Part shown: piece by piece, positions 1 to 64,000 of the stretch | How the letters are laid out: each line of letters begins with the position of its first letter | How positions within the stretch are numbered: position 1 is the stretch's first letter | Origin: Myotis daubentonii | Lineage: Eukaryota > Chordata > Mammalia > Chiroptera > Vespertilionidae | Length of the DNA stretch: 64,000 bases | NCBI RefSeq assembly: GCF_963259705.1 | Contig: NC_081840.1 | Coordinates: 6,381,062-6,445,061 of the forward strand | Reading direction: 5' to 3' | The notes under the pieces: generated by a model | Told to the model about the DNA's origin: nothing | Databases searched by the model: none | What the model saw: the letters and a program-made list of their open reading frames with translations, nothing else | Translations under genes and position numbers: made by a program

Positions 1-110
1 TGACTCATTGGAATAAACTTTTGATCAGGAAATCCACGAATGAACTAATCAATAATGCATAATCAATCAATCTATAAAGTATAAATAAATAGATGAAGAA
101 AAGTGTTGAG

Positions 111-170
111 CTTGGATCAATGTATAAGAATCGAGAATGTCGGTTAAACCCTAAACTCTTAGAAAGAGAT
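111..170 (+). pseudogene. SNORD113-like relic
   Basis: Starts CTTGGATCAATG as intact copies do, but the C box reads TGTATAA and the D-box end is no longer recognisable. It keeps GGTTAAACCCTAAACTCTTAG where intact copies have GATTAAACC and the ACTCTGAG end. Decayed. Confidence 0.4.
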
Positions 171-554
171 GGTAAGGGAATAGAGTTCAGAGCAGAAGTT
201 CAAGCCCACTGGGGATTTGGCTCTTGGGTCCTAGTAGTTCCTGGGTGTAGATTGTATTGATGTAAGTGAATTAATGAATGCATTATTAAAAAATATGTAA
301 GTGAATGAAGATAAAGAGGATCAAATATGGATCATTTATGAGAGAGTATCACGAAAGAAGAATTATTAGTGGTTATTTGTTTACAGTGAGTTGCCATCTC
401 CCAGGTAAGAGCTGTCCTCCCCTTTGGAGCACATGCACGTAAGGGTCCCTGTTGCCATTCTGGGCTGATGGGAGGTGGTCGATTGTTGGTGTTATTTAGA
501 AGGAAAGAATGTTTACATAAGCAAGTGATTACTTCGCTCTCCAGTGAGAAAGAA

Positions 555-632
555 GCAAGCATGGGCCAGGGTTGAGGATGTGTTATATGACACCAGTCTG
601 CCTTAATCTAATTGTGTGTGCTGAATTCATTA
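555..632 (+). pseudogene. snoRNA-like relic, 'A2' series
   Basis: GCATGGGCCAGGGTTGAGGATGTG, then TTATATGACAC, ATCTAATTGTGTGTGCTGAATTC. Related blocks lie at 3112-3182, 5515-5590, 7610-7680, 18768-18838 and 22292-22365. CTGA survives here, the C box does not. Probably a very old snoRNA module. Confidence 0.35.
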
Positions 633-920
633 AAAAAAAAAAAGGAAAAGGGATATAGTCAGTGATTTCTGTGGGTAAGGAGCCTGTGGACAGTTGTTAG
701 TATTTCTGGTATTCAAATATAGGGTCCATAGATTCTTGGTAATTGTATACTGTTATTAGCTATTGACTAATATGATGATATCTCAAACAGTTACCTAAAA
801 GAGGGCAAACAATGGATAGTGTGAAGCATATCATGTGAAAGAAGGTAGACTAACCCTGCCATACCCGATGATGTCCACGTGTAGAATGTGGGACCTAGTT
901 TGTTTTATTGTTTTTGTTTT

Positions 921-1112
921 CAGCGGTTCTCAACCTGTGGGTCGCGAATAATGAAAATACATCCTGCATATTTGATATTTACATTACGATTCATAACAGT
1001 AGCAAAATTACAGTTATAAAGTAGCAACGAAAATAATTTTATGGTTGGGGGCCACCACAACATGAGGAACTGTATTAAAGGGTCGCGGCATTAGGAAGGT
1101 TGAGAACCACTG
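921..1112. mobile_element. short hAT-type non-autonomous DNA transposon
   Basis: Terminal inverted repeats CAGCGGTTCTCAACC and GGTTGAGAACCACTG bound 192 bp. It is an internally deleted relative of the copy at 23554-23866: both contain CCACAACATGAGGAACTGTATTAAAG or its complement. No convincing 8-bp target duplication is visible. Confidence 0.75.
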
Positions 1113-1277
1113 AATTAAGTAGAGACACGTACATATAATAATAGTTTTTCAGTTCCAGGTTTCATTTGGAGAGTTTTTATTATTTTGTATATAATTTTAT
1201 TATGTTTATATTTTATATAGTATATTTTACATATCACACATAATACATATTTTTAGAAAAATGATGATCAAATTATA

Positions 1278-1399
1278 CAGGTTGGCAAAAGTAGGTTTAA
1301 AATTGTATGGAAAATAATACAATAATTAATAAATAATAATACAAGTATAAACTTTGTTTCTTGTACTCACAACTGTAAGCCCACTTTTGCTCCACCCTG
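1278..1399. mobile_element. mariner-type MITE
   Basis: CAGGTTGGCAAAAGTAGGTTTA at one end and CCCACTTTTGCTCCACCCTG at the other, flanked by TA on both sides; inner part AT-rich with TTAATAAATAATAATACA. The same element occurs at 2017-2146. Confidence 0.8.
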
Positions 1400-2016
1400 T
1401 ATTTCATATTATATATAATGTAATGATGATCAAATATAATGTATAGATTTTTAGAAAAAATAGATGATCAAATTATTTCATTAATAACTAAATCAATGAA
1501 AGAAGTTAATCAAGTCCATAAAACAAGGTAAAGCTAGTTTTATTCATGAGACTTTGCCATGATAGTAGGTTTTAAATGTCTCTAATTCTGCACAAGTAAA
1601 ATGACTATGAGTAGGGGTTATATGGCCATGCGATCTGTGATAGTTACCAGTCCAATATATGAGTTGGATGTTGGATTGAATGATGCTTACTTACTACATT
1701 GCTCAAAATTAAAAATAAAATAATCTGATAAATAAAAGGAGTGCAGTTTTCACACTAATAATGATAGTGAATATGATTCAGGTTGATGATTGATCTGGAG
1801 CACAAAAGTCGTGTCTACTTCAAATATCTAATACAGACTGTCTGGAATTGGCTTGCCAGTACGCACACACTACAACCAACTCAATCATTCTCTAACGGGG
1901 ATGAGTATAAGTTACTGCCAGAGTTCATGTTCTTGGTTTGGGGAGTTTGTTCATGTGTTTTAAAGGAAGTATCTTAAGTAATTGGAGAGATATATATCTA
2001 TATAGATACATATTTA

Positions 2017-2146
2017 CAGGGTGGGGCAAAAGTAGGTTTATAGGTGTTAGCATGGAAAATAATACGGTAATTAATAAATACTAATACACAAATAAACTCT
2101 GTGTTTCATAGACTCACAACTGTAAATCTACTTTTGCCTCACCCTG
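2017..2146. mobile_element. mariner-type MITE, second copy
   Basis: Ends CAGGGTGGGGCAAAAGTAGG and CTACTTTTGCCTCACCCTG are inverted repeats; TA precedes the left end. About 130 bp and less worn than the copy at 1278. Confidence 0.85.
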
Positions 2147-2693
2147 TCTATATCTCAAACCTTGGTTCATATCATAGTCTCATTCATGGCCAGTGATGTT
2201 TTTATAAAAACACATAAAATAACAAAGCACCAACCATTGACCAAGTATGAACCAAGGCTCCATGATTAATCATTTTGGGGCCACAAAAATGTATTGAGGC
2301 ATCCCTCTTGGCAACGATGGAGGCTGTTGACTTGTTGAGGGTGGAGAACACAGGAAGATAGAGAAAGTTACATGGTTTCATTTGTGAGCAGTGACTCCTG
2401 CTTGTTCATGCTGCCATCTGCACGATGTGGACACATTAAAGAGACAAGCAGAAACCTGTTGTCACTGTGACATTGAGATGAAGCAGAGCTGGTGGTCCAT
2501 CCATATAGGAACCTAGAAGGGCACTGACCAAAGGCACTCAGCTCTGTGGGACAAGTGGGAATAGACTTGTCTTTCCATAGTCATTCATCTTGTTCTTGGC
2601 ATTTGTGATTCCTGGATATTGGCTGTATTTCAAAGTATGCATGTGAACATGATCCAGAAAGGAAGACATGAAAGAAGAAATCAACAATGTCAA

Positions 2694-2767
2694 GTCTGAA
2701 TCAATGACGAGTGTCCTGAGGTGTTTGAATTAAGGATTTTGATTAGACTCTATAGGTCTGAGGTCAT
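2694..2767 (+). ncRNA. SNORD113-like C/D snoRNA, degenerate C box
   Basis: C box reads ATGACGA (2704-2710, one change), D box CTGA is intact at 2758-2761, followed by GGTCATTAC where TCCATTAC is normal. Internal TTTTGATTAGACTCTATAGG aligns with other copies. The closing stem is weak, so production of a stable RNA is doubtful. Confidence 0.55.
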
Positions 2768-3111
2768 TACAAGTTAATATCTAGTTATTTCTTTCGTGGG
2801 TACAAAAAGGGAGGATTCAGGACCCTTTTCTTGGGTTATTTTTTTGTTATACATGAAATAATAAGTAAGGAAAGAAATGAAAGAATGAATGAAGACCAGG
2901 AAAGTCGCACATTGTTTAATTATGAGAATATGTTTTGAAACATTTCTGAAGCACTGAGATCTAGGCAAAGAAATAGATCAAGGTTTTACCCCTTTCGGAG
3001 GAGGAAATAGACAGGTTTGTTGTTATTATGGAATGATGGTGGATTGCTGGTGTTTATTTTATTAAGAAAAGGACAGACATGTTTGCATAAACAATTATCT
3101 ATTTTAAAAAA

Positions 3112-3182
3112 ATAGAACAATCACAGACCAATGATGAGAATATGTCCTATGATAAGAATAATGATTAATTTAAGATAGTTTA
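3112..3182 (+). pseudogene. snoRNA-like relic, 'A2' series, intact C box
   Basis: GACCAATGATGAGAATATG gives a perfect C box, but the place of the D box reads ACTGTGAG and no closing stem is seen. Middle TATGATAAGAATAATGATTAA matches the relic at 18768. Confidence 0.4.
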
Positions 3183-4128
3183 CTGTGAGCATATGATGAC
3201 ATGCTAATATTATTCAAAGTTTTTGTATAATGAGTAATAATTATATTACCTAATTATATATTGTTATAAGTGAATGAATACATTTATATTTCACTTAAGA
3301 GATGAAAAGCACATAGCAGTGAGGAGTCTTATGATGAAATAAGGATAATGATTACCCTGTTTTATACAACTGACATCCATATTTTTTAAATACCCAGGGT
3401 TTTTTATTTTGCATAATGTGTATGTAGACAGCTGCACATAATAGCACGTATTGTAGTTCTGGTTTGCTGCCTATTTTACCATTTTGCCTTTTCTTTATGT
3501 AGTGAACAGTCGGTGAAATTATTCTGTGAGTATTTAGATGTATGAATGAATTAATGAATACAGTAAGTAGAGTTAGGCATAGGCCATTGTTAAGAGTATG
3601 CTATGAAAGAAGGATTTACACTCATGCAGTCAAGAAAGATCCATTAAAAAGGACAATTTAGCCTTTACCTATGTAAAGCATTTGGACATATTTACAATAG
3701 TCATAGTTCTGACTTGTGGGTTAGATGGTGAATTTAGTGATATTCAATATATTGTTTAAGATTAAAATTAAATTATTTAGTAAATAAAAATAGTGATATT
3801 CTTGGGCTAAAGACATGAACTTTTATGTCTAATTTATGTCTGAGTTTTATGTCTAATTTATAACTCTACAAAAATATTCTTAAAAATACTTAAATTTATG
3901 TTTTTTTCACTATTTAAAAGCCTGCTTAAACACAGAGGTTATTAGCCAAAATCTTCATTATTTGTTATGATTAAATTAGCTGTGGAATGTTCTGCATTCC
4001 CTTATAATAACATCAATGGTGTGGTACCCTTTATCCATTCATAGTTTCACTTCCCAAAGCCCTGGATGAGAGTCCTGAATACCCTGTCCACATGCCCATG
4101 GCCCAGCCACATAAGAAGGATAAATAGT

Positions 4129-4339
4129 GCCCAGCCAGTGTAACTCAGTGGTTGACTGTTGACCTATAAACCAGTTAGTCAGGGTTCGATTCCTGGTCAT
4201 GTCTCATGCCCAGGTTGGGGGCTTGATCCCCAGTGGTGGGCGTGTGGGTGGTAGCTGATCAATAATTCTCTCTCATCATTGATGTTTCTATCATACTTTC
4301 CCTCTCCCTTTCTCTCGGAAATCAATAAAAATATATTTA
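4129..4339 (+). mobile_element. Ves SINE (tRNA-derived, vespertilionid bats)
   Basis: GCCCAGCCAGTGTAACTCAG head with A-box-like and B-box-like (GGTTCGATTCC) promoter parts, CCCCAGTGGTGGG core, CTCTCTCATCATTGATG, and tail AATCAATAAAAATATATTTA. Confidence 0.92.
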
Positions 4340-4340
4340 A

Positions 4341-4544
4341 GCCCTAGCCAGTTTGGCTCAGTGGATAGAGTGTGGCCTGCGGACTGAAGGGTCCTAGATT
4401 CTTTTTCAGTCAAGGGCACATGCCCAGGTTATGGGCTCGATCCCCAGTGGGGTATGTGCAGGAGGCAGTGGATCAATCATTTTCTCTCATCATTGATGTT
4501 TCTCTTTCTCTTTCCCTCTTCCTTCCTCCCTGAAATCAATACAA

Positions 4545-4546
<2 letters not shown>
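4341..4546 (+). mobile_element. Ves SINE, head-to-tail with the previous one
   Basis: Begins GCCCTAGCCAGTTTGGCTCA directly after the tail of the SINE at 4129. It has GGCCTGCGGACTGAAGGG, CCCAGTGGGGTATGTGCAGG and tail GAAATCAATACAAATA, running into a TA microsatellite. Confidence 0.92.
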
Positions 4547-4587
<41 letters not shown>

Positions 4588-4588
4588 A
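4547..4588. repeat. (TA)n microsatellite
   Basis: Alternating TA with one GTATATATAC interruption, grown from the A-rich tail of the preceding SINE. Confidence 0.9.
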
Positions 4589-5124
4589 ATAATTTGGTTT
4601 TTTTTTAAAGGAAGGATAAATACTGTGGAGAGTTACATTTAAAGTTTATATACTTGTTTAGGGGAACTTGTTCATAGGTGTCCACTGAAATATTTCAACG
4701 AATGCTGTACATCTTTAATAAACTGAGGGTGGCCATATAATGATGGAGATAGATTATGAACCATAGATATAAAGATTAATTCTATTCTGCACATGTGATG
4801 ACTCCTTAAAAAAGATGGAAGATGTTTCATACATTTCCAGGTATCTTTGCTGTTCTCATTCCTATTTACATACAGCTGATTTCATCATTTTAACCTGAAA
4901 AAGATGTCAGTGAGAGGGAGCACTTAGGTGCTACACTGAGACCATTGCGAAAAGGGACCTAATGTACAAGCTCTATGGACATGAGCCTATGGATAGAGCC
5001 TAGAAATGTCCCAGAATCTTGTTTTTGACGCTTTGTGATTTATAGGCAATGATTATATTTTTACTGGATCAGTGAGCCAATCAGTAAACAAAGGGCTGAA
5101 GTGCCAAAGGGAAGGAATGCAAAG

Positions 5125-5193
5125 CTTGGGCCAGTGATGCCTCCTGGAGTGGGTGTGGAGTCTGAATCCAAAATTCTGAAATCTGTGGACTGT
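5125..5193 (+). pseudogene. SNORD113-like relic
   Basis: GCTTGGGCCAGTGATGC has a C box with its last base changed (GTGATGC, 5134-5140). GTCTGAATCCAAAATTCTGA matches the middle of intact copies. The end reads CTGTGGACTGTTGC, so the D box is lost by a small deletion. Confidence 0.5.
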
Positions 5194-6364
5194 TGCAAAA
5201 AGAGATAAGGTGAACTCTTTGGGAAGTGAACTCATGAATGATAAAGAAATATGTAAAGGAATAAAAATAGGGAGGGCCACCCAGGGACTAATAATATGAA
5301 ATTATGTAATTTTTATTAGTGCATATTTGAAACACTGGGCTTCTTAGATAAATAGATCAAAACCCCAAACCCTCCATAACGACAATATGGATAGATATAC
5401 CTAAGAATTTGTGTTGCTGTTTTGGGTGTTTGAAGTGTTGTTTTAATTAGAAAAGGACAGTAAGTTTACATAAATTAACAATCGCTTAAATAATTGTCTT
5501 ATTGAGAGGGCTAAACATAAACCAATATTGTGAAGGTGTTATATGACCAGAGTTATGATTAATCTAACTCTATTTGCCCTGAGTTTTTTAAATTTTTTTT
5601 TTAAATTAAAGAGGATATAGTCAGTTATGTGGCTGGGCCATGGGCATGTGGACAGGGTATTCAGGGCTCTCATCCAGGGCTTTGGGAAGTGAACTCATGA
5701 ATGGATAAAGGTTAGAACACCATTGATATTGATAGGTTATTATAAAGGAATGAAGAAGTGCATTTATTTATAGATGACTTATTATAAGGAAGGCTGAGTA
5801 AGGGCCAATGAGGAACATGTATTACGAACCAAAGATGATGATTACCCAAATGTTTTCCAGATAAAGAAATAGAACTCAAGGTCCCCCCCCCCCCGCTTTG
5901 ACTAAAGTACACATAGCAAGTTGCATGGAGAGATTCTTTAAAAAATGGGCAGATCATTAATTTACTTCATGCATAATTATATACATGAATAAATAATCAC
6001 TAGACATATAAATCAGAAAAATGTGTGCATCATTGGTGAGACTATGCTGAAAAAAATTTGCATTTATCCAATTTTGCACAGGTGGGGTCCACTCAAAGCA
6101 GTCACTGAGCTGTGAAATTATGAATTTGGAGTATGTAGGCAGATTCTTGTGAAATATAAAGGTTCTTATCCTCAGGCTCATTGAATTATTAAAAAATAAA
6201 AATTAGATAAGTCAATAAAATAAGATGTATAATTCTTGCGCAATGATGAGTGTAGGAAATGCACCAAGTTTATAATTAATCTAATACTGCAAGACTAACT
6301 TCCATTAAAAAGTATTTAACTATAGGCTGTTTCTTTCTTTTGAAAGTTTGCATTGTTCCCATTT

Positions 6365-6450
6365 GAACACACCGCCGATGATGATCTCATCATTCTCTAA
6401 GGCTCAAGTTCCTGCCTTTTACAAACTGGGTAAGAAGAGAAGAAACTGAT
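6365..6450 (+). ncRNA. host-gene exon relic, SNORD113 half
   Basis: GAACACACCGCCGATGATGATCTCATCATTCTC aligns with the exon at 19825. The acceptor CAG is lost, the donor GAT/GTAAGTACC (6451) is intact. Alternative donor-like GGGTAAGA lies at 6428. Confidence 0.45.
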
Positions 6451-6899
6451 GTAAGTACCAACAGCTTACATTCTTGGCTTGGGAATTTGGTTTCTGGATG
6501 TCACTTGAATTTCTCAATGTAATAAATGAATGTATTAATAAATAAAACCAAAAACACCAGCATAGACCCGAATTGGGGTTTCTGGTTCGTCTGAATCAGT
6601 ACTACTAAAATTCAGTAAGAAAGACGAAAGCTGTTTCATTCATCTTCAGGGCTGCCTCTCATTGTGTTTTATTTTTGCATTGCGATTCATTTAAGTGCTT
6701 CTCCATTGATAAAGATTTAGGCTAATTCCCTGTGGAAGAACACATAGGAAGATGGACAAAATTGTTAGTGTTCTAGTTTGAAGTACGTTTATGATGCAAA
6801 ATGGTTATTCATTGCATCGCCTTGATATGAAATGGAGCCAAGCATGGGTCAGTGGAACTGATATGAAGCAAAGATGTTGATTAATTTATATGTGCAGAA

Positions 6900-6980
6900 A
6901 GCACACACACATGCACACACACACAGACACACACGCACACACACAGACACACACGCACACGCACAGACACACACACACAC
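6900..6980. repeat. (CA)n microsatellite
   Basis: About 80 bp of CACACA with periodic GACA and CGCA interruptions. Confidence 0.95.
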
Positions 6981-7157
6981 TGCAAAGAATTCCCTCACCT
7001 ACTAACGCTGTGGGATATGGGCATTTGGCAGTTATTAGTGACCCTTAAGGATGTTGTTTTTGGGCTTTTTGATTCATGAGTTTTGATTGTATTATTGTTA
7101 GTGAATTGATGAATAAAGGAATATATCATGTCAAAATAAAGGAAGAAAAAGATGGCC

Positions 7158-7227
7158 AGTATACACCAATGATGAGATGTATGAATCCAGGCTTTTGATT
7201 AAGCTCTGTAACTTTGGGATCTGTTAC
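7158..7227 (+). pseudogene. SNORD113-like copy with mutated D box
   Basis: Perfect C box ATGATGA at 7169-7175 and the usual CTTTTGATTAAGCTCTGTAAC; the D box reads TTGG at 7214-7217. Both termini are altered, so the closing stem is poor. Confidence 0.6.
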
Positions 7228-7874
7228 AACAGAGAAATGTAGTTATTTTCTCTGAGGGGAAGGGGTCACTGAAAAGTTAGGAGTGTAAGACCTGGCTCAT
7301 GATCTTTACTTCTCAGTGTCTGTGAGATGTATCCTAAGTGAAGCAATGCAAGAATAAAAAGGTGTCAATGCACATGGCCAAGAAACAACGATTATCATCA
7401 TTACTTTATTGTTTCTTGAAGCACCGAGTTTCATAATCTAAATAGAGCAAGTCTCTCTTAGTGATTCCCATAAAGGGCATATCCTATTCCATGAGAGTCC
7501 ATGTTAGTTTGGATTGGTGGTGGGTTGCTGGCTGTTGGTTTTATTTTAAAAAGGAACAAATCACTTACGTGAAAAATAATTGTTCAAATAAGTGCCTGAT
7601 CGAAAGGAGACCAACATGGACTACTCTCAAGAGTATGATAGTAGGTATCATCAGATCAGTTCTGTTTACTGGCTATACTTAAAAAACAAAAAAGGATCTA
7701 GCAGATTGTATATATCTGGACAGTGAGCATACAGGCAGATATTGAATTAGTCAAAGTTATTGTCCCGTATCTTGAATGTATTGTTAAAAGTGAATGAATG
7801 AATGAATTGAGTTCATATTTTGGTCAATTATTTAAAGTATTATTCAGTAGATGATTGAATAAAGAAGTAGTACA

Positions 7875-8096
7875 GCCGAATCCGGTTTGGCTCAGTGGAT
7901 AGAGCGTCGGCCTGCGGACTGAGAGGTCCCAGGTTCGATTCCGGTCAAGGGCATGTACCTGAGTTGCGGGCACATCCCCAGTAGGAGATGTGCAGGAGGC
8001 AGCTGATCGATGTCTCTCTCTCATCGATGTTTCTAACTCTCTGTCTCTCTCCTTTCCTCTCTGTGAAAAATCAATAAAATATATTAAAAAAAAAAA
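7875..8096 (+). mobile_element. Ves SINE, first of nested trio
   Basis: Full-length, with GATAGAGCGTCGGCCTGCGG and poly-A tail; flanked by AAAGAAGTAGTACA on both sides (7861-7874 and 8097-8110), an exact target duplication. Confidence 0.95.
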
Positions 8097-8110
8097 AAAG
8101 AAGTAGTACA

Positions 8111-8302
8111 TAAGAGCATCAGCCTGTGGACTGAAGGGTCCCAGGTTCGATTCCGGCCAGGGGCACATGCCTGGGTTGTGGGCTCCATCCCCAGTGTGGG
8201 GTGTGCAGGAGGCAGCCAATCAATGATTCTCTCTCATCATTGATGTTTCTATCTCTCTCCTTCTCCCTTCCTCTCTGAAATCAAAAAAGAAATAAAAAAA
8301 AA
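8111..8302 (+). mobile_element. Ves SINE, second of nested trio, 5' truncated
   Basis: Starts inside the tRNA-like head at AGAGCATCAGCCTGTGG and ends in an A-rich tail; a shorter form of the same duplicated target follows. Confidence 0.93.
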
Positions 8303-8313
8303 AAAAAGAAGTA

Positions 8314-8534
8314 GGCCGGAACCGGTTTGCCTCAGTGGATAGAGCGTCGGCCTGCGGACTGAAAGGTCCCAGGTTCGATTCCAGTCAAGGGCATGTACCT
8401 GGGTTGTGGACACATCCTTGGTAGGGGATGTGCAGGAGGCAGCTGATTGATGTTTCTCTCTCATCGATGTTTCTAACTGTCTATCTCTCTCCCTTCCTCT
8501 CTCTAAAAAATCAATAAAATATATTTAAAAAATA
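8314..8534 (+). mobile_element. Ves SINE, third of nested trio
   Basis: GCCGGAACCGGTTTGCCTCA head, full-length, tail ATATTTAAAAAATAAA; right flank AAAGAAGTAGTACA at 8536-8549. Confidence 0.95.
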
Positions 8535-9165
8535 AAAAGAAGTAGTACATATATACAATGGAATACTACTCACAATGGAAGACTACTCAGCCATAGAAAA
8601 GATGAAATACTGCCAATTGTCACAACATGATGGATCTTGAGAATGACATGCTAAGTGAAATACGTCAGAAAAAATTAAGGACCATATTGCTTTCACTGAT
8701 ATGTGGCATATGAAACTGAAAGCAACAAATGAACACATAAGAAAAACAAGCAAAACACATGGACACAGATAACAGTATGGTGGTTAGCAGAGGGAAGGGG
8801 GAGAGGGCATTATAAGGTAAAGGGAGTCAAGTATATGGTGACCGAAGAAGATTTCACTTTGGGTCTTGAGCACGTAATGCAATATACAGATGATGTATTG
8901 CAGAATTGTACCTTTGAAGCCTATATAATCTTATTAACCAATATTACTTCAATAAATTAAAAAAAAGAAAAAAGGAAAGGAGGTAGAGTAAGGGTCAGTG
9001 AGGAGTAGGTGTCATGAAATTATTAAATCATTTTAGATGAAGAAAAATAGATTAGAATTCCCTCCCTTTGGACAAAGTGCTTGTCAGCTGTTGTATGAAA
9101 TGGTATTTCAGTTGTGGATTACTGATAGGTTTTACTCTTTTTCGTTAAAAAAAAAAAGGAATAAA

Positions 9166-9400
9166 CTCATGAATAAAATAGATCCAGAAACATAGAAGCA
9201 TAGAACAAATTGAGGAATTTAAGAGGGAAGTGGGATGGGGAGGGTGGGTGGGTGAGAAGAGATCAACCAAAGAACTTGTACACATATATGGACCAACAAT
9301 AGGGTGGTGAAGGCTTGGGACCGGGGTCAGTGGAGGCCTAGAAGAGGTCCATGGGGGGAAAACGAGGTGGGGGAAGAATAAATGATCAAATTATTCTTCG
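9166..9400 (+). mobile_element. LINE-1 3' end fragment
   Basis: CCAGAAACATAGAAGCATAG, GGGATGGGGAGGGTGGGTGG and GACCAACAATAGGGTGGTG match the 3' untranslated type seen again at 25805 and 48422. Confidence 0.75.
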
Positions 9401-9674
9401 AGTAATTATATGAAAGAAAAACAAGTGAATAAATGTATTGATTAGGGTAAATCTTGCACTAATTCTTCATTGCATACTCTAAGCAACTTGTGAATATAGT
9501 CCCTAAAAAGATTAATGAGGCTGTGAACTATGTGGCCTGGGAATAAGTATATAGATAGATAGTAGCGCTAGTTATGTTTATTACTCTTGTGTTGGGTGGT
9601 ACATTTAACAGTGTTTATGACAGGAATTAAAAATTAAATCATAAATTTATACGTACATAAAAAGTAGAGTCATT

Positions 9675-10937
9675 TTTCAAAAAATTAAAATTAATTTTAT
9701 TGTTGACAGTATTACATCATATGGTATTAGTCTTTCTGTGACCGACATACTTCACTTAGCATAATACCCTCTAGGTCCATCCATGTTGTCATAAATGGTA
9801 AGATTCTTTTTTTCTGGCCAAGGAATATTCCACTGTATGTATGTACCACCTCTTCTTTATTCACTCATCTATTAATGGGCACTTGGGCTGCTGCTATATC
9901 TTGGCTCTTGTGAATAATGCTACATTGAGTATAGGGGTGCATATATCTTATCAAAGTAGTGCTTTGTATTTTTTTCAGCAATATACCCAGAAGTAGAATG
10001 GCTGGGTCAGAAGGTAGTTCTATTTTTAATTTTTTTAGGAACCTCCACACTGTTTTTCGTAGTGGATTTGCATTCCCACCAACAGTGCATGAGGGTTCCT
10101 TCTTCTCCATATCCTCACCAACACTTATTATTTGTTGATTTATTGATGATAGCTATTTTGACAGGTGTGAGGTGACCTCATGGTGGTTTTAATTTCCATT
10201 TCTCTAATCATTAGTGACATTGAGTACCTTTTCGTATGTTTGTTGGCCATCTGTATGTCCTCTTTGAAGAAGTGTCTATTGAGGTTTTCTGGCCATTTTT
10301 CATTGGATTATTTGTTAGTTTTTTGGCATTGAGTTGTATGAGTTCTTTATAAATTTTGGATATTAACCGTTTATTAGATGTACCATTACTGAAGATTTTC
10401 TCCCATGTAGGTTGTCATTTCATTTTTTTGCTGGTTTCCTTTGCTGGGCAAAACCTTTTTAGTTTGAGCTAGTCCCATGTTTATTTTTTATTTTTTCTGT
10501 TTCCTTGTGTGAGGAGATGTATCAGACAAAAATATTACTAAGAGAAATGTCAGACAGTTTACTGCCTATGTTTTCTTCTAGTAGTTTTAATGGTTTTTGA
10601 GTTTTACTTTTAGGTCTTTAATTAATTTTGAGTTTATTATTATTATTTTTGTATAAGAAGGTGGTCTAGTTTCATTTTTTTCATCCAATTTTCCAACTTC
10701 ATTTATTGAATAGGTTTTCTTTGCCCCATGGTATGTTCTTGTCCCCTTTGACATATATTAAATTGACCATATAAGCGTGGGTTTATTTCTGAGCTTTCTG
10801 TTCTGTTCCATTGATCTATGTATCTATTTTTATGCCAGTATTATGCTGTTTTGATTACTATAGCCTTGTAGTATAGTTTGATATCAGGTAGACTGATACC
10901 TCCAACTTTGTTTTCCTTTCTCAAGGTTGCCTTGGCT
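9675..10937 (-). mobile_element. LINE-1, antisense 3' portion
   Basis: Reverse-strand L1 text, including GACATACTTCACTTAGCATA, GGATATTAACCGTTTATTAG and CTCCAACTTTGTTTTCC. Frames are broken throughout. It interrupts a SNORD113-half unit. Confidence 0.88.
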
Positions 10938-11414
10938 TGCAGTTAGGATTGTTGATGGGTTGATCATGTGCTTTCTCTGGAAAAGTAAATTGATGTTAAA
11001 ATTATTCATGAGCATAACAATAGGAGAATAAATAAAACAGTGAATGAATAAATACAAAAGGTAGGATCTAATATGGACTATTGGCAAAATTATCCCATGA
11101 AAAAAAGTATTTAAATTTATCCAGTCCTGCACAAATGACATCCATTATTAGGAAAATGTTCTATATTCTTACTATGTGGTTAGAGACTCCAGAGATGGAT
11201 ACTGGTAATAGTCATGTTATGTTCTTGTTTGTGTTGGGTATTAGATAAAGTCTGTAAATAAGATGTCAGGCCATTCTGGGGCCATTGATTAAAATGTAGC
11301 ATGAGTCAAGGTTTATGACTAATCTTGTATAGGCTTACTAATTAATATACTTTGGAAAATTTAAGTGCAGACTTTTATATTCTTTTCAAAATCTGCTTTC
11401 ATGCCACACATTAG

Positions 11415-11500
11415 ATACATCATACCTGACTTAATTATTCTTCATTGGTAAAAGTCTTGGCTATCATTTCTGTGGATAAAAAGCCTTGAAACCGATTTAC
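11415..11500 (+). ncRNA. host-gene exon relic, SNORD113 half
   Basis: Acceptor ACATTAG (11408-11414), then CATACCTGACTTAATTATTC and AAGTCTTGGCTATCATTTC as in related exons, donor TTAC/GTAACA (11501). Diverged. Confidence 0.4.
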
Positions 11501-11754
11501 GTAACAAAGTTCAGACTTCATGTTCTTGATTTGGGGTGGGGGTGTAGTTTATGGGTTTTCATATTTCAGAAAAAGAAATGAGTATCTATTTAAAGAAAAT
11601 AAAAGCACCAGTTATTAACCGAGTATAGTTATGTATTAAGAACAAAAACAAAGTTAGATTATACCGATTCCACAGAAGTGAGCCTGTCAAGGAGAAGAAG
11701 ATCCAGGCTCATTTCTGTCACCTTCCGAGTTGGTTATATTAGTGACCTGGCTAT

Positions 11755-11948
11755 TGACGTTCGGGGAACCGTTTTGTCTACCAAGGACCATTTGGATATT
11801 TATAACATCATTCGCGGTCCATACAATACTATCAAACGTAAAAACGAGCCCGCTATATTTGGTTAAGCATTTAATGAACTCATCCCTAGCGCATTGGCAG
11901 GACCAGACCAAATGATTTCTCGGGGCTTATATGGCCCCCCACCCCTGC
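11755..11948. mobile_element. hAT/Charlie-like short DNA transposon
   Basis: CATTTGGATATTTATAACAT, GACCAGACCAAATGATTTC and terminal CCCACCCCTG are shared with the copy at 53587-53798. The left end is unclear and could lie nearer 11680. Confidence 0.6.
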
Positions 11949-12283
11949 TTAAGGGGAGAGCGTAAGAAGATGGCTGATAGTGTCAGGTGTCTTGTTCTGG
12001 GGTAAGATGCTGGGTTCATGGTCAGTGTTGTATCATATTTAAAACATGGACAAATTAAACAAAAAGGAGTAAATATGGATCAGCAATGAGTTCAGGATTT
12101 CTAAGCAGCAAGGGATTTGATTATGCATCGTGTGACAAAGAGATTCATCTGTCCATGTTAGCCATTTTGAAGTTCTTATTGTGATTTGGGGGATTTTACG
12201 TGCCAATTTTGTTATTGTTAGTGAATCAATGAATGAATCAATAAATAAACGTGGAAATGAATGAAGGAAAAGAGTGCCAAGCC

Positions 12284-12357
12284 TAACTAAACCAATGATG
12301 AGCGCCCTGGGGGTCTGGATTAAGGATGTTGATTAAGCCAGATAGCTGTGAGATCCA
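12284..12357 (+). pseudogene. SNORD113-like copy, D box mutated
   Basis: Perfect C box ATGATGA (12295-12301) and GGATTAAGGATGTTGATTAA middle. The D box position reads GTGA (12348-12351), then GATCCATTAGG. The 3' half of the closing stem (TCCA) is present, the 5' half is not. Confidence 0.6.
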
Positions 12358-12696
12358 TTAGGAAAAGAAAATTACCCTATTATCTCCGTGGGAAATGAGC
12401 TCACAGCAGAAGTTAGCAAGTGTCAGATCCTATTTTTGCTCTATTAAAGTTCTTGAGCATAGATTATACTTTAATAAGTAAATTAATACGTGAATGAAAG
12501 CATAAACTATGTACATTATGGAGGGCCTTGATTGGAACAATGATGAGAGTATGTAATGAAATAAGTAACAGGACTAATACAATTTGGAAGTGTTGCATTC
12601 CAGCAAAGTACATAGATCAAGGCTCTGGGTAAGGAGCATTAGAAGACAGCTGTATTGAGAGTCCATGTTGCTGTTGATGGGTAGCAGCCGATGTTT

Positions 12697-15600
12697 TGTT
12701 AGATTTATACCTAAGTATTTCATTTTTCAGGTGATAATGTAAATTGTATTTTTTAAAAAAATCCTTACCCGAGGTTATTTTTGCCATTGATTTTTTTTTA
12801 AGAGAGTGAGTGGACAGGAGTGGGGGGGAGAGACAGAGAAAAAATGAGAAACAGACAGAGAGAGAGAGAAAGCATTGATGTGAGAGAGACACATCAATTG
12901 GTTGCCTGCCATATGTGCCCTGATGGGGCCGGGTATCCAGCCTGTAAACAGGGTATGTGTGCTCTTGACCAGGAATCAGACCTGAGACCCTTCTGTACAA
13001 GTTCTGATGCTTTAAACACTGAGCCAAACTGGCCAGGGCAATAGTATTGTGTTTTAAATTTCAAGTTCTACTAAAGCAATTGACTATATATATTTTCTAC
13101 ATAAATGACCATGTCATCTGTTAACAGAGACAATTTTATTTATTTCTTCACTAATAATACACCACTTATCTTTTCTTGCCTTATTGCATTAGCTATAACT
13201 TCCAGGACAGTGTTGAAAAGGAGTGATGAAATGGAATATACTTACATTGTTCCTGATCTTAGTGGAAAACCATCATCGTTAAATATGTTATTATCTATAG
13301 GTTGTTTCTTCATCAAGTTGGAGAAATTCCTCTTCATTCATAGTTATTGAGAGTTTTTAATCATGAATAGGTGTTCTATTTTTTTCAAATGCTTTTGCTG
13401 CATCTGTTGATAGGTTCTTTCTTCCTTAGCCTGTTGATGTGATGGGTTACATTAATTGACTTTTGAATATGGAACCAACATTGCATACTTAAGATAAATT
13501 TCAGTTAGTCATTGAGGATTTTTGCATTTTGTTTTCATGAGAGATGTTGACCTTTAGTTTTCTTTTCTTGTAATGTTTTTGTCTGGTTTTGGTATTAGAG
13601 TAATGTAGAAAGAGATTGTAGAGAACTAGTGTAACTTTTTCCATAAATATTTGGTAGAATTCACCTGTGAACCCACCTGGGCTTGATGTTGTCTGTTTTG
13701 GAAGGTTATTAAATATTGATTCAATTTCTTTGATATAGGCCTATTCATATTGTATACTCTTTCTTGTATGAATTTTGGCAAATTGTGTCTTTTGAAGAAT
13801 AGGTTCCTTTCATCTAAGTTATCATATACCATGAACATAGAATTGTTCATGGTATTCTTTGCCTATCCTATTAATGTGAATAGGAAAGGTAATAATTTAT
13901 CTTCTTTCATTTGTGATATTAGTAATTTGTGTCTTCTTTTTTTTCTTAGTCTGACTAGCAGCTAAATGATTTTATTGATCTTTTCAAAGAACCAGATTTT
14001 GGTTCATTCATTTCCTCTTTTTATTTTTTGTTTAAAATTTTATTGATTTATGCCTTAATTTTTTTGAGATTTCATTTTTATTAAAACGTTGTTTACATTT
14101 AGTGTTAATTTCTGTTAATCTCAGGTATACAGCATAGTGGTTATATAATCATATACTCTACAAAGTGTTCCCCCTGATATTTCCAGTACCCAATTCGCAC
14201 CGTTACATAGGTATTACAATGTTATTGACTCTATTTCTATGCTGTACTTTACATCCCATTACTATTTTGTAAATGCTCACCTGTATTTCTTGGCCCTTTC
14301 ACCTTTTGGCAACCATGAGTCTGTTCTCTGTATTTCCTTCAGTTTCTTTCTTCATTGTTATATAAGTTTCCAAGCACAGGTCTGTTACCCCCTTGGTAAA
14401 ATTTATTTTTATTTCATTTTTTTATCCAATTATAGATGGGATTGTTTTCTTAGTTTCCCTTTCTGATAGTTCATTATCATTGTATAAAAATGCCACCAAC
14501 TTCTGGGTATTTATTTTGTATCCTGATAATTTACTGAATTTGTCAGTTGTGGTAGTTTTTTGGTAGTCTCTTTAAGATTCTCTACATACAGTATCATGTC
14601 ATCTGCAAATAATGACCGTTTTACTTTTTCTTTTCCAATTTGGATGCCTTTTCTCTTTTCTTGTCTGATTGCTATAGCTAGGACTTCTAGTACTATGCTG
14701 AATAATGGTGAAAGTGGACATTGCTGTCTTCTTTGTTGTCTTCTTTTTAAAAAACTCTTCATGATGAAAGTATTACATAAGTTCCCCTTATGCCCCATTG
14801 ACCCCTTCTAGCAGGCCCCTGCCTCCAGCCCCCCACCGCAGGCCTTCACCACACTATTGTATGTGTCCATGGGTTATGCATATATGCGTACAAGTTCATT
14901 GGTTGATCTCTTCCACCAACCTACCCACCCCAGCCTTCCCTTATTCCTAATCTTAAGGGAAATGCTTTTAGTTTTTCTCCATTGAGTATTGTTAGCTGTG
15001 GGTTTGTCATATACGGCCTTTAAGATGTTGAATATGTTCCCTCCATTCCCACATTGCTGAGAGTTCTATCATAAATAGGTGGTTGATTTTCCCCAAAGCT
15101 TTTTCTGCAACTATTGATAGGATCATGTGATTTTTTTACCCCTCGTTTTGTTAATGTGGTGCATTACATTAATGGGTTTGTGCATATTGTACCAACCTTG
15201 CTTCTGAGGGATAAATCCCAGTTGTTGATGCTGGATGATCATTGTAGTGTATTGCTGGATTCCATTTGCTAATATTTTGTTGATATTTTTGCATTTATAT
15301 TCATCAGGGATACTGGCCTCTAGTTTCTTTTCTTTGTAGTATCTGATTTAGGAATTAGTGTAATGCTGGCATCATAAAATGAGCTTGGGAGTCTTGCTTC
15401 CTGTTGAATTTCTTGGGATAGTTTGAGACGGATAGGTTTTAGTTGTTTTTTGGTAAAATTGACCTGTGAGGCCATCCAGTTCATGAATGTTGTTTTTTGG
15501 GGGTATATTTTTAAAAATTTCTGCTACAATTTCATTAGTTGTAATTAGTCCATTCAGATTTTCTGTTTCTTCTTGATTCAGTTTTGGAGACTGTTTATTT

Positions 15601-16912
15601 CTAGGAATTTATCCACTTCTTCCTGATGGTCGTGGTCCAATTTGTTAGCATGTAGTTGTTCATAATATTTTCTCATAATCCTTTTTATATCTTTGGTGTC
15701 AATGTTACCTCTCCTTTTTCATTTCTGATGTTATTTATTTGGGTCCTCTCTCTTTTTTATTGATGAGTCTGGTTAAAGGTTTATCAATCTTGTTTATCTT
15801 TTCAAATAAGCAACCCTTGGTCTCCTTGATTTTTTGTATTGTTTTTTTTAGACTCGATTTAGTTAATTTCTGCTCTGATCTTTATCATTTCCATTCTTGT
15901 ACTCAATTTGGGCTTTGTTTATTGCTTTTTCAAGTTCCTTTAAGTGTAAAGTTTGATTGTTTATTTGAGATTTTCTTGATTCTTGAGGTAGTACTATAAT
16001 GCTATGAATTTTCCTTTTAGGTCTACTTTTGCTGGGTCCCACGGATTTTTGGTGGTTTTTTTCTCATTTTCATTTGTTTCAAGGGATTTTTTGATTTCTT
16101 CCTTGATTTCATTGTTATCCTAGTCATTGTTTAGTAATGTGTTAGTTAGCCTCCGTGTGTTTGTGTTTTTCAGTTTTGTTTTGTTTTTCTCGTATACCAT
16201 TATGGTCAGAGAAGATTCTGCTTTAATTTGTATAATTTATTTTGGATAATTGGATTTAACTTGTTCTCTTATTAGTTTACTAAAGTATATTACTGATTTT
16301 TAATTTTTGTTTTTTTTTCTTTAAAAAAGTATATGTATCCAATGTGTACAATATTGTGTTTTCATATACATATACATAGAGTATTACTTTAATCATGGTA
16401 ATTAATGTATCTATTTCTCCATGTAGTTACTTATTTCCTTTTTTCTTTTTGTTATAGCAATCTACTCTTTTAGCCAGTTTTCAGTATACAATATGTTAAT
16501 AACTATAATCATCTTGCTATACATTGGATCTCTAGAACCTATTCATTCTACATAACACCAACTTTGTACCTTGACAAGCATCTCCCTTTTCCCTCCATAT
16601 TTCACTTGTGATTGCTACTCTTCTACTGTCTATTTCAATGTATTCAACTTTTTTAGATTCCCACATATAAGTGAGATCATGCAGCATTTTTCTTTCTGTA
16701 TCTTGCTTATTTCACTTAGCAAAATATCCTTCAAGTTCATCCATGTTGTTACAAATGACAGTCTCATTTTTTAAGACTGAATAATATTCCACAGTGTCTA
16801 TACCACAATTTCTTTATCCATTCATCTGTCAACGGACACTTAGTTCTTCTTTTCTAATATATGCATTCAATACTATAAAATTTCCTCCAAGCACTGCTTG
16901 TGCTGCATCCAT
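12697..16912 (-). mobile_element. mosaic of antisense LINE-1 fragments in one array unit
   Basis: Several reverse-strand L1 pieces lie end to end. 12697-14045 and 14460-16300 each contain the ORF2 reverse-transcriptase region; a 96-codon remnant on the minus strand (14511-14798) shows the catalytic FADD motif preceded by QIGKEKVK. 14046-14400, 14735-14960 and 16300-16850 look like 3'-end pieces inserted in them. All frames are broken. Array sequence resumes at TTAAGGAAACAGGAAAC, so the block split a single unit. Confidence 0.85.
12783..13040 (-). mobile_element. Ves-type SINE, antisense, inside LINE-1
   Basis: Reads poly-T, GAGAGAGAGAGAAAGCATTG, TTGCCTGCCATATGTGCCC, ACTGAGCCAAACTGGCCAGG; the reverse complement is a diverged Ves head-to-tail. 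The L1 continues on both sides. Confidence 0.85.
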
Positions 16913-17641
16913 TTTTTTAAGGAAACAGGAAACATTTACATAAATGAGTATTTGATTGAGTACATATCTCATAGAATGTCAAGCAGTTATGGAATGTGTC
17001 CTTGATCAGATTGTGTTCACTAAATTTTATTAACAATCTCAAAATTGACTCAGTTATTTTCTGTGACTATCAAGTAGACAGACAGATATTAGTATCATTC
17101 AGGATTTATTTCCAGTGTCTTTGCATTTGCTGGTATTGAAGTATTATAATGAATGAATGAATAAAATCCTATCATAATTATTTAAAATATGAAAAAGCAC
17201 AGATCAATAAATAACATGATTTATGAAACAATGATAATGATTAACTAGGGTTTCCACTACTGATGTTTATTGAAAGAAAAATTCCCGGCCTACTCTCATT
17301 TTTGGTTAGGGACATGTAGCTCACTGCATTCAACAGTATTTCTGTTCTTGATTCCTGGCTGGTATACCAATTTGACTTTTTTAAATATAATGAACGTATG
17401 GCTAAATCATCCCATAAATGATTAAATAAATAAGTGAATGAATAAAAATATATACAATAGAATCAAGCATGAGTCATTGAAAATGTGAAATAAGGATTTA
17501 AATATACTCAATTCTGCAAAAGCAGCATCCATTAAAAGTAAAATACTGGTCTAAATAAAGAGGACCAAAGTTTATTGCTATCCAGTCCCATGTAGTTAAC
17601 ATACATTAAAATATAGGCTAATCCTACTTTGTCCTCCACAG

Positions 17642-17720
17642 AATGACTACCAGATAGCTGACTTTTTCATTTTTCGAAGAAACCAAATCTTGGCAGTTAG
17701 CTCTATGGATAAAAACCATA
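17642..17720 (+). ncRNA. host-gene exon, SNORD113 half
   Basis: Acceptor TCCTCCACAG (17641) followed by AATGACTACCAGATAGCTGA; donor ACCATA/GTGAGTAAG. Both splice sites are intact. Confidence 0.6.
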
Positions 17721-17827
17721 GTGAGTAAGACTCGAGGTTCCCATCATTGGTTAGAATGTTTTGTTCACAAATCTTTAGTGGTTTGTCAAAAGAATCAATA
17801 ATTATAAAAGAACAAAAACCGCCTAAG

Positions 17828-17898
17828 TGTGGACCAGTGATGGGAATATGTTCAGAATCAAAAATTACATCTAATCTAATTTGGGATAACTGAGGGAA
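17828..17898 (+). pseudogene. snoRNA-like relic, 'A4' series
   Basis: GTGTGGACCAGTGATGGG (C box with last base G, 17837-17843), ATCTAATCTAATTTGGG, then CTGA at 17890-17893. Related copies at 6560-6625, 21384-21453 and 26850-26915. Boxes are nearly right but the closing stem is weak. A separate old snoRNA family is possible. Confidence 0.45.
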
Positions 17899-18137
17899 TT
17901 AAAAAAAGATAGGACCATTTCATTCATTTTTCAGAAAAATTTGATATTACATATTAATTTCCTCCACAAAGGACTTAGCCATTTGCATATTTGTCTAATC
18001 CTGGCTGTTATCCATGTGTGTGGCAGCCCATAGCCCATGGAAGATGCAGTGTTTACGGGGGATTAAAGATGGTGGTTTCACCACTCTTACTGAGCCGTCT
18101 TTAAAACATAGGCTAATTACATAAAAGAAAGCCACAG

Positions 18138-18209
18138 GAGGACGAATGGTGAATGTGGCTTTGGTATGAAGCATAGATGTAACTGACTCCACATGTTCTC
18201 TGAGGTCCA
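18138..18209 (+). ncRNA. SNORD113-like candidate, 'A5' series
   Basis: Intact 3' end TTCTCTGAGGTCCAC with D box CTGA at 18200-18203; 5' side GGACGAATGGTGAATG has a poor C box. The inside (TATGAAGCATAGATGTAACTGA) resembles 6837-6903 and 27240-27300. Confidence 0.4.
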
Positions 18210-18318
18210 CTGTAAAGGAGACCTACTCCAATGGGAAGATCATCTTCCTGGAATTTTATGAATGTATTGTTATTCATGGATCAATGAATAAGTAAGCATG
18301 AAGGAATAAAAAACATGC

Positions 18319-18391
18319 TTGGACCAGTGATGAGTACCATGGCGTATCTGAAGGAGTTTTGATTAAACCCGTATGCAGTTCTGAGTTCCAC
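18319..18391 (+). ncRNA. SNORD113: SNORD113 C/D-box snoRNA
   Basis: An orphan-type guide RNA of about 73 nt expected to assemble with fibrillarin, NOP56, NOP58 and SNU13. C box GTGATGA at 18327-18333, D box CTGA at 18381-18384. TTGGAC and GTTCCA can close the terminal stem. The guide next to D reads CGTATGCAGTT. Among the better copies of this half; D-prime/C-prime boxes are weak. Confidence 0.85.
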
Positions 18392-18767
18392 TAGTAATGA
18401 ACTCATGTCATCTTGTGTTTGGTCTTTTTTTGATTCTTGGGGATGGATTATAATTTTTATTATAAAATCCATCCAAAAGTAAATAAAATGAATGAAAAAA
18501 GAGGATAGGTCATTCACCTATTATCAAGAAATTTAATGAAACATGGATTATTATTAAAAGTTAGCTGAGGCTCAACTTCCAAAGAATTAAAAGTAAAGGC
18601 TCTCTCTGCTCTGGAAAGGACCATATACACTGTCACTTGCACATTAATAGTCAGAGTTTTTGTTCTGTGTTGGTGGTGGATTGCTGACTGATGGTTTTAT
18701 TAAGGAAATGGAAACACATTTACCCATATAAATAGTTGGTTAAATAACCACATAATTGAAAACCATG

Positions 18768-18838
18768 CACAGAGACCAAAGATGAGAATGTTTTATATGA
18801 TAATACTCATGATTAACCTTTTTACTGATTTTTATTAA
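18768..18838 (+). pseudogene. snoRNA-like relic, 'A2' series
   Basis: GAGACCAAAGATGAGAATG (C box with one T to A change), middle TATATGATAATACTCATGATTAAC, D box CTGA at 18824-18827. No closing stem. Confidence 0.4.
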
Positions 18839-19546
18839 AACACAAAACAGAAGCAAGTCTCTTATTGACGGTAGAGTTCCGTGTTTTTATCTAGTAAATA
18901 AGATCTCAGAGACTGAAGTCTTTGTATAGAGAAATATAATTTTATATCTTAATCTACGTTTGAACATTCAGCAAACCACAGACCAAGTAGGAACACATTT
19001 TGACATGAGGATACCAATTCATCTTTGCTCCCAGCAACACATATTCTAGGACGAAGTCTGGGCTCTGCTATTATTTGAAAGGTGCACCCAGAACTTTCCA
19101 AGTTAAAATAATTTGGTTCTGGATTGTTGTTTAACCATTTTGGGTCCTCAGAAAAATGAGGTCATGGTATTGTTATTCCCTCAATAATAAAATAAACCAG
19201 TGAATAAATTGATAAATACCTATAGTAGAAGATTGATGAAATTGTACCTACCGATGAGATTGTACCATGAAACAAATTAAATATGCCTAATTCTACACAA
19301 ATAAGTCCAATGGAAATATTATTTTGTCTCTCCCTATGTAGGTAGCAAATAAAGTCACAGGTCATTAATTGGCAGAGTTTTTATTTTGTATTGAACAATG
19401 AACTCAATGGTGTTCATATTATTTAATAGTAAAATTTAAGTAAACGTTAGCTTGCCACTCTTGAGAAGATGATAAGAGTGGTGTGAGATAGAGTTTATGA
19501 TTAGTCTAGTCTTTCTGACAAATTTCCATTTAAAAAGACTAACTCC

Positions 19547-19775
19547 CAGCCGGCCAGTGTATCTCAGTGGTTGAGTGACAATCCATGAACCTGGAGGTCA
19601 CTGCTTGATTCCAGGTCAGGGCACATGCCACGGTGGTTGTGGGCTTGATCCCCAGTAGCGGGTACGTAGGAGGCAGCCAATCAGTGATTCTCTCTGATCA
19701 TTGCTTTTCCGTCTCAGTCCCCCTCCCTTACTCTGTCTGAAATCAATGAAAACATATTAAAAATAAATAAAACGG
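19547..19775 (+). mobile_element. Ves SINE
   Basis: CCAGCCGGCCAGTGTATCTC head, CTTGATCCCCAGTAGCGGG core and TAAAAATAAATAAA tail; ACTAACTC on the left recurs as GCTAACTC on the right. Confidence 0.92.
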
Positions 19776-19824
19776 CTAACTCTGTCTTCATTTTTAAATA
19801 AAGACTATTATTTTCCCTTTATAG

Positions 19825-19907
19825 AATGAGCACCACCGATTTAATCATTTTCTGATGGTGAAGACCCCTGGTTGTCACTTCTGGGACTAAGGAGTTTAAA
19901 GACTGAT
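19825..19907 (+). ncRNA. host-gene exon, SNORD113 half
   Basis: Acceptor TTTCCCTTTATAG, exon AATGAGCACCACCGATTTAATC, donor CTGAT/GTAAATAA (weaker than GTAAGT). 83 nt. Confidence 0.6.
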
Positions 19908-20554
19908 GTAAATAAACATCAGTTTTAAGCATAGATGGGGTGCCCACAAAATTATTTCAATACAATAAATAGTTAAATAATATGTGGAATTAAGGAATAT
20001 CAGTCATGCACCCATGATTCGAATGTAGCATGAACTGAAACTAATGATTAATTCTGACTCAGCCCAACTAAGGGCCCTCAGGAAAGTGATAGGGGGAAGC
20101 ATGTCACACCTGTTGAGAGCAGTCTAACTTCTCATTCAAAGTTGTTGTCACATTTGCCTAATGAATTCCTTCACTGATACAGATCTCAGTTGTTCGCTCT
20201 TTGAGGCTAGATACCTTCCAAGATAGCAGATGTCAGTTTTGTCATTTGTGGGCTGAGGTAACAGACAGGTCTGTGGTTACTGATTACACCAACTAGTGAG
20301 AGGAGCAGGTGGACAGTAGTCATAAGTAAGGGTCTGACCTGAAGGACGGTGCTGACTGACCCCTGTGAATAGTGATTGTCAATTTGCTCCATGTGGACAA
20401 GGGCAAGGATAGATCTTGGTTGCATTTAAGGCTTTTCTTCTCAGTCTTGTGTCATTAGAGTTTATTGATTATATAATTACTATTATTCATGAATCCATGA
20501 ATGTATGAATCAGTTAAAAAAGGCATGATTGAGAGAAGCAATAGAAAGCTGTGC

Positions 20555-20634
20555 CTGGATCAATGATGAATAGTGGTGCAGGTATCTGAGTCAACACACC
20601 CCTTTCATTAAGTCTCTGTGACTCTGAGGTCCAT
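20555..20634 (+). ncRNA. SNORD113: SNORD113 C/D-box snoRNA
   Basis: All core parts are present: stem CTGGATC, C box ATGATGA at 20563-20569, D box CTGA at 20624-20627, stem GGTCCA. The guide next to D reads TCTCTGTGACT. The middle has ATCTGAGTCAACACACCCC where other copies carry the GATTAA block, so this copy is divergent there. Confidence 0.88.
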
Positions 20635-21214
20635 CATGGAAAAAGAACTGGTCAATATTCCCTATAGAAATTAGCTAAGAGTAGGAGTTAGGAAAATTCA
20701 ATAAACTTGGGTCTGGGCTTTTGTGATTCATGGGCATAGGTTGTATTCTTTCCAGTAGAATCAATACATGAATAAGCACAGAAATATATATATGAACGAC
20801 GAAGAAGCTTATTCATGGAACAATTGGGGCATTGCAGTAAAATAACTTAATATAATTCTGAAGGAAAATGAACAGGTTTAGTCTATAATCCTCTTTCACA
20901 TGGAACATATTAGCATCTGTAGGTAGGCAGTTTTCGAGTTGTAGTCATTTGCTGGGTATTTTTTTCTAATATAAAAGAAAGGAAAAGTGAGTCTATTAAA
21001 TAACCACAATATAGCAGTAGTCTATTAAATAACCACCTAATTAATAAATGTTCATATAGTTGGAGATTTATAACATTATAGATCTTAATCTTGGGCTACG
21101 TGGTGGATGTAGTTGTGTTTGTTATATTATTTAAAGCTAAGACTTTAATACTGGATTGATAAAAAAAAATAAAAAGAATCTAAATCTAGTGTAAACCTGC
21201 TGTTTCCTCTCCAG

Positions 21215-21269
21215 AGAGAACGGGGGCAGCTGAATTGTCTTTGTGAGCACGGTGCAAAAAGGAATATAA
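21215..21269 (+). ncRNA. host-gene exon candidate
   Basis: Acceptor TTTCCTCTCCAG, exon AGAGAACGGGGGCAGCTGAA, donor ATATAA/GTGAGTCC. Shorter and less similar than its neighbours. Confidence 0.4.
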
Positions 21270-21383
21270 GTGAGTCCCTTAGTTTACATTCTCTGCTTGG
21301 AGTGTTTGTTCATGGGCGTTATCCGAAGAAATTTAAAGTAATCATTCTGTACTACATACATGAAATAAATAAAACACTCCAAG

Positions 21384-21453
21384 TGTGGGCCCGTGATGGG
21401 AATGGATTATAATCCAAATGTTATGTTTAATCTAAATCAGTACAACTGAGGCA
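21384..21453 (+). pseudogene. snoRNA-like relic, 'A4' series
   Basis: GTGTGGGCCCGTGATGGG with C box GTGATGG (21393-21399), AATCTAAATCAGTACAACTGAGG with D box CTGA (21446-21449). Best preserved of this series; closing stem weak. Confidence 0.45.
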
Positions 21454-21840
21454 ATTTTAAAAGATGATAGAAGTTATTGAATTCATTCTCAGCGCAGTTT
21501 AATATAGCCAGGGTCGACGCTCACATTCTCATGTGCATAGGGCTGGCGGGTAACTCTTTGGGGGCAGTGACTTGCAGAAGGTGCTTTCATTATTTTTAAT
21601 GGAAACATCTTTGACATAAGGACACATGAAATGAAAGAGGGCCACACAGGAAGAACGCGGAATATAAACGCAGGGATGTTGTCCCATCCCATGTGCAGCT
21701 TGAGTGCCATTACACAGAGATGGAGTTTATTAGTTCTTTGCAACAAGAGCCTGAAATTCAGGGATCTTGTTTTGGAATTTTGTAATTATATTATTATTTG
21801 TGAACCAGGAAAGTAATCATCATTTTTAAAAAATTCCCAG

Positions 21841-21915
21841 CATGAACCAGCGATGAATGGCATGGGGTTTCTGAAGCAAGAATTTTGATTAAATCCTAAA
21901 ACCGAGGTCCATTGC
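21841..21915 (+). pseudogene. SNORD113-like copy, both boxes mutated
   Basis: CATGAACCAGCGATGAATGG has C box GCGATGA; the D box reads CCGA in AACCGAGGTCCATTGCG. Each box has one T to C change. The middle TTCTGAAGCAAGAATTTTGATT aligns well. Confidence 0.6.
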
Positions 21916-23007
21916 GCTGACACACCTCACGATCTCCTAATGAGCCTACAGAACCTTTATCTTGGGCTTTGCGGTTTGGGGTGTGAATGCATTATTATAA
22001 TAAAATGAACACACACATAAAGAAATATGTCAATGAATGAAAAGTAAGAGTAATACGCGTATACTACTTTTATCCCATTGAATGAAACATGGACAATTAT
22101 TAAAAGGCAATTTTGAAATTCTCAATTCCAATGAATTAGTAGTCAAGGCTCTTAGCACCTCAGTAAAGAGCATATGGTCATCTGTTAAGAGGCAGTGTTT
22201 TGGTTCTGTGTTGAGGCAGATAGCCAATTGGTCATTTTATTAAGGAAAGGGAAATACATTTACATAAATCCTTGATTGAATAAACTATGGAATTGAGGGA
22301 GAGAGCATGGAGCAATGATGAGACTGTTTTATACAAACACAGTAATGATTAATGCAACCTTTTAATGCAATTTTGTGTAAGCAAACCTTCGTTAAAAGAA
22401 CCAGTGTGCTATTCTTTTGGCTAAGGACATAAGGACATATGTAAATATTATTGAGGTACTTATCCACTGTGGGTGGTCTCACATACGTTGAAGTATAATT
22501 ATAAATGAACAAATGTATACATTTATATTTCAATCAGCCAACAATACATCAATGGAAAGCATGCAGTTGGGTGTAAACATCATGCTTCATCATGTTTTAC
22601 ACAACTGATATCCATAGGAAGACAAGGGTTCTAGGACTTTCCAATTGTGCATTAAACATTGGCAAATAACAATGTTTCAGTTCTATTTTGATGGTTGTTT
22701 ATACTTTTGGGAATTCTTTTAGGAAAATGAAGAGATGGTCTTCTTACCCCACAGTAATTAAGTAAAGCAAGTGACTGAATAAATGTATTCAGTAGAGTTA
22801 AACTTGGACCATTGGTGAGATTGGGCCATGCATTGAATCCGCCATATATCCAGTTCTGCACCAAGTTCAACATAAATGATGATCTTGGCTGTTACCTATG
22901 TGGGCAGCAATTACAGACAGATATTCCTATAAAAATAGTTTGTTTCTTTTTCATGTTAGCAACACTGGTGCTCATTGTATTACTTAAAATATAAAATTGC
23001 ACATGTT

Positions 23008-23219
23008 GCCCGGCCAGCGTGGCTCAGTGGTCGAGCATTGACCTATGAACCAGGAGGTCACGGTTCCATTCTTGGTCAGGGCACGTGGTTGCATACTCGA
23101 TCCTCAGTGTGGGGCGTGCAGGAGGCAATTGATCAATGATTCTCTCTCTTCATTGATGTTTCTATCTCCTCCTTTCCTCTCTCTGAAATCAATAAAATAC
23201 ATAAAAAATTAATAAAAAT
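23008..23219 (+). mobile_element. Ves SINE with exact target duplication
   Basis: GCCCGGCCAGCGTGGCTCAG to ATAAAAAATTAATAAAAAT, flanked on both sides by AAAATTGCACATGTT (15 bp), so a fairly recent insertion. Confidence 0.95.
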
Positions 23220-23371
23220 AAAATTGCACATGTTAATAAATATAAGGTAGTGGATGCTCTCTCTTTCCAAATGTTAGAATAGGGCTTAAGTCTTTGATTA
23301 ATTGATTATTGATCCTTTAAAATAGCTCAAGGTATACTGATTCTTTTAAAAATTTGTTGTTTACTCCTCAG

Positions 23372-23455
23372 AATGAACGCTATCAGATTATATTATTATC
23401 TCATGGTGACAATCTTGCCTTTTCCCTCTTTGGAGTAAAGAGAGAAGAGATCAAT
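23372..23455 (+). ncRNA. host-gene exon, SNORD113 half
   Basis: Acceptor TTTACTCCTCAG, exon AATGAACGCTATCAGATTA to AGAGATCAAT, donor GTAAGTAATAATC. 84 nt, both sites intact; the clearest exon of this half. Confidence 0.7.
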
Positions 23456-23553
23456 GTAAGTAATAATCAGAGTTCATGTTCCCACCATTCACTCAAATGA
23501 ATTGCCCTGTCTTAGTAAAACACTAAGCGCAGCACATTGTATAGCCTCTAAAC

Positions 23554-23866
23554 CAGTGTGGTTCTCAACCTTGCTAATGCCGCGACCCTTTAATACAGTT
23601 CCTCATGTTGTGGTGACCCCCAACCATGAAATTATTTTTGTTGTTACTTCATAATTGTAATTTTGCTACTGTTATGAATCGTAATGTAAATATCTGATAT
23701 GTGGGATGTATTTTCATTGTTACAAATTGAACATAATTAAAGCATAGTGATTAATCACAAAAACAATATGTAATTATATATGTGTTTTCTGATGGTCTTA
23801 GGCGACCCCTGTGAAAGGGTCGTTCGAGCCCCCAAGGGGTCGCGACCCACAGGTTGAGAACCGCTG
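23554..23866. mobile_element. hAT-type non-autonomous DNA transposon, fuller copy
   Basis: Inverted ends CAGTGTGGTTCTCAACC and GGTTGAGAACCGCTG, with GGTCGCGACCC near the right end. Flanks CTCTAAAC and GTCTAGAC match at 6 of 8, consistent with a hAT 8-bp duplication. Confidence 0.85.
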
Positions 23867-24044
23867 GTCTAGACTATAGGGCCACTCCTCCAGCTCTGGG
23901 GGAGAACTGGTTTCAGAGACACATTCATATCCACAAGGAACTCGGTTTTGTCTTCATAATTCATGGACATTGATTGTATTATTATTCATAAACTGATGAA
24001 TAAGTCAAGAACAAGATATGAAATGGAAGCACGGAGTACCAAGT

Positions 24045-24119
24045 CTGGATCGATGATGAAGAAATGGTTGGGGCATTCTGAAAAAATATTCTGATTACCC
24101 AGCGGCTCCTGAGGTCCAC
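24045..24119 (+). ncRNA. SNORD113: SNORD113 C/D-box snoRNA
   Basis: Stem TCTGGAT/GGTCCA, C box ATGATGA at 24053-24059, D box CTGA at 24109-24112. The middle keeps GGCATTCTGAAAAAATATTC and CTGATTACCC. The guide next to D, ACCCAGCGGCTC, differs from other copies. All core parts intact. Confidence 0.88.
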
Positions 24120-25544
24120 TGCGTCAATGGGAAATGTGCTTACAGAGGAAACTGGGAAAACTCAATGACGTGTTCTTGATGTTTTGTTGTTCATGAATAT
24201 GAATTATATTATTATAAGTACATCAACACATGAGTACAGTATAAAGAGGAGGGTTGCTCTTTACCTAATTAGGATAGGAGCCAATGAACCAAGGGTCATT
24301 GGTAATACATTTTTGAAATTTGGAGTTCAAATAAAGTAGATTTGAGGCATAAGGGCAGATAGATGTTGTTTTTCTGAGTTGGTGGTGAGTTTGTGTTGTA
24401 GGTTTTATTTTAAAAAGGGACAAAAACTTAAATAATTGCATAATAATCAATACTTTATATAATAAGCTCAATAGTAATATACCAAAAAATGATAAACCCA
24501 TTAGTATAAAATTATTTTAATATATAATCATCTAATATAATCAATAATAACAACAGTATGCAAACGATCAGATAGTTATTGAAATGTGGAAAAGGTCTAA
24601 ATATGAGCACTGAGAAATGTGACTACTAATTCCCTTGTATTCATTGATTTTTTATTTAAAAACAAAAATGTAAATGCATTTTGTATAGAAAAAGCCAATG
24701 GATAAATTTAGCTCCACGCATGTCCTTGCCCATTGTCCTTAGGTGCTATAATAAGCGAGTGAAAGAATAATTTCATATCCAGTCCCTTAGAAAAGCATAA
24801 AGCAGGGGCAGTGAGGCAATATGTGGTGTATGCAGAGGCGGGATTCATCCTGCTCTAACCTTATGAAGTCACTGAAATAACAAAGATCCAGCCCCCTCTA
24901 AATGCATCTTTCTATTAGCATTTCAAGTCAAATTGATTTAATAAGAACATTCAATGTCTCATTGACATTAGCCACATTTTAGCCCTATGTGGCCAGTGGC
25001 TGCCATATTGGGCAGTGCCCATAAGCAACATTTCATCACTGTGGCAAGTTCCATCAGTGCAGACGGTGCTGAGACAGAAAGTTGCGTGTAATCTGTGGCG
25101 CTTTGGGTAGCAAATCGCTCTGCCCGTTTGTGATTCCCTTAGGCAAAGAGAGCAGATAGTTAAGTTAACCTTAGAGTTATTAAATAACTGAATAAATAAG
25201 TTAATCAATAAATATGTGAAAGGAAGCACAGCCTGTCCCATTGGATAGATTTATCTTTACTTAGTTAAAGTAAACAATCTCATTTGGTAAAATTTTCCCT
25301 CAATAAAAAGTGGTGTCCTTTTTGCTATTTGGTAGGGGTATATAGGCAGATATGAATATTTTAATAATAGCTATAATACTTATGTTTGATGGTAGATCAA
25401 TAGATGAAAAGTACATGGCTATTGGGTTGATGAAAGTGTGACACAAACCAATGTTTATGAATAATTTAGTAATGATCAACGAACTACTATTTAAAAGTCT
25501 CAATTTACCCCTTTCATCTTTTTAAAAATCTGCATTTCCTCGTG

Positions 25545-25623
25545 AATGAACACTCCACATGGATTCAGTCCTTGTCCATTGATGAAGATCTTAGCTGTCA
25601 CCTCTGTCTGGGAAAAGGGCAAT
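25545..25623 (+). ncRNA. host-gene exon, acceptor lost
   Basis: TTCCTCGTG/AATGAACACTCC shows the acceptor AG changed to TG; donor GGCAAT/GTAAGTAAC is intact. Likely skipped. Confidence 0.5.
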
Positions 25624-25802
25624 GTAAGTAACACAGTTTCTGTTCTCGGCTGATATGGTTTGGTCATGTGTGGTCACTGAGGTGGTTTAGTGGAACACAG
25701 CTATATAAACAAATAAAGTCCAAGTGTAGACCCAAAATTGCATGTGTTTGGTACCTAAAACTATTACCCTGTTTTCATAGAGAAGAAGGGGGTTTGTAGT
25801 TT

Positions 25803-25988
25803 GTGGGGGGAGATAGTTACTGGGGAACTTCTATGCATATATGCATAGCCCATGGACACAGACAATAGTGTGGCAAAGGCTTGGGAGGGGCAGAGAGGAG
25901 GGGGTCAATGGGGAAAAAACAACAACAAAAAACCCCAAAGTGGGCATCTGTAATACTTTCTACAATAAAGATAAATTCATAAAAAATT
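25803..25988 (+). mobile_element. LINE-1 3' end fragment
   Basis: CATAGCCCATGGACACAGAC, GTGTGGCAAAGGCTTGGG and an A-rich tail, the same 3'-end type as 9166 and 48422. Confidence 0.75.
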
Positions 25989-26438
25989 AACCCATTAGAG
26001 TACACCTGAGATACATTTCTTCAAACGATGGAAGGCATTTAATTACTTTTGAGAATTGTTTGCTATTCCCTATTATTTCTGCACCACAGTTGATTTAAGT
26101 ATTTCATATTGCTATAAATCCAGGCTAACTGTTGAGAGGAAGCTCTTAGAAGGTGGAAGACATTGTCTGTGTCCTAGATGTGGGGTTCCCTTGTGGGTTT
26201 TGAGTGTCTATGACTTCATGCTTTAAATTGGCCAAGTTAAATGGACACGGCCCAAACCATGGGCCATTTTGAGCAGAGATATTGTATGAAGCAAGGTTCA
26301 CACTGAGATCTAGTCTAAAATCTCTGTGAGAAGTCAGTCTAGAGACAGACCATAGTTGTATCAAGCACCTTGTTCTTGGAAGTTTGTGATTCGTGGGAAA
26401 CTGAAAGTATAAATGAATTAAGAAAAAGAGGGCCAAGC

Positions 26439-26513
26439 CTGGACCAATGATGACTTTGGAGGGTGTCTGAATCAAAAACATTGATTAAAGCCACCTGTAA
26501 CTCTCAGGTCCAT
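26439..26513 (+). ncRNA. SNORD113: SNORD113-type snoRNA, D box CTCA
   Basis: Stem CTGGACC/GGTCCA, perfect C box ATGATGA at 26447-26453, GTGTCTGAATCAAAAACATT, TTGATTAAAGCC. The D box carries one G to C change (CTCA, 26503-26506), which removes a G essential for the kink-turn, so it is probably inactive. Confidence 0.7.
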
Positions 26514-26742
26514 TATCACAGAGTATCTTCCGCTCTTCCTTAGGGAAATGAGCTTATAGCAGAAATTGAGGCTGTTCAGCCCCCTTGATCACTTTATGGA
26601 TATAGACTGAATTTTTCAATGATAACAATGAGACTTGAATCGACTCTATGACTAACCTAGTACCACAAAAGTAATGTCATTTAATTCAGTGTTGATATGG
26701 ACTGCTCATGGCCTTGAACTTGGCATATATTTGGCTCCATAG

Positions 26743-26818
26743 ATTGAAGACCACGGTTGCTGTCATCAGTGTGCTGCTGAAGATCTTGGCTGTTAGGGTA
26801 AGAAACCTAAAGACTGAA
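26743..26818 (+). ncRNA. host-gene exon, SNORD113 half
   Basis: Acceptor GGCTCCATAG, exon ATTGAAGACCACGGTTGCTG, donor GACTGAA/GTAAATAA. A stronger-looking alternative donor AGG/GTAAGAAA lies at 26798. Confidence 0.5.
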
Positions 26819-27475
26819 GTAAATAATGGTCAAAGAACTTGTTAACGTTCCTAATATGAATGTGTTATGACACAAAGATTAAGGGTTAAACCAATTCAGT
26901 ACAATTGCGGTTAAAAACAAGATGGAAGACATTTTCTCTGATTAATAATCCGTCTTATTTGTGCTCTGCATTTGATTTAAACATTTATCCAGCATTAAAT
27001 TCTTGGGCTGCACTGTCTCATTTGGTTGCCCCTAGCCATATGTGACCATTTAAATTTAAAGGAAAGGTGAATGTTACATTCAGTTCCTCAGTTGCACTAG
27101 CCACATTTGAAGTCCTTAGTTACCTGTGGCTAATGGCGACCGGATTGGAGAGCCCAGTCATAGCACATTCATGTTACCATGCACCGTTCTCCTGGATGGC
27201 TCCTCACTGAGGGAGGCGTGCATCCGGAGATGGAAGGTAGTTGGGGTAGGATAGGTGTGAGGCAAGGATGTTAATTGTTCCCTCACTGATGGCCACTGCT
27301 GAAAGAGATCTCGTCTATTGAGAATAAAATTGAGTTCATGCCAAAAGAGCCTAGAAAGACATCTTGGTCATAGTCAAGGATGTTCTTGGCTTTTATAGAA
27401 AATAATGAATATTGACTTTATTGCTATTAGTGGATCAATCAACAAAAGTATAAATGTAGAAAAAGATTGTTCACC

Positions 27476-27549
27476 CTGGGTCAATGATGAGTGTGTCTGG
27501 ATCCTTCTGAAGACAAGCATTGTAATTAAACCCTGTACTCTGGGCTCCA
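27476..27549 (+). ncRNA. SNORD113: SNORD113-type snoRNA, D box CTGG
   Basis: Stem CTGGG/CTCCA, C box ATGATGA at 27484-27490, inside TTCTGAAGACAAGCATTG and AATTAAACCCTGTACT. The D box reads CTGG (27540-27543): A to G change, probably inactivating. Last copy of the SNORD113 half. Confidence 0.7.
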
Positions 27550-28392
27550 TTACCAGAACATTCCTCTTTGTGATCTGAGTGGCACATGAGATTATGCTAG
27601 GAGTTATGGATATGAAGGAGTTTGTGGTTGGGTTTCTGAGTATTGTATTTTCACTAAATCAATGAATGAATCATTGAAGAAACATATAAATGAATAAAGA
27701 GAAAATGGATTATTCCTGATTCAAATATGAGAATATGGAGTGTAATATATATAATATAAAATCATTGTTAATACATTTCTGAACCACCGTTGCAGTAAAA
27801 TAAATAAATTTATTAGAGCTGACCCTTTTGGGTAAAGAGCATTTAGATAAATGGATGTATGAGCCGATGTTATTTTTCTGGGCTGAGTTATTGGTTTTTT
27901 GTTTTATAGAAAAGGGCAAAACATCAACTTAAACTAATCATTGATAAAATCGCTGCATAATTGAGAGGACTTAGACACAGACTATGTTGAATGTGTCACA
28001 TGACCAGTTAGGATTAATTCAATGATCTTCAATATTTTTTTAATTTAAAAAGAACAGAAAAGATTATTTGGTCTTTTCTTTTTGTGCCCAATGAATATAT
28101 GGACAGTCATTAATATTATCCTGTTTCTGTATTAATGATATTATTATGTGTAAAAGAATAAGTTAACATTCTTTTGTCTGATGTTGGTTTCAAAGGTGTT
28201 CATTATATAAGTTACATTTAATATTTGAAGAAATTGATCAATAAGCCATTCAGAGTTTTAATATATAACAAACACTAAGGTTTATTTTTAGTCAAATATT
28301 TTTGACTTAGATCAATTTAAAAAATCTGACTCTATGCTGATCTGCCTGCCTATATAATCTAATCTATTTTTATATTTGCTTTGCATTTACAG

Positions 28393-28431
28393 AATGAATG
28401 CACAAATGATTCAATTAAAGGAATGAGAAAC
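28393..28431 (+). ncRNA. shortened host-gene exon relic at the 113/114 boundary
   Basis: Acceptor GCATTTACAG, exon AATGAATGCACAAATGATTC, donor-like AAC/GTTAGTTA. Short and with a weak donor. Confidence 0.35.
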
Positions 28432-28492
28432 GTTAGTTACACTCAAAGGAATCACTTCTGACTTGGTGGTTTGTCATGGGTCTTAACTCTTA

Positions 28493-28701
28493 AAAAAGTA
28501 TATATATTTATTGATTTTAGAGAGGAAGGGAGAGAAAGAGAGAGAGATAGAAGCATCAGTGATAAGAGAGAATCATTAATTGGCTGCCTCCTGCACAACC
28601 CCTACTGGGGATTGAGCTTGCAACCCAGGCATGTGCCCTTGACTGGAATCAAACCTGGGACCCTTGACCCTCTATCCAGTGGTCAAACCAGCTAGGGCAT
28701 A
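28493..28701 (-). mobile_element. Ves SINE, antisense, exact target duplication
   Basis: Reverse complement of a Ves SINE (GGCTGCCTCCTGCACAACCC, AAACCTGGGACCCTTGACCC). GGGTCTTAACTCTTA flanks both sides (28478-28492 and 28702-28716). Confidence 0.95.
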
Positions 28702-29011
28702 GGGTCTTAACTCTTATTGAAAGGAAATAAATAGTTACATATACAAATAAAATGAATTAAGGTTATGTGTGGGCCAATTTAGCACATCTGAGGTCAACTA
28801 AGGAGGAAAAAGTAAGACCATTTATTCATTTTAAGAGTTAATTATTCAATTAATTAATGTAAAATGTATTATTCAATTTTAATTCTGAGTCACAGTTCAT
28901 TTTAACCTCCCTTTACAGAGACACAATTTAGTCAGCTTCAATTGCAAACGGGGTTAAAGTTTACATTCATTTATATAGCAAGCATTGGTCAATTAATGAA
29001 AGATATATATA

Positions 29012-29094
29012 TCTCTACAGAATTACTTCCTACTGACAATATAGGATTTATATAAGTATATCTATACTGTTAGTGGGAAGTAATTCTGTAGAGA
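29012..29094 (+). other. near-perfect 83-nt hairpin made by inverted duplication
   Basis: Arm 29012-29037 (begins TCTCTACAGAATTACTTCC) pairs with 29069-29094 over 26 positions with two G-T wobbles; pairing continues inward to 29045/29061 with one mismatch, leaving a 15-nt loop. The right arm is collinear with normal array sequence (GGGAA..TTCTGTAGA in module A flanks elsewhere, e.g. near 39030), so the left arm is the added inverted copy. Size and shape would suit a pre-microRNA; no proof of processing. Confidence 0.8.
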
Positions 29095-29220
29095 AATACT
29101 GGAAATATTCAAGGATCTAGTTTCAAGTTTTATGGCCTGTAGGCATTTATTTTATTATTATTAGTGGATGAATTAATTAGTAAAAACATGTAGACACAAT
29201 TGAAGATAATGAGGGCCAAT

Positions 29221-29285
29221 CTGGACCAATGGTGATGACTGGTGGAGTATGAGTCATGGGTGATGAATACTATGTGCCTGTTTAT
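29221..29285 (+). pseudogene. SNORD114-like copy lacking the D box
   Basis: CTGGACCAATGGTGATGACTGG has a usable C box GTGATGA (29232-29238) and C-prime GGGTGATGAATAC, but sequence after TATGTGCCTG jumps to TTTATTTCAC, deleting the D box and the 3' stem. Confidence 0.7.
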
Positions 29286-29540
29286 TTCACAAAGTATATA
29301 ATCTAATCTGTACCTTCTATTGAAATATTCCTATGGACAGATGTTAGGAATATTCAAGGATTTTGTTCTTAGTTTTGTGTTCATGATATTTAATTTTATT
29401 AATATAAATGGAAAGAATTAATATAAATATATGAATAAATAGGGTGAAGCATTGTCCAATTATGTAAATATTTGGTGAGGCCAGAAATACTATTACTATA
29501 TATTAAAAACACTGAAGTTCATTAAGAAATAAATGTCTTT

Positions 29541-29756
29541 GCCCTGGCTGGTTTGGCTCAGTGGATAGAGCGTCGGCCTGTGGACTGAAGGGTCCCACGT
29601 TCGATTCCGGTCAAGGCATGTACCTTGGTTGCGGACACATCCCCAGTAGGAGTGTGCAGGAGGCAGCTAAATCGGTGTTTCTCTCTCATCGATATTTCTA
29701 ACTCTCTATCTCTCTTCCTCTCTGTAAAAAATCAATAAAATATATTAAAAAAAGAG
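29541..29756 (+). mobile_element. Ves SINE with exact target duplication
   Basis: GCCCTGGCTGGTTTGGCTCA to the poly-A tail, flanked by AGAAATAAATGTCTT on both sides, splitting a module C relic. Confidence 0.95.
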
Positions 29757-29987
29757 AGAAATAAATGTCTTAAAGGCATTACCTCTTTATCTAAGGAATG
29801 ATACCTACACTACAAATAACAGTCCATGCTCTTATTTGTTCTGTGCCTTCTTCAACATTGTTTTCTCAAGAAAAAATATCATAATTTAATACAGACTTAA
29901 ATGTCTAATAAAATGATAGGAGGAATTCAGGATAAATGAAGAGAGTATTTTCATATTTTAATCATTTGTTCTGCTTTGTACTCTCAG

Positions 29988-30072
29988 AATGATCGTCCCC
30001 TGCAGATTTAATCATCTTTCATGGTCAGAAGCTCTCTAGTTACCTCCATGTGTTAGCAGCATGGAGACTCAT
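29988..30072 (+). ncRNA. host-gene exon
   Basis: Acceptor TTTGTACTCTCAG, exon AATGATCGTCCCCTGCAG to GGAGACTCAT, donor GTGAGTATAGTC. 85 nt. Confidence 0.75.
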
Positions 30073-30409
30073 GTGAGTATAGTCACACACTTTGTCTTGA
30101 TTTGGGTAGTTCTTAAAGGATATTTCCTGTATTGTTAAAAGAATTAAAGAAGGCCAACCATGGCCCAATCATAAATATGACATTCTTATGATGTCATAGT
30201 AACATATGCCAGATGAACATTGTGCTGATTAATCAATATTTGCAAAATATCGATTAATAAATGATGTAATCAAGCTGATAAATGATCACATGGCTATAAA
30301 ACTTAAAAATATTGTTAAATTTTTGTGATTTATCTATTTATTTATTAGTGAAGTGATAAATTAATTAATAAAGAAAATTAGAAATTAATGGAGAAGAAGA
30401 GGGCCAATT

Positions 30410-30484
30410 TTGGACCAATGATGACGACTGGTGGGGTATGAGTCATGGATGATGAATACTGTATGTCGGGACTCTGAGGTCCAA
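30410..30484 (+). ncRNA. SNORD114: SNORD114 C/D-box snoRNA, intact
   Basis: First complete copy of the right half, 338 nt after its donor site. Stem TTGGACC/GGTCCAAC, C box ATGATGA at 30418-30424, internal GTATGAGTCATGGATGATGA with C-prime, D box CTGA at 30474-30477, guide ATGTCGGGACT. Known: this family has no established rRNA or snRNA target and is expressed from the maternal allele, strongly in brain. About 75 nt, typical for it. Confidence 0.93.
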
Positions 30485-30777
30485 CACGAAAAGAAATCTA
30501 ATCTATTTCCTCTGTTGGAAATGACCATAGTGACAGATGTTAGTAACATGCAAAGATTATGTTCTTCACTTTTTTGTTCATGGGTAATGATTCTATGAGC
30601 ATAGATTAGCGAAAGAACTAAAAAACACATACAAGTAAATTAATATAAATGTGTGAAGCATTGTAAGTTATGAAAATGAATAAATATTTAAGTTACTGAG
30701 TAAGTTAAATGCAGAAAGCAAAGTCAGTGCAGAGAAAGTCTCAACTTTTCCTCTCCCTCTGTGCTTGCACTTCTCAG

Positions 30778-30861
30778 AATGGATGCACTGGACCTGAACT
30801 GCAGATTCTCCCATGGTCTCAAGATGTCTGGTGTCTGTCTGTTTGGTGCATAGAAACAAAT
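30778..30861 (+). ncRNA. host-gene exon
   Basis: Acceptor GCTTGCACTTCTCAG, exon AATGGATGCACTGGACCTG to GAAACAAAT, donor GTGAGTTTT. Confidence 0.78.
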
Positions 30862-31169
30862 GTGAGTTTTGTGAACATATACTCTGCATTTGAAAAGTGT
30901 GAATTATAACCAAAGAAAGCCAACCATGGTCCATTATTAAATATGGAATTGATATGTAACATTATAGTGATTGATCCCTATATGAAACTTTGAGGATGAT
31001 TAATGAAAGATATATTGATGTCATAAATGATCCTATAGACAGATATAGGACTAGTACAGGCTCATGCTCTTAAGTTTTGTTGTGCTTCATATTTTTTTAT
31101 TTTATTACGATCAGATAAATTGATGAATTAATTAATAAACATAAATGAGAGTGGATAAAAAAGGCTAAC

Positions 31170-31240
31170 CCTGGACCAATGATGACTACTGGTGGCGTAT
31201 GAGTCATTGATGGTGAATACTCTTTAACTCTGAGGTCCAA
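31170..31240 (+). ncRNA. SNORD114: SNORD114 snoRNA, short guide region
   Basis: CCTGGACC/GGTCCAAG stem, C box ATGATGA at 31179-31185, C-prime TTGATGGTGAATAC, D box CTGA at 31230-31233. The segment before D is ACTCTTTAACT: the usual TATGTGTCTGG is partly deleted, so the guide differs from sister copies. Only 185 nt from the next acceptor. Confidence 0.9.
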
Positions 31241-31424
31241 GATACCTTTAGCTGAGGAAGTTATAGATGATATAAATAATGAGCAATATTGGGGTTAGTG
31301 GAAAGTTTAATAAAATTACCCCAAAATAATATATAACTTAATCACCAAATAATTTAATGTAAATGCAAAGACCAATAGAGAAAATATCTCAGTCGTGTTG
31401 TCTATTCTGCTTTCTACTTTTTAG

Positions 31425-31504
31425 ATGGACACACCCAAGCTGAATAAAGCATTATGCCTTGGTCAGTGATCTTTCTATTGGCCTGTAGGAGCATGAAGAC
31501 CAAC
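31425..31504 (+). ncRNA. host-gene exon
   Basis: Acceptor TCTACTTTTTAG, exon ATGGACACACCCAAGCTGAA to GAAGACCAAC, donor GTGAGTAAT. Confidence 0.75.
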
Positions 31505-31833
31505 GTGAGTAATTTTCAATGTCTTCATCTTACTTTGGGTGGTTTGTTTGGGGTTTTCTCTGTGTATATATTTTTAAATATTCAATATAAGAAAAAAATA
31601 CCAACTATGTTCCGATAATTAAGTTGGAAATATAATGTTGACTAATCTAACTTTTAAATTATGAAGATGATTAATAAAATTCAATTAGCCAATGATTCTT
31701 AAAAAATGATAAAGATTTTAAGGCTATTGTTCTTGATCTTTTGTGATTCATTGATATGTATTTAATTATTATTAGTCGATTGATGAATTAATGCATAAAC
31801 ATATAGATGAGAATGAAGAAAAGGGGGCCCGAA

Positions 31834-31910
31834 ACTGGACCAATGATGATGACTGATGGCATATGAAGCAAGTACTATGATTGCTATGTGTCTGGAAGTC
31901 TGAGGTCTAA
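31834..31910 (+). ncRNA. SNORD114: SNORD114 snoRNA, variant with ATATGAAGCAAG
   Basis: ACTGGACC stem start, C box ATGATGA at 31843-31849, D box CTGA at 31900-31903, 3' stem GGTCTAA (G-U pair). ATATGAAGCAAGTACTATG replaces the GTATGAGTCA block, a variant shared only with the copy at 34000, so these two are recent sisters. Guide GTGTCTGGAAGT. Confidence 0.88.
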
Positions 31911-32202
31911 AACAAAAGAAAATCTAATCTATTTCCTCTATGGCAATTGTTCCTATTGGTCTTGTAATTTTGGATTAATATATTTCTAGTATATTACTAT
32001 TAATATCAATGAATCAATGATAAAAACCAACAAACAAATATATCACTAAGGAAACAAGGCTTCACTAAGTTGGTCTTATCAACTATGAATATATATGGTG
32101 AGGCAAGAAATATTAATATAAACTGAAAATTCTGATAAGAAATAATGGACAAAGGGCATTATTTATCTAAGGAGTCATATCATTTATTTATATTTATGTT
32201 TA

Positions 32203-32229
32203 TATATGTGTATAAGTTATACACATATA
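32203..32229. repeat. 27-nt AT-rich palindrome
   Basis: TATATGTGTATAA and its exact reverse complement are separated by one G, within an AT microsatellite-like stretch. Confidence 0.85.
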
Positions 32230-32342
32230 ATAAATATATATGTATATGCCTTTATGACTGAGTAACTGAAATAACGGGGAAAAGGGTCACTTTAGAGGGG
32301 TTCTCAATTTTTTCACCTTCTGCTCTATTCTGTATTCCTTAG

Positions 32343-32426
32343 AATGGACGCATTTGAGCAGATTGAAGCATCATCCGTGGTCACGTGCTCTACGGTTGCC
32401 TGTTTGTGTAGTGAGTAGAGACCAAT
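32343..32426 (+). ncRNA. host-gene exon
   Basis: Acceptor TGTATTCCTTAG, exon AATGGACGCATTTGAGCAG to GAGACCAAT, donor GTGAGTAGT. The following unit lost its SNORD114 module: module A (32515-32592) runs into a module C end near 32765-32785. Confidence 0.8.
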
Positions 32427-33163
32427 GTGAGTAGTACATTGAAACAGTTCATGTCTCTGAGATTTTTTCTCTCTCAAATATTCATGTGTCATCAAGAATG
32501 TGAAATATAGTCCAAGATGCCAACTATTGTGAATTATAAATATGGGATTGGTCTGAAGATTATCTTTATTAATCATCCATGAAACATTGATGATAATTAA
32601 AGAGATATATCAATAATATGGCAAATGGTCCTATATGTGGAACATTTATTACTCTTATTCTTGTTTTTTATGAATCATATAGTTTTAAAATTTAATATAA
32701 GTGAATCAATAAATTAATAAATGAACTTATGCAGATAAGAATGGTGAAAAAGATGAATATTTATTGAAAATACTGAAGTTCATTAAGTTGTCATCTTAGA
32801 CTGCATTATTTGTTTAAACGTATTTATTGAATTATTAAAAAATATTAAACATAATAAAAAATTAACTATGGCCAAATGATAAGAAACATTATATTATTAA
32901 TCAATAATGTACAGCATGGAGGTTGATTAATGAAAAAAGAATTAGCCTCTGTGGGAAATGATTCTATAGACAAATGTGAGAGATATCCAACAATTTTGTC
33001 CTTGGATATTGTGAGTCATGTGTTCATTTAATTATTATTAATGAATTAATGATTTATTTGATACAAATGTAGAAATGAATGGATTTTTATTATTTTATGC
33101 ATGGATTAATTTCAGAATCAATGTACAAATTTTAAAAATCAGAGATGAATAACATGCACTCTT

Positions 33164-33372
33164 TAAAAAATTTTTTTTAATTGATTTCAGAGAGGAAGGG
33201 AGAGAAAGATAGAAACATCAATGATGAGAGAGAAAAGATAATTGGCTGCCTCCTGCACCCTCCTCTCCCCCCCACTGGGGACCAAGCCCACAACCAGAGC
33301 ATGTGCCTTGATCGGGAATCAAACCTGGGCTTCCTGATTCAGAGGTCGACACTCAACCACATCATACACTTG
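33164..33372 (-). mobile_element. Ves SINE, antisense
   Basis: TTGATTTCAGAGAGGAAGGG, GGCTGCCTCCTGCACCCTCC and AAACCTGGGCTTCCTGATTC are the reverse complement of a Ves tail, core and head. Confidence 0.92.
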
Positions 33373-33598
33373 TCATCTGTGGTGAACGAATAAAAAAATA
33401 TTCCAGTTTATTGAAAATACTGTATTCCGTTACCAAAAATAAATGGTTCCAGTACCTTCCATCTTCGATCTTATTCTGGTCACTAAAAGCATGATATTAA
33501 GTATTAGCCCACATAACTATCTTCTAAATGATTGACTAAATGTAAGGTGCGGTAATGTTTCCGTCCTGTTATCATCTCCTTTGCTTTGCACTTCTCAG

Positions 33599-33669
33599 AA
33601 CGAAACCACCTGAAGGGGACTCAGCATCTGTTGTGTTCAGAAGCTCCATGGAGCGGCATGAAGGCCAGT
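33599..33669 (+). ncRNA. host-gene exon
   Basis: Acceptor TTTGCACTTCTCAG, exon AACGAAACCACCTGAAGG to GAAGGCCAGT, donor GTGAGTAATAATC. 71 nt. Confidence 0.75.
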
Positions 33670-33999
33670 GTGAGTAATAATCAAAGGTCTTGTCTTGGTC
33701 AGGGAAGTTTGTTTAGGGATATCACTGTAGTAATTTAAAAAGTGGAAAAAAGACCAACCATGGTCCAATGATGAAACTGGAAATGTACGAAACATTATGT
33801 TGACTACCTTACCTTTGGAATAATGGGGATGATTAATGAAAAGAGGTATAATCAGTAAGCCATTGGTCCGAAAGGAGTGTGACAACAATCTTTAGGCTCT
33901 TGTCCTTGCATTTTTGTGATTCACACACGTGTTTAATTATTAGTAGTGGATTGAACACTTAACAACTGTAGGTGAGAATGAGGAAAAAGAGACCCCAAA

Positions 34000-34075
34000 C
34001 TGGACCAATGATGATCACTGATGGCATATGAAGGAGGTACTATGATTGCTATGTGTCTGGAAGTCTGAGGTCCAA
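34000..34075 (+). ncRNA. SNORD114: SNORD114 C/D-box snoRNA, intact
   Basis: CTGGACC/GGTCCAAA stem, C box ATGATGA at 34008-34014, D box CTGA at 34065-34068, guide GTGTCTGGAAGT. Sister of the 31834 copy (shared CATATGAAGGAGGTACTATG-type middle). The preceding module A (33755-33838) also keeps a perfect ATGATGA but no D box. Confidence 0.92.
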
Positions 34076-34562
34076 AACGAAACAAAATCTAGTCTGTTTC
34101 CTCTCTCATTAGGAATATGCAAGGAAATTGTTGTTGTCATGTTGGATTCATGGATTTCTAGTATATTACTATTAATGTCAATGAATCAATGATAGAACCA
34201 ATAAACAGATATATCACTAAATAAAACAAGGATGAAGACTTATCAAGTATATATATAGTGATGCAAGAAATACAGTCAACATAAAATGAAAAACTGATGT
34301 TAAGAAAGAAATGGACCAAGTGCATTACCTCTTTTCTAAGGATTATATGAACACTGACACTGAGAATTAATATACAGTTTAATTAGCCTGTGTCAGTCTT
34401 GAGTTGACGATGTTAATTTTTAATATGTATATTTATATTTTATATGTATGTGTTCTGAAGAAGTGAATACCTAAATAACTGATAAAATGAAATGAGAAAG
34501 AAATTGACTAATGGAGAAAAGGTTTCAATTTTTAATTATCTGCTCTGTCTTGTGCTCCTCAG

Positions 34563-34645
34563 AATCAACATGCTCAAGCTGACTTAAGTGTTTTCCATGG
34601 TAACAAGATCTATGGTTTCCTCTGTGTAAAGCATTGAGATGAAAT
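34563..34645 (+). ncRNA. host-gene exon
   Basis: Acceptor TTGTGCTCCTCAG, exon AATCAACATGCTCAAGCTGA to GAGATGAAAT, donor GTGAGTAAAG. Confidence 0.78.
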
Positions 34646-34862
34646 GTGAGTAAAGGTTACAGTTCTTGTGTTTGTTTAAGAATTTTTTAAAAGGGTATTC
34701 ATTGTATTGCTAAAAGTGTGAAATGAAAGCCCCACACCGACCACAGGAAATGATAAATAGGAGATATTATGAGGCATTATAGTTACTAATGCAGATTTGA
34801 AATATTGATGGTAATTAATGAGAGAGAGAGAACAATGAGGATGAGGACAAACAGGCCACAGC

Positions 34863-34940
34863 GTTGACCAATGATGACTGTTGCTGGAGGAAGAGTCACG
34901 GAGATGATGAATACAATGTGTCTGAGACTCTGAGGTCCGA
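34863..34940 (+). ncRNA. SNORD114: SNORD114 C/D-box snoRNA
   Basis: CGTTGACC start and GGTCCGA end can pair CG...TTG loosely. C box ATGATGA at 34871-34877, C-prime GAGATGATGAATAC, D box CTGA at 34930-34933, guide TGTCTGAGACT. Module A before it is largely deleted, so it lies only 217 nt from its donor. Confidence 0.88.
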
Positions 34941-35368
34941 TAAAGAGAGGCATCGTCGAGTGCCTTTGAACTGATCCTATAGACAGATATTAGAGAATTA
35001 AAAGGGACCATTTCCTTGGTTCATTTTCATGAATTTTGATCCCATTTTAATAAACGGTTCAAAAAGAACCAATGAATAAGAATAAATAAGATGAAGAGGA
35101 TGAGACAATAAACATTTCAAATGCTTATTGAAAATACTGTCATTCATTAAGAAATGTAAATGGTTCAGTTGCCTTCCCTCTTTGGTTAAGAATGATACAG
35201 ACGGTAAATAATAGTCCAAGTTTTTAATTCGTGGTCTGTGTCAAGTTTGATATTGTTTGGTTTGTTCATGAGTACATATTATATCCTTGAGTGACTGGCT
35301 AAGTGGAAGGTGATGTGTGCCTCAGTCTCTCAATTTCGTTACAATCTTCTCTGCTTTGTATTCCTCAG

Positions 35369-35443
35369 CATGGACACGCTGTAGCTGACCGAGCCCTGGG
35401 CCATCATAGGAGCTCCACTGGTCGGCCCTCTGTCGAGGTGCAT
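35369..35443 (+). ncRNA. host-gene exon
   Basis: Acceptor TTTGTATTCCTCAG, exon CATGGACACGCTGTAGCTGA to GAGGTGCAT, donor GTAAGTCATAGCC. Confidence 0.75.
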
Positions 35444-35785
35444 GTAAGTCATAGCCATGCTCTTCTCCTGGTTCAGATTGTTTGTTTAGAGTATTCACTG
35501 GAATGCTATCAAATGGCATTAAATATGTTCAAAGAAGACTAGTCATGCTCGCATAAGAAGTATGGAGTTGACATGAAACTTGATGTTGATTAATGGGTAT
35601 TTGTATCAATGAAGCTGATTAATTACATAGGCATATTCATTGAGGCAAATGCTTCTATAGATAAAGATTAGAGATATTGAGAGACTTGTCCTTGAGTATT
35701 TTTTATTCACAGATGTGTTTATTATTAGTGAATTGACAAATTGTTCAGTAAACAGGTATAGATGAGAATGAAGAAAAGAATTCCA

Positions 35786-35869
35786 GCCTGTCACAGCGAT
35801 GACGACTGGCATCATATGACTCAGACATGTACAGTAAAAACGGATGTGTTTGGAACTCTGAGGTCTCAA
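35786..35869 (+). ncRNA. SNORD114: SNORD114-like snoRNA, C box GCGATGA
   Basis: C box has one T to C change. Inside, CATCATATGACTCAGACATG and CAGTAAAAACGGATG are longer than usual (84 nt overall). D box CTGA at 35858-35861, guide GTGTTTGGAACT, 3' end GGTCTCAAC. Terminal stem poor; function doubtful. Confidence 0.72.
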
Positions 35870-36307
35870 CACAAAGGAACCGAGTCCCTTCTTTCTGTTA
35901 GAAGTGATTGTATAGACAGATGTCAGGAATTGACAGAGCTCTTGTTCTTGGTTTTGTGTTCATAAATATTACAAAATATTATTATAAAAGAATAAATGAC
36001 AAAATAAATATGGATGAAGAGGGTGAGGTATGGTTCATTGTTAAAATGTATAGAAGAAAAATAATACTGATGTCTATTGCAATCACTATCAAATGGATCA
36101 AGTGTATTACATCTTTGATTAAGAATGAGATATATAATGATAAGTAATAGTTACTGCTCTGAGTCAGTTACAATTCTGATGTTTAATTTATTAAGAAAGA
36201 ACAAATATATCTGATCATTAATCAGTGAATAATGAAACGTAGGAGTCAGGGAGCAATGGAGATTAGGTCTCATCTTTCTGTTCCCTTTTGTGCTCTGTAC
36301 TCCTCAG

Positions 36308-36372
36308 AGTGGGTGCTCTGGGGCTGACTCCAGCATCGTCGCTTGTCACGAGCTCTGTGGTTGCCTCTATTT
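36308..36372 (+). ncRNA. host-gene exon
   Basis: Acceptor TCTGTACTCCTCAG, exon AGTGGGTGCTCTGGGGCTGA to CCTCTATTT, donor GTAAGTACG. The usual 3' part (GGAGCATGGAGACCAAT) is missing, and a new donor is formed. Confidence 0.7.
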
Positions 36373-36718
36373 GTAAGTACGTTCTTGTCTCAGTTCCAAC
36401 ATTTTTTTTAATGGCTATTCACCGTATCATTAAAAAGTGTGAAATATAATCAAAGAAAGCCAACTCTAGCCCAGTGACAAATGTGAGATTTCTTTTATTC
36501 ATTGATGTAACATTGATTATGTCGATGAATATATATACAAAGAATATTCATTCTTCAATTAGAGATTTATGTAAGAATGATTTGATACAAAGATTAGGGA
36601 TATTAAGGCTTTTCTTGAGTTTTTATGAATAATAGGACCTTAAAATTATATTGATAAATGAATAAATTACTCTGTAGAAATTATAGAAAATATTAGAGAA
36701 AAAGAGGGACAGTGACAT

Positions 36719-36785
36719 CGTGGATCAACGATGACTCCTGGTGGTGTGTGAGTTACATACGCTCAACACGTATCTGGCTTCCAAC
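36719..36785 (+). pseudogene. SNORD114-like copy, D box deleted
   Basis: CGTGGATCAACGATGACTCC has C box ACGATGA; GGTGTGTGAGTTACATACG keeps the middle. ATCTGGCTTCCAACAC shows an internal deletion that removed ACTCTGAGG. Confidence 0.72.
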
Positions 36786-37267
36786 ACAAACGCATACTAG
36801 TCCATTGCCCTGTTTGAAGGGATCCCCTACAATTCAGGAATCTATGAGCATCTTGTTTTTTATTTACTTTCATGTACTGTCATTCTATTTATAACTGGAT
36901 CAATGAAATAATCAATAAAAACATATAGGTAAAGATGAAGATCATGAGAATTGCCCAAATATAAAGATATGTAGTTAGATAGGAAATACTCTGCATCTAT
37001 ATAGAAAAAACTCCTGCACATTAGGAAATAATGGTCGACAGGTGTTACCTCTTTGGCTATAGATTCTGTAGTTAGCATTTCATAGTAATAGACAATGTTC
37101 CAATTCTGTGTCCGTGGCAAGGTCACTGTTATTTGCTCACTTGGGAGAATTTAGAAATTTCTCCATATTGCTAATTATCCTAAATGACTAATCAAAAGTT
37201 ATATGCAAGGATTAGTAGATAAGACATCTCAATCTTTTTTAACCACCTACTATGCTCTGTTCTCCAG

Positions 37268-37336
37268 GACGGACCCACCCTAACTGATTTCAGGATTCTT
37301 CTGTGGTGATGGTCTCGACCATAGATCTCTGTGTCA
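37268..37336 (+). ncRNA. host-gene exon
   Basis: Acceptor GCTCTGTTCTCCAG, exon GACGGACCCACCCTAACTGA, donor GTGTCA/GTGAGTAAT. 69 nt. Confidence 0.75.
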
Positions 37337-37554
37337 GTGAGTAATATTCACGTTCTTGTCTCAGTTTGGGTGGTTTAAGGGTATTCACTCTATTACTAAG
37401 AAGTGTGAAATATCATCAGTGCATGCCAATCAAAATGCAATTACTATGAAACACTGTGTTTATTTATATACAAATCCTTGAGGTTATTTAACAAAAGGGA
37501 TGAGCTGCTGAGGGAAATAATTCTATAGACAGATGGAAGAGATTAGTCCCTGCC

Positions 37555-37632
37555 AATCATGGATGAATAATAAAGAGGTTACACTGAAGAAAGTACATTG
37601 ACTAATCCATATACTCAACACTGAGGTTCATT
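37555..37632 (+). pseudogene. module A relic with intact CTGA
   Basis: CCAATCATGGATGAATAATA to ACTCAACACTGAGGTTCATT; D box CTGA is retained but the C box is not. Example of the upstream snoRNA-like module. Confidence 0.5.
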
Positions 37633-37796
37633 AGCAGAACAGACCTAGACTATTTGCTCTTTAGAAAATGATTTTGTATCATATGTTTAGGGATATTAAA
37701 GCTACTTCAAAAATTAATTTGTTATATATTTATTATTAATGAATTAATGATTTCTCTCTTCACAAAATGACACTAAATGAAGAACAAGAGGGTGAA

Positions 37797-37870
37797 TACT
37801 GAGTCAGTACTGTGCCCTGGTGGCAGGTGAGTCAAGGGCAAATACTGCTCACCTAGAACTCCGAGGTCCA
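37797..37870 (+). pseudogene. SNORD114-like copy, both boxes mutated
   Basis: GAGTCAGTACTGTGCCCTGG replaces the C box; D box reads CCGA in GAACTCCGAGGTCCAG. GGTGAGTCAAGGGCAAATAC still aligns. Confidence 0.68.
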
Positions 37871-38773
37871 GTGCAAAACAGATTTGATATCTCATTAAAA
37901 GTTCATGCAATAATAACTACACAAATGTCTGAACAAATGAAGGATAAATGGGTCGAATGTGGAAGGAAGATGGCATACGTAATGAAACAAACATCATCCC
38001 CAGTCCCTTTCAGAGAACTGAAGTCCATTTACAATATGGAGAGGCTTTTGTACCTAAGCAGAAGGGAGAGGTATTTGCCAGTGTTCATGTCCTGGGCTGT
38101 AACTGTGTAGCAGGTGTTTTTTAAAGACTTAATTTAATAGTCAAACGATTATATAATTTAATCAATTAACTACATTAAAGATGGCCGAGCATGAACCGGT
38201 GACAAAAATATGTTCCATGACAGTTAAGACCAATCCATTTGGCTTCACTGTGCCCCATGGGTGATCATTCCACAATGTAAATCAAATCATCACGCTGTGC
38301 ACCTTAAAGATTTCCAACGTTGTCAATTTTTCCTCATGGAATTTGGAAAAAGTATATTATTCCCCAATACTCATGCCAGTTAGCACCTGCAGTTACAGTC
38401 AGTTAGTTATCATTTTGAGTTTGTGCACAGACATACTGATTTTCTCATCAGTAATTAACAAACAGGTGAATAATTTAATAAGGTAAAGGTGACAGAGCTC
38501 CTGACCAGTGACGAGTATATGTTGAAACCTCATCCTTCATCAGTTCTACTCATGTTATGTCCTCCTTATGAAAAAAAATTGCTCTCATTAGTTGTATTGA
38601 AGGGAGTTAAATAGACAGAGATATACAATACCATTTCTGTTCTGGGTTCCTGGGAAGTTAAATAGTTTTGATTTTGTTTAAAAATTAATAGTCTCCAAAT
38701 ACCCAAATGACTAAGAAAATGAAATGAGAAAGGAATGTCTTAATATTGTATTATCTGTATTGCTTATACTCAG

Positions 38774-38842
38774 AGCGAAGGCACCTAGCGGATGTAGTAC
38801 TTTTGCCATGGCAAGAACTCTGTGGGGAGCATGGAGACCAGT
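38774..38842 (+). ncRNA. host-gene exon
   Basis: Acceptor GCTTATACTCAG, exon AGCGAAGGCACCTAGCGG to GGAGACCAGT, donor GTGAGTAATAGCG. Confidence 0.75.
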
Positions 38843-39168
38843 GTGAGTAATAGCGAACTCTCTTGTGTTGGTATGGGTGACTTGTTTAAGAACATTAACT
38901 GTATTGTTCATAAAATGTGTTAAGTATAATAAAAGAAGTTAACCATGGCCCACTATGGGGTTCATGTGGAACATATGTTCCTTAATAGATTTATGCAACA
39001 CTAACATTGACTAATGATAGTTTTGAGGGAAATTATTCTGTAGACAGATGTTAGGGAGACTTAAGAGCATTGTTCTTGAATTATTGTGATCATGTAAATT
39101 TATTTTGTTATTATTAGTCAAATGAAAGTTAGTAAATCAAGAAACATGGATGAGGGAAAGGGCAAATC

Positions 39169-39241
39169 TTGGAGTCATGATGGACCCCTAGTAGGGTCAT
39201 GGGCAATGAAGAGGATGTGTCTGCAATTGTCAGGGCCAATG
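39169..39241 (+). pseudogene. SNORD114-like relic
   Basis: TTGGAGTCATGATGGACCCC (C box ATGATGG), GTCATGGGCAATGAAGAGG, GTGTCTGCAATTGTCAGGG in place of CTGAGG. D box lost. Confidence 0.65.
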
Positions 39242-39709
39242 CAGAAGAGATCTAGTCTATGTCTCTGTTGGGACTGAACCTCTGGAAAGGTTAAGATTAA
39301 GAATACACAAAGATCTTGTTTTTGGACTTCTGTGCCTCATTAATTTTTACTGTATTATGAAAAAATCAATAAGTAATCTATATAATTACATAAATGAATA
39401 CAGACGAAGAATGTGAAGCATTGTCTAATTATAAAATAATGACATGAGACAAGAAATGCCATTAATATAATGGCCCTTAGGAAACCAGTGGATTAAGGGT
39501 GTTACCTCTTTCCCTAACAGGAACAGTAGGTGTTACTGCTTCAGATCAGTGGTGAATTCTACGTTGTTCTTTCTTTTAGAAGAGACAGTTAATTATTAAA
39601 ATCAACTAGTAAATATTTAAATGATTAAGAGTATGACAGGTGGGAAACAATGATCAATGCAGAGAATGTCTTCACCTGTTTTTCATCTGCTATGCTTTGT
39701 ATTCCTCAG

Positions 39710-39790
39710 GGTAGATGCTCGCTGCTGGTAAGGTTCTGCTCTGATCCCCGTGATCAAAAACATTGTAGTTACCTCTGTGTGGGGACCACT
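39710..39790 (+). ncRNA. host-gene exon
   Basis: Acceptor TTTGTATTCCTCAG, exon GGTAGATGCTCGCTGCTGG to GGGGACCACT, donor GTGAGTTATAGTC. Confidence 0.75.
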
Positions 39791-40111
39791 GTGAGTTATA
39801 GTCACATTCCTTGATGAGGCTGGTGGTTTGCCCAACGGTATTTATTGTATAAAAACCTGTGAAATATAATCACAAAAGTCCAACCATAGACTACTTATGA
39901 AGCTGGTATTGATAGCATGATTTGATGAATTGATACATGAATCATTGAGGCCAAATACAGAAAGAGATCTAATCTCTCTAAGAAATAATTCTATAGGCAG
40001 AGGTTAGGGAGTTTCAAGAAACTTGGGTTTTTACCATTGATTAATTTACTTTGTGATTATTAGTGAATTATTGAATTAATCTCAAAAAGGTGAAGAATAA
40101 AAGGGCAAAAC

Positions 40112-40190
40112 CTGGAATAATGTTGGTGAGTGGTGCTTATGAGCACGTACAATGAATATTATGTGTCTGGAACCCTGAGGTGGTGCAGCA
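40112..40190 (+). pseudogene. SNORD114-like copy, C box lost
   Basis: CTGGAATAATGTTGGTGAG lacks the C box; CAATGAATATTATGTGTCTG and D box CTGA (40175-40178) remain; the 3' stem reads GGTGGTG. Confidence 0.68.
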
Positions 40191-40633
40191 CAAAAGGAAT
40201 CTAGTCCACTCCAGTTGTTTGAAGGGAACGTAGACACATGTCAGGAATATAGAAGATCATTTTCTTGGGCTTGTGGCCATGTATTTTTAACATTATAAAT
40301 TACAGAATAAATGAACAAATAAACAAATGGAAAAAGATGAAGAGGACGAAGCTTTATTTATTATTAAAATATCTAATAAATAAAAATGATATTAATATAA
40401 GTTGGAATGAATAGTAAATACACCAGGTGTATTACATTTCGACGAAGTATGATATATACTATAGATAGTGTTAAGAAATAGTTAAAATTTTGACAATTAA
40501 TTTTTTAAGAGAAGGATAAGTATATATTACTATTTGAAATAATTACCCAAATAACTGTGTATGTGAATGGTGGATGGATCAATAGAGAAAAATGTCTCAA
40601 TCTTTTTATCACCTTCTGCTTGGTACTTTTCAG

Positions 40634-40708
40634 AAGAGATGGAGCTGATTTCAGCTTCTGCTGTGATCAAGATGGTCATGTTGCCTCTGTGTCAAGAAAG
40701 AGACTAAC
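40634..40708 (+). ncRNA. host-gene exon
   Basis: Acceptor TTGGTACTTTTCAG, exon AAGAGATGGAGCTGATTTCA to GAGACTAAC, donor GTGAGTAATG. Confidence 0.75.
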
Positions 40709-41057
40709 GTGAGTAATGAATAGTCCAAGATGTTATCTTGGTTCAGGTCACTCGATTAAGAGTATGCACAGTGTCATTAAAATTATTAAATTAATTAAAA
40801 ACTTAATTATTGTCCAAGCAATCAACGTGATATGGAACATGTTGGTTAATCCATAATGTAACATTGAGGTTGATTAATAGAAGAGATGTAATCTATATGG
40901 GAAGTGATTGTTTAGGCTGATGGTGGGGACATTCAAGGACCTTGCTCTTTGGTTCTTTTTTTGTGTGAATAATGTACTTATTTTGTTATCATTGAGTAAT
41001 TAGTGGTTTAGTGATACCACTATAGACTTGAATGATCAAAAAAAGAGAAACCCCAAC

Positions 41058-41119
41058 ATGGACCAGTTTAGGTGAGTCATGGATGATGAAAAGAAGTGTC
41101 TGAAACTCTGAGATACAGC
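41058..41119 (+). pseudogene. SNORD114-like copy with C-box segment deleted
   Basis: ATGGACCAGTTTAGGTGAGTC shows loss of about 15 nt with the C box; the internal ATGATGA (41083-41089) and D box CTGA (41108-41111) remain; 3' end GATACAGC no longer pairs. Confidence 0.7.
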
Positions 41120-41606
41120 ACAATACATACTTAGTCATTCCTCTTTGGAAATGATGCTATAGACAGATGCCAGAAATAAACAAAGGTCATGTTCTTATTT
41201 TGAATTTGTAGATTTAGATTTATTATTATTAATGAATCCTGGATAAACTCATCAAATAAAAATAATACTTAGATAAAGGAGAAAGTGAGGCATTGTCCAA
41301 TTATGATCATGTTGTGATATAAGACATACTACATTAAATTAAAAAAAAACATCGATGCCCATTTAGATATAAATTGATCAAAGGTTTTACTTCTTTGGCC
41401 AAGGATTATGTAGATGAGGATAATTAAGTCAATTTTATTCTTCTAGATCAGTTTCAAGTTTGAGGTTGGTCCCGTTGTCAATAGGTAAAAATACATAATG
41501 AAGAATTAACAAATACCTACCCAACTTAGTAAATGATAGGTGGGAAGGAAGTTCCCATGTAGATGAATTCTTTTTTTTATTGACTGCACTGCTCTGTGCT
41601 CCTCAG

Positions 41607-41692
41607 AATGGACCCACTCGAGATGACGTCAGTGTCTTCCCTGGCCTCCCGCCCTCTGTTCGCCTCTGTATGTCAGGAGCATGGACCCCATT
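41607..41692 (+). ncRNA. host-gene exon
   Basis: Acceptor CTGTGCTCCTCAG, exon AATGGACCCACTCGAGATGA to GGACCCCATT, donor GTGAGTGATGG. Close to the exon consensus. Confidence 0.82.
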
Positions 41693-41790
41693 GTGAGTGA
41701 TGGTCAAAGTTCTTGTGTTGGTTTGGGTGAGAGTGTGAATTAATGAATTAATAAACAAGTTGGAAATGAACAAAGGGAATGTGTGCTAGT

Positions 41791-41868
41791 CCTGGACCCG
41801 TGATGAGAACCAGTAGCATTTGAGGAGAGGATGATAAATTTCAATGTGTCTGAAACTCTGAGGTCCAG
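41791..41868 (+). ncRNA. SNORD114: SNORD114 C/D-box snoRNA, intact
   Basis: CCTGGACC/GGTCCAGCG stem, C box GTGATGA at 41800-41806, D box CTGA at 41858-41861, guide TGTGTCTGAAACT. The middle reads CATTTGAGGAGAGGATGAT. Module A is missing here, so it lies 98 nt from its donor. Confidence 0.92.
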
Positions 41869-42237
41869 CGCAGAGCAACCAGTGCCTTCTCTTCGTTTGA
41901 AAGGATCCCATAGACAGAACTTAGGAATATGCAAGGATGGTTTTGGTCTTAGGGTTTATTTTATTCTATTATTATAATTGGATAAATGTAATAATCAATA
42001 AAAAACATATAAATAAGCATGAATGAAGTATTGTCCAATTATAAAAATACATTGTGGGGTAAAGAGTACTATTAATAAATTTGGACTGTTAAGTGCTAGT
42101 CAATGTTCATTTCCTAGGTGAGGGACAAGTTCTAAGTTGTTTATTTCCTTAGTAGAAATTGAAATAAATGTACTCTAGATTAATGAGTGACTAAATCACT
42201 AAATTTTTTTATCATTGCTGTGTTCTATACTCCTCAG

Positions 42238-42322
42238 GAAGGACACATTTGGGCTGATTGCAGCATCTTCCATGGTCATAGCCCTGTGGTTGCATCGGTG
42301 TGTGAGGAGCATGGAGAGTCAC
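42238..42322 (+). ncRNA. host-gene exon
   Basis: Acceptor TCTATACTCCTCAG, exon GAAGGACACATTTGGGCTGA to GGAGAGTCAC, donor GTGAGTAGTGG. Confidence 0.78.
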
Positions 42323-42533
42323 GTGAGTAGTGGTCAGTGTTCTTGGATTGGATTGGGTGTTTTAAAAAAATTCTTTTTATTATTAAAAGTATTAAATATA
42401 ATCAAAGAAGCCCAATCATGTCAATATCACATGTTACTTATATGAAACCATATGATGACTAATTTACATATGAAACACTGAGTTCAGTTAATGAAAGAGT
42501 TTGGTTTCAGTGGAAATGATTCAATAGATGGAT

Positions 42534-42602
42534 GGTGGAGGCGGCAATGGGGACAAAATGGGAGACACCTGTAGTACTCCCCAAAATAAAAATAAATAAA
42601 AA
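42534..42602 (+). mobile_element. LINE-1 3' tail fragment
   Basis: GATGGTGGAGGCGGCAATGG, GGGAGACACCTGTAGTACTC and A-rich tail; same tail as 48840-48900. It interrupts the module after A. Confidence 0.65.
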
Positions 42603-42716
42603 ATGGATGTCAGAGATATTCCAGGATATTATTTGTGATTTTTCTTCATTTATGTTTATTTTTATATTAGTGAATTTAACCAATAAGAAACATAGATGAC
42701 AGTTGGTAAGAAGAGC

Positions 42717-42786
42717 AAATCCAATGATGATGACTCCTGGCATATAAGTCATATGCAATGAATACCACTGGAACTCTGAGGTCCAA
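42717..42786 (+). ncRNA. SNORD114: SNORD114 snoRNA with lost 5' stem
   Basis: C box ATGATGA at 42724-42730, AAGTCATATGCAATGAATAC, guide CCACTGGAACT, D box CTGA at 42776-42779, then GGTCCAATA. The 5' TGGAC is replaced by GCAAAT, so the terminal stem cannot form normally. Confidence 0.82.
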
Positions 42787-43235
42787 TAAAAAATGAATCC
42801 TTTTCATGTGGCTGAAATACCAGGATATACAGGGTCCTATTTTGTTTTTCACTCATTTGTATTCTATAAATATAATTGAATCAGTGACTATACCAATAAA
42901 TGATGGGGTAAAACATCTTCCAATTATACAAATATGTGGTCTGATAAGAAATACTATTCATATATAGTGTGAACACTGAAGGTCAATGAAAATAAACAGT
43001 ATAAGGACGCTGTTTATTTTTGCTAAATTTGATATAGATAGTAATGAGCAACAACCAATGTTCATAGTCTGTCAGTGTCCATATTGGTTTTGTTTAGTCA
43101 CTTAAGAGCAAGGAAAATAGACACAATCACCAATTACCAATTATGTACATGGCTGACTAAATAATGGTGCAATTGGGACCAGTGGAGATAATGTCTTGAT
43201 TGCTTCTTTGGTTTGTTGTGCGTTGTACTCCATAG

Positions 43236-43319
43236 AATGGATGCACTGCATCTGATGTCAACATCTTCCCTGGGAAAGCGCTCTGGGACTGCGTCTGTAT
43301 TAGGAGCATGGAGGCCACT
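43236..43319 (+). ncRNA. host-gene exon
   Basis: Acceptor TTGTACTCCATAG, exon AATGGATGCACTGCATCTGA to GGAGGCCACT, donor GTGAGTAATAGCC. Confidence 0.8.
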
Positions 43320-43401
43320 GTGAGTAATAGCCAATGTTCTTTTTGCTTTAAGTGTGTTTTATTTTTTAAGATTTTCCCTGTATTATTAAAAAGTGTAACT
43401 A

Positions 43402-43834
43402 TCTATATAATAAAAGGATAAGTGACCTTTACAGCGTAAGGACCAGAAGGACGGGTCGCTGTGATGCGCACTGACCACCATGGGGCAGACGCTCCGCCCC
43501 GGAGCTGCCCCCTGGTGGTCAGTAGGCTCCCACAGAAGAGTGCAGCGCAGCCAGAAGCCGGGCTCAAGGCTGGCTTGTGCAGTGGCCATGGCAGGAGCCT
43601 CTCCCACCTCCACGGCTGCATGAAGGAGCAGCGAGACGAGTGGTAAGGAGTAGTGAGCAGGGGTGTGGTAAGGCATGAGGGGGTCCCGGACTGTGAGAGA
43701 GATGCCTACCAGCTCCCCACAAGAGGTCCATGACATCCCCCAAGGGGTTCCGGAATGCAAGAGGATGCAGGCCGGGCTGAGGTACCCCCTTCTCCCCCGC
43801 CCCTGTGCACACATTTCAGGCACTGTGCCTCTAT
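43402..43834 (+). mobile_element. Helibat-type non-autonomous helitron
   Basis: Left end TCTATATAATAAAAGGATAA is the Helibat 5' signature. The right end has a GTGCAC...GTGC short palindrome region followed by GCCTCTATT, a worn form of the CTAG terminus. It sits between A and T of an array unit with no target duplication, as helitrons do. The inside (43430-43800) is GC-rich and unlike everything around it, so it may be captured sequence; an open frame of 151 codons across it on the minus strand has no recognised domain. Confidence 0.85.
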
Positions 43835-44056
43835 TAATCAAAGAAGATTAGAGATGTCACTGTTAAATATCATATTACCATGAAACATTGTGTTGATTAA
43901 TCCATATATGAAACACTGAGCTCAGTTAATGATAAGAGTCTGGTCTTAGTGGAAGTGATTATAAAACTGGATGTTAGAGATACCTAAAAATCTCACTCTT
44001 GTTTTTTTTTTTTTTTTGAGATTTATGTAGATGACAATACAGAATGAAGGCCACCC

Positions 44057-44130
44057 CTGGACCAACAATGATCACTGGTGCATTGTGGGGCATATGAGCT
44101 CAATAGGTATCTGGAAGTCTGACATCCAAC
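44057..44130 (+). pseudogene. SNORD114-like copy, C box shifted and mutated
   Basis: CTGGACCAACAATGATCACTG has a 3-nt insertion and ATGATCA; D box CTGA at 44119-44122 and CATCCAAC end. C-prime is lost. Confidence 0.72.
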
Positions 44131-44936
44131 ACAAATGGAGTCCGGCACGTTTTTCTTTTATGACAGGAACCTGTGGACAGATGTCAGGAATATAAAAGGA
44201 TCTCGTTCTTGGTCTTTGAGTTCATGAATTTTAAAAATATTATTATTAAGGATTTAATGGCAGCATAAATAGACAAATGTATAAATGAATAAAGATGAGG
44301 AGCATGAAGCTTTGTTCATGAATAAAATATGTAATAATGAAAAAATGAATATCAATATAAATGGGAAAGGTTAAAAAAGGGCCAAGGGTATTATGTATTT
44401 GACGAAGGATGGCATCCACACTGACAGGTAACAATGATTGCCCTCAGTCAGGTATTAAGTTTGAAGTTCATTTTATTAAGAGAAAAATAAATAAATATCA
44501 CCATTAATTAATAAACCCTCAAATGACTGTAAATGAATAGTGGAAAATATGGTACAATGGGGAAAATGTCTTAATCTTCTTTTTGGGTAAACATATAGTT
44601 GAATTTTAAAAATATATTCTGATTATTTATGACGTATCTGGCTAATGTATTGTTTTACATTTTTGTGATGACCAATATATTTGTATGTACTATTCATGTA
44701 TTTCTAAGTTGACTTTTGTGCTTCTTTATTGTTTTTTTCTGTTTGTTACACTCCCTTCTTGGTTCATATTTGATTAGTTATGTTTGTCTCCTAATTTAAC
44801 TATTTTCTATACTAATCTGATATACATTCATTCTAATTATATTTCTATAGGTAGTATCTTTACATTTTAATGAGTATGTTTACATTGAATTATAAAAATA
44901 GTATCTTTTATTCTTTTGTCTGCTTGTACATTTCAG

Positions 44937-45001
44937 AATGAATGCACCAAACTGATTTCAGCATCTGCTCTGATTGAGATGATGGTAGAGAAGAGACCAA
45001 G
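44937..45001 (+). ncRNA. host-gene exon
   Basis: Acceptor GCTTGTACATTTCAG, exon AATGAATGCACCAAACTGA to GAGACCAAG, donor GTGAAAAG (weaker). Confidence 0.65.
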
Positions 45002-45324
45002 GTGAAAAGTAGGTGAAGATTTTACCTTGTTTGGATGATTTTTAAAAAAAGTATTCATAGTATTATTATAAAGTAATAAATATAATAAAAAACGTCAGTG
45101 TGAATCAAGTACAAATATGTTATAAAATATGTTGATTCATTGATAATGTGCAACATTGAAGTCAATTAATGTAAAAGATATAACCTATGTATGTAGTACA
45201 GAGCTAGGTTTAATCAAGGATCTTTTTCTTGTGATTTTATGAATTATGTATTTATTTTATTAGCAATGAATTAGTGCTTTAATAATCACATATAGAGAAA
45301 CCAATGAAGGAAAAGAGACCCAGA

Positions 45325-45401
45325 AATGGATCAATTATGATGACTGGTCACATAGAATCATATATGGTGAGTGTGAGGTGTCTATAACTCTTGTGTTCAC
45401 A
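45325..45401 (+). pseudogene. SNORD114-like copy, D box CTTG
   Basis: ATGGATCAATTATGATGACTG keeps ATGATGA at 45337-45343, two bases further from the stem than usual. D box reads CTTG (45390-45393). Guide TGTCTATAACT. Confidence 0.72.
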
Positions 45402-45877
45402 AGAAACACAATCTGGTTTATCTTCTCTTGTAAATGACCCCATGGGTTGTTGTTAGGAATATACAAAAATTATGTTCTCATTTTGAGTTCATAGATTTAG
45501 ATTTATTATCATTAATGAATCAATAGTCAAACCATTAAGAATGTAATAAACAACTAAAGAGAAAAGAGTGAGAGACATTGTCCAGCTAGGAATATATGTC
45601 ATGAGGCAATAAAATTACAATCATACTTATGAAGCCATAAGTGGAAGTAGCATATGCCTTTTTGGCTAAGAACCATATAGACAGTGATGAGTAAGAGTCA
45701 ATATTATTTTGCTCTTGATCAGTCTCAATTTTAAAATTATCTGTTGTTCAGAGAAAATATGTTACAATATGAAAAATTAATCAATGTCTAAGTGAATAAA
45801 TAAAATGTAGAACACAAGGATCAGTGGAGGTAAAGTTTGAAAACTTTTTATCTTCTGCTCTCCTCTGTACTCCATAG

Positions 45878-45925
45878 AGTGGACACACTCGAGCTGATTT
45901 AAGGATTCTTCCATGATCACACCAG
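45878..45925 (+). ncRNA. truncated host-gene exon
   Basis: Acceptor TGTACTCCATAG, exon AGTGGACACACTCGAGCTGA; donor-like CACCAG/GTGGGCAAG. The exon's 3' half and the next modules are deleted. Confidence 0.6.
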
Positions 45926-46187
45926 GTGGGCAAGGGTCAGTATATTTATATATTGCCTAATAATGATCACAATGAAGTTTAGTTTAACATTGGTTACCAT
46001 ATATAGTTATAAAATATGTTTTTGGGTGAAGAAAACTTTTAAGATTTATTATCTTACCAACTTTCCTTTGTTAAGATAAAAATTATACATTAAAATATAA
46101 GTACCTTAATACTGAGTCAATGAAACTCAGAAAGCAAGAGTTGGCCTCCGTTTTCCTTTACCATCTTCCCTTCTCTGTCCTCTTCAG

Positions 46188-46273
46188 AACGCAGACACGC
46201 TAGATGACGTATGCACCTTTCTCGGTCACAGACCCGTTGGTTCCCACTTTAGAGTAGGAGCTCGAGGATTAAT
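46188..46273 (+). ncRNA. host-gene exon
   Basis: Acceptor CTGTCCTCTTCAG, exon AACGCAGACACGCTAGATGA to GAGGATTAAT, donor GTGAGTTAGG. 86 nt. Confidence 0.78.
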
Positions 46274-46598
46274 GTGAGTTAGGGTTGAAATTATTTTCTT
46301 GGTTTCAGCGTGGTTGTTGTTGCTTTAAGTTTATTCCCCGTATTATTAAGTGTGAAGTATCAGTAAAGAAGGCAACTGTATCTGTTAAATATGGACTATA
46401 AGAAAAATTATATCCGGTAATGCATCATGGGAACAGGTGATAATAAAGAGATATATTGCTGTGAGAGTAAATGTATATTAAGTTTAAAGATACGAGGGCT
46501 CATCTTGTTTTTTGTGAATATTAGGCTTTCAGAATTATTATTATTGGACTAACATTTAATCAATATACAAATAGAATATAATGAGGAAATGAGAGAGA

Positions 46599-46674
46599 AT
46601 AGTGAATTGATGATGGCTACTGTTGGCCTAGGAGTTACCTGGGGCAAATACATGTCTGGAACTCTGAGTTCCAA
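46599..46674 (+). ncRNA. SNORD114: SNORD114 snoRNA, variant C box TTGATGA
   Basis: TGAATTGATGATGGCTACTG keeps TGATGA but not the purine before it; D box CTGA at 46664-46667, guide ATGTCTGGAACT, end GTTCCAATT. C-prime is worn (GGGGCAAATAC). The 5' stem is partly lost. Confidence 0.78.
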
Positions 46675-47144
46675 TTTAATTACTATAGTCCATTCCCATC
46701 TCACAGGAATCTTCTAGACAGTTGACAGGAAGATCCTAAGATCTTGTTTCTGGTCTTAGTGTTCATGTATTCTCATCTATTATTATAATTGGATAAATTA
46801 TAGAATCTATAAATAAACATAAATAAAAACAGATCAATGAAGTAGTGTCCAATTATAAAAATATGTAAGGAGGCAGGAAATAGTATTCATATATTATGCA
46901 AATCATGAAGTTCAATTAGAAACATATGACACATTACTGTTACCTGTATAGTTAAAGGATACATCATAGAAAATGCTCATAGTCTGGGTGAGTGGTCCAA
47001 TTAAAATTTGTTTTCTTAGGAGAAAAAGTATATACCAAATCAATGATTGCTCAAATGACTGACCATGTGAGAGGTGAAAAGCAAATTTCAATGAACAGAA
47101 GGTCTCAACCATTTATATCATCTTCTCTGCTTCGTACTCCTCAG

Positions 47145-47230
47145 GACAAGTACACTGGGTCTGCTGTAAGGTTATTCCTTGGCCAGGAGCCATAGAATTG
47201 CACCTCTGCTTTAGGAGCTTGGAGACCAAT
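47145..47230 (+). ncRNA. host-gene exon
   Basis: Acceptor TTCGTACTCCTCAG, exon GACAAGTACACTGGGTCTGC to GGAGACCAAT, donor GTGAGTCATAATG. Confidence 0.8.
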
Positions 47231-47536
47231 GTGAGTCATAATGAAAGTTCTTATTTTGGTTTGGGTGGTCTGTATTAATAAAAGTATGACAGACTCAAGA
47301 TGGCCAGTTGCATCCTCGTGGCCAAAATGGGATTAATAGGCAGCATTATATTAAATAATTCATATATGAAAAATGTTAATAAATATGACAGATGTGATGA
47401 TGGTTTCAGGCACAATTAGGGCTATCAAGACCCTTTTGAGTTCTTGTTAAATAATAGAGCTTTAATTTTTTATTTAGGGAATTAATGAATTAATCAATAA
47501 ACTATATAGAAATGAATAAAGAGAAAGCATCCTTTT

Positions 47537-47610
47537 TTGGATCAATGATGCTAACTGCCAGAGTATGAGTCACGAATGATGAATAATATGTCTCCAACTC
47601 TGAGATCCAA
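47537..47610 (+). ncRNA. SNORD114: SNORD114 snoRNA, C box ATGATGC
   Basis: TTGGATC/GATCCAAC is a perfect stem: both sides carry the change from GGACC..GGTCC to GGATC..GATCC. C box has a final A to C change (47545-47551); C-prime GAATGATGAATAA; D box CTGA at 47600-47603; guide TATGTCTCCAACT. Confidence 0.8.
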
Positions 47611-47832
47611 CACAGAAGGAATGGGTTCTTTCTCTGTCTGCATTTTCATTCTTAATTATAATTGGACCAATGATTTATCAATGATCATATATATATATGG
47701 TAGTTGCATTGTCCAATTTAAAACATATGGGTAGGCAATAAATTCAATTAACATAATTGAAAACAGTGAAAGTCCAAAGAGAAACAAATGATCCATGACT
47801 CTGTAACCTCTTTGGCTTGGGATGCTATAGAG

Positions 47833-48067
47833 CAGTGATGGCGAACCTTTTGAGCTCGGCGTGTCAGCATTTTGAAAAACCCTAACTTAACTCTGGTGCC
47901 GTGTCACATGTAGAAATTTTTTGATATTTGCAACCATAGTAAAACAAAGACTTAGATTTTTGATATTTATTTTATCTATTTAAATGCCATTTAACAAAGA
48001 AAAATCAACCAAAAAAATGAGTTCGTGTGTCACCTCTGACATGCGTGTCATAGGTTCGCCATCACTG
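47833..48067. mobile_element. hAT-type short DNA transposon with 8-bp target duplication
   Basis: Inverted ends CAGTGATGGCGAACC and GGTTCGCCATCACTG; flanks CTATAGAG and CTATAGCG match at 7 of 8. It lies within module C. Confidence 0.93.
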
Positions 48068-48269
48068 CTATAGCGGGTAAAATACAGACAGTGTTTATAT
48101 TATTCTGTGTCAGTGGGAAGTTCACAATAGTTTTCCTGAAGGCCAATAACATAAATATACTCCAAATCATGAATGCCTAAATGACTGGTCACATGAAAGA
48201 TGTGCAGGAAGGATCTGTGAAAAGAAGTCTGAACCTTTTGTCTCCTTCTGTTTGGACTCTTCCGAGCAG

Positions 48270-48341
48270 ATGCTCCGGCTGATTTCAGCTCTGCCCTGGT
48301 GATGTTTGCTTTGTTGCCTCCACCTTAGGCGAGAGATCAAG
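48270..48341 (+). ncRNA. host-gene exon
   Basis: Acceptor CTCTTCCGAGCAG, exon ATGCTCCGGCTGATTTCAGC to AGAGATCAAG, donor GTGAGTAGTAATC. The acceptor has shifted by an insertion. Confidence 0.7.
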
Positions 48342-48421
48342 GTGAGTAGTAATCAGAGATTTTGTCTTGTTGGGTTAATTTGTTTAAGAGTATTATTCAT
48401 GATATTATTAAAATTTAATAA

Positions 48422-48905
48422 TAGCAGCATTATTTACAGTTGCTCAGATCTGGAGGCAGCTGAAGTGCCCATCAGTAGAGTGGTAGATAAAAGAGTTGTG
48501 GGATATTTACACAATGGAATACTATACAGCTGTAAAAAAGAAGGATCTCTTACCCTTGGAAACAGCATGGAGGGACCTGGAGATTATTATGCTAAGTTAA
48601 ATAAACCAGTGATAGAAAGATAAGTATCACATGATCTCATTTATCTGTGAAATCTAATGAAAAAAACAAATTGATGAACGAAATAGGTCCAGAGACATGG
48701 AAGCGTGAAACAGACTGATAAATCACACAGGGAAGGGGGTGGGTGGGAAGAGATTAACAAGAACCCATGCATAACCCATGGTCGAAGACAATAGTGTGGG
48801 GGAGGCCTGGGCTGGGGCAGGAGCCAGGTGGAGAGGGGCAAAGGAGTAAAATGAGGGACACCTGTAATATTCTCAACAAAAAAATTAATACATTTAATAA
48901 AAATT
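48422..48905 (+). mobile_element. LINE-1 3' fragment
   Basis: AGCAGCATTATTTACAGTTG, TTTACACAATGGAATACTAT, GACACCTGTAATATTCTC and an A-rich end. A 105-codon frame at 48306-48623 is only a chance frame across exon and L1. Confidence 0.88.
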
Positions 48906-49152
48906 AATTTATTGCCCCATGCTAAATATGATATGAAACATTACATTGATTAATTGTAATTATGTAACATTGAGATTGATTAATGAGAAAGATAAAATCT
49001 ATGTTGGCAGTTATTCTGTAGACAATAGTTAGATATGCTCAGAGTTGTTGGTTTTTCAGTTTTTGTTTATCATGTATGTATTTTATTATTGTCAATGAAT
49101 CAATGATTTAATCAACACAAATGTAGAAATTAGTGAGGAGAAAGTTGGCCTC

Positions 49153-49221
49153 TATGGACCAATGATAATGACTGTGGCAGAGGAGTTATGGACACTGAAT
49201 AATCTGGAACTGTGAGGTGCA
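49153..49221 (+). pseudogene. SNORD114-like copy, C box ATGATAA, D box GTGA
   Basis: TATGGACC stem start; C box one change (49162-49168); D box one C to G change (49212-49215); end GGTGCAAA. GGAGTTATGGACACTGAATA still aligns. Confidence 0.72.
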
Positions 49222-49239
49222 AATATCTACATTATGAAA

Positions 49240-49380
49240 CATAAAATTTTTAATGTTTAAAATACTTTTATTATATTTTTGGGATTCCATTGGTTAATAA
49301 AATTATATAGGTTTCAAGTGTACAGTTCTATAATACATCATCTATATATTGCATTGTGTGCCACCACCCACAGTCAAATC
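49240..49380 (-). mobile_element. LINE-1 3' end, antisense
   Basis: GGTTAATAAAATTATATAGG, CAAGTGTACAGTTCTATAA, GCCACCACCCACAGTCAAAT; also seen at 61665. Confidence 0.75.
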
Positions 49381-49480
49381 TTTTTAAGTAACTGCAAATA
49401 TGAAATGTAGAAAGCAAGAATCAGTAAGGATTAAAGGCTTATTTATTTATTTATCTTCGATTGTGCTTTAGGCTTTTCAG

Positions 49481-49564
49481 AATGGACACATGTTAGCTGG
49501 CTAAGCATTGTTCTTTGCTGCCGAGCTATATGATTACATCTCTGTGAAAAGCACACGGACCGAT
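49481..49564 (+). ncRNA. host-gene exon
   Basis: Acceptor GCTTTAGGCTTTTCAG, exon AATGGACACATGTTAGCTGG to GGACCGAT, donor GTGAGTAATAGCC. Confidence 0.8.
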
Positions 49565-49887
49565 GTGAGTAATAGCCACAGTTCTCATCTTGAGTTTAGC
49601 GATTGATTTTTTCAGTATATCATTAAAAAGTTTTACATAGGATTTCAGAAGGCCAGGTATAGCTCAGTGATAAATATTGGATTTTATGAAATATTAAATT
49701 GATTAATGCATAAGTGCAAAACAATATAATTTTTAAAAGATATTAGATTCCAGTTATAGGTTAGGGATATCATGACTCTTCCTGGGTTTATTTTGTATGT
49801 GTGAGTAATTAGGGTTTTAAAATTATTAGCGAATTATGAATTAATCAATAAACAGTGTAGAAATGAATGAAACAAATAGGGGTGATA

Positions 49888-49957
49888 CTGGATCAGTGAT
49901 GACTACTGGTGGCAAATGAGTCCTATATGATGACTACATGTTGAACTATAGGTCCAA
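49888..49957 (+). ncRNA. SNORD114: SNORD114 snoRNA, D box mutated
   Basis: CTGGATC/GGTCCAAC stem, C box GTGATGA at 49896-49902, C-prime TATGATGACTAC, but GAACTATAGGTCC lacks CTGA. All else is well kept, so the loss looks recent. Confidence 0.76.
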
Positions 49958-50445
49958 CATGAAATATAGTCCATGCCCGTTGTTTGAAGGGATCCCCTAG
50001 AAAGTTGTCAGGAATATATGAGGGTCTTGTTTTTGATTTTTATGTTTATGCATTTTCTGTCTATATAATTGAATCTATGAAATAATTAATAAGCAAACAT
50101 AAATAAATAAAGATGGAGGTGGCAAAATATTGTCAAATTATAAAAGTAGGTGTTTAGTCAAGGTATATTTTAATGTATATTTAAAACACTGATTTTGGTA
50201 AGGGATTATATGGTATTAGGTCATTATTCTTTGACTAAGGATGATACAGGTATTGATAAGTGGTAGTTAATATTCATATCTGTCAGTGGTCAGATCAATA
50301 TTGTTCATTGACTCATGGGAAATTAAAATATATATTGTTCTAATGTAGATTACATGAACGAGTGACTCAGTGAAAGGTGAAATGCAATGACTAATGACAA
50401 AGTATCTCAATTTTTTTTTAATTATCTGTTCTGCCTTGAACTTAG

Positions 50446-50529
50446 CTTGTTCACATCTAAGATGATTTCAGCATTTCATGATCAGAAGCTCTATGGTTCC
50501 ATCTCAGTGTTAAAAGCATGGGGACCAAT
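50446..50529 (+). ncRNA. host-gene exon
   Basis: Acceptor GCCTTGAACTTAG, exon CTTGTTCACATCTAAGATGA to GGGGACCAAT, donor GTGAGTAATAGTC. Confidence 0.78.
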
Positions 50530-50769
50530 GTGAGTAATAGTCAAAGTACTTTTCTTGGTTTTGTGTGTTTGTTTAAAAAGGTTTTCACTGCATTATTAAA
50601 AATGTCATATAAAATAAAAATTATAACCATGGCCTATCAAGCATTATATTAAGTTAATTAATGAAAGATTTATAGTCAGTGGAAGTTTTTTTTTTTACTT
50701 TTTGTGATCTTTGTTTTTAGTTAACAAAGTAATCAGTAAAAGCATTAATGAATACAATAAGGAAGTAAC

Positions 50770-50843
50770 CTGTACCAATGATGGTAATTGGTCAAGTACA
50801 AGTCTTGGATGATGAATATTATAGGTCTGAAACTGAGGTCCAA
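50770..50843 (+). ncRNA. SNORD114: SNORD114 snoRNA, C box ATGATGG
   Basis: CTGTACC/GGTCCAAC; C box last A to G (50778-50784); C-prime GGATGATGAATAT; guide ATAGGTCTGAAA; D box CTGA at 50833-50836 (two bases are missing before it). Confidence 0.82.
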
Positions 50844-51300
50844 CATGGAACATAAATCTATTCTTTTAGTTGGAATTGCTTCCATAAAGAGATGTCAAGA
50901 ATATACAGTGATCATATTCTTGTGAGAATTTCCTAGATGTAGATTTATTATTAATGCTACTGGTATATTGGTGGAACCATTCAACAAACATAAATAAGTA
51001 TTTAAAAAATAAGAAGGTGAGGCCTGATCTAACTTTTAGTGTGTGGTGATGCCTCTTAAGAGATAAATGGATAGAGGTCTCACCTCTTTGACTGAGTCAT
51101 AAATACCCTTCTAAGGAAGAATCCATTGTATTCTTCTTGGTCTTAAAGATTGTGTTTTTCCTTTTGTAAGATATATGTATATATATCAAAAGAAAAATAA
51201 ATCAATAGTGAATTGATGAAATATGGAAAGAAAGCATCAGTGATGATGGGCTCTTTCTCTCTTTATTTGATTTTATCACCTTCTACTCTGTTCTCCTGAG

Positions 51301-51383
51301 AGTGGAAACACTCAGGCTGAGTAGAGCATCTTCCATGGTCATGAGCTGCGTGGTTGTCTCTATATAAGAAGATGAAATTTAAT
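51301..51383 (+). ncRNA. host-gene exon
   Basis: Acceptor CTCTGTTCTCCTGAG, exon AGTGGAAACACTCAGGCTGA to GAAATTTAAT, donor GTGAGTAACAG. Confidence 0.74.
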
Positions 51384-51710
51384 GTGAGTAACAGTAAAAA
51401 TTCTTTTCTTAGTTGCTGTGTTTTTCAAAAAGTTAATTCACAGTTTTATTAGAAAGTCTGAAATATAATTAAAGAAGGCAAATGCATCTTAGTGATAAAT
51501 ATGGGATATATGAAACATTATATTGATTATTCCAGTGGAAAACTGAGGATAATTAATGAAAGTGACACATTGATGTTAGAATAACCAATGTATAAAATAG
51601 GGATATAAAGGCTTTTGGGTTTTGTTTATCAGTGTTTAGAAATTAATAGTAGTAAATTAATGATTTAATCAATGAACCTATAGAAATGACTGAAGCAAAG
51701 GAGAGACAAG

Positions 51711-51789
51711 ATTGGATCGATGATGAGCACGTGTGGCTATGTGAGATATATATGATGAATACTAGTATGTGTTGATCTCTAAGGCCCAA
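51711..51789 (+). ncRNA. SNORD114: SNORD114 snoRNA, D box CTAA
   Basis: TTGG/CCAA stem, C box ATGATGA at 51720-51726, C-prime TATGATGAATAC, D box CTAA (51779-51782), guide GTGTTGATCT. Likely inactive because of the D box. Confidence 0.76.
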
Positions 51790-52273
51790 CACAAAAGAAC
51801 TATAGTCCATCCCTATTGTTTAAAGGGGTCCTATAGATAGATGTCAGGAATAAACAAGGATCTTGCTTTTGCTGTTAGTCTTCGTTCATTTTTTTTTCTA
51901 TTATTTTAATTAAATAAATGGGAGAATCTATAAGTTTATAAATAAAGATGAATGTAATGAAGCATTGATCAATTATAAAACTATGTGTTTATGTAAGATA
52001 TACTATTGCTATATTATGAAAATCCTAAAGTTCCTTTAGAAATAAATGCTTCATGACTACTACCTGTATAAAGATGACAAACATTATAAGTCATAGACAT
52101 TGTTCAAATGCTGGATCAATTTTCAAGAGCAACATTGTTCTTTTCTTAAGGGAAAAATAGATCCCAAATTAATCATTGCCCAAACTGCTGAATAAACAAA
52201 ATGTGAAAAGCAAGATTCAATGGAGAGAATGTCTCAATTAGTTGTATCATCTGCTCTGCTCTCTGCTTCTCAG

Positions 52274-52339
52274 GACAGACACACTGGACTAAGTTAAGGA
52301 TTCTTTCTTGATCCAAGCAGAGCCCTGGAGCTGACCAAT
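52274..52339 (+). ncRNA. host-gene exon, internally deleted
   Basis: Acceptor GCTCTCTGCTTCTCAG, exon GACAGACACACTGGACTAAG to GCTGACCAAT, donor GTGAGTTATAATG. 66 nt. Confidence 0.78.
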
Positions 52340-52665
52340 GTGAGTTATAATGAAAGTTCTTGTCTTGGTTTTGCTGCTTTGTCTAAGTATATTCACTGTA
52401 TTAATAAAAAGTGTGAAATCCAATCAAAGAAGGTGAACTGTATTCTAGTAACAATCATGGGATTAATAGGAAGCATTATCTTGATTAAAAGCACATAAGA
52501 AAACAAGATAATGACAGATATTAATGTAGGGATGATTCTTCATGCATATTAGGGATCTTAAGATCTTGTTAAGCTTTTGATTGTCATGCGGATTTAAAAT
52601 TTTAATTAGTGAATTAATGAATTAATCAATAAACAATGTAGAAATGAATGAAGACAAAGTGGTCT

Positions 52666-52735
52666 TCTGGATCAATGATGATACCTGCTGGCATATGAGT
52701 CACGGATAATGAATAATATGTGTCTGAAAATGGGG
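52666..52735 (+). pseudogene. SNORD114-like copy, normal D box deleted
   Basis: CTGGATCAATGATGATACC with C box ATGATGA (52675-52681), GCATATGAGTCACGGATAAT; after TGTGTCTGAAAATGGGG the usual ACTCTGAGGTCCA is absent. Sister of the intact copy at 57535. Confidence 0.75.
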
Positions 52736-53124
52736 TATTTCTCTATATGCATTTTCATTCTTTATTCTAATTGGATCAATGACTTATCAATGAAGAAATA
52801 TATAAAAATAAAGCTGAATGGTAGTTGTGTTGTCCAACTTAAAACACATATGGAGAGGCAATAAATTCTATTAATATAATTTGAAATAGTGAAGTTCAAA
52901 GAGAAATAAATGGTACATGACTATAACCTCTTTGGCTAAGGGTGATGTAGACAGGGTAAATTATAGACTATGTTTATGGTCTTTGTCAGTGGGAAGTTCA
53001 AAGTAGTTTGTTTTCACAAGAGACAATGAGGTAAATGTTCTTAATAACAGATTTCTAAATGCTTCCATAAAAGATCAATGGAAGGAAGTCTGTTTTTGCT
53101 ATCTGCTCTGTTCCCGACTCCTCG

Positions 53125-53170
53125 GAATGACGCACTCCTGCTGATTGTAGCATTCCTCCGTGGAGACCAT
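53125..53170 (+). ncRNA. host-gene exon, acceptor mutated
   Basis: CGACTCCTCGG/AATGACGCACTCC shows AG changed to GG; donor GAGACCAT/GTGAGTGAT intact. A cryptic AG lies in GATTGTAG at 53150. Exon interior shortened. Confidence 0.6.
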
Positions 53171-53494
53171 GTGAGTGATAATTAAAGTTATTGTCTTCAT
53201 GGGAATGGCTTCGTTAAGGGTATTCGCTGTATTGTTCAAAAGTATTAATTATAATCAAAGAAGGTGAAATAGGCCATGTTAAATATCGAATTGATAGGAA
53301 ACATTTAATTGACTAATCCATAAATGTAATACTAAGGTTAGCTAATAAAAGATATCTAGTCAACGTGGACATGATTCTACAGATAGATGATAGGGATGTC
53401 AAAGGATCTTATTCTTGTTTTTAAGGTTAATGTTTATTTTTTATAATGAACTAATAAACACATGTTTATTAGAATGAAAAGAAAGAAGGACAGC

Positions 53495-53548
53495 CATGGA
53501 TCCATGATGGCTGGCGGACAATGAATACTATGTGTCCACACGAAAGGT
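53495..53548 (+). pseudogene. truncated SNORD114-like copy
   Basis: CATGGATCCATGATGGCTGG, ACAATGAATACTATGTGTCC, then ACACGAAAGG: the D box and 3' stem are missing. Confidence 0.65.
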
Positions 53549-53586
53549 ACTAGTCCACTCCCCACGTGTCAGTGGATCCTCCAGAC

Positions 53587-53798
53587 TAGCGGGTGGAAGC
53601 TTTTTCCTGCCAAGGGCCATGTGGATATTAATAACATCACTTGCTGAAGATAATTCACTTAATATAAATTTATGTTGCTATGAAAAAAGCTCCTAGATTT
53701 ATTGAATTTTGAGTCCCGCCTGCGGTTGCCTTGGCAGGGCCAGACCAAATGACTTTGCAGGTCTTACATGGCCCACAAGCCGGTAGTCCCCACCCCTG
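53587..53798. mobile_element. hAT/Charlie-like short DNA transposon with target duplication
   Basis: Starts TAGCGGGTGG, contains CCAAGGGCCATGTGGATATT and GGGCCAGACCAAATGAC, ends CCCACCCCTG. Flanks CTCCAGAC (53579-53586) and CTCTAGAC (53799-53806) match at 7 of 8. Confidence 0.82.
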
Positions 53799-54206
53799 CT
53801 CTAGACAGATGTGAAGCATATACATTTGTGTTGGTCTTCAGGGTCATGATTTTAATAATATTAACAAAGTATTAATGGCAGAATAAATAACAAGTATATA
53901 AATGAATAAAGATGAAGAGGGTGAAGCAGTATTCTCTGATAAATATCAAGGTAAATGAATATTAATATGCATTAGAATGAATAATAATTGGACCAAGTGT
54001 GTTGCAACTCTAAGGTTCATAAAAACAATGAGATGGAAGAGTCAGTTATTGCCTGAGTCAGTTGTAGGTTTAAAGTTTATTAAGTTAAAAATAAAAATAA
54101 GTATTATCATAAATTAATAAATGCCTAAATGACTGTTGAAAACTATGAATCAATGAAAAGAAAGTCCCAATGTTTTTATCAACTCTTTGCTTGGTACTTT
54201 TCAAAG

Positions 54207-54283
54207 GAGGTGATCAAGTTAATTTTGTCTACTGTGCCATGATCAAGATTGTTATGTTGCCTTTATCTAGGAAAGATACTAAA
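54207..54283 (+). ncRNA. host-gene exon, weak acceptor
   Basis: Acceptor TTGGTACTTTTCAAAG (AAG not CAG), exon GAGGTGATCAAGTTAATTTT to GATACTAAA, donor GTGAGTAAAAG. Confidence 0.62.
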
Positions 54284-54607
54284 GTGAGTAAAAGTCTAAG
54301 GTCTTGTTTTGGTTTGGGTCATTGTTTAAGGATATTTACAGTGTTACCAATAGTAATATTATCAGAAAGGAACCTATTGCCCAATAATAAATCTAATAGA
54401 AAACATTATCTTGATTAATTAATAACATATAACATTGAGATTGATTAATGAATGACATAAACCTAAGTTGATAATGATTCTTCAGGTAGAAATTAAGGAT
54501 ATTTAAGTATCTGGTTAAGTTTTTATGAATAATGTATTTTTATTATCAGTGAATTAATGAATTAATCAACACAAAAATAGAAATGAATGAAGAAAAAGTG
54601 GACTTCT

Positions 54608-54665
54608 GATGGACCATGATAGTGATAACAATTTGAAAATATGTGTCTGAAACTCAGGTCCAACA
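54608..54665 (+). pseudogene. SNORD114-like copy, internally deleted, D box CTCA
   Basis: GATGGACCATGATAGTGATAAC has lost the C box and about 15 nt of the middle; ATATGTGTCTGAAACTCAGG shows loss of two bases at the D box; GGTCCAAC stem side remains. Confidence 0.7.
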
Positions 54666-54914
54666 CAATGCCTAGTGAATTGTCTCTGTTCTATTCGATA
54701 CTGTAGACAGATGTTAGGAATATACAAAGATCATGTTCTTATTTTGGCTTCATAGATTTATACTTTTTATTATTAATGGATCTATAGAACCAGTAATGAA
54801 ATGTGAATAGTAGCTAAAGAAAAAAGGGTGAAGCATTGTGCGACTTTGAACATATGTGGTAAGTAAAGAAATAATATTTTAAAAATTAAAACATTGTGTT
54901 CATTAAGAAATACT

Positions 54915-55140
54915 GAAAGTAAATCAACAAACAAGAAAAACAAACAAAAACTCACAGCACAGGAGGGGTTGGGAGGGTAGTAAATGCTAATGGGGGTCAA
55001 ATATATGGTGACGGAAGATGATTTTACTTTGGGTGGTGGGCATATAATACAATATACAGATGATGTATCATAGAATTGACACTTGAAACTTACATAAACT
55101 TATTAACCAATGTCACCCCAATAAATTTAAGAAAAAAGAA
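54915..55140 (+). mobile_element. LINE-1 3' end fragment
   Basis: GGAGGGGTTGGGAGGGTAG, TCAAATATATGGTGACGGAA, AATGTCACCCCAATAAATTT; the same tail as 8795-8966. Inserted in module C. Confidence 0.82.
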
Positions 55141-55285
55141 AATAATTGGGTGAATCTATTGTTTTGGGTTAGTCTCAAGTTTGAGATGGTTCCTTTTGTT
55201 AAGGGAAGATAATATATACACAAATTTTAAATACCTATGCAATACTTTAATTTTCTTCCATTCGACTGCGCTTAGAATCTCTCAG

Positions 55286-55369
55286 AATGGACCATTCGAG
55301 CTAATTAAGTCTCATTCCATGGGGGCAGCTCCATGCTACCATCTGCATGTGAGCAGCACAGAGAGCAGC
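55286..55369 (+). ncRNA. host-gene exon, donor mutated
   Basis: Acceptor TTAGAATCTCTCAG and AATGGACCATTCGAGCTAA are intact; the donor reads GCAGC/ATGAGTAATA (GT to AT). An upstream GCAT/GTGAGCAG at 55348 could substitute. Confidence 0.62.
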
Positions 55370-55655
55370 ATGAGTAATAAATAGTCAAAGTTCCTGTCTG
55401 GGTTTTAATGATTTTTTTTTAGGGTATTTAGTATATTTCTAAAAAGTGCCATAGGGAATCAAAGTAATCCAACTGTCATCCATTGATAAATATTGAGTTA
55501 ACAGGAAACAGTATATTGATTAATGCTCCAATGAAATTTGAGATTATTTATGAAGGAGGTATATTGATATGAGAATAATTCTAGATACACAATAGGGATA
55601 TCATTGTCTTCTTGGTTTTGTGAATCATCAAGTTTTAAAATTATAATTAGTACTT

Positions 55656-55726
55656 AATTAGATCAATGATGACTGCTGGTGGCATCTGAGTCATATATGA
55701 TGAATATGTGTCTGGAACTCTGATAG
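55656..55726 (+). ncRNA. SNORD114: SNORD114 snoRNA, terminal stem lost
   Basis: C box ATGATGA at 55666-55672, C-prime TATGATGAATATG, guide GTGTCTGGAACT, D box CTGA at 55720-55723. The 3' GGTCCAAC is deleted and replaced by TAGATAG, and the 5' side reads TTAGATC. Both boxes perfect but no closing stem. Confidence 0.75.
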
Positions 55727-56061
55727 ATAGATGTCAGGATCAATACAAATCAATACACAGGTCATGGTTTTGTACTGATTTCATTGATATACCAATAGAT
55801 ATTTTATTAATAGACTGATAGAAGTATTAAACAAATAGTTAACTATTTAAAGAATTAGGATGAAGAAATACATAACCATGAATGTATATGGTCAGGCAAA
55901 GGATATTATCAAAATTGAAAGGACATATTAATTAAGAAAACAATATAGCTGTGAATTTCATCTTTGGTTAAGAATCATATAGACATTGATTAGTATGAGT
56001 CTATTATATTGTTCTGGGTCAGTGTCAAGGTTGAGTTTTTCACCATATTAGGATAAATATA

Positions 56062-56191
56062 CAGGGTGTCCCAAAAAATGTGTACACACACTTTGGAGAA
56101 TTTATAAAGGCAATGTTTATTAAAATGCATTTCATTTTCAAAATTGAGCTATCAGCTGTTAAAGTATGTATACATTTTTTGGGACACCCAG
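56062..56191. mobile_element. mariner-type MITE, second family
   Basis: CAGGGTGTCCCAAAAAATGT and the inverted ACATTTTTTGGGACACCCAG, flanked by TA; 130 bp. Same family as 58230-58355. Confidence 0.92.
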
Positions 56192-56300
56192 TATATACAT
56201 TAAGATAAAAGAAGAAATATCTAAACCCTGAGTCTATGAAACGTGGTCAGCAGGGATCAATGGCCATTAGGTCTTACATTAAATGTCTAGGGATATTTAG

Positions 56301-56355
56301 GACTGCTTCAGTGTCTTCCCTGCTTGCCTCTACATAATAGGAGGATGGAGATTAA
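56301..56355 (+). ncRNA. host-gene exon relic
   Basis: GACTGCTTCAGTGTCTTCCC to GGAGATTAAT, donor-like GTGATCATAGTC; acceptor-like GGATATTTAG. Both sites weak. Confidence 0.4.
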
Positions 56356-56681
56356 TGTGATCATAGTCAAAGTGTCATTTTCTTTGTTAAGTGTTTTTTA
56401 TAAGGTAATTCACTGCAGTATTAAAAATTATAAAATATAAATAAAGATGGAATGTATTTCAGTGATAAATATGAGCTATATGAGCCATTATATTGATTAA
56501 TCCATGTATGAAAAGCAGGATAATTAATCAAAGAGGGACACTGATATGAAAATAATATATGTACAGGTTAGGGGTGTAATAACTCTTCTTGGGTTTGGGT
56601 GAGTCATAGTGTTTAGATATTAGTATTAGTGAATTAATGGTTTAATCAATAAACAATTAAAAAGGAAGAAAATGGGTTCCA

Positions 56682-56755
56682 ATAGGATCAGTGATGACGA
56701 CTGGTGGCAAACGAGCCACAGAGATGACTACATGTCTGCAACTCTGAGGTCTATC
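56682..56755 (+). ncRNA. SNORD114: SNORD114 C/D-box snoRNA with compensated stem
   Basis: C box GTGATGA at 56691-56697, C-prime GAGATGACTAC, guide TGTCTGCAACT, D box CTGA at 56744-56747. The stem is ATAGGA against GTCTAT in place of TGGACC/GGTCCA: a base on each side changed and pairing is kept. Confidence 0.88.
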
Positions 56756-57192
56756 ATAAAAGAAACCTAGTTTGGCCTAAGTGTTCATTCATTTACATCC
56801 TATTATAATTGTATAAATGAGAGAATCTGTAAACAAATTATAAGCAAAGATGAATGTCGTGACATTTTATAACCACTTATTGTAAAAATACGTGATTACG
56901 CCACAAATGACTATTGATACATTATGAAAACCCTGAAGTTTAATTAGAAGTAAATGGTACATGACTGCTACCTGTATGGCTAAGGATGACTTGAATAGTA
57001 TGATTCACAGTGTTCAGATTCTAGGTCAGTGGCAAGATCAACGTTGTTTGTTTTCTTAAGAGAGAAAAAAATTTATACCAAATTAGTGACTGCCTAAGTG
57101 CCTTGCGAACTCAAAGGTGAAGAGCAACAATCAATGGGGAGGTTTTCTCACTTTTTTTTTTTTTATCATCTGTTCAGCCTTTTATCCCTTAG

Positions 57193-57283
57193 AATAAAGG
57201 ACAAATTCGACCTGCTTTAGGGGTTCTTCCTTCACCATGAGCCATAGGATTGCATCTCTGTTTTTTGGAGCATGGAGACCAAT
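57193..57283 (+). ncRNA. host-gene exon
   Basis: Acceptor TTTTATCCCTTAG, exon AATAAAGGACAAATTCGACC to GGAGACCAAT, donor GTGAGTAATAATG. 91 nt. Confidence 0.75.
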
Positions 57284-57534
57284 GTGAGTAATAATGAAAG
57301 TTCTTGTCTTTTCTGGTATTTGTTGTGAATAATTGCAACATTAATCGTTTTTTGATTAATTCATATGTGCAAAACACAATAATCAACAATGGTATCTTGT
57401 TGTGAGAATGATTCCAGTTAAATTCTAAGAATGTCTAGTTATATTCTAAGGCCTTGTTGGTTTTTAAGTTATAATTAGTGAATTCATGAATTAATCAATA
57501 AACAACATAGAAATGAATGAAGACAACATGGTCT

Positions 57535-57612
57535 TCTGGATCAATGATGATACCTGCCGGCGTTCTGAGTCACCATGACAAATAATGCATGTCTGAGACG
57601 CTGAGGTCCACC
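57535..57612 (+). ncRNA. SNORD114: SNORD114 C/D-box snoRNA, intact, close to acceptor
   Basis: TCTGGATC/GGTCCACC stem, C box ATGATGA at 57544-57550, C-prime worn, guide TGTCTGAGACG, D box CTGA at 57601-57604. Unlike its sisters, which lie about 430-490 nt before the next exon, it ends 78 nt before the acceptor at 57690 because most of module C is deleted. This matches the 70-80 nt spacing of efficiently processed intronic C/D snoRNAs. Confidence 0.93.
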
Positions 57613-57690
57613 TCAGAAGCTGTGAGGTCTTTCTCTTCCTGCAAAGCATGCCTCATTTTATTATCACCTGCTTTGCTCTTTATGCCTCAG

Positions 57691-57776
57691 AATGGACGCA
57701 CGCGACCTGACTTAGGCATCTTCCCTGGTCCTGAATGTTCTGGGTGCATCTATGTTGTAGGAGCATGGAGACCCAC
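57691..57776 (+). ncRNA. host-gene exon
   Basis: Acceptor GCTCTTTATGCCTCAG, exon AATGGACGCACGCGACCTGA to GGAGACCCAC, donor GTAAGTAATATC. Very close to consensus. Confidence 0.85.
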
Positions 57777-57864
57777 GTAAGTAATATCAATATTTTAGAT
57801 TGAATGGCTTGTTTTATGGTATTCACTGTATTATTCAACATGTTAAATGTAATTAAAGAATATG

Positions 57865-58215
57865 TGCACCCCTATGTGCATAGCAGTGTTATTTACAATA
57901 GCTGAGATCTGGAAACAGCCCAGTGCCCATCAGTAGATGAGTGGATAAATAACCCATGGTACACTTACACAATGGAATGCTATGCAGCTGTAGAAATGAA
58001 GGATCTATTACCCTTCGAGATGGCGTGGAGTGACCTGGAGATTATTATGCTAAGCAAAATAAGTGAATCAGAGAAAGACAATATCACAGGAAATCACTTA
58101 TATGTGAAATCTAATGAGCAAAATAAACTGACCAGTAAAATAGAACTAGTGACATGGAAAGATGGAACAGACTGACGAATCTCAGAGGGAAGGGGGCATT
58201 CAAAGAAATAGTAAT
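57865..58215 (+). mobile_element. LINE-1 3' fragment
   Basis: GCAGTGTTATTTACAATAGC, ACACTTACACAATGGAATGC, GACATGGAAAGATGGAACAG; 3' end truncated or ended near 58215. It lies where module A and the SNORD114 copy would be, so this intron has no snoRNA. Confidence 0.88.
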
Positions 58216-58229
58216 TAAATAAATAAATA

Positions 58230-58355
58230 CAGGGTGTCCCCCCAAAATGTATACACACTGATAGCTCCATTTTGAAAATTGTACATATTCTTAAAAACAC
58301 TGCCTTTATAATTATTCAAAGTACGTGTATACATTTTTTGGGGGGGGAATACCCT
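58230..58355. mobile_element. mariner-type MITE, second family, copy 2
   Basis: CAGGGTGTCCCCCCAAAATG and the inverted TACATTTTTTGGGGG..ACCCT ends, TA at both sides. Confidence 0.85.
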
Positions 58356-58676
58356 ATAAATATAAATATGAAGGTGGTGAAACTTTGTCCAATTTTAAAA
58401 ATATGTGTTTAGATAAAAAGCTATTAATAAATGTATTAGAAACAAATATCTCTTAGTATGTAGGTACAAAGTGTTATTCTTTGACTAAGTATGATATAGT
58501 TATTGATAAGTAATAGTCAATATTCATATTTATCTCTCCCTTGCAACATTGATATTGTTCATTTACTTCTCAATTCATTACTTACTAAATGGCTGACTAA
58601 TAAAAAGGTGACATTCTAGAATTAATGAATTAATATCTGAACGTTATAAATTATTGTTTTCTCTTGTACTCCTTAA

Positions 58677-58762
58677 AATCCTTGCATGTGGGTGATTTAA
58701 GCGTGCAGCCATGATCATAGGCTTTGAGGCTGAATCTATGCATTAAAATCACGGAGCGCAAT
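58677..58762 (+). ncRNA. host-gene exon, acceptor lost
   Basis: TGTACTCCTTAA/AATCCTTGCATGTGG: AG changed to AA. Donor GCGCAAT/GTGAGTACC intact. Confidence 0.6.
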
Positions 58763-59113
58763 GTGAGTACCATAGTTCTTTTCTTGGTTTTGTTGTTTTT
58801 TTAAAAAAGGTTTTCACCACATTATTAAAAAGTCTGAAAGAAGATCTCTGATCGCCAAACATGCTAATAAAGAATAATGTTGCTAATATGAAGTATTATG
58901 TTAACCTTTATAGGAAATTAATTAACCTTTGAGGTCATTTATGAAACATATATATTGTTTATGGAAAGTAATTTAAAGACACATGTTAGACATATTTAAG
59001 ACTCTTGTTTCAAGTTTTTGTGACTCCTTAAGGTATTTATTTTGTTATTCGTAGTCAATTGATGATTTATTCAATATATATGTGTAGACATGAGTGAAGA
59101 CAATGAGGCTCAA

Positions 59114-59165
59114 CCCTAGATAAATGATGATGATTAGTGTGCGTAGGAGTCCTTTTCCCCCCATT
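59114..59165 (+). pseudogene. truncated SNORD114-like copy
   Basis: CCTAGATAAATGATGATGATT keeps ATGATGA at 59124-59130; after GCGTAGGAGTCC the 3' two-thirds is deleted into CTTTTCCCCCC. Confidence 0.68.
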
Positions 59166-59577
59166 TGAGGTGATCCCATAGGGAATGGCTAGGTATCGAA
59201 AGGATCATGCTCTTGGTCTTTGTATACATGAATATTTAAAAATTTCATTAGAAATGGCAACATAAACAAATATATAGTCAATACATATGAAAAGGGTGAA
59301 ACCCTCATCATTGTTAAAAATATATAGTGGGATGGAAAATAATACCACCCCGTGTATATGTCCTTGAGTAAGTATGAAAAACAGTGATAAATAGTAGTTG
59401 GTTACCAATGGAGTCAGTTTCAACTTTGACATTTGATTTATTGAGAGAAAAATAAATAAATATGACCAGACATTAATAAATGCTTAAATAACTATGCAAA
59501 TAAATAGTGGAAACTCTGAATCCACGGAGAGAAAGTCTCAACATTTTTATAATGTTTCTTTGGCCATTTGTCTCCCG

Positions 59578-59647
59578 AATGGATCCTAGAACTGATTTTG
59601 GCTTCTGTAGTCTGTCATGTTCCCTCTGTGTCTGAGAAGCGGTCAAG
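59578..59647 (+). ncRNA. host-gene exon, acceptor lost
   Basis: TGTCTCCCG/AATGGATCC: CAG changed to CCG. Donor GTCAAG/GTACCT is weak. Confidence 0.5.
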
Positions 59648-59965
59648 GTACCTAACTGTCATGTTGTTATCCTGGAGTGGGTCGTTTGTTTAAGGATATT
59701 TACAGTATCATTTAAAGACATTAAATTCATAAAAAGTTAGCCATGTCTCACTGTTAAGTATGACATGAAACTTTATGTTGATTAATTGATAATGTGCAAG
59801 ATTGGGGCCCATTAATGAATGAAGTATAGTCTATGTGGGAAATGATTGTGTAAAGTGACCTCATTCTTAAGTTTTTATAATCCATGAATTGTTTTTATTA
59901 TTATGAATGAATTAATCATTTTATCGATACAAATGTAGTAACAGATATGAAAAATAGACCAAGTC

Positions 59966-60040
59966 ATGGATCAATAATGATTCTTGGTGGCGTAGGAGTC
60001 ATGACAATGAAAATACATGTCTGAGACTCTGAGATCTAGA
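59966..60040 (+). ncRNA. SNORD114: SNORD114 snoRNA, C box ATAATGA
   Basis: TGGATC against GATCTA, C box with one G to A change, GGAGTCATGACAATGAAAAT, guide ATGTCTGAGACT, D box CTGA at 60029-60032. Stem pairing is kept by a G-U pair. Confidence 0.8.
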
Positions 60041-60509
60041 ACATAGTCTGTTTCTTCTGTTGAAATGGTTTCTATAGAGAGATGTCAGGAATATAGAGAT
60101 CATATTAGTGTATTGATTTCACAGAGATAGATGTGTATTTATTAATGGAATAGTGATAAAACTATTAAATATAAATACACATAAAGAATGAGGTGAAGTA
60201 TTGTTCAATTATGAAAGTTTTGTAGTGAGGTAAAAGGTAGTAATGCCATTGAAAACATTGATTCCCATTAAGAAATTAATGGCTTAATCGGTCACCTCAG
60301 TGACTAAGGATTATATAGATACTGATAAGGAAGTCTATTTTATTCTTCTGGGTCAATCTCAAGATTGAGTTTTTACTTTTCTTAAGATAAAGAATGTATA
60401 TTAATAAAAATTAATACATACCTAAATACTGAGTTAATGAAATGTGTGGAAAGCAAGTATCAATGACAGTTAGTTTAATTTTATTTTTTATCTGCTCTGT
60501 CCTCCTCAG

Positions 60510-60596
60510 ACACTCTCGGGCTGATGTATGCATTATCCATGGTCACCAGCTTTCTGGTTGCCTCTAGTAGGAGGACAGAGATTAATGTGGGTGATA
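60510..60596 (+). ncRNA. host-gene exon
   Basis: Acceptor CTGTCCTCCTCAG, exon ACACTCTCGGGCTGATGTAT to GAGATTAAT, donor GTGGGTGATAG. The next exon follows after only 233 nt; the intron's B module is deleted. Confidence 0.72.
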
Positions 60597-60829
60597 GTTC
60601 GAGTTTTTTTCTTGGTTTCAATGTGTTTTTTTAAATTATTCATTAGAAAGTGCAAAAGATATTTAAGAGGGCAACTCTAGCTCAGTGATAAATATGGGAA
60701 GTTTATTTTATAAAGATAAAAATAAATTTTACCATAAATGAATAAATACCAAAATAATTATGGAAATTATAGATCACTGGAGACAGTGTCTCAATCTTTT
60801 TATCATCTGTTCTGCTTGATACTCTGTAG

Positions 60830-60905
60830 AAACAAAGCACCCAGCTGACTTAAGCTTTCTTCCATGATCAAAATAAGATGTCACTTCTGTTTTCAGAGAG
60901 ACAAG
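60830..60905 (+). ncRNA. host-gene exon
   Basis: Acceptor GCTTGATACTCTGTAG, exon AAACAAAGCACCCAGCTGA to GAGACAAG, donor GTGAGTAGTCATC. Confidence 0.75.
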
Positions 60906-61246
60906 GTGAGTAGTCATCGAGGTTCTTGTCGTGGTTTGGGTCATTTGTTTAAGGTAATAACCTTAATCAAATTCCCACTATTATTAAAAAGTATTAAATA
61001 TAACAAAATGTTATCTATGGCCCATTGAGTAATATAATATGACACATTATGCTGATTAATTGATAATGTTCAACATTAAAGTTGCTTAATGCAAAAGATA
61101 TACTGTATTGGGAAAGATTTCTATAAATAGATTTTAGGGTTATTCAGGGATTTTGTTCTTGCATTTTTGTGAATCATGTGTATTTTATTACTGTCAATGA
61201 ATTAATGATTTAATTGATACAAATTTAGGAAGAAAGGTGGCCTCAC

Positions 61247-61321
61247 ATGGACCACTGATGACGACTGGTTCATATGAGTTATGAATAATGAATAAGATGA
61301 ATCTGGAATTCTGAGGTTTAA
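61247..61321 (+). ncRNA. SNORD114: SNORD114 snoRNA with G-U stem
   Basis: ATGGACC/GGTTTAAC stem relies on G-U pairs. C box CTGATGA (61255-61261, purine lost), C-prime GAATAATGAATAAG, guide GATGAATCTGGAATT, D box CTGA at 61311-61314. Confidence 0.82.
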
Positions 61322-61664
61322 CACAAAATATAATTAGTGTATTCCCTCTGTTAAGAGTCCTATCAACAGAAATATATGAAGATCATGTTCTTATTCTGGA
61401 TTCCTAGATTTAGATTTATTATTATTAACAGATCAATGATTGAATGATTAAACAAATAAAAATAAAGAAAGAAAAGGAAAAGGGTTAATTATTGTCCAAC
61501 TAAGAACTTATGTGATGAGGCAAAAAATATTAATAATAATTGATGCCCATTAAGACATCAATGAATTGAAAGTTTTACTTGTTTGTTTAAATAACACTGA
61601 TGAATAGACACTGATGAATAAAAGTCAGGTTTATTGTACTAGATCAGTTCCAAGTTTGAGGCTG

Positions 61665-61890
61665 TCCTCATTTAAAAAACTAAATTTATTGGGGTGACAT
61701 TGGTCAATAAAATTATATAGGTTTCAAGTGCACAATTCTATGATACATCATCTGTATATTGCATTCTGTGCCGCCCACCCCACAGTCAAAACTTCTGTCA
61801 CCAGATATTTGGCCCCCTTTACCTTTTACTACCCCCATATCCTCTTCCCTTTGGTAACCACCATAGTGTTGTCTGTTGTCCTTTTGTTAA
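61665..61890 (-). mobile_element. LINE-1 3' end, antisense
   Basis: TTTATTGGGGTGACATTGGT, GTGCACAATTCTATGATAC, AGTCAAAACTTCTGTCACC; reverse of the 3' tail at 54915. Confidence 0.8.
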
Positions 61891-62483
61891 GAGAAAAAAT
61901 ATATACATTATGAAAATATAAAAATTAACTATATGACTGAATAAATGAAATGCAGAAAGCAGGACCATAAAGGATATCGTCTCAATTTAAGAAAAAAATC
62001 ATTCGCTCTGTTTTGTTTGATGGGGTTTTATTGACAGATGTCAGGAATACACAAAGATGCTTTATTAAATTTTTGATCTTTGTGTATTTTTATTCCATTA
62101 TTTTAATTGGGTGAATAAAAGAATCCATCAATAAATATATAAATAAATTAAGATGAATGGAGCAAAGCTTTGTCCAGTTGTGAGGGCATGTGATTGCGCA
62201 GGAAATGCTCCGGCGTATTGAACACTCTGATATTATTGAGGAAGTAACTGGTTAAAGGGCGTTTTCTCTTTGGCTGATGATACTACAGACAGTGTGAAAT
62301 AATAGTCCATGCTCTGCGTCAGCGGCAAGAATGATACTGTTTATTTACTTCCAAGAAGATAAAATATTAACCCAAATCACTACCTCCCCGAATGACTGAC
62401 TGAGTGGAAGGTGGGGTGCACAGACCAGTGCAGACAGTGTCTCCCTCTTTTAAAAATCATTTCCTCTGTTCTGTACCCCGCAG

Positions 62484-62559
62484 TCTGGACTCACTCGAGC
62501 TGATTTAAGCATCACGAGCTCCATGGTTATATCTGTGCATTATGAGCATGGAGACCAAT
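62484..62559 (+). ncRNA. host-gene exon
   Basis: Acceptor TCTGTACCCCGCAG, exon TCTGGACTCACTCGAGCTGA to GGAGACCAAT, donor GTGAGTAATAGTC. Confidence 0.82.
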
Positions 62560-62907
62560 GTGAGTAATAGTCACAGTTCCTGTCTTGGTGTCATCGTTTT
62601 ATGTTTTTTTAAAAAATATTCACTGTATCATTTTAAAATTGTGAAATGTAATTATTGAAGGACAGCCCTGGCCCAGTCATAAATATGGGGTTCATAGGAA
62701 GCATTGCTTTGATTAATCCCTAAATGCAACATGGAAGTCGAGTAATGAAAGAGATTTATCGCCATGAGTAATAATTCTATAACAGAAGCTTTATGAATGT
62801 ATCTTACTCTCAAGTTTGTGACTTTAGGTATATATTTTATTATTATTGGTGACCTGATTAATTAACAAAATTCATGTAGACATGAATTTAAAAACTGAGG
62901 ACCATGT

Positions 62908-62983
62908 CTGGATCAGAGGTGACCACTGGTGGCATAGGAGTCATGGATGATGGCTGCTATGTGTTTGGAACTCTGAGGTCCAA
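62908..62983 (+). ncRNA. SNORD114: SNORD114 snoRNA, C box GAGGTGA
   Basis: CTGGATC/GGTCCAAC stem; C box has two changes (62916-62922); C-prime GGATGATGGCTGC; guide GTGTTTGGAACT; D box CTGA at 62973-62976. 3' end perfect, 5' box weak. Confidence 0.8.
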
Positions 62984-63367
62984 CACAATACAAATCTCGT
63001 CTATTGTCATGTTGGAAAAAATCCTATAGATAGATGTTAGAGATATTTAAGATTCTTATTCTTCTAATTTTATGGTTCATGGATGATTATGTTATTATAA
63101 AAGAGTCAATATCAAATAATTAATGATGGAGAGAGTGAGGCATAATCCAGTTATCAAAACATGTGGTAAGAAAGAAATTAATATAATTTGGAATGGATAA
63201 TAAGGGGACAAGGGTGTTACCCCTTTGGCTAGGGATTACAGAGCTATTGATAAGTAATAATCAGTGCCTTGTTTTGGATCAATTGCAAATTCAACATATT
63301 TTTTAAGAGAAAATACCCAACTAGTACCATAAATTAAGAAATGTTAAATTACTGAGTAAATGAAAGG

Positions 63368-63448
63368 CCACTCCTGTGCTGATTTTAACATTCTGCCATG
63401 GCCTCCAACTCAATGGTCATCTTAGGAGTATGCACTTCCAGCATTAAT
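63368..63448 (+). pseudogene. host-gene exon relic without splice sites
   Basis: CACTCCTGTGCTGATTTTAA, TGCCATGGCCTCCAACTCAA and TTAGGAGTATGCACTTCC align with exons, but the acceptor is gone and the donor position reads GCATTAATAA. Confidence 0.55.
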
Positions 63449-63789
63449 AATAGGTGCAGTTCTTGTCTTGGTTGGGACGGTTGGATTGGTTAATGCATTA
63501 TTAATAAGTAGACAGTATAATCAAAGAAGACTAAACATGGCCCATAATGAACATGGGATTAATAGGAATGGTTATATTGAGGCAGCCATATCTGAAACAC
63601 TGATATGTTTCTTAAAACATCCATTCAAGAAACATAATCTAGTGTCTATGGGAAATGATTTTATGAACATTAAGGGTGTCAGGGCTCTTATTCTGAGTTT
63701 CTGATTCATGTATATATCTTTCTTAGTAAGTTGTAAATTAATGAATAGATCAATAGACAAAGAATAAATGAAGACAATGATTCATGTGC

Positions 63790-63863
63790 TTGGACCATTG
63801 GTAACGCCTGGCGGTGCATGTCAAGGATGATGAATAACATGTGTCTGGATGTCTGAGATCTGA
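63790..63863 (+). pseudogene. SNORD114-like copy, C box lost
   Basis: CTTGGACCATTGGTAACGCC has C box TTGGTAA; AGGATGATGAATAACATGTG and D box CTGA (63853-63856) are intact; end GATCTGAC. Last copy in the window. Confidence 0.72.
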
Positions 63864-64000
63864 CACAAAAAGAAATCTAGTCTATTGCTCCTTTAGATAT
63901 GATCCCATAGACAGTTGATAGGAAAATATTCAGTTATCCCATTCTTGTGCTTTTGTAGTGCATGGATAATTATTACAGTGAGCTGATACATGAAGGGTAT

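Follow-up and report, generated by a model that had tools for sequence, protein, structure and literature searches.

A probable four-module organisation of the repeat unit in the SNORD113/114 array of Myotis daubentonii

We propose, with a probability that we put at about two in three, that in the SNORD113/114 array each unit is a higher-order repeat of four modules, derived from a module of exon, splice donor and snoRNA whose duties were split among the copies before the block was amplified. The window, meaning the whole stretch of DNA that was analysed, is 64,000 nt of the forward strand of Myotis daubentonii contig NC_081840.1 (assembly GCF_963259705.1), positions 6,381,062 to 6,445,061. 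Rfam matches in the window and its flanks place it within the DLK1-DIO3 domain, where it is filled by the SNORD113/114 array of MEG8. Upstream of the array lie, in order, mir-433, mir-432, mir-136, MEG8_1, SNORD112, MEG8_2 and mir-370, and downstream of it are mir-379, mir-329, mir-1193, mir-154, mir-368, mir-654 and mir-544 of the mir-379/154 cluster; all 32 flanking Rfam matches above gathering were on the + strand. The locus was identified as MEG8/Rian by these conserved neighbours, found in the right order, which we take to be the known MEG8/Rian order of DLK1-DIO3. By synteny, it is predicted to be imprinted with maternal expression.

The array and its units

From the window and flanks together, the array was found to span about -7.1 kb to 64.9 kb in window coordinates. 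Its two parts, and examples of its units and modules, are as follows.

1..28392, + strand: older, more diverged, broken units that keep the A-B-C(-D) column order (UNIT and AB HMMs)
28393..64000, + strand: main SNORD113/114 array of ~0.93-kb units A-B-C-D, about 235 bp per module (UNIT HMM, RF00181)
33746..33985, + strand: module A of one unit taken as an example, with spacer and a snoRNA core that has decayed (AB HMM 96.7 bits at 33747-33983)
33986..34224, + strand: module B of that unit, intact-looking SNORD113/114 core and spacer (AB HMM 123.5 bits)
34001..34075, + strand: SNORD113/114 snoRNA inside this module B (RF00181 76.4 bits, full model 1-74)
34225..34494, + strand: module C of that unit, decayed core and spacer (placed between B and D in the UNIT match 33746-34725)
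34495..34725, + strand: module D of that unit, the exon-bearing quarter (C-D and B-D profile scores, 3' half)
34563..34645, + strand: predicted host-gene exon in D, 83 nt, from CTCAG acceptor to GTGAGTAA donor (splice-site scan)
30911..31565, + strand: short unit lacking columns 322-569 (UNIT matches 30911-31240, columns 2-321, and 31246-31565, columns 570-906)
29440..29533, + strand: C module found singly by the AB HMM (8.7 bits, E 0.02), 230 bp past B

The UNIT HMM gave 68 matches in the window, all on the + strand, with 51 from 28000 onward, and RF00181 (SNORD113) gave 26 above gathering, 24 of them at 28393-64000. Units in the main array sometimes lack pieces, and of 11 SINEs in the window three break into it. 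Two of the gaps between UNIT matches are about one module long (248 columns at 30911-31565 and 241 at 40800-42397); that at 30911..31565 fits an unequal crossover between B and C, which is suggestive only, and the remaining gaps are mostly not multiples of a module.

Internal period and relationships of the modules

Internally, the unit repeats every ~235 bp, one quarter of its length. When the unit profile (998 columns) was aligned to itself, peaks of 176.6, 104.0 and 179.5 were obtained at offsets 250, 500 and 750, the last mirroring the first. By contrast, offset 300 scored 14.5, and the 0.3-kb module with 300-bp periodicity claimed in the first-pass annotation was not supported. Control scores did not exceed 37.9 for the reversed profile and 58.4 for the reverse complement, and 60 shuffled units had best scores across the scanned offsets of 37.2 on average and 74.3 at maximum. 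Setting AT-rich columns to background, with 71, 204 or 402 of the 998 masked, left a quarter-unit peak of 146.5, 125.4 and 89.8 and a half-unit peak of 100.4, 79.9 and 38.7, with other offsets at or below 25.4 and the masked reversed and reverse-complement controls at or below 47.5; at 402 masked columns the half-unit peak fell below the reversed control (38.7 vs 46.1). An ungapped self-diagonal scan with peaks at 229-247, 469-475 and 708 was set aside because the reversed profile reached similar heights. The raw-sequence k-mer lag spectrum of the window had no peak at 235 or 300 bp; raw dot plots therefore miss the layering, which is visible in profiles only, and a raw self-comparison at the 300-bp scale, as originally suggested, does not bring it out.

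To compare the modules, classes were realigned with MAFFT and profile-profile scores were set against block-shuffled profiles (400 shuffles of 12-column blocks unless stated otherwise). A and B scored 109.8 (z 21.9), B and C 63.2 (z 13.9) and A and C 47.8 (z 10.2), with no shuffle as good in any of the three cases. The alignments run in register across the entire module, core and flanks, and the snoRNA core alone gave z 9.2 for A-B, 5.7 for B-C and 6.1 for A-C (8-column blocks, 0/500 each; with 16-column blocks, 1/500 for A-C). It is therefore near certain that A, B and C are paralogues, snoRNA core included, and the three related modules with shared flanks and core layout that were first described from the sequence are confirmed. 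Among the eight strings quoted in that description, four occur exactly 4-12 times in the window and one twice, but the two from A and the start of C have no exact match. The joint AB HMM, at E up to 1, gave 113 matches on the + strand and none on the - strand or in the reversed window, and it scored 22% of C segments beyond the 95% level of shuffles, a sparse signal for single sequences. A first comparison, which started from the nhmmer alignment of the units and used 60 shuffles, had given z 2.6 for A-C, 2.4 for B-C, 2.5 for A-D, 3.2 for B-D and -0.3 for C-D; the MAFFT realignment of each class made the C scores much stronger, strengthened C-D and B-D moderately and lowered A-D to 0.8.

The module classes are older than the amplification of the unit. 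The 115 segments (29 A, 26 B, 27 C and 33 D) were placed in two trees, made with and without class-wise pre-alignment; each recovered every class as a perfect split, with supports of 0.86/0.91 for A, 0.73/0.97 for B, 0.95/0.96 for C and 1.0/0.999 for D; A and B were grouped with support 0.976/0.867, and the nearest neighbour was of the same class for 114 of the 115 segments. Since modules cluster by position and not by unit, the internal duplications precede the 0.93-kb amplification, an order that had been anticipated in the first reading. There was no sign of local gene conversion between A and B, their likeness being 0.504 within units (21 pairs) and 0.495 between units (733 pairs).

When upstream segments were placed in the tree, the nearest neighbour belonged to their own array class for 11 of 12 B, 11 of 15 C and 5 of 5 D, but for none of seven A, six of which were nearest B and one nearest D. 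The suggested tree of aligned modules therefore upholds the upstream B, C and D labels and not the A label, and the separation of A from B may postdate the upstream units or have taken another course in them. A reading of the upstream 28 kb as lone 0.25-kb monomers finds no support at the B, C and D positions, though it may hold for A. Upstream k-mer lags of ~463 and 745 were also considered as module duplications and rejected: they trace to a lone stretch of 24 nt at about 5218-5241 that recurs exactly 463 bp further on, and to a pair of mariner-like ends.

snoRNA, exon and the origin of the unit

Retention of boxes and splice sites is specific to module class. Of the near-complete B segments, 9/26 had both an exact C box (TGATGA) and an exact D box (CTGA); the counts were 0/29 for A, 0/27 for C and 0/33 for D. 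All 24 RF00181 matches at 28393-64000 fell at the B position, and at the A and C positions of this region there was none up to E 10; one A position (37560-37632) had a weak SNORD112 match (27.2 bits, cut-off 58). With above-gathering matches and both boxes, B is classed as SNORD113/114; A and C, with no such match and no segment with both boxes, are not. The box counts support snoRNA decay in both A and C, and the claim that only the middle module is intact stands as regards A and C, although many B copies have decayed as well.

Module D is predicted to hold the spliced host exon, as acceptor and donor are kept across copies: a donor was found in 32, an acceptor in 29 and both in 28 of 33 segments, with exon lengths of 53-91 nt. 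At the homologous site a GTRAG donor is present in 28/33 D, 1/29 A, 0/26 B and 0/27 C segments. GT is found at this site in 7/29 A and 12/26 B, where the commonest sequences are GTTAGG and GTCAGG respectively, and to us it looks like a decaying donor.

The first-pass annotation had three modules and an independent exon, and the corresponding explanation, in which a snoRNA module was triplicated beside an unrelated MEG8 exon and then amplified, would make the resemblance of D chance or donor-like sequence. We consider this rather unlikely. C-D scored z 6.9 (0/400) and B-D z 4.2 (1/400), and with the flanks only (8-column blocks) these became 7.7 and 7.5 (0/500 each). When D is aligned locally to each of A, B and C, the top alignments agree in register to within about 23 columns, D is one quarter of the unit in length, and six weak C HMM matches (4.1-9.6 bits) lie at D positions in the window, with one on the - strand and two in the reversed sequence as control. 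On the other side, the signal for single D sequences was sparse, the ABC HMM scoring 27% of D segments beyond the shuffles' 95% level. A-D was not significant (z 0.8, 68/400; flank only, 27/500 shuffles as good), and nor was the snoRNA-core half of D against A, B and C (z 0.3, 0.1 and 2.0; 8-column blocks, C-D 19/500). The ABC-D alignment was equalled by 0/2000 shuffles with 12-column and 1/2000 with 24-column blocks, but by 27/2000 with 40-column blocks. The homology of D to B and C is thus confined to its 3' half, with the splice donor within. Given a quarter-length exon block whose 3' half is homologous to B and C, trimer-plus-exon is better read as a tetramer, and D is likely to be a fourth copy of the module.

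The SNORD112 locus, 20 kb upstream, also bears on this, as it has an exon end, a GTGAGTAAT donor, a ~108-nt spacer and a snoRNA laid out as in the array module. The donor lies 108 nt ahead of SNORD112 and is the sole exact + strand copy of this 9-mer in the 40 kb upstream. In searches of the 90-kb flanks a phase-shifted module HMM gave one alignment at SNORD112, from -135 to +77 (19.6 bits, E 1.5e-5), and no match in the reversed flanks. The flank-only score was equalled by 1/2000 shuffles; in a blind search, however, neither the flank (E 2.5) nor the core (E 0.07) of this locus would stand out by itself. Of the three phase HMMs used singly only D-A touched it (E 0.42), a flank HMM built from A-to-B segments alone found nothing at SNORD112, and MEG8 exons 1 and 2 had no module D match. 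A SNORD112-like founder of the array module is plausible, and an exon end and donor in module register at SNORD112 count against the unrelated exon. They also count against exonisation, in which four snoRNA-plus-spacer copies came first, the D spacer mutated to GTGAGTAA and the acceptor arose in a dead core. GTTAGG and GTCAGG are a short step from GTGAGT and the D core is unrecognisable in the acceptor's half, as exonisation would have it; however, GT in A and B resembles a decaying donor, and we regard this course of events as improbable. A further rival, that a snoRNA-derived retroposon inserted here as an interspersed element on three or four occasions, each time in the same orientation, has in its favour only that snoRNA retroposons occur in mammals. 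Against it stand the ~235-bp head-to-tail pitch on one strand and the finding that all RF00181 matches listed from the 2.13-Gb genome (at least 24) fall in the window, and we give it next to no credence.

Under the four-module explanation, the repeated module of ~235 bp would have comprised the 3' end of a host exon, a 5' splice site, an AT-rich spacer of ~100 nt and a C/D snoRNA. It would have multiplied in tandem to four copies that diverged, and the four-copy block would then have been amplified into the array, D having retained the exon and splice sites and B the snoRNA. As D keeps both splice sites, MEG8 splicing is predicted to join the exon of one D to that of the next, with A, B and C in the intervening intron; only B, keeping its C and D boxes, would be released as SNORD113/114 snoRNA, leaving A and C as spacer. 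This split of duties would amount to duplication, degeneration and complementation within one non-coding repeat unit. The fuller proposal, of a two-layer origin from a single SNORD112-like locus, with exon and snoRNA duties shared by two of four copies and SNORD112 as the founder's surviving relative, is in our judgement evenly poised.

Relation to known arrays

Synteny, RF00181 and the tandem intron-exon layout are all shared with the SNORD113/SNORD114 [14q(I)/14q(II)] arrays of MEG8/Rian. The passages of that literature available to us describe snoRNA repeat arrays only and mention neither a four-module substructure nor a SNORD112-like layout; what is new here is a SNORD112 locus with the exon-end, donor, spacer and snoRNA layout of the array module. 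The rat Bsr / RBII-36 array has a repeat unit of 0.9 kb. It likewise consists of tandem introns with C/D snoRNA, as the title of Cavaille 2001 indicates. Alpha satellite higher-order repeats also have diverged monomers in fixed order within a unit that was itself amplified. However, the monomers here are transcribed gene parts that seemingly keep different functions, and we know of no satellite monomers that do so. The imprinted SNORD115/SNORD116 arrays of the Prader-Willi locus have, as here, tandem exons and intronic C/D snoRNAs; a SNORD116 match in our sequence was at chance level (E 8.3). Partial tandem duplications are mentioned for SNORD115/SNORD116, and Bsr / RBII-36 is described as rat-specific, in the excerpts available to us of PMC11028025; those on SNORD115/SNORD116 make no mention of a four-module unit.

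The origin of eutherian imprinted C/D snoRNA arrays is a standing question, for which the literature, in the portions available, recounts gains and losses of snoRNAs. The unit described here would be a record of the module, of the order of duplication and of a division of labour. Dead copies would explain why much intron sequence seemingly serves neither snoRNA nor splicing, and weak snoRNA-like matches in array introns may be fossils. For any mammal, the layout predicts that the quarters of the unit align and that a donor lies ~100 nt upstream of SNORD112.

Locus and layout of the repeat unit

We found that the window contains 26 matches to SNORD113/114 (Rfam RF00181) above the gathering threshold, all on the + strand and 24 of them at 28393-64000. 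Genome-wide (2.13 Gb), at least 24 were reported, a lower bound with 61 candidates scored, and every one lies inside the window (C1:6381062-6445061). The 40 kb upstream contain mir-433, mir-432, mir-136, MEG8 exon 1, SNORD112, MEG8 exon 2 and mir-370, and the mir-379/mir-154 cluster is present in the 50 kb downstream; the locus is therefore the DLK1-DIO3 domain. In window coordinates the array spans about -7.1 kb to 64.9 kb. The window also carries 11 copies of one SINE, which we take to resemble bat Ves elements, and two alike copies of about 100 nt (1250-1390 and 1995-2135, starting GGCAAAAGTAGGTTTA-like) that are presumably mariner-like.

A unit HMM seeded from 39868-40799 matched 68 stretches in the window, without exception on the + strand, of which 51 lie at or past 28000. 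The resulting alignment has 926 match columns and divides into four parts, A to D.

Parts of the repeat unit, by column of the 926-column consensus
Columns 1-232: module A, a decayed snoRNA module
Columns 232-468: module B, with the Rfam snoRNA
Columns 468-704: module C, a decayed snoRNA module
Columns 704-926: D, the probable fourth module, bearing the predicted exon; its acceptor reads CTCAG and its donor, at column 845, GTGAGTAA

Two stretches are short by about one module length, as from unequal crossing-over between modules: 30911-31565 by 248 columns and 40800-42397 by 241. A 24-nt exact direct repeat (5218-5241 and 463 bp downstream) lies in the upstream part of the array.

Relationship of modules A, B and C and the probable fourth module D

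Near-complete array segments (at least 75% of class columns; 29 A, 26 B, 27 C and 33 D) were aligned by class and compared profile against profile, with block-shuffled columns as the null. As the first-pass annotation had supposed, A and C align to B above chance: scores were 109.8 for A-B (z 21.9), 63.2 for B-C (z 13.9) and 47.8 for A-C (z 10.2), each unmatched in 400 shuffles and each spanning the entire module. With 24-column blocks z remained 10.9, 10.2 and 7.5 respectively (0/400 each). Both the core, or snoRNA half (8-column blocks; z 9.2 A-B, 6.1 A-C, 5.7 B-C), and the flank, or spacer half (19.5, 5.4 and 10.3), contribute. Over aligned columns the consensus sequences were 76% (A-B), 61% (A-C) and 59% (B-C) identical, and those of D shared 51-55% with the other three, against a floor of 28% from composition alone that gapped alignment pushes higher. 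A joint AB HMM (E up to 1) gave 113 + strand matches, none on the - strand and none in the reversed window; HMMs of the individual classes matched 0-2 times on the - strand and 0-2 times in the reversed window, none of these matches above 6.3 bits.

Module D resembles C (38.1, z 6.9, 0/400 shuffles; columns 59-224 against 60-231), B (32.7, z 4.2, 1/400) and the AB profile (26.1, z 3.3, 4/400), and its match to A was not significant (17.3, z 0.8, 68/400 as good). Against the joint ABC profile, 0, 1 and 27 of 2000 shuffles did as well with 12-, 24- and 40-column blocks. The signal sits in the 3' half (flank z 7.7 C-D, 7.5 B-D, 1.7 A-D), and the core half of D gave no significant profile match to A, B or C. 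From these comparisons D is likely a fourth module copy whose core half is no longer recognisable.

When the circular unit was aligned with itself, the best offsets were 1/4 (176.6) and 1/2 (104.0); over the scanned offsets 60 shuffled units reached at most 74.3, the reversed profile 37.9 and the reverse complement 58.4. The 300-bp period proposed earlier was not borne out, offset 300 scoring 14.5 against 176.6 at 1/4. After masking 71, 204 or 402 AT-rich columns the 1/4 peak was 146.5, 125.4 and 89.8 and the 1/2 peak 100.4, 79.9 and 38.7, the last below its reversed control (46.1). Judged by the profile pair scores, the 1/4 peak comes mainly from A-B and B-C.

Order of duplications and possible relationship to SNORD112

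Two trees of the 115 segments were built, one on merged class-wise alignments and one from unaligned segments without class-wise alignment; class labels were taken from the unit HMM. In both, A, B, C and D each form a perfect split, as does A+B, and only 1 of the 115 segments has its nearest neighbour outside its own class. These results argue that in this array the internal duplications predate unit amplification, in keeping with the first-pass proposal that modules multiplied before units. In the diverged upstream part (at least 55% coverage) the nearest segment was of the same class for 11/12 B, 11/15 C and 5/5 D; none of the seven A-position modules there (2463-7148, 18124, 21684, 27279) was nearest to array A, six being nearest to B and one to D.

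SNORD112 lies 20 kb upstream of the window, and its family has just one above-gathering match across the 90 kb of flanks. Sequence resembling an exon precedes it, followed by a donor, GTGAGTAAT, placed 108 nt 5' of the snoRNA (L010:9663-9847; the only exact + strand copy of this 9-mer in the 40 kb upstream), and by an AT-rich spacer. A phase-shifted HMM, running from exon end through donor and spacer to core and built from 62 segments (21 D-A, 21 A-B, 20 B-C), aligned to this locus unbroken between -135 and +77. It scored 19.6 bits there, with an E of 1.5e-5 over the flanks, and had no match in reversed flanks. Searched blind, neither half was convincing (core E 0.07, flank E 2.5), and of the single-phase HMMs only D-A reached SNORD112 (E 0.42). 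With SNORD112 given, 1 of 2000 shuffles was as good for the flank HMM, 0 for the D-A flank and 7 for the B-C flank; the A-B flank HMM gave no score there. On these SNORD112 findings we prefer the reading that the repeated module may have included an exon end already before it was multiplied. MEG8 exon 2 (L011:793, about 1 kb beyond SNORD112) showed no resemblance to D. A weak SNORD112 match (27.2 bits, cut-off 58) was seen at 37560-37632, beginning 15 bp into an A-position module, the position of the snoRNA in B; others lie at 5801, 11074, 12533, 17830, 21386 and 21843.

Proposed division of labour within the unit

Intact C and D boxes together were found in 9/26 B modules and in no A (0/29), C (0/27) or D (0/33), which upholds the earlier view that only the middle snoRNA module is intact. 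At the donor-site homologue GTRAG occurs in 28/33 D, 1/29 A, 0/26 B and 0/27 C, and GT alone in 32/33, 7/29, 12/26 and 0/27. D retains the donor in 32/33 copies, the acceptor in 29/33 and both in 28/33, with a predicted exon of 53-91 nt. By analogy with intronic C/D snoRNAs, as described in PMC11028025, the MEG8 precursor would be spliced D to D, each intron carrying a dead A, a live B and a dead C, and the B snoRNA would be released from it; B begins about 320 columns past the donor, counted from column 845 of one unit to around column 241 of the following one.

Constraint on the snoRNA in B is weak, since mean within-class identity in B (0.604) barely exceeds that in A (0.587), C (0.547) and D (0.578). 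This agrees with 14qI/14qII, for which PMC4063771 describes fast substitution and an antisense element without significant constraint. Among the matches listed, titles and abstract openings of the open-licence literature indicated no internal module in SNORD113/114 units; the absence of an earlier description is not thereby established.

Two hairpins were also noted. One, at 29008-29098 within an A module, has sub-threshold matches to MIR5380 (44 against 150 bits) and mir-236 (30.2 against 55) and looks like a small inverted-repeat insertion; the other, hairpin-like, at 56058-56195, has sub-threshold matches to mir-95 (+) and mir-568 (-).
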